A stretch of 33,773 bases of DNA, from the NCBI GenBank assembly GCA_016842045.1, contig JAEVEY010000145.1, positions 1-33,773 on the forward strand, given 5' to 3'. The translations under genes were made by a program, and so were the position numbers. The notes beneath the pieces are model-generated. The model saw nothing but the letters and a program-made list of their open reading frames with translations, was not told the DNA's origin and did no database searches. Positions 1 through 33,773 of this stretch are shown piece after piece (position 1 is the stretch's first letter; every line of letters starts with the position of its first letter). The stretch is from Candidatus Thermoflexus sinensis. Lineage in GTDB: Bacteria; Chloroflexota; Anaerolineae; Thermoflexales; Thermoflexaceae.

Positions 1-121
1 AACCCCTGAACGACAACACCTTCGTGATCGCCGACGTCAGCGTCGTCTTCCCATGATCAATATGCCCAATCGTCCCCACATTCACATGCGGCTTCGCCCG
101 CACAAATACCGCCTTCGACAT
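1..121 (-). CDS. tuf: Elongation factor Tu, 5' end only (partial)
   Basis: The first 40 codons of EF-Tu read leftwards off the window edge. The translation begins [16 protein letters not shown] and runs into the P-loop region [14 protein letters not shown], the G1 motif of the EF-Tu GTPase that delivers aminoacyl-tRNA to the ribosome. An RBS (GGAGGTG) lies 6 bases before the ATG at 119-121. It follows fusA by 100 bases on the same strand, which is the classic rpsG-fusA-tuf order of the str operon. The rest of the protein is outside the window, so completeness cannot be judged. The identification is secure because both the N-terminal signature and the operon position agree. Confidence 0.95.
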
Positions 122-221
122 CGCTGCACCTCCACGGATGATCTGATGGATACTGTAGATGATCGATTGCTTCTAAAAGCCGATTGGTCCTGGTGAACTC
201 CGGGCGATCCCTCCTATCCCG

Positions 222-2321
222 TTACCGGCCGACCGGTTTCTTCTCGCCCGCCCGTATGATGGACTCGGCGATCTGCAAAGGCACCTCCGCGTAGTGATCG
301 AACTCCATGGAGAAGGTGCCGCGGCCCTGGGTAATGGAACGCAGAGTGGTGGCGTAACCGAACATCTCCGCCAGGGGCACCAGCGCCCGGATGGCCTGGA
401 CTCCCTTCCCCCGGTTCTCGATCCCCTGGATCTGGGCCCGACGGGAGGAGAGATCGCCCACCACATCACCGGTGTAGATCTCCGGGACGATGACCTCCAC
501 CCGCATGATGGGCTCCAGCAGAACGGGGGCGGCCTTCTCCGCAGCGTTTCGCAGCGCCAGCGAGGCCGCCACTTTGAACGCCATCTCCGAGGAGTCCACC
601 TCGTGGTAGGAGCCGCCAACCAGGGTGGCCCGGATATCGGTCAGCGGATACCCAGCCAGCACCCCAGCTTCCATCGCCTCAATGAGACCTTTCTCAATGG
701 CCGGGATGAACTCCTTGGGGATGACTCCACCGACGGTCGCATCGACGAACTCAAACCCCTTCCCTCGCTCCAGGGGCTCGAAGTCGATGATCACGTGCCC
801 ATACTGGCCCCGGCCACCCGACTGCCGCACGAAGCGACCCTCTACCCCTTTCACCGGCCGGGTGAACGTCTCCCGGTAAGCTACCCGCGGGCGCCCCACG
901 TTCGCCTGCACCCGGAACTCCCGCTTCATCCGCTCGATCAGGACCTCCAGGTGCAGCTCGCCCATCCCGGAGATGATCGTCTGGCCGGTCTCCGGATCGG
1001 ATCGGACCCGGAAGGTGGGATCCTCCTCCGACAGCTTGCGCAGGGCCTCGCTCAGGCGATCCTGATCCGCAATGGTCTTGGGCTCGATGGCCACCGAGAC
1101 CACCGGCTCAGGGAAGGTGATGCTTTCCAGGATGATCGGGGCATCCGGATCGCACAGGGTATCGCCGGTGAAGGTATCCTTCAAGCCCAGGGTGGCCGCG
1201 ATATCCCCCGCGTAGACCTCCTTGATCTCCTCCCGACGGTCCGCGTGCATCCGCAGGACGCGGCCCACGCGCTCGCGCCTGTTCCCACGGGTCGAGTTGG
1301 TGATCTGCTGGCCGGCCGTGATCTTCCCGGAATAGACCCGGAAATAGACCAGGCGGCCGACATACGGATCCGTCACCACTTTAAACACCAGCGCGGCCAG
1401 CGGGGCGTCGTCCGAAGCCGGTCGGGTTTCCTCCTGGCCGGTGATCGGATTCACCCCTTTCACCGGTGGGATGTCCACCGGAGAGGGCAGGTAATCCACG
1501 ATAGCATCCAGCAACGGCTGGATGCCTTTATTGCGGAGGGCGGAACCGCACAGCACGGGGACCAGTTTCCCGGCGATGGTCGCTCGACGAAGGGCGGCCC
1601 GAAGCTCCTCGGTGGTGATCGGCTCGCCCTCCAGGTATTTCATGGTCAGCTCATCATCGGTCTCGGCGATCCGTTCCACCAGAGCCTCCCGAACCTGCCG
1701 GGCCTCCTCTTCCAGCTCCGGGGGGATCGGCTCATACGCCATCTGCGTCCCCAGCTCGTCCACCCAGTAGATCGCTCGCATCTCTAACAGATCGATCACC
1801 CCCCGGAAATCCGCCTCCGCCCCGATTGGGATCTGAATCGGGACGGGGTTGGCCCCCAGGCGATCCCGGATCATCCGAATTGTGTTCCAGAAATCCGCCC
1901 CCACCCGATCCATCTTGTTCACGAAACAAATACGGGGGACCCCATAACGGTCCGCCTGACGCCAGACCGTCTCGGACTGAGGTTCCACCCCGTGCACGGC
2001 GTCAAAAACAACGACACCCCCGTCCAGCACACGCAGGCTCCGTTGGACCTCAGCGGTGAAGTCGATGTGCCCGGGGGTGTCGATGATGTTGATCTGGTGT
2101 TCCCGCCAGTAACAGGCTACCGTCGCGGCGGTGATGGTAATCCCCCGCTCGCGCTCCAGCTCCATATAGTCCGTGACCGTGGTCCCCTCGTCTACGGAGC
2201 CCAGCTTGTAGGTTTTGCCGGTATAGAACAGAATGCGCTCGGTGGTGGTGGTTTTGCCCGCATCGATATGAGCGATAATGCCGATATTTCGGATCTTATC
2301 AATAGGAACTTCTCGTGGCAT
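222..2321 (-). CDS. fusA: Elongation factor G (EF-G), translocation GTPase
   Basis: This 699-residue protein has the normal EF-G length. Near the N-terminus lie the P-loop [15 protein letters not shown], the switch I region with RGITITAA, the G3 motif DTPGHIDF and the G4 motif NKMD. The later domains follow in the usual order, including the domain IV stretch [22 protein letters not shown] and a C-terminal [14 protein letters not shown] drives tRNA-mRNA translocation and, with RRF, ribosome recycling in the cytosol. The start ATG (2319-2321) is preceded by CAGGAG, and the protein begins [20 protein letters not shown] as in orthologues. It lies between rpsG (238 bases upstream) and tuf (100 bases downstream). 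The rpsG-fusA gap holds two short hairpins listed separately. Nothing is truncated. Confidence 0.98.
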
Positions 2322-2341
2322 CTCCTCTTACTCCTGTAACC

Positions 2342-2404
2342 AGAGCGTAGCGCTCTATAGATATGCACAACCTGCCATGTGGGACTCCCCCGGGTGAGGG
2401 GGAG
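2342..2404 (-). promoter_or_regulatory. Two hairpins in the rpsG-fusA intercistronic region
   Basis: The 238-base gap between rpsG and fusA contains a 6-bp hairpin (AGAGCG/CGCTCT, loop of 3, 2342-2356), about 10 bases upstream of the fusA Shine-Dalgarno. It also contains a second hairpin, CTCCCCC/GGGGGAG (7 bp, loop of 6, 2385-2404). Neither is followed by a T-run on the minus strand, so they do not look like terminators. The first is close enough to the fusA ribosome-binding site that it could affect translation or mRNA processing, but this is inference. I see no open reading frame or promoter of quality in the rest of the gap. Confidence 0.4.
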
Positions 2405-2559
2405 AGCCCTTTTCCCTTAATCTCTTCTGGCGAACTCGGCGGGAAACCAGCCGGTTGTTCAGCGACAGGGTCACGGCCTTCCGCCGTCGCACCTGCCGCG
2501 AAAGGCGCCACCCTGAATCCCGAGGGGTGAGCGCCCTTTTTGAAACCCTCCTCGGCTGC

Positions 2560-3027
2560 TCACCACCGATAATGTGCGAAGGCCCGGTTGGCCTCCGCCA
2601 TGCGATGCGTATCCTCACGCTTCTTCACCGCCGCCCCGGAACCATTGGCCGCATCGATCAGCTCTGCGGCCAATTTCTCAATCATCGACTTCCCGGGACG
2701 TTCCCGGGCGGCGTTCACAATCCAGCGCAGCGCCAAGCTCACCTGGCGATCCGGCGGCACCTCCAGCGGGATTTGATAAGTGGCCCCGCCGACCCGGCGC
2801 GGCCGAACCTCCAGAAGCGGCTTGGTGTTCGCCAGAGCCTTCTCGAAGATCTCCATGGCCGGCCGCCCTGTCCGGCGCTCGATCAAATCAAAAGCGCCAT
2901 AGACGATCCGCATCGCCAAGCTCTTTTTGCCGTTCATCATCACTTTGTTGATCAGCTTGGCGACCAGAACGCTGTTATAGCGAATATCCGGAGCGATCTC
3001 GCGTTTCGGCGCACGACCCCGTCGCAT
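2560..3027 (-). CDS. rpsG: 30S ribosomal protein S7
   Basis: This 155-residue protein has the standard S7 length and features. It has the basic N-terminus [19 protein letters not shown], the helix [15 protein letters not shown], the beta-wing region [15 protein letters not shown] and the C-terminal [14 protein letters not shown]7 nucleates assembly of the 30S head by binding the 3' domain of 16S rRNA, and sits near the E site. The ATG (3025-3027) follows a strong GGAAGGAGATCC Shine-Dalgarno. It is the first gene of the rpsG-fusA-tuf unit. The gene normally before it, rpsL, is absent. Instead there is a consensus promoter about 200 bases upstream, so this operon begins at rpsG. Confidence 0.98.
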
Positions 3028-3227
3028 GGATCTCCTTCCTGCCAGCCGGGATTCATTCGTCTGCCACAGGGAGGACAGAAGATCTGCCCAGGATTCAGGA
3101 AGCTCCGATCAGCCGGAAAGCGGTTCTTCCGATCCTGCTGAGCCTGCAGATCTGCGGAACGCTACCCGCAGCGCTGCAGCGGGAAAGAGGGTCCAGTGGA
3201 AGTCCTACCCGGCAGACGCGATGAAAG

Positions 3228-3256
3228 ATTATAGCGGCAAATCGCAAACCTGTCAA
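3228..3256 (-). promoter_or_regulatory. Consensus sigma70-type promoter for rpsG-fusA-tuf
   Basis: On the minus strand the sequence reads TTGACA (3251-3256), a 17-base spacer, then TATAAT (3228-3233). Both hexamers are perfect housekeeping-sigma consensus. Transcription would start near 3221 and leave a leader of about 190 bases before rpsG. The leader includes an inverted repeat CCCGC/GCGGG around a 9-base loop (3168-3186 region), which could be a target for S7 autoregulation. The leader function is inference; the promoter match is directly visible. Confidence 0.85.
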
Positions 3257-3285
3257 ACCACAGAGGGCTGTCCCGGGGCTGTTTG

Positions 3286-3406
3286 CAGGGCTTTTCAGTC
3301 ATCATCCTGTTCGGGTCAAGCGGATGGCCCCACCTCCCTTCATCCCCCTCCCCACGGCCTGAAGGGCCGTGGGGAGGGGGATGAATCGAATTATTAAAAA
3401 GACCCG
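3286..3406. mobile_element. Family 2 MITE-like element, copy 1
   Basis: A roughly 121-bp non-coding element begins CAGGGCTTTTCA and ends TTAAAAAGACCCG. It is flanked by direct repeats of 9-10 bases, GGGCTGTTTG at 3276-3285 and 3406-3415, as expected for target-site duplication. Its first 12 bases are identical to the start of the element at 17795-17893, and its end resembles the end of that element. Inside is a perfect 19-bp stem (3341-3359 with 3365-3383, loop TGAAG) made of the C/G-rich core shared with the other repeats of this window. There is no coding capacity. It lies immediately upstream of the rpsG promoter. Confidence 0.6.
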
Positions 3407-3465
3407 GGCTGTTTGAAAACAGGACCTGTGTCGTTGGCCTTTATTCCAGGGAAATCGAGGGAAAC

Positions 3466-3592
3466 CTCTTCCCCACGGCCCTCCGGGCCACAGGGAGGAG
3501 GGGGAGAAACGAGCCTTAAACCGCAAATGCAAATGAGGAGGGCATTGCTTTGTTGCAAACCCTCCCCATGCCGCTTCGCGGCATGGGGAGGG
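3466..3592. repeat. Two further C/G-rich hairpin repeats
   Basis: A degenerate copy of the common core (TTCCCCACGGCCCTCCGGGCC, about 3469-3512) is followed by a second palindrome at 3560-3592. The second has a perfect 15-bp stem CCCTCCCCATGCCGC around a TTC loop, then CCGAACTC at 3600. That hairpin plus CCGAACTC arrangement recurs, less perfectly, at 21621-21668. The whole 3257-3640 stretch contains no plausible gene. It appears to be an accumulation site for small palindromic repeats between the divergent rpsG and gntR promoters. Confidence 0.5.
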
Positions 3593-3649
3593 GCAAACGC
3601 CGAACTCGAGCGGGCATCGCCAGGATCGCAACAGAGCAGCAGAGCATTA

Positions 3650-3679
3650 TTGACATCTTTTTTCGTCTTTTGGTATAAT
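3650..3679 (+). promoter_or_regulatory. Sigma70-type promoter of the gntR-PTS operon
   Basis: TTGACA (3650-3655) and TATAAT (3674-3679) are both perfect consensus, separated by 18 bases. Transcription would start around 3686, inside the palindromic operator described next. The leader is then about 130 bases if translation starts at 3819, or about 28 if it starts at 3714. Confidence 0.8.
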
Positions 3680-3694
3680 CTGGTGTAGACCAAA
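3680..3694. promoter_or_regulatory. HutC/DasR-type operator over the gntR start site
   Basis: The palindrome TGGTGTAGACCA (3681-3692), preceded by C, lies one base after the -10 box. It closely matches the CTGGTCTAGACCA core recognised by HutC-subfamily GntR regulators such as DasR and NagR (established knowledge, recalled not searched). Its placement over the start site of the gene for such a regulator predicts autorepression, and co-repression of the PTS genes until an effector binds the UTRA domain. A second overlapping dyad, GTAGA-CCAAA-TCTAC, is present at 3685-3699. Confidence 0.6.
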
Positions 3695-3818
3695 TCTACG
3701 GCGCACGGTCTGGATGGACAGGATCCTTTCTCGGCTCTTTTGCCTGAATGACCATGGGGTAGCAAATCGTGGATTGACGAGATCGCTCAGCATTTTTCTC
3801 GCTATTCCAGTGCCGAAG

Positions 3819-4607
3819 ATGGGACGCAAAGTCGATGTGAGCCTGGAAGAGCTCAGGCGATTCCTGCTGCTGGAGCCGGTGGATCGGGAAGGGCCGATCC
3901 CCCTTCACGTACAGATCCGCGAACGCCTGCTGGAGGCCATTCAGGCCTCCCGTATCCCTCGTCATCGGCGGTTGCCTTCGGAGCGGCTGCTCGCGGAATG
4001 GTTTGGGGTGAATCGATTGACGGTTCGCCAGGCATTGCAGGAACTGATCCGCCAGGGATACCTCTACGCACGGCCTGGAAAAGGGACCTTCGTCGCCCAG
4101 GTGAGGATGCATCAACCCCTTCAATGGCTGACCAGCTTCACGGAAGATATGGCCGCTCGAGGGATGAAAGCCTCCAGCCGTCTTCTCGCTCAGGAGATCC
4201 TCCCTGCCCCTCCGGACATCGCCCAACGTCTGAAGGTCGCCCCCGGCACCGAAGTCGTTCGATTGGAACGGTTACGGTTGGCTGATGAGGAGCCTATGGC
4301 CCTTGAGACCGCCTATCTCCCGCATTCGCGCTGCCCGGGATTGCTTTCCTTCGACTTCTCCCGGCTTTCCCTCTACGAGGTCCTGCGGAAGCATTATGGG
4401 CTGCGCCTGGAGCGGGCAGAGCAGATCATCCAGGCCGTCACCCTCTCCGCAAAGGAAGCCCGCTGGTTCGGATTGCCGCGAGGCGCACCGGCCTTCCTTC
4501 TGGAACGAATCACCTTCCTGGAGAACGGGGAGGTGATCGAATTCGTGCGTTCTCTCTATCGAGGGGACCGCTATCAGTTCCAGGTCCAGCTTATTGCCCC
4601 CACATGA
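3819..4607 (+). CDS. GntR-family transcriptional regulator, HutC/UTRA type
   Basis: The chosen start gives 262 residues. Residues about 26-94 form the GntR winged helix-turn-helix: PIPLHVQIRERLLEAI, then LPSERLLAEWFGVNRLTVRQALQELIRQGY and the wing PGKGTFVAQ. Residues about 115-255 fit a UTRA ligand-binding domain, with a typical ending YRGDRYQFQVQL. Such proteins repress sugar or amino-sugar uptake genes and release DNA on binding a phosphorylated metabolite. The frame is open back to an ATG at 3714 (297 residues), but the extra 35 residues look non-conserved and neither start has a strong RBS, so the start is uncertain. The gene ends 15 bases before the PTS IIC start and is clearly co-transcribed with it. 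The effector is unknown; regulation of the adjacent PTS is inferred from context. Confidence 0.88.
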   Translation: MGRKVDVSLEELRRFLLLEPVDREGPIPLHVQIRERLLEAIQASRIPRHRRLPSERLLAEWFGVNRLTVRQALQELIRQGYLYARPGKGTFVAQVRMHQPLQWLTSFTEDMAARGMKASSRLLAQEILPAPPDIAQRLKVAPGTEVVRLERLRLADEEPMALETAYLPHSRCPGLLSFDFSRLSLYEVLRKHYGLRLERAEQIIQAVTLSAKEARWFGLPRGAPAFLLERITFLENGEVIEFVRSLYRGDRYQFQVQLIAPT

Positions 4608-4622
4608 GCACGGAGGTGCACC

Positions 4623-5906
4623 ATGCAGATCCTGCAATGGATTGCGACGAACCTGTTGACACAGGTCGCCATCCTGATCGGCCTCATTACGGCGATCGGC
4701 CTGATCCTGCAACGCCGGGCCTTCGAAGAGGTCGTAGGGGGAACGCTCCGGGCTGCGATCGGCGTGCTGATCATGCTGGCCGGGGCAGAGATCTTCGTCC
4801 AGGGGCTGGTGGCCTTTCAGTCGATCGTCGCCTCCGCCTTCCGGATCACCCCTCCCCAGGCGGCCAAAACCCTGGCCGAGTTCACCGCTGAACGCGGCGG
4901 CCATGCGGCGATTATCATGACCTTCGGCTTTCTCCTCCATCTCATCCTCACCCGCCTGCTTAATGTCCGCTTCGTATATCTGACCGGCCACCTGATGTGG
5001 TGGGTTTCGCTTACCGTGACTGCCACCCTGCTGGCCATCATGCCCAATCTCCCTACGTTCTGGCTGATCCTGATCGGCACCGTGGTCATGGCCCTCTACT
5101 GGACCTTCCAGCCGCTTTACATTCACGGCTATATGAAACGTGTTACGGGAAGCGATGAGTTCGGCTATGGTCACACCTCTTCCAGCGCTGCTTTCCTGGG
5201 CGCCCTCCTCGGTCAATTCGTTGGAAAGCCCGAGGAAAGCTCCGAAAAGCTTTCACCTCCCAAGTGGCTGGGCTTTATGAAAGACATCAATGTCAGTACC
5301 GGAGTGGTAATCGGCCTGATCATCCTGATCGCTGCGATCTTCGCAGATCCCAGGGTCCTGGCGGAGCAGGCCAAGGATCTGAATCCATATGTATGGGCGA
5401 TCCTCCAGGGCCTGCGCTTCGCGGCAGGGATCGCCGTGCTGCTTTACGGAGTTCGCATGTTCTTGGCCGAGATCGTCCCAGCCTTCCGGGGGATTTCCCT
5501 GACGGTGATCCCCGGTGCCCGGCCGGCGCTGGATGTGCCGGTGGTCTTCCCTTACGCGCCCACCGCGGTCATTCTCGGTTTCGTTTCGGGCACGATCGTC
5601 TTCCTGGTTCTCATGGTGATCTTCGGCGCCCTGGGGTGGGCGACGATTGTGCCGCCGATGATCATGCTGTTCTTCCCGGGCGGCGGTGCGGGCGTCTTCG
5701 GCAACTCCACAGGTGGCTGGAAAGGAGCCCTGCTGGGCGGGGCGATCAATGGCCTCTTCCTGGCCGTAGGGCAGGCCATCACATGGCCCATGCTGAGCAC
5801 CACGGCGCCGGAACTGGCAACCCTGGCCGATCCCGACTGGTACCTGATCATCTGGATCCTCTACGCGATTTTCACCCCGTTGCGAGGCCTGTTCGGAGGG
5901 GCGTGA
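4623..5906 (+). CDS. ulaA: PTS ascorbate-type permease subunit IIC (UlaA/SgaT family)
   Basis: This 427-residue protein has many membrane segments and the hallmarks of the UlaA/SgaT family. These include an N-terminal LLTQVAILIGLITAIGLILQRRA, a loop with GHTSSSAAFLGALLGQFVG, and a C-terminal half with FFPGGGAGVFGNSTGGWKGALLGG. In the enterobacterial system IIC carries L-ascorbate across the membrane while IIB phosphorylates it to ascorbate 6-phosphate. The substrate here cannot be read from sequence. A GGAGGTG Shine-Dalgarno lies just before the ATG, 15 bases after gntR. The stop overlaps the start of the IIB gene (TGATG). No ascorbate catabolic genes (ulaD, ulaE, ulaF) are in the window. Family membership is confident, the substrate is not. 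Confidence 0.9.
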   Translation: MQILQWIATNLLTQVAILIGLITAIGLILQRRAFEEVVGGTLRAAIGVLIMLAGAEIFVQGLVAFQSIVASAFRITPPQAAKTLAEFTAERGGHAAIIMTFGFLLHLILTRLLNVRFVYLTGHLMWWVSLTVTATLLAIMPNLPTFWLILIGTVVMALYWTFQPLYIHGYMKRVTGSDEFGYGHTSSSAAFLGALLGQFVGKPEESSEKLSPPKWLGFMKDINVSTGVVIGLIILIAAIFADPRVLAEQAKDLNPYVWAILQGLRFAAGIAVLLYGVRMFLAEIVPAFRGISLTVIPGARPALDVPVVFPYAPTAVILGFVSGTIVFLVLMVIFGALGWATIVPPMIMLFFPGGGAGVFGNSTGGWKGALLGGAINGLFLAVGQAITWPMLSTTAPELATLADPDWYLIIWILYAIFTPLRGLFGGA

Positions 5907-6214
5907 TGAGGCTCACCCGGGACCCCCTGTATATCGCGACCGTCTGCGGTGTGGGAATGGGCAGCAGCCTCATCCTGAAAATGACCGTTGAGGATGCTCT
6001 CCGGGAGCTGGGCATCCCGGGCCGTGTCGAACATATGGATCTCTCCAGCGTCCGGAGCGCTCGGGTGGATGTGATCGTCGCCCAGCCACTGCACACGGAA
6101 GAGCTGAAGGGGCTGAACGCCCTCGTCATCCCGGTGACCAACTTCCTGGATAAAGAGGGCATCAAACGGGCTCTTGTGACCAGGCTCCGGGAAGTGGGTT
6201 GGATTGCAGAGTAG
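5906..6214 (+). CDS. ulaB: PTS subunit IIB, ascorbate/lactose superfamily
   Basis: This 102-residue protein starts at the ATG overlapping the IIC stop codon. The N-terminal loop ATVCGVGMGSS carries the cysteine (Cys14) that accepts phosphate from IIA in this IIB fold, followed by a Rossmann-like alternation of strands and helices. It transfers the phosphate to the sugar held by IIC at the cytoplasmic face. The same frame stays open far upstream inside the IIC gene, but that part is only a frame shadow. The translational overlap with IIC ensures a matched supply of the two. A strong hairpin begins 10 bases after the stop. Confidence 0.9.
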   Translation: MRLTRDPLYIATVCGVGMGSSLILKMTVEDALRELGIPGRVEHMDLSSVRSARVDVIVAQPLHTEELKGLNALVIPVTNFLDKEGIKRALVTRLREVGWIAE

Positions 6215-6223
6215 GGAGATGAG

Positions 6224-6256
6224 ATGGGGCTGGGCATCAAAGGTGCCCAGCCCCAT
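6224..6256 (+). terminator. Strong hairpin between PTS IIB and IIA genes
   Basis: A perfect 13-bp stem ATGGGGCTGGGCA/TGCCCAGCCCCAT with a 7-base loop lies 10 bases after the IIB stop. The downstream sequence CCTTGAATTTC is only weakly T-rich, so it could be an intrinsic terminator, a partial attenuator or an mRNA-stabilising 3' structure. Its effect would be to lower IIA expression relative to IIC and IIB, or to separate the transcripts. Confidence 0.6.
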
Positions 6257-6318
6257 CCTTGAATTTCATGGATGACTTGCTTTTCCTCTGGAGACGGCAG
6301 GACAGGAAGGGCGAAGCA

Positions 6319-6354
6319 GGTCCCTCTTCCCACGGTGCTTCACGGCGTGGGACC
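6319..6354 (+). repeat. Hairpin in the leader of the PTS IIA gene
   Basis: GGTCCC (6319-6324) can pair with GGGACC (6349-6354), or alternatively TCCCAC (6328-6333) with GTGGGA (6347-6352). The segment resembles a decayed member of the C/G-rich hairpin repeats seen elsewhere in this window. I see no promoter of quality between it and the IIA start. Confidence 0.3.
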
Positions 6355-6448
6355 TACACCCTGCTCCCCATGGAGCATGAGGGTAGAGCCGAATTCCTTG
6401 GGGAGCAGGGAGATAGCCGCCAGCAGATCCAATCCGGGAAGCGTGAAC

Positions 6449-6901
6449 ATGGTGGTCCAGCGGCTTGCTGCACGGCGCGCGGTGCAGGTGGAAAACTGGG
6501 AGGAGGCCGCCCGAGCGGCCGGAGCTCTTCTGGTTGAACTGGGATGTGCCACGCCGAATTACGTGGAACGGATGAGCGCTCTGGTTCGCGAGCAGGGACC
6601 ATATATGGTGCTGGCCCCTGGACTGGCATTGCTCCACGCCCGACCGGAGGATGGGGGGCTGGCCCCCGGGCTGGCCGTTATCACCTTAGCTCAACCGGTT
6701 TCCTTTGGTCATCCTGAGAATGACCCGGTGGACCTGATCCTCGCTTTTGCTTCCCCGAACGCCCAGGATCATCTGGATCTGCTTGCCCGATTAGCCCGCG
6801 CCCTCCAGAACGGACTGGATCTTCAACTCCGCCAGTCGGAATCAGAGTCGGAGATGCTGGAACGTTTACACACAGCCCTCGAGAGCCATGTCTGCTTCTG
6901 A
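6449..6901 (+). CDS. ulaC: PTS subunit IIA, mannitol/fructose/ascorbate type
   Basis: From the ATG at 6449 this is a 150-residue EIIA type 2 domain. The active-site region reads APGLALLHARPEDGG, with His63 the expected phospho-acceptor from HPr, and a later VSFGHPENDPVDLILAFASP matches the family. IIA passes the phosphate to Cys14 of IIB. The open frame extends back to 6272, but that extension crosses a hairpin and is low-complexity, so the shorter form is preferred; the RBS is weak either way. It lies 234 bases after IIB, separated by a strong hairpin, and completes a IIC-IIB-IIA set. No genes for EI or HPr are nearby, so those general components must be encoded elsewhere. Confidence 0.85.
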   Translation: MVVQRLAARRAVQVENWEEAARAAGALLVELGCATPNYVERMSALVREQGPYMVLAPGLALLHARPEDGGLAPGLAVITLAQPVSFGHPENDPVDLILAFASPNAQDHLDLLARLARALQNGLDLQLRQSESESEMLERLHTALESHVCF

Positions 6902-7066
6902 CTGGGAACCCCTGTCGGACAGCTCTTCCCCTCCCCACTGACCTTCGGGCCGCAGGGAATGAGCCAGGATCTTTGGGCCCCCTTAGAGGTCAGATGGATC
7001 GTGTTGTCCAGGGCAGCGCACCCTATCCCATCCTCTGAGAGGCCACCTCGCAGGTCCCATCCGCCA

Positions 7067-8626
7067 TTAGCGAGTGGCCCCCTGCCAGAAGAGAAGAAGG
7101 ATTCCCGCGACCACAAGAACCCACAGCCACATTACCGCGGGGTGGCTGAGGAACTCCAGAACCTGTTGCAGGGCTCCAGCGGGACGGGAAATGAGGCGCG
7201 TGAGGCCTCCATACATCCAGTCCAGCGACAGGAAGGGACGCGCCCGGGCCCACCCTCGGGTCGCTGCATGCACTTTCTCCGCCTGCCATTGCAATACCAG
7301 CCCCAACCCAAGGACCATCAGCAGAGGAAGCCGAAAAGCGGGCGGGACGTCCTGCCAGGCTCCGAAAGCCGCTCCCAGTCCGACCATCCCGGCCGTCCCC
7401 AACGCCAGCCCCAGGCCGTACAGGCTTCGCCAGATCCGCCCGGAAGGCAAGGGCTCTTCGGGTTCCCGCAGCCAGCCTCGCAATAAGGCACCCAGAAGCA
7501 GCGCCTGAGGGAGCATCAGGAAGGGCCACGCCCATAAAGGCCAGGCCTGAAAGGGAGCGGTGGCGATCCTCATGCCGGGCGCGACCGGAAGGCCCGTGAT
7601 CGTGAGGATCGCAACCAGGGCCGGCAATCCCCAGAGGGAAGTCCGATCGAAGGGGCGACCGGCGAAGATCAGGGCGAAGCCAATCGGCCACAGGATCGCC
7701 GCGAGGGGGGCGACATCCGGATGGGCCAGCCCGGCCAGCGCCCACCAGGCAGCGCTCCCCCACGCGGCCTCCACGAGCCCCGCCCGCGGATCCGGCTCCG
7801 CCCAGGCCCATAATCCACCCAGCATGGCGGTGAGTCCCAGGGCCATGGCCAACCCGGACATCCCCGGCCATCCGTGAATCATCGGAACGAGATGAGCCCA
7901 TAGCATGAGCCCTACCGAAGTGGGAAGCACGTAAAGAAGGGCGGCGCGGTCGACCTCATCCGCCAGCTCGGGAGGGCGCCCCACATGGAACGGATAAATA
8001 TCCAGACGGATGAGGGCCGCCAGCAACAGGAAGGGCAGAGCGCTCGTTCCCGCCATGCGGCTCCAGAACAGGCTGTCGCCGGAGCGCCAGATCTGCCAGG
8101 CAGCGGCCCAGAGACTCAGGAGGGCCATCCCGTTGATCAGACCTGCCAGAACTGCTCGATCGACCACCGCCTGGCCCCGGCGGATGAGAAGGAGGGCCAG
8201 GAACATCGCATCCAGCATCGCCCACGCCATGAGGAGGGTGAAGAGATCTGCCGCCAGAGCAGCCGCTGTGGCGGTGATCACCATCCCAAGGGCCAGCGCC
8301 CGGGGCCATCCCCGGCCCTGGCCTGGATAAGCTACCCACATCCAGGCCACCAGGAACCCGGCGAGCAGGACCCCCAGGCCATGTCCCCAGGCCAATGGGG
8401 TCAGGCGGAAGACCCAGGCGGTCTGAAAGACGGAGAACGGCCGCTCGAGGCGAAGGACCACCTCCTGAGGGGGCTGGCGCCAGGCGGCCAGCCAGAGCCC
8501 CAGCGCCCCCACCAGAGCCATGCCCATCGCCAGACTGGTTCCCCGCAGGTCAGAAAGCCGTCGCCCAGCCCCCACCCCGAGGATTCCCACACTCAGCACC
8601 AGCCAGGCCAGGATGACCCATTCCAT
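7067..8626 (-). CDS. Divergent NuoM/NuoN/MrpD-like membrane protein lacking proton-channel residues
   Basis: This 519-residue protein has about 13-14 hydrophobic segments. The segment order and the motif YPFH (211-214, corresponding to the V/W-P-L/F-H of TM7 in NuoL, NuoM and NuoN) suggest the proton-antiporter superfamily. The C-terminal stretch LSLDWMYGGLTRLISRPAG, followed by a last membrane helix, resembles the end of NuoL or hydrogenase-4 subunits. The residues that carry protons appear changed. The TM5 Glu-Trp is Ala-Trp (134-135), the TM7 lysine is Arg207, and the TM8 lysine position is aliphatic (near 231-235). It lies 74 bases downstream of the secreted propeller gene on the same strand and is far from the true nuo cluster. 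It is probably not a working proton channel; a structural or sensing role is possible. Homology is judged by eye only. Confidence 0.6.
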   Translation of the reverse strand: MEWVILAWLVLSVGILGVGAGRRLSDLRGTSLAMGMALVGALGLWLAAWRQPPQEVVLRLERPFSVFQTAWVFRLTPLAWGHGLGVLLAGFLVAWMWVAYPGQGRGWPRALALGMVITATAAALAADLFTLLMAWAMLDAMFLALLLIRRGQAVVDRAVLAGLINGMALLSLWAAAWQIWRSGDSLFWSRMAGTSALPFLLLAALIRLDIYPFHVGRPPELADEVDRAALLYVLPTSVGLMLWAHLVPMIHGWPGMSGLAMALGLTAMLGGLWAWAEPDPRAGLVEAAWGSAAWWALAGLAHPDVAPLAAILWPIGFALIFAGRPFDRTSLWGLPALVAILTITGLPVAPGMRIATAPFQAWPLWAWPFLMLPQALLLGALLRGWLREPEEPLPSGRIWRSLYGLGLALGTAGMVGLGAAFGAWQDVPPAFRLPLLMVLGLGLVLQWQAEKVHAATRGWARARPFLSLDWMYGGLTRLISRPAGALQQVLEFLSHPAVMWLWVLVVAGILLLFWQGATR

Positions 8627-8700
8627 CCGGAGCTTCCCCTCCGATTCTCAACTCCTATAGCCAGGTTGCCGAAAGCATCTCCCCAGGCCTTTGAGGTTCG

Positions 8701-10875
8701 CTATCGGCCCTTCATCACCAGTGGAAGCCAGAGCTGCCGATCCAGGGCCCGCTCCTCGATCCAGACCAGCCGATTATCGCCTTCGTGGCTCAGGATGGCA
8801 AGGCCGGTCGCCGGATCAAAGACCAGATCCCGTGGGAAAATCCCCGTGGTCAGAACCTGGCGAACCGCCGGACCATTCAGGGCCGCCACCTGAACGTCCC
8901 CCGCCACATACGCCAGAGAGCTCCGGGGGCTAACCCAGATGCGCCGCGGCTCGAAAGGAAGGGAGACCGTGAAGGCCACTTCGGTCCCGTTCAACACAGC
9001 GACCTGCCGGGTCCCGCTCAACGCCGCATAGACCCACCCGGTATGGGGATCTGCCGCCAGCGCGATCGGCACCCCCGCCATTGTCCGGCTGGTCACCCGG
9101 GTGGGGCCTTCAAAGATCCACAGGGTGCCGGCAGTCCCCATCCCGGATCCCACATAGGCGAGGCCGTGAACAGGCTGCACCGCCAGAGCACGAGGCGGGT
9201 AAACTTCCCCCACCGTCGTCAGCCAGGAGGATGCCGTGATCGGCGTGGTCAGGGAGAAGACCGCCAGCTGGGATGAACCCAGGACATAAAGATAGCTTCG
9301 TTCCGAATCCCAGGCGATTTCCCGAACCGGCCCCCCAAGCGATTCAACAGGCAGGGTGCTCACGGTGGTCCCTGTGATTACAAAGATCCGCGGCGAATAT
9401 ATCTCTCCTCCCCCTCCCCAGATCACCCCATGGGAAGGATCAGATGCCAGGATATTCAGCGATCCTTCCAGCGTTTGCGTCACCCATTCATCACCCCGAA
9501 GGATCCATAGTAACGAAAGCCCGGGGTGGCCCACATAGATCCATCCCGTCCCCGGGTCCACGGCCATCCAGCGTTCCCGTGGCAACTGAATGGGATGAAC
9601 GATCCATGGGGAAAGGCGGGAGGTGGTGAGCACTTCGGTCCCGGAAAGCACGTAGAAGAATCCCTCATAGGGGTTTAAGGCATAAAGCCGCCTCCCATCG
9701 GGGGAGAAGGCCAGGGAACTCAGGCCGAAGCCATCGAGATACCCTGTGACAGAAAGCGAACGGCTCAGCACCCAGAGCGCCGAGGGAGGCGCTTCGCCCC
9801 CCACCTCACTAACCCCCCATCCGCTCACATACACCCATTGATTCGGGTGCGCGGCAATGAAGCGAGGGCGCACTGGCATAGTGATGATGTTCAATAACGA
9901 AAGATCCCGAGAAAAGACATGGATCTCCCGGCTGAAGATCGCCCCGACCACGATCTCCCCGGAGCCCGGGATCACCGCGATGGGGTTATATCCGTGTGGG
10001 AAGGGGATGCGGGTGATCACCTCGGTTCGCGAGAGCACCGTGAGATGATCCGGGCTCATATGGGTCAGGTAAGCCCGCTCGCTGGATGGATCCACGGCGA
10101 TCTGGTAAGTCTCCGTCACCGGGAGGGTGACGCTCACGTGGCGGCCGTTGAGGATCTTCAGCTCGTTCTGCGCCGCTGCGTATGTGAGGCGGGTATACGG
10201 ATGATACCGGAGATCATGCAACGGCCCGCTGATGGGAACGGAAACAACTCGTTCGGTCCCACTCAGGATCCAGAGCATGTAGGTGCCGGTGTAAACCCCC
10301 AGATACAGATCCCCACTCTCCGGGTGTGGGGTTAGAAAGGAAGCCTGGGGAGCGGACATGGTGGTTAAAACGGTGGTTTCGCTCATGACCGCCAGATGGG
10401 TAGACATCGGTGGCCATGGAGCAGCCTGCATGGTCACATAGAGGAGCCGGGTTCGGGGGTGCAGGACCAGCCCCGTCACCGTGTAGGGGAGCGTCACCCG
10501 CGCCACGGGCGTTGTCCCGCTCATGATGAGCACCGATTGGCCTTTCGCCGCAAACCAGCGCCCGGTCTGTGCATCGAAATGGAGAGGGCACAAGCCGGGA
10601 AGGATTTTATAGAGTTCCGGGCCCCGGAAGATCGTTGCCCCTCCCTCCCGACAGACCCACACATCCCCGGAGACCGGATGAGCCATGGCCAGCCCGGGAT
10701 AGAGCCCCGGCCCGGGATCCAGAAATCTTTCTTCGATAGGGACCGGGATTATGGGATTTGGGGAAGAGGCGTTTGAAACGGAGGAAGGCGCAGCTTGAGT
10801 AGGCTGGAATCCGATAAGGGCGGCAAACAACAGGAGACCGCCGGTGATCAGGCTGCCTGCGAGGAAGAAGCGCAT
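8701..10875 (-). CDS. Secreted multi-blade beta-propeller protein with WLPLVMK tail
   Basis: This 724-residue protein begins with a signal peptide (MRFF, hydrophobic core to about residue 24, probable cleavage after TQA at 28). About 16 repeats of 38-48 residues follow, each with a pattern like A-x-x-P-x-T/S-G-x-x-Y-V followed by L-x-V/I-L-S/N-G-T-x-V. These are YVTN/NHL-type blades, enough for two propellers. The protein ends LDRQLWLPLVMKGR; a W/Y-LPLV-x-K terminus is, to my knowledge, frequent on exported Anaerolineae proteins and may be a sorting signal (inference). No catalytic residues are evident. It is likely an exported, possibly surface-bound, binding or scaffold protein. The ATG follows GAGGGA. 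It is probably co-transcribed with the NuoM-like gene 74 bases downstream. Confidence 0.75.
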   Translation of the reverse strand: MRFFLAGSLITGGLLLFAALIGFQPTQAAPSSVSNASSPNPIIPVPIEERFLDPGPGLYPGLAMAHPVSGDVWVCREGGATIFRGPELYKILPGLCPLHFDAQTGRWFAAKGQSVLIMSGTTPVARVTLPYTVTGLVLHPRTRLLYVTMQAAPWPPMSTHLAVMSETTVLTTMSAPQASFLTPHPESGDLYLGVYTGTYMLWILSGTERVVSVPISGPLHDLRYHPYTRLTYAAAQNELKILNGRHVSVTLPVTETYQIAVDPSSERAYLTHMSPDHLTVLSRTEVITRIPFPHGYNPIAVIPGSGEIVVGAIFSREIHVFSRDLSLLNIITMPVRPRFIAAHPNQWVYVSGWGVSEVGGEAPPSALWVLSRSLSVTGYLDGFGLSSLAFSPDGRRLYALNPYEGFFYVLSGTEVLTTSRLSPWIVHPIQLPRERWMAVDPGTGWIYVGHPGLSLLWILRGDEWVTQTLEGSLNILASDPSHGVIWGGGGEIYSPRIFVITGTTVSTLPVESLGGPVREIAWDSERSYLYVLGSSQLAVFSLTTPITASSWLTTVGEVYPPRALAVQPVHGLAYVGSGMGTAGTLWIFEGPTRVTSRTMAGVPIALAADPHTGWVYAALSGTRQVAVLNGTEVAFTVSLPFEPRRIWVSPRSSLAYVAGDVQVAALNGPAVRQVLTTGIFPRDLVFDPATGLAILSHEGDNRLVWIEERALDRQLWLPLVMKGR

Positions 10876-11028
10876 GGGAATTCCCTCATCAGAAGATTCT
10901 CATTCGGTGGATGGAACCGTGGGAGCATCCTCAAGCTCCAGTATAACGATATTGAAGAATTTTGGGCCAGGCGGGCCACGGGGCTTGCCGTTCCAGTGCG
11001 CTCCGGAAACGACGCAAGCCTCTCGCCT

Positions 11029-11072
11029 CTTTCCCCTTTCTTGTCGCCTTTTGGGCTACGGGAAGGGGAAAG
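11029..11072. repeat. Isolated hairpin in the 10876-11370 intergenic region
   Basis: A perfect 10-bp inverted repeat CTTTCCCCTT/AAGGGGAAAG encloses 24 bases. It lies in the 495-base spacer between the divergent propeller and mgsA genes. Besides this hairpin and the mobile element at 11180-11321, the spacer shows no gene. A TATACT on the minus strand near 10940 is a possible -10 for the propeller gene but lacks a good -35. Confidence 0.35.
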
Positions 11073-11179
11073 GTTTATTTTCTGGGCGTGCAGGTTCACC
11101 CTTGGCAGTCCTGCTTGTTCCTCCTGCGTGTCCCACGGAAAGCCAGGAAAAGGCTGGGCTCCAGTTTTTAAACACCTCA

Positions 11180-11321
11180 TAGGACTTACGCAGTTCGTTT
11201 CCCATGGGGGCAAGGATTTTTCTCCCCCCTCCCCACGGCCCTTTGGGCCGTGGGGAGGGGGGAGAAAGGGGGGTGGGGCCATTCCGTCCCACCTTTAGAG
11301 CTTTCAACTGCGTAACTCCTA
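11180..11321 (+). mobile_element. Family 1 MITE-like element, subfamily B, copy 1
   Basis: A 142-bp non-coding element has terminal inverted repeats TAGGACTTACGCAGTT (left; one base off the family consensus TAGGAGTTACGCAGTT) and AACTGCGTAACTCCTA (right). It is bracketed by a perfect 7-bp direct repeat, CACCTCA, consistent with target duplication. The centre is a perfect stem of at least 20 bp (11222-11241 with 11245-11264, loop TTT). The right arm carries AAAGGGGGGTGGGGCCATTC. It is nearly identical to the reverse complement of the copy at 33058-33200, implying recent spread. It ends 49 bases before the mgsA start codon, so it may contribute to or displace the mgsA promoter. Confidence 0.85.
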
Positions 11322-11370
11322 CACCTCAGTTAAACTCAATAGGGAGAAGCCTCCTTCCAGGACATCGGCT

Positions 11371-11745
11371 ATGCCCAGGCGGATCGCGATCATCGCCCAT
11401 GATGGGAAAAAGGCGGAGCTGGTCGAGTGGGCCCGGCGCGAGCGGGAGCGCCTGGCCCGCCATCACCTGGTGGCGACGGCCACCACGGGGCGCACGTTGC
11501 AGGAGGCCCTGGGCCTGGAGGTGGCCTGCGTGCGCTCCGGCCCTCAGGGCGGGGATGCCCAGATCGCGGCGATGGTGGTGGAAGGGCACATCGACGCGGT
11601 GATCTTCCTGGTGGACCCCCTTTATGCCCATCCCCACGAGCCGGACATCCGCACGGTGATGCGGCTGTGTAATGTGCATAACGTTCCACTGGCCACCAAC
11701 CTGGCCACCGCCTCAATGGTCCTCCGGGGGCTGGAGGAAGGATGA
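11371..11745 (+). CDS. mgsA: Methylglyoxal synthase
   Basis: This 124-residue cytosolic enzyme converts dihydroxyacetone phosphate to methylglyoxal and phosphate, a bypass that relieves sugar-phosphate stress and phosphate shortage. Family features are present. These are the N-terminal IALIAHDGKK-like IAIIAHDGKKAEL (His10, Asp11), TTGRTLQEA for phosphate binding, the catalytic GGDAQIAA with Asp62 (Asp71 in the E. coli enzyme), and VDPLYAHPHEPDIRTVMRL with His89 and Asp92 (His98 and Asp101 in E. coli). It is slightly shorter than the E. coli protein (152). The ATG follows a modest CAGGA. Its stop overlaps the start of the TPR gene (ATGA), so the two are translationally coupled. A family 1 MITE lies just upstream. 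Confidence 0.95.
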   Translation: MPRRIAIIAHDGKKAELVEWARRERERLARHHLVATATTGRTLQEALGLEVACVRSGPQGGDAQIAAMVVEGHIDAVIFLVDPLYAHPHEPDIRTVMRLCNVHNVPLATNLATASMVLRGLEEG

Positions 11746-12923
11746 GCCGACGCCGCCGCTGGTTGTTCTGGCTGGTCCTCGACCTCCTGGCCCTGGTCGC
11801 CCTGGTGTGGATCGACCGATCGCTGGGGGCGAACCGCTCGCCTTCTATGGGACGCCCTTCCCCTTCACCGACGCCCTCCGCCGATGATTACATCCGGCAG
11901 GCGGAAGCCGCCTATCGCGCGGGCGATCTCCGGCGGGCCGAGGAAGGCTACCGGCTGGCCCTTTCCCTGGAGCCCGAAAACCCGGCCCGCTATCCTCCCC
12001 TGATCCGGCTGCTGGCCTTCAGCAACCGTCTGGACGAGGCGGCTGCCTGGCTGGAACGGGCCCGCCAGCTGGCCCCGGAGGACCCCGCAATTCTGGGGAT
12101 AGCGACGTTGATCCTCGACTGGCAGGGAAAGATCCCGGAAGCGATCCAGGCCGGGGAACAGGCCGTGGCCCGGGCTCCGGACTCCGGCCCCCTTTACGCC
12201 TACCTGGCGGAAGCCTATGCCGACGCTCACCGCCCGCAGGCCGCTCTCGCGGCCGCCCAGAAAGCCCTGGCCCTGGATCCGGAGCATCCGGACGCCCACC
12301 GCGCCCTGGGCTATGTTTATGAGACCCTGGGGCGATATGCGGAGGCGATGGCGGCCTATCGGGAGGCCCTGGCCCGGGATCCCAACATGGTGATCGTCTG
12401 GCTGGCCCTGGGGCGCAATGCCCTGGCCCTTCGCCAGACCTCTGTGGCCGTTGAAGCTTTCCAGCGGGCTGCGGCCCTGCGACCGGAGGACCCGCAGGTC
12501 CTGGATGAGCTGGGCTGGCTGTATTACAACATGGGGCGTCTGGAGGATGCGCAACAGACCCTGGAGAGGGCGCGGGAGCATGGCCCTGAGGACTGGCGGA
12601 TTCTTTACCATCTGGGGGTCACCCTGTATGCCCGCCGCCGCTATGAAGAGGTGGTTCAGGAGGACTCCCTTTCCCGGGGGATCGCCCGGCTTCAGGAGAT
12701 CTTACAGCATGAAGGGAAGGCATGCACGCCGGAGACCCTGAGCGTGGAACCTCGCTGCGCCCGGCTGGTGGAGATGGCTTACATCCTCGGGCTCTCCCAG
12801 TATTATCTGGGGAATTGCGAATCGGCCCGCCCCTGGTTCGAGCTCGCGCTTTCGATTTCCCCCCAGGAAGAAAACGCATTGAAGGGGCTCCAGTGGTGTG
12901 AGAAAGGCTCTGGACGGCCATAG
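11742..12923 (+). CDS. Membrane-anchored TPR-repeat protein
   Basis: This 393-residue protein has a basic start and one membrane helix (residues about 6-25, LFWLVLDLLALVALVWI), a Ser/Pro-rich linker, and then 7-8 tetratricopeptide repeats. The repeats have the usual pattern, for example AYRAGDLRRAEEGYRLALSL, LGYVYETLGRYAEAMAAY and LGWLYYNMGRLEDAQQTL. The anchor and linker suggest the repeats lie outside the membrane. TPR domains mediate protein interactions; no partner is identifiable. Two Cys pairs occur in the C-terminal quarter. It overlaps the mgsA stop by 4 bases and is followed about 100 bases later by a glycosyltransferase gene, so an envelope-assembly role is possible but unproven. 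Confidence 0.85.
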   Translation: MSRRRRWLFWLVLDLLALVALVWIDRSLGANRSPSMGRPSPSPTPSADDYIRQAEAAYRAGDLRRAEEGYRLALSLEPENPARYPPLIRLLAFSNRLDEAAAWLERARQLAPEDPAILGIATLILDWQGKIPEAIQAGEQAVARAPDSGPLYAYLAEAYADAHRPQAALAAAQKALALDPEHPDAHRALGYVYETLGRYAEAMAAYREALARDPNMVIVWLALGRNALALRQTSVAVEAFQRAAALRPEDPQVLDELGWLYYNMGRLEDAQQTLERAREHGPEDWRILYHLGVTLYARRRYEEVVQEDSLSRGIARLQEILQHEGKACTPETLSVEPRCARLVEMAYILGLSQYYLGNCESARPWFELALSISPQEENALKGLQWCEKGSGRP

Positions 12924-13021
12924 AACTTTACTTCGTTATGCAGATTTCTCCCTGAGGGCTTTAGGGGACCAGGCTGAATCGTTACAGTTTGTCCAAAGTC
13001 CAGTCGGTTTGGGAAAGGCAG

Positions 13022-15247
13022 ATGGAACCGCAGCGCCGAAATGGATCCTCTTCGATCCCTTCCACCGCAACCGGGAGGTGGGGATCCCGGGCGATCCCCC
13101 TGGGGATCCTCGCCCTTTGTTTTGCGTTGTATCTGGTTGCGCTCCCCCCGGCCTTCGTGCACAACGATGAGGCCCATGGAGCGATCGCGCTGATCTATAA
13201 CCTCCCGGACACTCTGCGAGCGGTAGCGCGAGACAGCCATCCGCCGCTTTATTACGTCTTGCTCTGGGGGTGGCTCCGGCTCGCTCCGCATCCCTTCGCC
13301 CTGAAATTCGTGTCGCCGTTCTTCGCCCTCCTGGCCCTGGCGTTCACCTACCGTCTGGTGAAGGCGGACGCCGGTCCGCGCATGGCGGCGCTGGCGATGC
13401 TCCTTCTCGGGCTGAACCCGCTGTTTTTTGCCCTGGCCACAATCGGCCGGATGTACACCATGGCCATCGCCTGCAGCGCCCTGGGGGCATGGCAGGCCCG
13501 GCGCGGACGCGATCGGGAATGGCTGCTCAGCGCCTGGGGGTTAACCCTCACGCACTTCTATGGAGCGTTCTTTCTCCCTACCCAGCGCTTGCTGGTTCGA
13601 GGTCCGCGCTCCTGGTTTCGAGAAGCCCTCCTCCTGGCCCTGGGCCTCCTTCCCCTGCTTCTCTGGTCGATCGGCGCGCTGGGGCCTTCGCTGGCGCACA
13701 CGGTGCGCACCCTGACCCGGATCCCGGTCCGCCCCACACCGCTCGAGGTTCTGGGGAACCTGATGGGGGCGCTGGGCATCGGCATCGGGGCCGATGGATC
13801 GCTGGGCTGGATCGGAGCCGGGGTCACAGCCCTGGGGATCGGGGCGGCGATCTCCCCTCGAACCCGCCGCCTCGGGCTGGCGATGGTCATCCCCGTCGGG
13901 ATCGGGCTGGCGCTGACGGCGCGCTTCCCCTTCTATGCGGCCCGGTATTTTTCCCCGATATTGCCTTTTTATGTGGGGGCGCTGGCGGTCGGCTGGCGCC
14001 GGCGGTGGCGATGGATCCTGGCCCCGCTGTATCTCATCCTGGGGATTTACGGCATCGGGCGGACGTGGACGGCGTATGCGAATGCGCCGATCTATGTGGA
14101 GGCCCAGCGGGAGCTCTACGCCACCCTCCACGCCCTTGCTCATCCCGCCGATCGCTTCGCCTTCCACGGCTACTGGAACCAGGCGGAGATGGCCCTCTTC
14201 TACCCGGAGACCCGCCCGCGTCTGATGGCTCTGGAGGATCTCAGCAACCCGAGAGAGCGTCTCCCGGAACCGACATGGCTGATCGGTGTGACCTTCTTTC
14301 AGGAACTTTACCGGCCGGTGGCGGAGGCGCTCGCCCGACAGGGCCCTTTTGACCGTCATGCCTGGTATCCGATGGCGGAGATCTTCCGTTTCGTGCCCTG
14401 GCCCGACGTCCCATCCTGGCACCCCATCCATATCCGGTTCGAGGATGGCATCCTCCTGGAAGCAGTGGCCCTGCCAGACCCGGTCGCCGAGCCCCGGGGC
14501 ACCGTCCGGGTCGGCTTGCGCTGGCAGGCGGAACATCCCATTGCCCGCCGCTATGTGGTCTTCGCCCATCTCTGGGACGATGCCGGGCGCTACCGGGCCG
14601 GGACGGATCGGGAGCCGGAGCCCCCAACAGCGATGTGGGAGGCGGGGTCGCCGATCACCCAGACGATCGCCATCGCCGTGCCCCCCTTTCTCCCGGCCGG
14701 CCGGTATCGGGTCATGGTCGGCCTGTACGAGCCGGCGGGATCCGGATGGCGGCGTCTGCGGACGGAAACGGGGGCTGACGCGGTGCCGATTGGCTCTGTC
14801 GAGATCCATCCTCTCAAAGGTATTACCCGAATCCGTACGGTACCTTTCCTGGAAACATCCTATCGCCCGGGGCGCGCGCTTCCGAATGGGATCACCTTGC
14901 TGGAAAGCGAGGCGTGGCACACCGAGATCGACGGCGTGCCGCGATGGCGAGTACATATCCTCTGGCGGGCGGACCAAGCTATGGGGGATGATACCCACCG
15001 CTTGCTTCTTCGATTCCCAAACGGAACGGTCGTAACGCTAACACCCCCTGAGGGATGGTTCCCGGGAGCTCGATCGGCCGGGGAGATCGTGGCGGAGATC
15101 TGGGAATGGGGGGAGCTGCTCGCGCCAGGACGCTATGAGGTATTCTGGGAAGGGGGAGGCCTTTTTCCTCTCCTGACGTTTCGGGTTCCGCCAGGGGGCT
15201 ACCAGTGGAATTATGACTGGATCTTCCTGAATCGCCTTCCCTGGTGA
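13022..15247 (+). CDS. GT39-type (ArnT/PMT-like) membrane glycosyltransferase with beta-rich C-terminus
   Basis: The chosen ATG, after GGGAAAGG, gives 741 residues; an in-frame TTG at 12989 would add 11. The first 450 residues are polytopic and carry GT-C signatures. The first extracytoplasmic loop has HNDEAHG (Asp49-Glu50), and DSHPPLYYVLLWGW (His73) follows, as in GT39 and dolichyl-phosphate-mannose mannosyltransferases. Then come a run of helices and RFPFYAARYFSPILPFYVGAL. From about residue 470 onward are two predicted beta-sandwich modules (for example GTVRVGLRWQAEHP and PAGRYRVMVGLYEP), which should lie outside the cytoplasm. It would transfer a sugar from a polyprenyl phosphate to a protein or envelope glycan; donor and acceptor are unknown. 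Confidence 0.8.
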   Translation: MEPQRRNGSSSIPSTATGRWGSRAIPLGILALCFALYLVALPPAFVHNDEAHGAIALIYNLPDTLRAVARDSHPPLYYVLLWGWLRLAPHPFALKFVSPFFALLALAFTYRLVKADAGPRMAALAMLLLGLNPLFFALATIGRMYTMAIACSALGAWQARRGRDREWLLSAWGLTLTHFYGAFFLPTQRLLVRGPRSWFREALLLALGLLPLLLWSIGALGPSLAHTVRTLTRIPVRPTPLEVLGNLMGALGIGIGADGSLGWIGAGVTALGIGAAISPRTRRLGLAMVIPVGIGLALTARFPFYAARYFSPILPFYVGALAVGWRRRWRWILAPLYLILGIYGIGRTWTAYANAPIYVEAQRELYATLHALAHPADRFAFHGYWNQAEMALFYPETRPRLMALEDLSNPRERLPEPTWLIGVTFFQELYRPVAEALARQGPFDRHAWYPMAEIFRFVPWPDVPSWHPIHIRFEDGILLEAVALPDPVAEPRGTVRVGLRWQAEHPIARRYVVFAHLWDDAGRYRAGTDREPEPPTAMWEAGSPITQTIAIAVPPFLPAGRYRVMVGLYEPAGSGWRRLRTETGADAVPIGSVEIHPLKGITRIRTVPFLETSYRPGRALPNGITLLESEAWHTEIDGVPRWRVHILWRADQAMGDDTHRLLLRFPNGTVVTLTPPEGWFPGARSAGEIVAEIWEWGELLAPGRYEVFWEGGGLFPLLTFRVPPGGYQWNYDWIFLNRLPW

Positions 15248-15437
15248 CCCATGGGGCTCGCCCTGGTGCCGTCCGCTCGGACCCGGTCAACGCTCTGGAT
15301 CTGATCCCAGCCCGCTACCCTGGATCTCCGGGCTCGCGGGAGGGCCGATGACATGGGTGAAGCCCGCGATCTCCGGGGTTGAAGGGGGCGTCTGCGGCGT
15401 CTCATCGGATCTGAGATCTTATAGGGGGCCATGGAAG

Positions 15438-16934
15438 ATGATCCGGGATCTGTTGATGAGCCAGGAGCCGGCTCTGCGGTTTTTCGCTGGCCTTGTTTAC
15501 TACACGCTGGGTCTCAGCCTGCTCCTGCAATCCCGCGGGCATAGTCGCCTGCGCCTGGCCCGCAGCCTCCCCTGGCTGGCCGGCTTCGGGATCCTTCACG
15601 CGGTATATGAATGGAGCAGCGCGTTCCTCCTGCCCCTTCGCTCGCCCGTTGCCACAGAGGCCGGAAGCCTCCTGATGATCGGTCGGACCATGATCCTGGC
15701 CCTGGCTTTCCTCTGCCTTTTTGAGTTCGGCGCCGACATTGTGGCTCCCCTCGGACCACGCTGGCAGTGGCTGCGGCCCATCGGGCTGATCCTTTTCCTG
15801 ACCTGGGGGGCAGGGGCCTTCGCCCTCGGGCTTCTCTCCGCCTTTCCTCTTCCGCAATGGGAGGGCTGGGTGGAGGCCGGGGCCCGCTATCTCCTGGGCT
15901 TCCCCGGCGGGCTGCTGGCGGCCTATGCCCTGCGTCGGCACACCTTCCACCTTCTGATCCCTCTGGCCCGGCCGCACATCATCGGGATGTTGCGCATCGC
16001 CGGGCTGGCGATCGCCGCTTACAGCCTTCTGGCCGGGCTGATCGGGCCCGCGGTTCCCATCTTCCCCCTGAATCTGATCCACGAAGAAGCGGTGCAGAAT
16101 CTCACCGGCGTGCCCGTTTTCCTGTTGCGCAGCCTGGCCGGCATTGTGCTGGTGGCCGGCATACTGCGGGCTCTGGAGATCTTCGAGATCGAGCTGAGCA
16201 GCCGGCTGAGCAGCCTGGAGGAGGCCCAGATCCTGGCCAGCGAGCGGGAGCGGATGAGCCGGGAGCTGCATGATCGCACGCTCCAGATGATCTACGGCGC
16301 CGGCCTGCTGGTCCGCAACATCCAGGCCCAGGCGGAGCCTGCCACCGCCAGCGCCCTCGACCCGGTGATTCGCTTGCTGGATCAGGCGGTGCAGAGCCTG
16401 CGGGAGATCCTTCAGGAGCTCCAGGCCCGCCCGGCGATGGCCAGCCTGATCGATGGGCTGGAGCGCCTCATCCGGGAATATGGCCTTCCCGCCCTGATGG
16501 ATGTGCAAACCGACTGGCAGATCCCTTCGGATGCCCAGCTGCCACCGGCCCAGTTGCGCCACATCCTCGCCATTGTATCGGAGGCCCTGAGCAATGTGGT
16601 CCGCCATGCCCGGGCCCGACGGGTCCATATCACCGCTACCCTGGACGATGGCCGGCTGCAGATCCGGATCGCCGATGACGGCCGCGGGTTTGGCCCGGAA
16701 GTTCAGCCCGGCTTCGGCCTGCGCAATATGGAGGAGCGGGCTCATCTACTCAATGGACGTCTGGAGATCCAGAGCCAGCCCGGCCTGGGGACCACGGTCA
16801 TCCTGGAGGTTCCCTGGTCAGGGATCCGCCGGGAGGCCCTCCATCGCCCGCTGGTGGCGAGCCAGTCCCAGCCGGAGGAAAGCCACTGGCGCGCCCCAGG
16901 TCACCCAGAGTCCGACCCCCGCATAACGCAATAA
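15438..16934 (+). CDS. NarX/DesK-type sensor histidine kinase
   Basis: From the ATG at 15438, preceded by AGGGGG, this is 498 residues. About seven membrane helices occupy residues 10-255 with no clear extracellular sensor domain, resembling 7TM sensor modules. A short coiled coil leads into the HisKA_3 dimerisation helix ERERMSRELHDRTLQMIYGAG, with His278 the phospho-acceptor. The HATPase follows, with N-box EALSNVVRHA (Asn386), G1 DDGRGFG (413-419) and GFGLRNMEERA. The domain ends at VILEVPW, exactly where the convergent PAP2 gene stops. The remaining 38 residues are encoded inside that gene and have no domain. HisKA_3 kinases normally pair with NarL-type regulators, and none is adjacent. 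The open frame extends upstream to 15348 without support. Confidence 0.88.
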   Translation: MIRDLLMSQEPALRFFAGLVYYTLGLSLLLQSRGHSRLRLARSLPWLAGFGILHAVYEWSSAFLLPLRSPVATEAGSLLMIGRTMILALAFLCLFEFGADIVAPLGPRWQWLRPIGLILFLTWGAGAFALGLLSAFPLPQWEGWVEAGARYLLGFPGGLLAAYALRRHTFHLLIPLARPHIIGMLRIAGLAIAAYSLLAGLIGPAVPIFPLNLIHEEAVQNLTGVPVFLLRSLAGIVLVAGILRALEIFEIELSSRLSSLEEAQILASERERMSRELHDRTLQMIYGAGLLVRNIQAQAEPATASALDPVIRLLDQAVQSLREILQELQARPAMASLIDGLERLIREYGLPALMDVQTDWQIPSDAQLPPAQLRHILAIVSEALSNVVRHARARRVHITATLDDGRLQIRIADDGRGFGPEVQPGFGLRNMEERAHLLNGRLEIQSQPGLGTTVILEVPWSGIRREALHRPLVASQSQPEESHWRAPGHPESDPRITQ

Positions 16935-17753
16935 CCGAAGGGCCGGCTCATTGGGAAGGGGAGGCGGGAGGAGCGAAAATCCTACCGTCAAACCCCCGTA
17001 GACGGCTCCCAGCATCAGCAGGCCGATGATTAGACGCCATCCTCGTTGTCGCAACGGCCCACCCGGATGGAATCCGTTTCTCCAGGACTCCCCTATGGCT
17101 CCCCATGCCATCCCCAGCCATGCGCCAAGCGGCACAGCGGTTTCCCGGGTTCCGTGGGCGAGGAAAAGCAGGAGGACCCCTCCCGTCGCCAGGAGGACAC
17201 CCTGTTTGCGAGAGGCCCCCAGACGGGGGACCAGCGGAGGGATGATCCGCGCCATCAGGAGGGCCACCAGGGCCCCGATGGCCCAGCCCGCCAGCACATC
17301 ATGGATGAAATGGACACCCAGGACGATCCGGGAGAGGCCGATGAGAAGGACCAGCCCGATGGTGAACAGGGTGAAGGGCGGCTGCCCGATCATCCCGGCC
17401 AGCGTCCCCCATAGCGCCGCAGCGTTCAGGGCGTGCCCGCTGGGAAGCCCATAGCCCAGCGCCTCCCCGCCGGGCAGAAGGACTCGAACCTGGTCCGGGG
17501 CGACCTGGAAAGGACGGGGCATGGCGAAGAGATCCTTCAGGACGAACGTAAGGTAACTTCCCAGCAGAAGCGCGGTCACAGCGTAGAGAGCCTCTCGCTT
17601 TCGGTAACACCAGAGCAGCGCGGGGAGGATCAGAAGGAACGCCTGCTCCTCTCCCAGAAATGACATCAGGCGCCAGAAGGGGATGGCCCATGGCGGTTGA
17701 AGCGCCTGCAAACGAGCGATCCCTTCGATCTGCCAGCGCATCCAGTCCGGCAT
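16818..17753 (-). CDS. PAP2-superfamily membrane phosphatase (lipid phosphatase)
   Basis: Starting at the ATG 17751-17753 with a strong AGGAGGGTCAAG leader, this is a 311-residue membrane protein with the complete PAP2 signature. The motifs are KDLFAMPRP (Lys73, Arg80, Pro81), PSGH (104-107) and SRIVLGVHFIHD (Ser141, Arg142, His148, Asp152), matching KX6RP-PSGH-SRX5HX3D. Members dephosphorylate phosphatidate, undecaprenyl diphosphate or other lipid phosphates; the substrate here is unknown. It is longer than simple BacA-independent PAP2 proteins because of 4-5 extra helices after the catalytic domain. Its last 117 bases overlap the 3' end of the histidine kinase on the other strand and encode its last membrane helix. 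Confidence 0.88.
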   Translation of the reverse strand: MPDWMRWQIEGIARLQALQPPWAIPFWRLMSFLGEEQAFLLILPALLWCYRKREALYAVTALLLGSYLTFVLKDLFAMPRPFQVAPDQVRVLLPGGEALGYGLPSGHALNAAALWGTLAGMIGQPPFTLFTIGLVLLIGLSRIVLGVHFIHDVLAGWAIGALVALLMARIIPPLVPRLGASRKQGVLLATGGVLLLFLAHGTRETAVPLGAWLGMAWGAIGESWRNGFHPGGPLRQRGWRLIIGLLMLGAVYGGLTVGFSLLPPPLPNEPALRLLRYAGVGLWVTWGAPVAFLRLGLARHQRAMEGLPADP

Positions 17754-17794
17754 CTTGACCCTCCTGAGCAGGGTGGACCCTCCAGCCTCCCGGA

Positions 17795-17893
17795 CAGGGC
17801 TTTTCAATGTTCTAACCCTTGGGGAGAAAGGGGGGAGGGGCTACCCCTTTCTTCGTCGTTCTGCCATCTTTGTTAGAACTTTAAAAAGCCCCA
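17795..17893. mobile_element. Family 2 MITE-like element, copy 2
   Basis: A 99-bp element has 20-bp inverted ends (17797-17816 and 17872-17891) matching at 18 of 20 positions, including GTTCTAAC/GTTAGAAC and GGGCTTTT/AAAAGCCC. It is flanked by a perfect 9-bp direct repeat, CCTCCCGGA (17786-17794 and 17894-17902), the expected sign of target duplication. The interior contains GGGGAGAAAGGGGGG, close to the inner arm of family 1 subfamily B. There is no coding capacity. It sits between the divergent PAP2 and MBL-hydrolase genes and could carry part of either promoter region. Confidence 0.75.
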
Positions 17894-17985
17894 CCTCCCG
17901 GATTCAGCACATCTCAATGGATCCGGTTATCATGAAAAAGAAAGGCCAGCTTGCTTTCCGGCCACTCTTCGGAAAGGAGGTCCCC

Positions 17986-18675
17986 ATGACGGTTCGAGTC
18001 ACCTGGTATGGCCATGCGGCCTTTCTGATCGAAAGCGATGGCAAGCGTATTCTGATTGACCCCTTCCTCAGCGGCAACCCTCTGGCCCCCGTGAAAGCGG
18101 AAGAGGTTCAGGCGGATGTGATCCTCATCACCCACGGCCATGCGGACCACGTGGGGGATGCCGTGGACATCGCCCGACGAACCGGAGCCCTGGTCATCAG
18201 CAACTACGAGATCGTCTCCTGGTTTCAGAACAAGGGGATTCAGAACACCCATCCGCTCCATATCGGCGGGGGCCACGATTTCGACTTCGGCCGGGTGAAG
18301 CTCACCCCCGCGCTCCACGGCTCGGTTCTCCCCGACGGATCGTATGGCGGTAACCCGGCGGGGATCCTCCTCTACCTCGGCAGGTATCGCATCTATCACG
18401 CTGGCGACACAGGCCTGTTCGGGGACATGAAACTCATCGGCGCCGAGAAACTGGATCTGGCCCTCCTGCCGATTGGAGACAACTTCACCATGGGGCCAGC
18501 GGACGCCCTCCAGGCAGTGCGGCTTCTGAAGCCGAAGGTTGTGATCCCGATGCACTACAACACCTGGGATATGATCCAGCAGGATCCTCACGCCTGGGCC
18601 CGGAAGGCCAGGGCGGCGGTGAAGGGCATGAAGGTGGTCGTGCTGGAGCCCGGCGGGACCTTTGAGTTGAAGTAA
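17986..18675 (+). CDS. MBL-fold metal-dependent hydrolase, UPF0173 family
   Basis: The start at 17986 has a near-ideal GGAAAGGAGGT Shine-Dalgarno and gives 229 residues, the usual length for UPF0173/YtkL proteins. Metallo-beta-lactamase metal ligands are intact: THGHADH (His50, His52, Asp54, His55), His111, HAGDT (Asp141) and PMHYNTW (His190). The family is distantly related to UlaG, the ascorbate 6-phosphate lactonase, but is much shorter than UlaG (354 residues). It is found in many bacteria without an ascorbate pathway, and its physiological substrate is not established. The open frame extends upstream through the MITE, which is fortuitous. A strong bidirectional hairpin follows the stop. 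Confidence 0.88.
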   Translation: MTVRVTWYGHAAFLIESDGKRILIDPFLSGNPLAPVKAEEVQADVILITHGHADHVGDAVDIARRTGALVISNYEIVSWFQNKGIQNTHPLHIGGGHDFDFGRVKLTPALHGSVLPDGSYGGNPAGILLYLGRYRIYHAGDTGLFGDMKLIGAEKLDLALLPIGDNFTMGPADALQAVRLLKPKVVIPMHYNTWDMIQQDPHAWARKARAAVKGMKVVVLEPGGTFELK

Positions 18676-18684
18676 GCGAGGCAA

Positions 18685-18713
18685 GGGCGGGCAGGCTTCT
18701 GGCCTGCCCGCCC
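18685..18713. terminator. Bidirectional terminator hairpin
   Basis: A perfect 12-bp stem GGGCGGGCAGGC/GCCTGCCCGCCC with a 5-base loop lies between the convergent MBL-hydrolase (ends 18675) and FemAB (ends 18737) genes. It lacks a long T-run on either side but is well placed to end both transcripts. Confidence 0.7.
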
Positions 18714-18736
18714 AGAACCGCTGGCGCATGATCATC

Positions 18737-19834
18737 CTAACCGGGCTCTGCACCAGCCCGGCGCCAGTGGCGGCGGCGCAGCCACGCCAGGTAGCGAGGG
18801 ATCAGTTCCGTATAGAGGCGATAGAGCGCCGGCCAGGGCGCATAATCCCATGTCCCGATAAACCGCACATATCGTCCCCCGAAGCCCCGCTTAAAGCGAT
18901 ATACTCCCCACATTGGGTCGCTCTCGGTCGGTGCCGCCGGGGCTCCCCAGAAGTCGTATCGCCGGCATCCGACGGCCCGCGCCCAGCGGATGGCTTCCCA
19001 CTGCAGCCGGTGGTTGGGCATTTTCTCCCGGTGCCGATCTCGCGAGGCCCCGTAGAAATACCAGGCGGTAGGCCCGAAGCGATAGATCACCACCATGGCC
19101 ACCGGTTCCCCCTCCACTTCCGCCAGCAGCGGATACGCATACCCGGCCTCATAGAACATCGTCCACGCTTGCCGGTAATACGCCCGGGGACGGATCACGA
19201 AGCGATCCCGCAGTGCGGTCTCCGCGTAGAGATCATAAAGGAGATCGAAAGACTCCGGGCCCACCGGGCGCACGCTCACCCCTTTCCGCTCCGACAGGCG
19301 GATGTTATAACGGGTTTTGGGGTGCATCGCCTGCAGCAATGCCTCTTCATCGACGGTCAGATCCAGCCACAGGCTGGCGGGGAATTGAACGGATTCCGGC
19401 GAGGATCGCCAGCCCCGACGCTGGAGCACCGTTTTCAGCGGTGCCTCTACCGGATCCCGGGGGCCCTCTGCTGCCGAGCCCTCAGCCTCCACCACCTCCG
19501 GATCGATCCGGACGAGGATCGCACGGAGACGATGCGCCTCTTCCTCCAGATCATGAAGGACGACCTCCGCCGCCTCGATGTCCGCGGGATCCAGCAGAGG
19601 TCCCCGCGGGAGGTAAAGAATCCCCAGGAGGCCCCAGCGATCCCGCCGGTAGAGCGCCTGGGCAAGCGCCCGGATGCGCCCCCGGTCGTCTTCCCACACC
19701 CATCGGAATGGCCGCCAGCCATATCCGGTTTTAAATGTCCCCCAGAGCCATGTTTGGAGGATGTGTGGGAAAGGCAACTGTAGCAGCGCCTGATCCCAGG
19801 CCTTCGGATCATGAACGGAGAAGCGCCGGATCAT
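18737..19834 (-). CDS. FemAB-family peptidyltransferase-like protein, paralogue 1
   Basis: From the ATG overlapping the stop of the upstream paralogue (ATGA at 19831-19834), this is 365 residues. It has the double-GNAT architecture of FemA/FemB/FemX: an N-terminal LQTWLWGTFKTGYGW, a central AMHPKTRYNIRLSERKGV, then AWYFYGASRDRHREKMPNHRLQWEAIRWA and a C-terminal MWGVYRFKRGFGGR. Such enzymes add amino acids from aminoacyl-tRNA to lipid II or muropeptide cross-bridges. The chemistry here is inferred from the family. It is clearly a tandem duplicate of the next gene, sharing the same motifs in order, but has a longer C-terminal basic tail. An upstream extension of the frame to 20017 lies inside the paralogue and is a shadow. 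Confidence 0.88.
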   Translation of the reverse strand: MIRRFSVHDPKAWDQALLQLPFPHILQTWLWGTFKTGYGWRPFRWVWEDDRGRIRALAQALYRRDRWGLLGILYLPRGPLLDPADIEAAEVVLHDLEEEAHRLRAILVRIDPEVVEAEGSAAEGPRDPVEAPLKTVLQRRGWRSSPESVQFPASLWLDLTVDEEALLQAMHPKTRYNIRLSERKGVSVRPVGPESFDLLYDLYAETALRDRFVIRPRAYYRQAWTMFYEAGYAYPLLAEVEGEPVAMVVIYRFGPTAWYFYGASRDRHREKMPNHRLQWEAIRWARAVGCRRYDFWGAPAAPTESDPMWGVYRFKRGFGGRYVRFIGTWDYAPWPALYRLYTELIPRYLAWLRRRHWRRAGAEPG

Positions 19835-20841
19835 GCGAAGCCCAACCTCCGGACGAGGCGGTAAAGCGGAGGGAAGTAGACCCGATCGAAAGCCCCGGCC
19901 CAGCGCACCACCCGGCCGCCGAATCCTCGCTTGAAGCGATACACCCCCCACAGCCCGTCCCGCCGGGTCGCGAACTGCGCCTCCAGGACCTCGGGGTCCT
20001 CGTCCGGGATCCCCCACAGATCATACCAGCGGCAGCCGCGCGCCTTCGCCCATCGGATCGCCGTCCACTGGAGGGCATACGTCGGCATCTTCTCCCGGTG
20101 TCGATCGCCCGAGGCGCCGTAGAAATACCAGGCCCGTTCCCCCCAGGCGAAGGCCATCAGGGCCGCGATAGGCTCCTCTTCATAAAACGCCAGCCAGAGG
20201 CGGGCCAGATGAGGGACAAACCGTTCATAAGCCGCCCGGTAATAATCGAACGTGTGGATCGCAAACCGATCCCGGGCTGCTGTCCGCTGCAACAGCTGAT
20301 AAAACAGGGGAAGCTCCTCCGGCCGGGCTTCGCGGACCTTTACCCCCTTCCGCTCCGCCAGCCGGATGTTATAACGGGTTTTGGGGTGCATCGCCTGCAG
20401 GATCGCTTCCTCCTCCCCTTCCAGGGACACCAGGATTGTCCGTCGGGGCTGGATCGGGGGGGCCGGCCGAAATCCAAAGGCCGTCAGGTCCAGCTGGAGC
20501 TCCCCCTCCATGACATCCGGCTCGATCCGCAACCAGACGGCGTGGGTTTCCTGGGCGAGGCGATCCAGCGTGGTCAGGAGGGCATGGAAGGCCTCCGGAC
20601 GCTGCCAATCTCCGACCGGCCCTTTGGGGACGTAAAGGATGGAAAGACCCAGGGGAAGAGGGCGGATGAGGACCTGAAGGCCAGCCCGGTGCTCCCCATG
20701 CTCGATCAGCAACCACCGACGGGCTCGCCAGCCGAAGCCCGCCTTCAGGTCCCCCCAGGGAGCGGTCTGGAGCACATGGGCCTCGGGATGGCCCTCCAGA
20801 AAAGCCATCCAGGTTTGGGCCTCAACCTCCTGGACGTCCAT
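19831..20841 (-). CDS. FemAB-family peptidyltransferase-like protein, paralogue 2
   Basis: This 336-residue protein has the same motif order as its neighbour: HVLQTAPWGDLKAGFGW, then AMHPKTRYNIRLAERKGV, then AWYFYGASGDRHREKMPTYALQW and GLWGVYRFKRGFGGR. Several of these blocks are nearly identical between the two proteins, while the regions between have diverged widely, consistent with an old tandem duplication and specialisation, for example for successive residues of a bridge. It starts 3 bases after the stop of the response regulator gene and its stop overlaps the start of paralogue 1, so the three genes form one transcript. A cytosolic enzyme acting at the membrane on lipid-linked precursors is expected. 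Confidence 0.88.
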   Translation of the reverse strand: MDVQEVEAQTWMAFLEGHPEAHVLQTAPWGDLKAGFGWRARRWLLIEHGEHRAGLQVLIRPLPLGLSILYVPKGPVGDWQRPEAFHALLTTLDRLAQETHAVWLRIEPDVMEGELQLDLTAFGFRPAPPIQPRRTILVSLEGEEEAILQAMHPKTRYNIRLAERKGVKVREARPEELPLFYQLLQRTAARDRFAIHTFDYYRAAYERFVPHLARLWLAFYEEEPIAALMAFAWGERAWYFYGASGDRHREKMPTYALQWTAIRWAKARGCRWYDLWGIPDEDPEVLEAQFATRRDGLWGVYRFKRGFGGRVVRWAGAFDRVYFPPLYRLVRRLGFA

Positions 20842-20844
20842 AGC

Positions 20845-21534
20845 CTACCCGAGCGCGAACCGATATCCGATCCCTCGCTCCGTGAGCAGAAAGCGCGGCT
20901 GCTCGGGATCCGGCTCAATCCGCTGGCGAAGTCGCCAGATATACCACTTGATGTTCTGGGGGTCCACGCTGCCATCCGGCCATACATCCCGGGCGATCTG
21001 CTCCGGGGTCAGGGTTTGACCAGCCCGTTCGGCCAGATAGCAGAGGAGGCGGTGCTCGGTTTCTGTCAGAGGGCGTTCCTCGCCGTTCAGGATCACCCGG
21101 GGATACTGGGGATCGATCAGCAACGCGCCCTCTCCAAACCGCCAGTAAACCCGCTTCTCGGGTGGCGGGAGACGCACGCGGCGCAGGTGCGCTTCGATGC
21201 GGGCCAGGAGCTCCTCCATCGCAAAAGGCTTCACGATGTAATCGTCGGCCCCCAGTTTCAATCCCTCTACCCGTTCCTCCACAGCCGTCCGGGCCGTGAG
21301 GATCAGGATCGGCACCGTCGATGCCGAGCGGATCTGCCGGCAGATCTCCAGCCCATCGACATCCGGGAGCATCAGGTCCAGGATCACCAGATCCGGCTGG
21401 CTTTCCTGGAACCGCTGCCAGCCCTCGGTGCCATTGAAGGCCAGCGTCACCTGAAATCCCCGGCGTTCGAGAAAGAGACGAATTAATTCCGCGAGCTCCA
21501 CTTCGTCTTCAATCACCAGGATCGTCTCCGCCAT
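20845..21534 (-). CDS. OmpR/PhoB-type response regulator
   Basis: This 229-residue regulator has a complete receiver domain with acidic pocket Glu9-Asp10, phospho-acceptor Asp53 in VILDLMLP, Thr80 in LTART and Lys102 in VKPF. It is followed by a winged-helix effector (residues about 135-229) with LTETEHRLLCYLAERAGQTLT and LLTERGIGYRF. The ATG is preceded by CGAGGAGG. There is no histidine kinase next to it. The kinase at 15438-16934 is of the NarX class, which usually pairs with NarL-type rather than OmpR-type regulators. The gene directly precedes and is tightly linked to two FemAB genes, so it may regulate envelope cross-bridge synthesis or merely be co-expressed. Confidence 0.93.
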   Translation of the reverse strand: MAETILVIEDEVELAELIRLFLERRGFQVTLAFNGTEGWQRFQESQPDLVILDLMLPDVDGLEICRQIRSASTVPILILTARTAVEERVEGLKLGADDYIVKPFAMEELLARIEAHLRRVRLPPPEKRVYWRFGEGALLIDPQYPRVILNGEERPLTETEHRLLCYLAERAGQTLTPEQIARDVWPDGSVDPQNIKWYIWRLRQRIEPDPEQPRFLLTERGIGYRFALG

Positions 21535-21620
21535 TCAAACCTCCTCGGATTGAAGGAAATCACAAATGCCGGACCAGCCACCTGCTCGGGGTCCTGGGAT
21601 GGCAGGGTCACGACGCTGGA

Positions 21621-21668
21621 TCCCTCCCGCTCCGCTTCGCGGTGTATGGAGGGACAAATTCCGAACTC
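21621..21668. repeat. Degenerate hairpin repeat resembling 3560-3607
   Basis: TCCCTCC (21621-21627) can pair with GGAGGGA (21648-21654), with an inner CCGC-TTC-GCGG. CCGAACTCCTAACAGGA follows. The same arrangement, with a perfect stem and then CCGAACTC, occurs at 3560-3607. The rest of the 530-base spacer 21535-22064 holds only the hairpin at 21959-21995 and a weak minus-strand promoter-like pair (TTGCTC/CATACT, 21784-21813) for the response regulator operon; I see no gene in it. Confidence 0.4.
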
Positions 21669-21958
21669 CTAACAGGATAGCGAGAGGACCATTCTGTTAT
21701 AGAAAAACCGACCTTCGAATCCACAGCGATCTCCGTCTTCGTGGGGATCGAAAGGGATCGCCCACGGGACCAATCCTCTTCCAAGTATGACACAAAAGCG
21801 GGAGTTTGAGCAAGGTTGGCTCAACAAAGGGGCAGGACAATGGGGAAGAGACCTGTGGTATCATTGCATCAGACTTGCGCTGGCCTCTATCCACAAGGGA
21901 CCGAAGAGTCCTCCTTTTATTCCCGGGGAGAAAGTTGAGGATGTAACCCCTTAAGCTC

Positions 21959-21995
21959 GAGCGGGCGAAGCCACCTTTCGCAGCCTCGCCCGCTC
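21959..21995 (-). terminator. Probable terminator after rimM
   Basis: A perfect 10-bp stem GAGCGGGCGA/TCGCCCGCTC encloses 17 bases and lies about 70 bases downstream of the rimM stop on the minus strand. It probably ends the ffh-rpsP-khpA-rimM transcript. No clear T-run follows. Confidence 0.5.
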
Positions 21996-22064
21996 GCAAA
22001 CCTCTACGGCTTTCCATATGTATGATCTGGAAACTACCCGATGGCTGGATCCTCCCCTTGGCTT

Positions 22065-22592
22065 TCAGGCTTCTTCTTCCTCCCCCAGAAGGCCAGGCAT
22101 CAGCCAGACCACCATGCGGTTGGCTTCCACATCGATCTCCCGCACGACATCCCGGATCGCGGGGATCAGGACTTCACCGAAGGGGCCGAGGACCACGTAG
22201 ACATCGTTGGCGCGGGTGTAGAGGATCTCCTTCACCCGGCCCAGATACATCCCTTCCGTGGTATAAACCTCCATGTCCAGGATCTCATGCTCGTAGAACT
22301 CGCCCGGGGGGAGCGGGACGGCCTCCTCCCGGTCGATCAGGACCAGGCGTCCTCGAAAGGCCTCCGCAGCCTCGCGGGTTTCACAACCGGGCAGCCGCAT
22401 CAGGACCATCCCCTTGTAATAGCGGAAGCGAACGCCCTCGTAGGGGATCGCTTCCTCCCCGATGTAAACCCGCTTCAGCCGCTTCAACCGTTCCGGGAAA
22501 TCGGTGAGGATCTCCAGCTTCATCTCCCCCCGGACCCCCCATGGACGGGTGATCCGGGCCACGGCCAGGAAGCGAGGAAGCGGCTTCCGCAT
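22065..22592 (-). CDS. rimM: Ribosome maturation factor RimM
   Basis: This 175-residue protein has the RimM N-terminal signature AVARITRPWGVRGEMKLEILTDFPERL, and the PRC-barrel half beginning FYEHEILDMEVYTTEGMYLGRVKEIL and ending VLIPAIRDVVREIDVEANRMVV. RimM binds S19 and the 30S head and assists 16S rRNA maturation. It follows khpA by 23 bases and ends the rpsP-khpA-rimM cluster. The genes that commonly follow, trmD and rplS, are missing here. The C-terminus GLLGEEEEA is acidic. The length and both domains are normal. Confidence 0.95.
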   Translation of the reverse strand: MRKPLPRFLAVARITRPWGVRGEMKLEILTDFPERLKRLKRVYIGEEAIPYEGVRFRYYKGMVLMRLPGCETREAAEAFRGRLVLIDREEAVPLPPGEFYEHEILDMEVYTTEGMYLGRVKEILYTRANDVYVVLGPFGEVLIPAIRDVVREIDVEANRMVVWLMPGLLGEEEEA

Positions 22593-22615
22593 CGCCAGGG
22601 TCTCAGAGCGCTCGC

Positions 22616-22849
22616 TTAATCCAGGGACTCAATCCGCAGATCCACCTTCCGATGCGGCGGGGCGGCGGCCCGCATCACCTGTCGGATCGCCTCCGCGAGG
22701 TGCCCATCCCGACCAATCAAACGCCCCATCTCCGCCCGGGGCACCTTCATGAAATACTTCACCACTGGACCCCGGCGGATCTCCTTAATCTGAACCGAGG
22801 AGGGATCATCAAGCAGGACGTGAGCGATGAACTCCAGGAAGGTCCGCAT
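22616..22849 (-). CDS. khpA: KH-domain RNA-binding protein KhpA
   Basis: Translation from the ATG at 22847-22849, after GAGGAG, gives 77 residues, the usual KhpA size. The protein begins MRTFLEFIAHVLLDDPSSV and has the KH GXXG loop in GRLIGRDGHLAEAIRQVM. The frame stays open to 22912, but that part overlaps rpsP and is discarded. KhpA, usually with KhpB/Jag, binds RNA and affects cell division and envelope synthesis in several bacteria. It lies 10 bases after rpsP and 23 before rimM, the conserved arrangement. Confidence 0.93.
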   Translation of the reverse strand: MRTFLEFIAHVLLDDPSSVQIKEIRRGPVVKYFMKVPRAEMGRLIGRDGHLAEAIRQVMRAAAPPHRKVDLRIESLD

Positions 22850-22859
22850 CGGCGGCTCC

Positions 22860-23192
22860 TCAGCGGGTGGAAGTGCGCGTGCCGGCCTGAAGGGCCGTGG
22901 CTTCCGCCACAAGGGCCTCCAGCGGCTCGCCAGCCTTCAGACGCTCAAATCGAGCCAGGGTCCCCGTCTTGCGGAACAGGATCTGCACAGCTTCCGTAGG
23001 CTGGGCGCCGACCTGAAGCCAGTAAAGCGCGCGAGCCTCGTTCACCACGATGGTCTCCGGCTCTGTGCGGGGGTTGTAATGCCCGATGATCTCGATGAAC
23101 TTCCCATCCCGCGGCGCCCGCGAATCGGCCACGACGATCCGATAGGTTGGTTCATGCTTTTTGCCCATGCGTTGCAAACGGATCCGAACCAT
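22860..23192 (-). CDS. rpsP: 30S ribosomal protein S16
   Basis: From the ATG at 23190-23192, with GAGGT 5 bases upstream, the protein is 110 residues and begins [42 protein letters not shown], split here only by family comparison. A GTG two codons earlier is an alternative start. S16 is an early 30S assembly protein that binds 16S rRNA helices in the body. The C-terminal 25 residues ([15 protein letters not shown]) extend past the core, as is common. It lies 186 bases after ffh, a gap without a gene or clear promoter. Confidence 0.96.
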
Positions 23193-23378
23193 TCTCACCT
23201 CACATGTCAGGTTTGTAGGATAAGGGTTGCACGGCTCGCCTCTATCCAGGCGAGGCCGAGGGACCTCTCCCCTTTTTCAGGCCGGGCACCTTTCCGCGCC
23301 CAGCCCATGAAGATGGCTTTCCCCTCCCTCTCCTGATGCCCTCTGGATCTCAGGAGAGGAGAAAGGATAGGCAACGAT

Positions 23379-24701
23379 CTACCGGAAGAAGGGGAAGGGC
23401 AAACCACCCCGGCCGGATTTCATCTGCTTCATCAGGCGCTGCAGCTGGCGGAACTCGTTCAGCAACTGATTGACCTCCTGCACCGTAGTGCCGCTGCCGC
23501 GCGCGATCCGCCGCTTGCGGCTGGCGTTGATGATCTCCGGATTACGACGTTCCTCCGGCGTCATCGAGTTGATGATGGCCTCGATGCGTTTGAACTGGCG
23601 ATCCGCTTCCTCCGGCGAGATCATACGGGCAAGCTGCTGGTAGCCAGGCAGCAGCTCCAGCAGCTGCGAGAGCGGGCCCATCTTCCGCATCATCCGTAGC
23701 TGTTCCCGGAAATCCTCCAGTGTGAACTCAGCCCGCGTCAGCTTGCGGGCCATCTCCGCCGCCTTCTCCGCCTCCACCGCCTCCTGGGCCTTCTCAATCA
23801 GGGCCAGCACATCCCCCATGCCCAGGATCCGGGAGGCCAGCCGCTCCGGCTGGAAGGGCTCCAGCTGATCGGGCTTCTCCCCCACCCCAATGAACTTGAT
23901 CGGCACCCCGGTGACCGCCCGGATGCTGATGGCTGCCCCACCCCGTGCGTCGCCATCCAGCTTGGTCAGGATCAGACCAGTCAACCCCAGACGCTGATGG
24001 AAGGCCTCGGCGGCTCGCACAGCATCCTGCCCGGTCATCGCATCGACCACCAGCAGGATCTCCCCCGGGTGAATCGCATCCCGAATGGCCTCCAGCTCCC
24101 GCATCATCTCGTCATCGATGTGGAGCCGGCCGGCCGTATCCAGGATCACCAGGGTGTGCCCCTGATCCCGGGCGAACCGCAGGCTATGGCGGGCGATGGC
24201 GACCGGATCCGCCTCCGGCCCTTCCTGATAAACCGGGATGTTCAGCTGCCGGCCCAGGACCTCCAGCTGGGTGATCGCTGCCGGACGGTAAACATCCGCT
24301 GCCACCAGGAGCGGGCGCTGTCCGGTTTTGCGCAAACGCAGGGCCAGCTTCGCCGCCGTGGTGGTCTTCCCGGACCCCTGGAGGCCTACCAGCATCACGA
24401 TATGAGGTGGCGATCCGGTCAGACGGATGGGGGCCGGGCTCCCCAGGGTTTTCACCAGCTCTTCGTAGACGATCTTGATCACCTGCTGCGCGGGGGTGAG
24501 GCTCCGGGTGACCTCCGCTCCGACGGCGCGTTCTCGGACCCGGGCCAGGAAGTCCCGGACGACGGTGTAGTGAACATCCGCCTCCAGGAGAGCAAGCCGG
24601 ATCTCCCGGAGAGCTGCATCGACATCGGCCTCCGTCAGCACCCCCCGCCGCCCCAGGCGATCGAAGATCTGCTGGAATTTCTGGGTCAGCCCCTCAAACA
24701 T
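23379..24701 (-). CDS. ffh: Signal recognition particle GTPase Ffh
   Basis: The ATG at 24699-24701 (GGAG 7 bases upstream) gives 440 residues beginning MFEGLTQKFQQIFDRLGRRG. The N domain is followed by the G domain with P-loop GLQGSGKTTTAAKLA, DVYRPAAITQL, DTAGRLHID and TKLDGDARGG. The methionine-rich M domain then follows with ELLPGYQQLARMISP and the RNA-binding helix SRKRRIARGSG. Ffh binds 4.5S RNA and signal sequences and delivers ribosomes to FtsY at the membrane. A shorter upstream extension to 24734 would reach past the probable transcription start and is rejected. It heads the ffh-rpsP-khpA-rimM cluster. Confidence 0.97.
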   Translation of the reverse strand: MFEGLTQKFQQIFDRLGRRGVLTEADVDAALREIRLALLEADVHYTVVRDFLARVRERAVGAEVTRSLTPAQQVIKIVYEELVKTLGSPAPIRLTGSPPHIVMLVGLQGSGKTTTAAKLALRLRKTGQRPLLVAADVYRPAAITQLEVLGRQLNIPVYQEGPEADPVAIARHSLRFARDQGHTLVILDTAGRLHIDDEMMRELEAIRDAIHPGEILLVVDAMTGQDAVRAAEAFHQRLGLTGLILTKLDGDARGGAAISIRAVTGVPIKFIGVGEKPDQLEPFQPERLASRILGMGDVLALIEKAQEAVEAEKAAEMARKLTRAEFTLEDFREQLRMMRKMGPLSQLLELLPGYQQLARMISPEEADRQFKRIEAIINSMTPEERRNPEIINASRKRRIARGSGTTVQEVNQLLNEFRQLQRLMKQMKSGRGGLPFPFFR

Positions 24702-24740
24702 CCGGTTGCTCCATCTCACCCCCGATATGCACACCGAAAC

Positions 24741-24749
24741 ATTATATCA
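24741..24749 (-). promoter_or_regulatory. Extended -10 promoter of ffh
   Basis: The minus strand reads TGATATAAT, an extended -10 (TG-N-TATAAT), placing the start near 24734, about 33 bases before the ffh ATG. The -35 region is poor (ACAGCG at 17 bases), which fits an extended -10 promoter. Confidence 0.65.
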
Positions 24750-24920
24750 CAACCCCCTAGCTACGCTGTAAGGAGGCTTTAAGGGGCTGAGGGCTGTCAT
24801 TGGTGTCTCACGGGTTCCTCGGCCTGGTCCCCTTCGATCCAGAGAGCTTTAAAAACGATTTTTCTCCCCTCTCCCTCCCGCAAACCATCCCGCTCGATCC
24901 AGACCGGGGAAGGAGACCAA

Positions 24921-24949
24921 CTTGCTGAGCAAGCTGGGTTAAAATAATA
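24921..24949 (+). promoter_or_regulatory. Possible promoter of the tRNA-Glu pair
   Basis: TTGCTG is followed after 15 bases by AATAAT, or after 17 by TAATAA, about 70-80 bases upstream of the first tRNA. Spacing and hexamers are imperfect. The remaining 24750-25021 sequence contains no gene that I can recognise. Confidence 0.35.
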
Positions 24950-25021
24950 AGCGGTCGCTGGCCTGATCTGCATCCAGCGCCCAGAAGATCCATGCGCATG
25001 GGAGGAACCATCCCTCCCAAC

Positions 25022-25096
25022 GGCCCCATCGTCTAATCCGGTTCAGGATACCGCCCTCTCAAGGCGGAGATGCGGGTTCAAATCCCGCTGGGGCCA
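25022..25096 (+). tRNA. tRNA-Glu (anticodon CUC)
   Basis: A 75-base cloverleaf has acceptor GGCCCCA pairing with TGGGGCC and discriminator A. The anticodon stem CCGCC/GGCGG carries loop CTCTCAA (anticodon CTC), and the T-arm GCGGGTTCAAATCCCGC is perfect. CCA is not encoded. It reads the GAG codon. It is followed after 6 bases by a second glutamate tRNA. Confidence 0.95.
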
Positions 25097-25102
25097 CTGG
25101 AG

Positions 25103-25174
25103 GCCCCCGTCGTCTAGTGGCCAGGATATCGCCCTTTCAAGGCGAAGACAGGGGTTCGATTCCCCTCGGGGGCA
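25103..25174 (+). tRNA. tRNA-Glu (anticodon UUC)
   Basis: A 72-base cloverleaf has acceptor GCCCCCG pairing with CGGGGGC and discriminator A. The anticodon loop is CTTTCAA (anticodon TTC) and the T-arm is AGGGGTTCGATTCCCCT. CCA is not encoded. It reads GAA and GAG. It differs from its neighbour mainly in the D-arm and stems, so the pair is an old rather than a recent duplication. A family 1 MITE begins 25 bases downstream. Confidence 0.95.
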
Positions 25175-25198
25175 TGAAAGCCGGATGCCACAGATCAT

Positions 25199-25382
25199 TA
25201 GGAGTTACGCAGTTGGTTTTCTCCTGGGGGTTTTGGGGGAGTCGCGCGCCTTCGGCGCGCGACTCCCCCAAAAAATATATTTATCCCCCCTCCCCACGGC
25301 CCAAAGGGCCGTGGGGAGGGGGGATAAAGGGGGGCGGGGCCATTCTACCTCTTCTCGCGAGCCCCGAACTGCGTAACTCCTA
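25199..25382 (+). mobile_element. Family 1 MITE-like element, subfamily A, copy 1
   Basis: A 184-bp element has perfect 16-bp inverted ends, TAGGAGTTACGCAGTT on the left and the complement of its 15-base core on the right (GAACTGCGTAACTCCTA). It is flanked by a 4-bp direct repeat TCAT. It contains two long perfect stems: one of 19 bp with loop CTTCG (25231-25249 with 25255-25273) and the common core of 22 bp with loop AAA (25281-25302 with 25306-25327). The right arm has AAAGGGGGGCGGGGCCATTC, as in subfamily B. It is nearly identical to the reverse complement of 31858-32039. The rest of the 25175-25572 spacer has only a degenerate end-like GTTGCGTAATTCC at about 25395. Confidence 0.85.
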
Positions 25383-25572
25383 TCATAATAAACGCGTTGC
25401 GTAATTCCGCCTGGGGGGACTTTTTGGGGGTGAGGAGACCACTCAAGGTGGCTTCCCTAACTTCTATTTCCCCTCCCTGTGGCCTCTCAAGTTGTGGAGA
25501 GAGGGAATCAGGAGGGGTAAAGCTCATCACGCAATCAGCGAGTCCGATCCAAAACAGATACTGGGGACCAAA

Positions 25573-26586
25573 ATGGCTTTTACCGTTCGGGATTTTGACG
25601 ATCTGATCCGCCTGCTGGACAAGCATCCAAACTGGCTGGAGGCCCTGCGCCAGCGGCTGCTTACAAAGGAACTCCTCCAGTCTCCCAAAACCCTGCAGCG
25701 CCTATCCACTCGAGTGGGCAAGGTGGAAAAGGGCCTGGATAGCCTGAGGGAGGCCATCCAAACCCTGACCCAATCAGTGACCGCCCTGGCCGAAGCCCAG
25801 CGGCGCACCGAGGAGCGGGTAGGACGGCTGGAGGAGGCGGTGACCGCCCTGGCTGAAGCCCAGCGGCGGCACTATGAGGAGTTCGTCGCCCATCGGGCCG
25901 AAACCGATCGCCGCTTCGCCGAACTGGCTGAAGCCCAGCGGCGGCACTATGAGGAGTTCGTCGCTCATCGGGCCGAAACCGACCGCCGCTTCGCCGAACT
26001 GGCCGAAGCCCAGCGGCGCACCGAGGAACGGGTAGCACGGCTGGAGGAAGCAGTGACCGCCTTAGCCGAAGCTCAACGGCGCACAGAAGCTCAAATTCAG
26101 GAACTGATCCGGCATCAGCGCCAGATGCAATCCACCCTGGATCGGTTCGCCCAGGTCATCGGCCCCGCGGTGGAAGAACGGATGATCCCCGCCCTGAAGG
26201 CCTGGGTGGAGGGATCCGGTGGAACCCTGACGGGCCCTGTGGTCTCGATGGCCCTGGATGGGATTGGGGTGGTAGATGGGGTCGTTCGGGTGCGGTGGCC
26301 CGAGGGCCAGGAGGGATGGGTGCTGATCTCGGTGAGGGCCAAGGTATGGCCCCGAGGGATCCGGGAGTTCGTGGAAGGGATTTTACAGAACCCGGAGGCA
26401 CGGGCAGCCCTGCGGGCGAGGGGAGTGGAGGATCCGGTGTGGCCCGTGGTATTCGGGTTGACAGCGGACGAGCGAGCGCTGGAGACTGCGAAGCAGGAGA
26501 AAGTGGGGCTGCTATTGAGCCACCAGGGGATCATTGTGCCCCCGGTTCCCTGGTCGATTGAGCAGGGCAGCTCGCTTCCGGAATGA
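25573..26586 (+). CDS. Coiled-coil protein with degenerate PD-(D/E)XK-like C-terminus
   Basis: The ATG at 25573 gives 337 residues. Residues 1-45 are a small helical head (FTVRDFDDLIRLLDKHPNW). Residues about 45-195 are a coiled coil built of repeats starting LAEAQRR, including two consecutive 25-residue units (AEAQRRHYEEFVAHRAETDRRF) flanked by matching TEERV-x-RLEEAVTA units. Residues about 200-325 look like the nuclease-fold domain found in DUF3782-like coiled-coil proteins, but the expected E-x-K strand reads LISVRAKV (251-258), with Ser and Arg in the catalytic places. It is probably not an active nuclease. It stands alone, with a MITE upstream and convergent nuoN downstream. Function unknown. 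Confidence 0.75.
   Translation: MAFTVRDFDDLIRLLDKHPNWLEALRQRLLTKELLQSPKTLQRLSTRVGKVEKGLDSLREAIQTLTQSVTALAEAQRRTEERVGRLEEAVTALAEAQRRHYEEFVAHRAETDRRFAELAEAQRRHYEEFVAHRAETDRRFAELAEAQRRTEERVARLEEAVTALAEAQRRTEAQIQELIRHQRQMQSTLDRFAQVIGPAVEERMIPALKAWVEGSGGTLTGPVVSMALDGIGVVDGVVRVRWPEGQEGWVLISVRAKVWPRGIREFVEGILQNPEARAALRARGVEDPVWPVVFGLTADERALETAKQEKVGLLLSHQGIIVPPVPWSIEQGSSLPE
25852..26001 (+). repeat. 75-bp tandem repeat within the coiled-coil gene
   Basis: Two consecutive 75-bp units (25852-25926 and 25927-26001) differ at only two positions, both silent (GCC/GCT and GAT/GAC). The near identity indicates a recent in-frame duplication, or homogenisation, of 25 codons in the coiled coil. Flanking units around 25790-25851 and 26002-26068 form a second, more diverged repeat pair. 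Confidence 0.9.
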
Positions 26587-26605
26587 ATTGGATGTTTCTT
26601 TCACA

Positions 26606-26737
26606 CCGCGAGACTCCCTATCCCCTCGCGGTTCCAGAGAGCCACGGGGAAGAGACTCGTGCTTCTTAAGAGGTCCCGAAACCACAGAACACGTGGCCGA
26701 TTTTGTCCAGCCCCCAGCTCAGGCAACAGGGCCTGAG
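26606..26737. terminator. Hairpins between convergent coiled-coil gene and nuoN
   Basis: The 178-base convergent gap holds CCGCGAG/CTCGCGG (7-bp stem, 12-base loop, 26606-26631), close after the coiled-coil gene. It also holds CTCAGGC/GCCTGAG (7-bp stem, 6-base loop, 26718-26737), close after nuoN. They are well placed to end the two transcripts, though neither has a strong T-run. Confidence 0.45.
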
Positions 26738-26764
26738 AGGAGATCAGCGGTGAGGCTCACGCCT

Positions 26765-28177
26765 TCATAGCGAAAGCCCCCCGAGCATTAACCACAGGAC
26801 ACCCAAGAGAAGCGTTCCCACCCCGGTGAGGGCGACGGAGAAACGAACCCATGGATAGGGCCCTGGAAGGCGCGCCGCTTCCCCTGGACCCATCCACATC
26901 GCGACCACCACGCGCAGATAAAAGTAGGCGGAGATCACCGTTGTGATGATGCCCACCATCACCAGAGCCACCCATCCGGCCTGCCAGGCTGCCGCGAACA
27001 GCAGGAGCTTGGCGAAGAAGCCCGCGGTGGGCGGCACACCGATCAGGGAAAGCATAAAGATCGCCATCGCGGTTCCCATCCCCGGTGACCCCCGCGCAAC
27101 GCCGGCATAGGCCCTGAACGATTGATCTTCCCCATGCGGGTCAGCCATCCCCACCGCTACCGCGAAGGCCCCCATCGTCGCCAGGGTATACGCCAGGAGG
27201 TAGAACATCACGCCGGGCACCGCCAGGGCAGGATCCCCCAGCAATCCCATCAGCAGATAGCCGGCGTGGGCAATGCTGGAATAGGCCATCATCCGCTTGA
27301 AGTTAGACTGCAGCAGAGCGACCCCGTTGCCCACGATCATGGTCGCCACCGCCATCAGCGCCACCGGGCCGCTCCAGAGGGCCAATGCGGGTCCCATGCC
27401 GATCAGGAACACCCGGATCAGGGCCGCGACGGCGGCTGTCTTCGTGGCCGCTGCCATGAAACCTGTGACCGGCGTCGGTGCCCCCTCATAGACGTCCGGG
27501 GTCCAGAGGTGGAAAGGCACGGCCGCCACCTTAAATCCCAGCGCCACCAGCAGCAGGGCACCACCCACCCACACCAGAGGTTGCGCGTCGGGATCTGGAC
27601 GCCTCAGCCAGGCCGCCAGGTCGTTCAGGTTCGTCAGCCCGGTCCCTGCAAAGATCAACGCGATCCCAAACACCAGAAAGGCGGAGGCGAAGGCCCCCAG
27701 CAGGAAATATTTCAAAGCCGCTTCCTCGGATTCCACACGGGGGCGGGCGAAGCCGGCAAGCACATACAGGGGAAAGGAGAGCCACTCCAGAGCGAGAAAG
27801 ACGATGAGCAGATCCGCTGCCACTGCCATCAACAGCATCCCCGCAGCGGCCAGCAGGAGGAACACGTAATACTCCCCCCGTTCGATCCCCCGATCCGCCA
27901 GGTAGTGTCGCGATAACAGGATGGCAATTCCCGCCCCCACCAGGATGGTGAGGCTCAGCCAGAAGGCACTGCGATCCCAGAGAACCATGCTATAGATCCC
28001 CTCGATCGTCCCCCAGGTCGCCAGAGCGCTGGTCGCTCCCATCCCCAGCGCGGTGATCCCCAGAGCACCCCATGCCATCCCGGTCGTCGATCCCGGACGC
28101 CGGAACGCCTCCGCCAGCAACAGGCCTAATGCGCCTGCCGTTAAGATGAGTGTCGGCAACAATGGCATCCACACCAT
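26765..28177 (-). CDS. nuoN: NADH-quinone oxidoreductase subunit N
   Basis: This 470-residue, 14-helix antiporter-like subunit is part of the complex I membrane arm. Proton-channel residues are in place: the TM5 Glu in FLALEWLSFPLYVL, the TM7 Lys in LGFKVAAVPFHLWTPD, the TM8 Lys in AATKTAAVAALIRV, and NFKRMMAYSSIAHAGYLLMGL. It moves protons across the membrane using energy passed along the arm from the quinone site. The ATG follows GGGAGAG, 47 bases after nuoM. It is the last gene of the nuo cluster in this window. The length matches the family. Confidence 0.95.
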   Translation of the reverse strand: MVWMPLLPTLILTAGALGLLLAEAFRRPGSTTGMAWGALGITALGMGATSALATWGTIEGIYSMVLWDRSAFWLSLTILVGAGIAILLSRHYLADRGIERGEYYVFLLLAAAGMLLMAVAADLLIVFLALEWLSFPLYVLAGFARPRVESEEAALKYFLLGAFASAFLVFGIALIFAGTGLTNLNDLAAWLRRPDPDAQPLVWVGGALLLVALGFKVAAVPFHLWTPDVYEGAPTPVTGFMAAATKTAAVAALIRVFLIGMGPALALWSGPVALMAVATMIVGNGVALLQSNFKRMMAYSSIAHAGYLLMGLLGDPALAVPGVMFYLLAYTLATMGAFAVAVGMADPHGEDQSFRAYAGVARGSPGMGTAMAIFMLSLIGVPPTAGFFAKLLLFAAAWQAGWVALVMVGIITTVISAYFYLRVVVAMWMGPGEAARLPGPYPWVRFSVALTGVGTLLLGVLWLMLGGLSL

Positions 28178-28224
28178 CGATTTGCTCTCTCCCGAACAGA
28201 GGGCGCGAGGATGCAGTTAAGGGT

Positions 28225-29748
28225 TTAACGCAACGCCCAGATCGGCTGGGCCACGGCCGCCAGGCCATATTGCACAGAAGCCTGCATTGCCGCGAAGAAC
28301 GGCAGTGGGTAAAGGCCAATGAGCAGGATCAGCACCAGCAGCGGGGCCATGATCGCCAGCTCCCGGCCGTTCAAATCCGGCAGCCCCCGCCACCGCTCCG
28401 GCAGGGGACCATGGAGCACCCGCAGGATCATCGTCAGGATATAAACGGCCGCCAGCACCACCCCGAACGCCGCCAGCGCCGTCAACCCGTGGGCAGCCGG
28501 CCGGAGGGCCGCGGATCCAAAGGCCCCCAGCAGGACCAGGAATTCCCCTACAAATCCATTCAACCCGGGAAGCCCCATGGAGGAGAGACCGACCACGATC
28601 AGGATCCCACCGTATACCGGCAGGGCTTTCCACAACCCTCCCAGCTCCCGGAAATCCCGCGTATGCGTTCGCTCATACAACATCCCCACCAGCAGGAACA
28701 GGCCCCCGGTGCTCAGGCCGTGGTTGACCATCTGGAGGAGCGCTGCCTGAACCCCCAGCGGGTTCATGGCGGAAAGCCCCAGCATCACAAAGCCCATGTG
28801 GGAGACGCTGGAGAAGGCCACCAGACGCTTGAAGTCGTCCTGGGCGTAAGAGGCCAGCGCCCCATACAGGATCGCCACCACAGCAAGAATGGCCAGAGGA
28901 AGCGCAAGCTCCTGAGCAGCCGTCGGGAACAGTGAGAAATTGAACCGCAGGAATCCATAAGCTCCCATCTTCAACAGGAGAGCGGCCAGGATCACGGAGC
29001 CCGCCGTCGGGGCTTCCACATGCGCATCCGGCAGCCATGAATGGAGCGGCCACATTGGCACCTTGATGGCGAAGGCCAGCCCGAAGGCCAGGAACAGCCA
29101 GCGCTGGGCCTCCTGGGAAAGCAATGGGCTCAGATGGGCGGCCATCCACGCCGGATCGAAGGTCCCTGTCCCCGTGAGCGGCCGCGAGAGGAGCCACAGG
29201 GCGACGATGGCCACCAGCATGAACACGGACCCGGCCATCGTATACAGGAAGAACTTCACCGCTGCATAAACCCGCCGCGGGCCGCCCCAGATCCCGATCA
29301 GCAAGGTCATGGGGACCAGGGTGAATTCCCAGAAGATGTAAAACAGCAAAAGATCCAGAGCGAGGAACACCCCCAGCACCCCCGTCTCCAGCAACAGCAT
29401 CAGCGCCATGTATTCCTTCACCCGATCCTCAATGGTCCACGAGGCCGCCAGGGCAAGGGGGAAGATGAGGGCCGTCAGCAAGACCAGCCACAGGCTGATC
29501 CCGTCCACCCCAACCCGATAAGCCGCCCCGATGGACGGCGCCCAATTCCAGTGATGGACGAACTGGGGGCCGGGTTGGGCGGGGTCGAAGCCGAGCAGAA
29601 GCCCCAGGGCCAGCGCCAGGACCCCCACGCTCGTCCCCAGCGCGATCCACCGGATCGCCCCCACGCGATCCCGAGGGAGCCCCAGGATCAACAGCGCCCC
29701 TCCCAGGGGCAGGAGCAGCATCCATGTGAGGATCGAGAAGTCCGCCAT
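28225..29748 (-). CDS. nuoM: NADH-quinone oxidoreductase subunit M
   Basis: This 507-residue antiporter-like subunit has the family signatures. These are FYIFWEFTLVPMTLLIGIWGG (TM5 Glu), AIKVPMWPLHSWLPDAHVEAP (TM7 Lys), LLLKMGAYGFLRF (TM8 Lys) and DFKRLVAFSSVSHMGFVMLG. It forms one of the three proton-pumping modules of the membrane arm, between NuoL and NuoN. The Shine-Dalgarno AAGGAG overlaps the nuoL stop, so only 13 bases separate the genes and they are tightly coupled. No anomalies were seen. Confidence 0.96.
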   Translation of the reverse strand: MADFSILTWMLLLPLGGALLILGLPRDRVGAIRWIALGTSVGVLALALGLLLGFDPAQPGPQFVHHWNWAPSIGAAYRVGVDGISLWLVLLTALIFPLALAASWTIEDRVKEYMALMLLLETGVLGVFLALDLLLFYIFWEFTLVPMTLLIGIWGGPRRVYAAVKFFLYTMAGSVFMLVAIVALWLLSRPLTGTGTFDPAWMAAHLSPLLSQEAQRWLFLAFGLAFAIKVPMWPLHSWLPDAHVEAPTAGSVILAALLLKMGAYGFLRFNFSLFPTAAQELALPLAILAVVAILYGALASYAQDDFKRLVAFSSVSHMGFVMLGLSAMNPLGVQAALLQMVNHGLSTGGLFLLVGMLYERTHTRDFRELGGLWKALPVYGGILIVVGLSSMGLPGLNGFVGEFLVLLGAFGSAALRPAAHGLTALAAFGVVLAAVYILTMILRVLHGPLPERWRGLPDLNGRELAIMAPLLVLILLIGLYPLPFFAAMQASVQYGLAAVAQPIWALR

Positions 29749-29761
29749 CTGTCTCTGCTCC

Positions 29762-31687
29762 TTATCGCAACATCCAGAGGATGTAGAACACGAGAAGGAC
29801 CGCGCCGATCAGCATGGAGAGGCCATACTGACGCACGTAGCCACTGCTCCAGCGGCGCACACCTCCAGCCGCCGATCGCACCAGGCGGGCCAGGGCGTTA
29901 ACCGCCCCGTCAATCCCATAGGGCTCCACCACATCCGCCACCACTCGCGCCACCCCATTGAAGGGGCGGATGAAGAGGATATCGTAAAGTTCATCGACAT
30001 ACAGCTTCCGGGTCAACGCGGTGAAGAAGCCGCGGAGCGCGGGGCGCAACGGGTCCTCCACCCCCTTTGGCCACGCCTGCGGACGGTAGATCGCCCACGC
30101 GGTTCCAATCCCGGCCAGGGCGATCAGCGTGGCCAGCAGGGCCTGTTCCGGATGGAAAACCGGGAGATGCCCGGGCTCCAGCCAGGCGCTGAGCGCGCCC
30201 AGGCCCGGAGCGTTGATCCATCCCGCTGCGATTGAGAAGAGGGCGAAAAGCCCCAGTGGAACGGTCATCACCGCCGGGCTCTCTTCCGCGTGGGCGGCCG
30301 CGGGGCTCCGCGGCGCGCCTCCAAAAATCATCAGCACCTGCCGGGTCATGTAGAACGCCGTGAAGAAGGCCGCTGTTAGCAGGAACCCGTAAGCCAGCGT
30401 CGCCCATCCGCCCGCCCCACCCAGGCCAATCAGGATCTCATCCTTACTCCAGAAACCAGCCAGCGGCGGCAGACCGGCGAGCGCTGCTGCCCCGATCCCA
30501 TAGGCCCAGAACGTCACGGGCATCCGTCGGGCCAACCCTCCCATCTGACGCATATCATTCGGATCGAAGGGGGAGGGGTCCCCATGATGGCGATGGGCAT
30601 GTTCCAGCGCATGGATAACGGAGCCCGCCCCCAGGAAGAGCAACGCCTTAAAGAAGGCGTGGGTTCCCAGATGGAAGATCGCCGCAGCCGAGGCCCCCGC
30701 TCCGGCGGCCGCCACCATGTAGCCCAGCTGGGAGATCGTCGAGAAGGCCAGCACCCGCTTGATATCGAACTGGCCGATGGCGATCAGGGCCGCCCACAGG
30801 GCCGTCGCTGCCCCAATCAGCATCACCACCCCCTGGGTAAGCGGCGCCATCGCGAAAAGCGGATGGGCCCGGGCGATCAGGTAGACCCCGGCGGTAACCA
30901 TCGTCGCCGCGTGGATCAGGGCGGAGACCGGTGTGGGGCCGGCCATCGCGTCGGGTAACCAGACATACAGCGGGATCTGGGCGCTTTTGCCTGTTACGCC
31001 CGCGAACAGGAGCAGGGTGATGAGGGTCACGGCCCCCGCTTCGACGGCATGATGTTCCACCGCCTCGAAGATCGGCTCATAGCGAAATGTGCCGAAGGTC
31101 CAGAACAACAGCAACAGGCCCAGGGTGAAGCCGAAATCCCCGATGCGGTTCACAATGAACGCCTTACGGCCCGCCCAGGCGTTGTAGGGAACCTCAAACC
31201 AGAAGCCGATCAGAAGATACGAACAGAGCCCCACCAGTTCCCAGCCCACAAAGAGGACGAGGAAGTTGTCGGCCAGGACCAGGAGGAGCATGGAAGCCAG
31301 GAACAGGTTCAGGAACATGAAGAAGCGGCGGATATGAGGATCACCCGCCATATAGCCGATGGAGTAAACGTGGATCAGCGTCCCCACCAGGGTCACGACC
31401 AGGGCCATCGTGGTCGAGAGGGGGTCGATCCGCAACCCCACTTCCGCTGTCAGAGGAGGAACCATCGCCCAGCGATAGAGGCTGATTTCCACCAACCGGG
31501 CCTCCGGCGGACGGGCCAGCAGAGCAACGAAGATCAGAGCGGACATCCCGAAAGACGCCGCCGCGGCCGTCGAGGCCACGATCCCGATAGTCCGTTCCCG
31601 GGTCTGACCGGTGGAAACCAGGTTGATCAGAAATCCCAGCAGGGGGAAGGCAATGATTAACCAGGACCACTCGAACAGCGCTTCCAT
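29762..31687 (-). CDS. nuoL: NADH-quinone oxidoreductase subunit L
   Basis: This 641-residue protein is the distal antiporter-like subunit of complex I. The signatures include LFVGWELVGLCSYLLIGFW (TM5 Glu), GKSAQIPLYVWLPDAMAGPTPVSALIHAATMVTAGVYL split here as the TM7-TM8 region, KRVLAFSTISQLGYM, and HAFFKALLFLGAGSVIH. The C-terminus carries the expected long lateral helix region and a final membrane helix (SMLIGAVLLVFYILWML). The ATG follows TTGAGGAG. Its leader is unusual: 366 bases separate it from nuoK and contain a 26-base palindrome and a family 1 MITE, so it may have its own transcript. Confidence 0.96.
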   Translation of the reverse strand: MEALFEWSWLIIAFPLLGFLINLVSTGQTRERTIGIVASTAAAASFGMSALIFVALLARPPEARLVEISLYRWAMVPPLTAEVGLRIDPLSTTMALVVTLVGTLIHVYSIGYMAGDPHIRRFFMFLNLFLASMLLLVLADNFLVLFVGWELVGLCSYLLIGFWFEVPYNAWAGRKAFIVNRIGDFGFTLGLLLLFWTFGTFRYEPIFEAVEHHAVEAGAVTLITLLLFAGVTGKSAQIPLYVWLPDAMAGPTPVSALIHAATMVTAGVYLIARAHPLFAMAPLTQGVVMLIGAATALWAALIAIGQFDIKRVLAFSTISQLGYMVAAAGAGASAAAIFHLGTHAFFKALLFLGAGSVIHALEHAHRHHGDPSPFDPNDMRQMGGLARRMPVTFWAYGIGAAALAGLPPLAGFWSKDEILIGLGGAGGWATLAYGFLLTAAFFTAFYMTRQVLMIFGGAPRSPAAAHAEESPAVMTVPLGLFALFSIAAGWINAPGLGALSAWLEPGHLPVFHPEQALLATLIALAGIGTAWAIYRPQAWPKGVEDPLRPALRGFFTALTRKLYVDELYDILFIRPFNGVARVVADVVEPYGIDGAVNALARLVRSAAGGVRRWSSGYVRQYGLSMLIGAVLLVFYILWMLR

Positions 31688-31769
31688 TCCAGGCTCCTCA
31701 AGAGCGTTTGCATCCTGGATGAAAAGCCCTCTGGTTCAGAAAACGATGTCTAACCGGAAAGGTCGCGGG

Positions 31770-31825
31770 GTCCTCCGCACAACCTAAAGGGCCCAAGGGG
31801 AGGACGGTTTGCGCAAACCATCCTC
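31770..31825 (-). promoter_or_regulatory. Overlapping alternative hairpins upstream of nuoL
   Basis: A 26-base palindrome (31800-31825) has the perfect central dyad GGTTTGCGCAAACC and 12 of 13 pairs matched. Its left arm, GGAGGAC (31799-31805), can instead pair with GTCCTCC at 31770-31776, so two structures are mutually exclusive. The arrangement resembles an attenuator or a protein-binding dyad about 110 bases before the nuoL start. Function is inferred only. Confidence 0.4.
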
Positions 31826-31857
31826 GGCGGCCCGGCGCCCCGCAAAATTTCACAGGA

Positions 31858-32039
31858 TAGGAGTTACGCAGTTCGGGGCTCGCGAGAAGAGGTAGAATGG
31901 CCCCACCCCCTTTATCCCCTCTCCCCACGGCCCAAGGGGCTGTGGGGAGGGGGGATCAATATATTTTTGGGGGGAGTCGCGCGCCTTCGGCGCGCGACTC
32001 CCCCAAACCCCCAGGAGAAAACCAACTGCGTAACTCCTA
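31858..32039 (-). mobile_element. Family 1 MITE-like element, subfamily A, copy 2 (between nuoK and nuoL)
   Basis: A 182-bp element in opposite orientation to the 25199 copy, with perfect 16-bp ends TAGGAGTTACGCAGTT and AACTGCGTAACTCCTA. It is flanked by a perfect 6-bp direct repeat ACAGGA. It carries both the stem with the GAAGG/CTTCG loop and the common C/G core stem, here with a few mismatches. It begins 14 bases after the nuoK stop. In the nuo transcript it would fold into two long hairpins. Confidence 0.85.
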
Positions 32040-32053
32040 ACAGGAAAAAAGCC

Positions 32054-32359
32054 CTATCCTCGCAGGCTGCTCAGTTCATCCACGTTCGTAGTCCTCTTGG
32101 TGCGGAAGATCGCGACCATCAGGGCAAGGCCCACCGCCACCTCAGCGGCCGCCACCGTAAGCACAAAGAAGACCGTCAGCTGTCCCTCCAGAAGGCCGCG
32201 GTAGCGGGAAGCGGCTACGAAAGCCAGGCCCGCCGCGTTCAACATCAGCTCCACGCACATAAAAACGATCAGCGCATTCCGGCGGATCAGGAACCCGACG
32301 GCACCGATCCCGAAGAGGATGGTGCTGAGGACCAGATAATGAGTCAGCGTGACCATCAT
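32054..32359 (-). CDS. nuoK: NADH-quinone oxidoreductase subunit K
   Basis: This 101-residue, three-helix membrane subunit starts [22 protein letters not shown]. The two membrane glutamates used in proton transfer are in [13 protein letters not shown] and [11 protein letters not shown]. Counting from the second Met they are Glu36 and Glu72, exactly the E. coli NuoK numbering, so the second ATG may be the true start. The first ATG overlaps the nuoJ stop (ATGA). The RBS GGAGGGG is inside the end of nuoJ. A MITE lies immediately downstream and separates it from nuoL. Confidence 0.96.
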
Positions 32360-32886
32360 TTCCCCTCCGATCGGAAATCCCGGGCCAGCACCACCACGCC
32401 TACCATCGCGATGAGCAGAAGGACCGATGTGATTTCAAAGGGAAGCACATAGGTCGTTAACAGCCGCTCCCCGATGGCCACAGGATCCCCCAGAGGGGCA
32501 GGCGGGCTTCCCGCAGGTGCCAGCCCTGCAGGCGTCTGAAGAAAGGCGAACAGCGCACCTCCGACCAGTGCGGCCCCCAGGGTTGCGGCCAGCGGAACCT
32601 GCCAGCGGAGGCCTGCCGTTCCTCCAACCCGCTCCGCTCCCAGCATCATGATCACGAACAGGAAGAGCACCATCACCGCCCCCGCATAAACCGCGATCTG
32701 AACCATCGCCACAAAGGGGGCGCCCAATAAAAGATAGAAAACGGCCACCACCACCAGGTTTAACACCAGGAACAGGGCGCTATGGATCGCATTCCGGGTG
32801 ATCACCATCGCCAGAGCGGTGGCGACGGCGATCCCGGCCAGCAGGTAGAATACGATCAGCTCCCCCAAGAGAACCTCCAACCGCAA
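32356..32886 (-). CDS. nuoJ: NADH-quinone oxidoreductase subunit J
   Basis: This 176-residue membrane subunit has five helices. The N-terminal [54 protein letters not shown] region, quoted only in parts by motif ([24 protein letters not shown]), contains the TM3 pi-bulge segment that couples quinone reduction to proton transfer. It lies in the complex I membrane arm near the quinone site. The C-terminal [13 protein letters not shown] is typical. It overlaps nuoK by 4 bases. The 317-base gap to nuoI upstream holds a MITE and an end remnant. Confidence 0.96.
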
Positions 32887-32966
32887 GTTTTAAGGGCCGG
32901 GCAGACCGCTCCAGGCTGTCCGTTGAGTCCATATTCCTTGATCCAGGGGCGGTCAGGGGGGCCCTG

Positions 32967-32978
32967 GCGTAACTCCTA
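32967..32978. repeat. Solitary family 1 end remnant
   Basis: GCGTAACTCCTA is identical to the outer 12 bases of the family 1 right end, yet has no partner end on its left. It is 80 bases from the intact copy at 33058. It is probably the relic of an earlier insertion or a failed excision in the nuoI-nuoJ spacer. Confidence 0.6.
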
Positions 32979-33057
32979 TCCGAATTTGACCCGCTCCGGG
33001 AGCTCCTGTCTGAGGAGGACAGGATGGGCATTCCCGTACCCATATATCGGTTTTTAA

Positions 33058-33200
33058 TAGGAGTTACGCAGTTGAAAGCTCTAAAGGTGGAACGGAATGG
33101 CCCCACCCCCCCTTTCTCCCCCCTCCCCACGGCCCTTTGGGCCGTGGGGAGGGGGGAGAAAAATCCTTGCCCCCATGGGAAACGAACTGCGTAACTCCTA
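33058..33200 (-). mobile_element. Family 1 MITE-like element, subfamily B, copy 2 (between nuoI and nuoJ)
   Basis: A 143-bp element with perfect 16-bp ends, TAGGAGTTACGCAGTT and AACTGCGTAACTCCTA. It is flanked by the imperfect 7-bp direct repeat TTTTTAA/TATTTAA. It is nearly identical, over its whole length and in reverse orientation, to 11180-11321, including the perfect core stem with a three-base loop. It begins 3 bases after the nuoI stop codon, so the insertion just missed the gene. Confidence 0.85.
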
Positions 33201-33203
33201 TAT

Positions 33204-33728
33204 TTAAATCGGCTCGTTCACCAGCCCCTCCTCCCAGATGGAGCGGGTGCGCAAGGCCGGATCCGTGGTTCGCTGAGGGGTGCCTGGCACGCCGGGCGGC
33301 GGCGGCACCAGCAACTGCGCCTTGGTGACAATAAAGGACTCCCGCGTATAGCCCGCAGGCGGGATCTTATCGGTCAGGACGATCGCATTGGTCGGACATG
33401 CATCCTCACAGTAGCCGCAGAAGATGCAACGCAGCAGGTTGATCTCATAAACCTTCGCGTAGCGTTCGCCGGGAGAGTAGCGCTCCTCATCCGTGTTCTC
33501 CCCGGCTTCCACGTAAATGGCGTCCGCCGGGCAGGCAGCGGCACACAGCGCGCACCCAATACAGCGTTCCAGTCCGTTGCTGTACCGGCGCAGCTCATGC
33601 ACCCCTTTGAATCGCGTACGCAGGGGCCGCTTCACTTCCGGGTAAGGATACGTCACCGGGCCTCGCAGGTTGGTCTGGACGAACTCCTGAAGCGTCGTCC
33701 ACAATCCCCGGAACAATTCCATCACCAT
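33204..33728 (-). CDS. nuoI: NADH-quinone oxidoreductase subunit I (2 x 4Fe-4S)
   Basis: This 174-residue peripheral-arm protein binds clusters N6a and N6b that pass electrons towards N2 and quinone. The two motifs are CIGCALCAAACP (Cys56, 59, 62, 66) and CIFCGYCEDACP (Cys101, 104, 107, 111), with the usual LERCIGC and INLLRCIFCG contexts. The N-terminal amphipathic LFRGLWTTLQEF sits at the membrane. The first ATG follows GAGGTGATCCG; an ATG two codons later is possible. The C-terminus (VPPPPGVPGTPQRTTDPALR) is a proline-rich extension. Upstream, 33729-33773 probably contains the end of nuoH, but too little is present to call it. Confidence 0.96.
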   Translation of the reverse strand: MVMELFRGLWTTLQEFVQTNLRGPVTYPYPEVKRPLRTRFKGVHELRRYSNGLERCIGCALCAAACPADAIYVEAGENTDEERYSPGERYAKVYEINLLRCIFCGYCEDACPTNAIVLTDKIPPAGYTRESFIVTKAQLLVPPPPGVPGTPQRTTDPALRTRSIWEEGLVNEPI

Positions 33729-33773
33729 CGGATCACCTCGCTTCCAGAGCGAAAGGTTTCAGGAAAAGGAAGT

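Follow-up and report, generated by a model that had tools for sequence, protein, structure and literature searches.

Gene-free MITEs with IS701-like ends, variable target duplications and hairpin loops of both orientations in a Thermoflexus genome

The stretch of Candidatus Thermoflexus sinensis DNA analysed here (33,773 nucleotides, hereafter the window) contains four short repeats, raising the question of what kind of element they are and what could have moved them. All four were found where the first-pass annotation had placed them, with lengths of 142, 184, 182 and 143 bp and 16-bp inverted ends showing 0-1 mismatch. Copy 1 (11180..11321, + strand, 142 bp) consists of B arms and a hairpin, H1, is separated by 49 bp from a following ORF with an MGS-like domain and is flanked by the 7-bp direct repeat CACCTCA (11173..11179 and 11322..11328). 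Copy 2 (25199..25382, + strand, 184 bp) has A arms and two hairpins, H2 and H1, and is located 24 bp after the second tRNA-Glu between 4-bp repeats TCAT (25195..25198 and 25383..25386). Copy 3 (31858..32039, - strand, 182 bp), also with A arms, H2 and H1, lies between the complex I genes for chain 5 (nuoL-like) and chain 4L (nuoK-like) and is flanked by the 6-bp repeat ACAGGA (31852..31857 and 32040..32045). Copy 4 (33058..33200, - strand, 143 bp), with B arms and H1, lies between the complex I gene for chain 6 (nuoJ-like) and a 4Fe-4S nuoI-like ORF. The flanking repeats annotated previously were flush and exact for the first three copies; copy 4 has no exact flush repeat, its TTTTTAA/TATTTAA being a 7-bp repeat with one mismatch. 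Each of the eight ends differs from TAGGAGTTACGCAGTT at 0 or 1 position, and only 0.04 matches to this sequence are expected in shuffled sequence even at up to 3 mismatches. An Rfam search of the window returned two tRNAs only, and promoter and terminator scans of 31500-33500 gave a signal no higher than shuffle level.

The internal structure required more revision. The left end of copy 1, previously given as TAGGAGTT, is in fact TAGGACTT, an asymmetry common in the class to which this copy belongs. A 19-bp stem with a CTTCG loop had been described for subfamily A; the stems are longer, measuring 23 bp in copy 1 and, for the first hairpin of copy 2, 20 bp, and they enclose 3-nt loops. The second hairpin of copy 3 is imperfect. 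Near identity within each of two size classes had been proposed, but copies 2 and 3 are approximately 93% identical and so fall short of it; the 142-bp class is tighter, 24 copies of exactly 142 bp differing on average at 4.2 of 139 positions. Two classes also understate the variety present, since the arms are of three or more types and the hairpins are combined in several ways, forming a modular set in which fixed arms surround none, one or two hairpins.

The same ends occur throughout the window's genome, a draft of 212 contigs, where 463 were counted at up to 2 mismatches compared with 3 in the control, together with approximately 216 left arms of A or B type when as many as 3 mismatches were allowed (none in the control; approximately 157 in a sister genome). 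Genome-wide, 45 exact end pairs enclose 80-110 bp. A set of 79 paired copies was taken from 570,097 bases around listed end matches, a source biased toward intact-ended copies, and all 79 were kept, including a few doubtful pairs with 3-6 end mismatches. Nearly all are 84-190 bp long, with 16-bp ends and no room for a transposase gene, and their flanks differ from copy to copy. Among alignable congeners, copy 3 was absent from 6 and copy 4 from 5, as judged from approximate intergenic alignments. Divergence of intergenic DNA between the species leaves the empty sites of these two copies approximate at base level. A clean paralogous empty site was found for a 114-bp MITE with the same ends in another genome of the genus (G005, locus L104), which carries the 6-bp target duplication CATCAT and whose unfilled sequence is present in 8 of 11 sister elements.

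Of the 79 copies, 50 are flanked by a target duplication of 4 bp or more that is both exact and flush, against 1.5 expected, an excess of more than 30-fold over chance; 23 had no duplication even when one mismatch was allowed. The direct repeats noted around four copies thus persist in the larger set. The four repeats are therefore MITEs: they are short and free of genes, have inverted ends and target duplications above chance, and have a partner with matching ends, described below. The varied flanks, the 50 exact duplications and the empty site support the earlier view of a mobile, non-coding family that has probably been active recently. Prokaryotic MITEs, as described in the accessible part of PMC10969869, are likewise short and non-coding, with inverted ends, target duplications and a partner with matching ends, and the Thermoflexus family falls inside the range of 30 to 711 copies given there for ERIC. 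The Thermoflexus copies differ from that description in their cassette-like hairpins, the occurrence of both loop orientations and the variable length of their duplications.

This variable length, singled out as unusual in the first-pass annotation, is real. Duplications of 5 bp were most frequent (n=28), followed by 6 bp (n=11) and 7 bp (n=7), with an overall range of 4-9. A fixed 5-bp duplication with chance extensions was considered and rejected because a flush 6- or 7-bp repeat is no extension of a 5-bp one, and these lengths were seen 11 and 7 times against expectations of 0.21 and 0.11. The base two positions outside the duplication was A or T in 55 of 56 flanks of 5-bp sites, compared with a background of 44% (P approximately 1e-18), in 21 of 22 flanks of 6-bp sites and in all 14 flanks of 7-bp sites. 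Variable duplication length is now partly accounted for by this outside A/T rule. With as many as 4 end mismatches allowed for elements of other genomes, short elements with the same ends in a genome of another family (G026) had a 5-bp duplication in 7 of 10 cases and an outside A/T in 14 of 14 flanks.

Module and loop classes were assigned from simple patterns, which miss damaged hairpins. Within these classes the hairpin loops occur in both orientations at near 1:1, even among otherwise identical copies; the haplotype count covered 24 of the 25 copies of exactly 142 bp, one being left out as its loop pattern was unmatched. Inversion of a loop or spacer together with homogenization of the arms is reported as the footprint of hairpin template-switch mutation in the accessible text of PMC8794818 and PMC8604942. 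In contrast to the cases described there, in Thermoflexus the two orientations are mixed at almost 1:1 among copies of a mobile element that are nearly identical. The loops appear to invert where they lie, and template switching from one stem arm to the other during replication is the most likely mechanism.

The annotation had also proposed that a full-length relative with the same ends exists elsewhere or has been lost. Such a relative was found in another Thermoflexus genome: a 1107-bp element (G001:C74) with both ends exactly TAGGAGTTACGCAGTT, and thus identical to the MITE ends over 16 bp. Its transposase matches the NCBIfam profile IS701_2 (NF049921) at 7.5e-113 (377 bits; cut-off, 250), but a palindrome containing an in-frame stop interrupts the gene, and the element lacks a flush target duplication. 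Judged by eye, the IS701 element and the MITE arms have nothing in common beyond the 16-bp ends. Other IS701_2 elements in the class end in TAGGACTT(A/T)CGC, a terminal core shared with the MITEs; in eight such elements of other genomes for which both ends were read, six lacked a flush duplication and two (L216 and L222) had one of 5 bp. No intact IS701-type gene was found among nine genomes of the genus, the sole match above the family cut-off being the interrupted gene described above, with fragments scoring below it in G002, G005 and G006, and no IS701-type transposase was detected in the 94.5% complete draft of the window's genome. Among 14 control genomes the profile also matches in 5, exceeding the cut-off once. 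The autonomous partner seems to have been lost from the window's genome or to be missing from the draft assembly. Unlike IS701 family elements, the MITEs are gene-free, and their duplications are mostly 5-7 bp, whereas 4-bp duplications are described for the Thermus IS701 element ISTth8 in the accessible part of PMC6352166. As the duplications of the MITE family depart from this 4-bp length (mode 5, range 4-9), the family is named IS701-like rather than classical IS701.

In a single-contig sister genome (G005), the same ends enclose a different gene. There, 12 elements have a TnpB-family gene as their sole recognizable gene; 10 of these elements are flanked by duplications of 5-6 bp, with an outside A/T in 18 of 20 flanks. 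All 12 ORFs are open, with a median dN/dS of 0.156 at a median dS of 0.216, and the gene is under purifying selection. The encoded protein matches NF040570 (3.2e-30) and PF07282 (1.4e-15), and a single structure prediction gave pLDDT 78 and pTM 0.56. Its D, E and H residues are invariant in 15 of 15 sequences, the third catalytic Asp being replaced by His, whereas 12 other TnpB relatives for which the motif was read have Asp at this position. These elements share a TnpB-family protein with IS200/IS605 or IS607 elements, but depart from them in having 16-bp inverted ends and target duplications and in lacking a canonical D-E-D. The literature searched, including the accessible part of PMC3119063 for IS1341, gave no support for IS892 or IS1341 as a known home of these TnpB elements. 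In the open-access literature, the 13-base end TAGGACTTACGCA matched no paper, and no description of bacterial TnpB elements with such ends was found.

These data point to the MITEs probably being non-autonomous elements moved in trans by the IS701-type DDE transposase of a full-length element with TAGGASTTACGCAGTT ends. From the sequence evidence we infer both that an IS701-type transposase moved them and that movement was by cut-and-paste. A full-length IS701-type element would supply the transposase, which would excise and reinsert the MITEs, cutting each strand at a position fixed by an A/T base two bases away. The two cuts would be 5, 6 or 7 bp apart, and this flexible spacing would produce duplications of variable length. 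An earlier idea, that the TnpB-family protein alone between the same ends, with its RuvC fold performing DDE-like work at a D-E-H site, acts as the transposase for its own element and for the MITEs, became unlikely once these ends proved to be abutted by IS701-type genes and to occur, along with the target rule, in class genomes in which no member of that TnpB clade was found. In its favour are the features of the G005 elements given above, namely the single open, selected gene, the duplications and A/T flanks and the invariant residues, in a genome with IS701 fragments only. Against it stand these class genomes with the ends and the target rule but no TnpB of this clade found. Furthermore, the protein scores as a guided TnpB, the usual third Asp is absent, and the window's genome contains only a decayed TnpB remnant (35% identity, two stops), with nothing that matches the G005 element at DNA level. 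There is moreover a known parallel in eukaryotic Fanzor1-only elements, in which, according to the accessible part of PMC3627910, a TnpB-family gene stands alone between borrowed DDE-family ends with target duplications; the Thermoflexus elements differ in being bacterial, in their IS701-type ends and in the His at the third catalytic position. It is unlikely that the D-E-H protein functions as the transposase of the Thermoflexus elements, or as a factor that their transposition requires, and also drove the MITE burst; much more likely, TnpB is a passenger within IS701-type ends that selection maintains, a bacterial counterpart of the Fanzor1 elements.

Mobilization in the window's species by another, still unseen transposase with the same ends but not of IS701 type appears quite improbable. 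It would fit the finding of no intact autonomous element in either MITE-burst genome (G000 and G002), the state of the draft (94.5% complete, 212 contigs) and the presence in G017 and G479 of a DDE element that is more diverged and has CAGGACTTACGCAGTT ends. Yet the C-terminal piece of this diverged element also has IS701_2 as its best match (2.9e-18, below cut-off), and at the loci examined each recognizable gene between such ends is of IS701 or TnpB type. That the repeats are REP-like hairpins spread by recombination, and not transposons, is very improbable. Hairpins clear of any recognizable end do exist: two H1-type hairpins occur in the window at 3339..3385 and 3560..3592, the latter with a different but complementary inner stem. 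Genome sequence outside the paired MITEs yielded 56 hairpins, 31 of them near a recognizable end or the end of a stretch, and of the other 25 only 8, in 529,982 bases, are of MITE type, a count that weakens the idea of abundant free-standing MITE hairpins. These may be cores of decayed MITEs, and the excess of flush duplications, the clean empty site and the conserved ends all argue against a REP-like origin.

The MITEs of Thermoflexus provide a dense natural series of elements from which the length of duplications, the choice of target and the mutation of hairpins can be read off directly. A rule of A/T-anchored, flexibly spaced cuts offers an explanation, open to testing, for the variable-length duplications of some transposons. 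With its loop orientations near 1:1, a mobile element could serve as a natural reporter of template switching during replication. Through the TnpB-only elements that share these ends, the link between TnpB-type nucleases and DDE transposons known from eukaryotic Fanzor1 would reach into bacteria; if the unlikely role of TnpB in transposition were true, a relative of RNA-guided nucleases would be performing transposition at DDE-type ends.

When the window was re-read, its four MITEs (11180-11321, 25199-25382, 31858-32039 and 33058-33200, copies 1-4) had the coordinates, 16-bp inverted ends and flanking repeats reported in the first-pass annotation, whose overall finding was right. The window lies within contig 51 of a 3.44 Mb draft genome (212 contigs, 94.5% complete) of Thermoflexus, a member of the Chloroflexota. 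A search of this genome for the 16-bp end with at most two mismatches produced 228 and 235 matches on the two strands (reversed control: 2 and 1), and the left-arm pattern, covering both kinds present in the window, produced 121 and 95 with none in the controls. The four copies in 33.8 kb represent about twice the genome average, which is unremarkable. The sister genome G002 contained 72 and 85 left-arm matches (controls 0) and the remaining seven genus genomes 0-23, every match listed for G003-G008 having 2-3 mismatches. A solo degenerate end (TAGGAGTTACGCCAGG, four mismatches) on the minus strand at window 32963-32978, approximately 80 bp before copy 4, is probably the leftover of an older insertion. 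On another contig of this genome (L047, 15251-15756, G000:C41) two MITE copies with an identical 10-bp left flank lie in a segment duplicated around an N run, representing either an assembly duplication or a genuine tandem copy.

Mobility of these elements is supported by occupied and unoccupied sites. In approximate alignments of the two complex I intergenic regions, copy 3 was absent from six congeners and copy 4 from five. In the congener G005, a MITE of 114 bp bearing these ends is inserted inside a TnpB-carrying element and flanked by a 6-bp duplication, CATCAT; removal of one CATCAT gives joined flanks closely matching the unfilled sequence in 8 of 11 sister elements, the searched motif being different in the other three. 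For a wider sample, 79 distinct paired copies were taken from 570,097 bases in stretches picked around known copies. Exact flush repeats of at least 4 bp were present in 50 of the 79, compared with an average of 1.5 per 79 on random re-pairing of left and right flanks, and had lengths of 4 bp (2 copies), 5 bp (28), 6 bp (11), 7 bp (7) and 9 bp (2). In six further copies the flanking repeat, of 6-7 bp, contained a single mismatch (control 0.75); the remaining 23 lacked a flanking repeat. The variable repeat length singled out in the first-pass annotation is thus genuine variation, mostly within 5-7 bp. Two positions outside 5-bp duplications an A/T was found in 55 of 56 flanks (44% further out, P ~1e-18), and the same position was A/T in 21/22 flanks of 6-bp and 14/14 flanks of 7-bp duplications. 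From these flanking sequences it seems that a local A/T would set each cut and that a spacing of 5-7 bp would be tolerated, resulting in variable duplication length. Short elements with MITE-type ends in G026, from another family, had 5-bp duplications in 7/10 pairs and the outside A/T in 14/14 flanks; among 25 pairs from other genomes of the class there were duplications of 4-7 bp in 12 and the A/T in 21/24 flanks.

The 79 paired copies comprised at least three arm types enclosing zero, one or two hairpins of types H1 (...CCTCCCCACGGCCC-loop-...), H2 (...GGGGGAGTCGCGCGCC-loop-...) and H3 (...GGCGGAGCGGGGCGCC-loop-...); those of arms only measured 84-93 bp, and the copy at C94:1672-1813 was mixed, with a B left arm as in copies 1 and 4 and an A right arm as in copies 2 and 3. 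The z scores of the single-stranded DNA folds were -8.6 (copy 1) and -10.7 (copy 2, first 123 bases). Relative to the fixed arms, the loops occurred in both orientations: AAA 17, TTT 15 and other loops 8 for H1 between B arms, TTC 10 and GAA 7 for H2 in A copies, and GAA 5 and TTC 3 for H3. Both orientations were also present within two haplotypes identical outside the loop (AAA 4, TTT 1, TTG 1; and TTT 3, AAA 1), indicating that in-place loop inversion is frequent relative to substitution. Stem-arm changes were matched in both arms in two copies and unmatched in seven. Loop inversion and arm matching are described, in PMC8794818 and PMC8604942, as footprints of replication template switching; gene conversion between inverted copies may also account for the loop and arm pattern. 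Hairpins of these types clear of any recognisable end numbered 8 in 529,982 bases and are either independent repeats or decayed MITE cores. Two H1-type examples lie in the window approximately 175 bp apart (3339-3385 and 3560-3592), their inner stems differing yet complementary. A perfect palindrome within an IS701 transposase gene in G001:C74 (L210, ~1643-1680), where it introduces a stop codon, and a similar one in the 3' portion of a TnpB-family gene of G001 (L122) suggest that some hairpins may insert on their own.

The ends YAGGASTTACGCAGTT were exact in 63 of 396 class genomes, mostly on short elements at the loci looked at. In G457 and G578 these ends adjoin the C-terminus of a DDE transposase, the stop codon falling within the end, and a search with this C-terminus identified a 1107-bp element in G001:C74 with both ends exactly TAGGAGTTACGCAGTT, the gene of which scored 377 bits against NCBIfam IS701_2 (cut-off 250). 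Profile matches were found in 4/9 genus genomes. G001 had both a gene over cut-off, which is interrupted, and a partial copy; the matches in G002, G005 and G006 were pieces that fell below cut-off. As 5/14 control genomes also matched, once over cut-off, weak pieces alone are little proof. A MITE-type end at 204450 does lie approximately 100 bp from the start of the G005 piece at 204552. The profile search of the window's 94.5% complete draft returned no match. IS701_2 elements elsewhere in the class end in TAGGACTTACGCAAAA or TAGGACTTTCGCTT; of eight from other genomes with both ends read, two (L216, L222) had 5-bp duplications and six no flush duplication. A Thermus IS701 is given with 4-bp duplications in PMC6352166, and the partner is therefore termed IS701-like rather than classical IS701. 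The G001:C74 element (L210) has no flush target duplication and may be rearranged; by eye, sequence left of L210 position 649 resembles the beginning of a further transposase gene. To the extent that sequence can show it, an IS701-like element would be the transposase-encoding relative anticipated in the first-pass annotation.

The single-contig genome G005 carries twelve elements between MITE-type ends (L094-L104, L110), eleven measuring 1302-1304 bp and the twelfth, which contains MITE sequence, 1649 bp, with 5-6 bp duplications in 10/12 and agreement with the A/T rule in 18/20 flanks. Their only recognisable gene encodes a 399-aa TnpB-family protein (PF07282, 1.4e-15; NF040570 in two members, 3.2e-30 and 9.3e-28, the latter narrowly below cut-off). 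The third RuvC Asp is His (a D-E-H site) in 15/15 aligned members from three genomes; the 12 other TnpB relatives in which the motif could be read out have Asp there. All twelve G005 genes are open and under purifying selection (median dN/dS 0.156; private changes pN/pS 0.28). Among 400 phylum genomes (E <=1e-25) the clade was found in three Thermoflexus genomes, including the window's, which holds a decayed remnant, and in one more distant genome; a genus search added copies in G001, G006 and G008. Judged by eye, one G001 copy has a left side derived from the IS701 element by deletion. The simplest reading is that the TnpB gene is carried within IS701-type ends, as a putative bacterial analogue of Fanzor1-only elements; a bolder one is that the TnpB-family protein itself acts as transposase. 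Under the simpler reading, the Fanzor1-only elements with DDE-type ends described in PMC3627910 would be analogous, although the G005 elements are bacterial and have IS701-type ends. A MITE-like piece of approximately 224 bp at L104 501-724 (G005:C1:1476886-1477109) has a left end that is IS701-like by eye, whereas its right end resembles the TnpB elements at their 3' end, and comparable 3'-end matches occur at G005:C1:1792727-1792850 and 173700-173820; it is possibly a retained guide-RNA region. The MITEs of the window are ordinary in kind; their family is worth more than a catalogue entry for its variable duplications, flipping hairpins and TnpB-bearing cousins.
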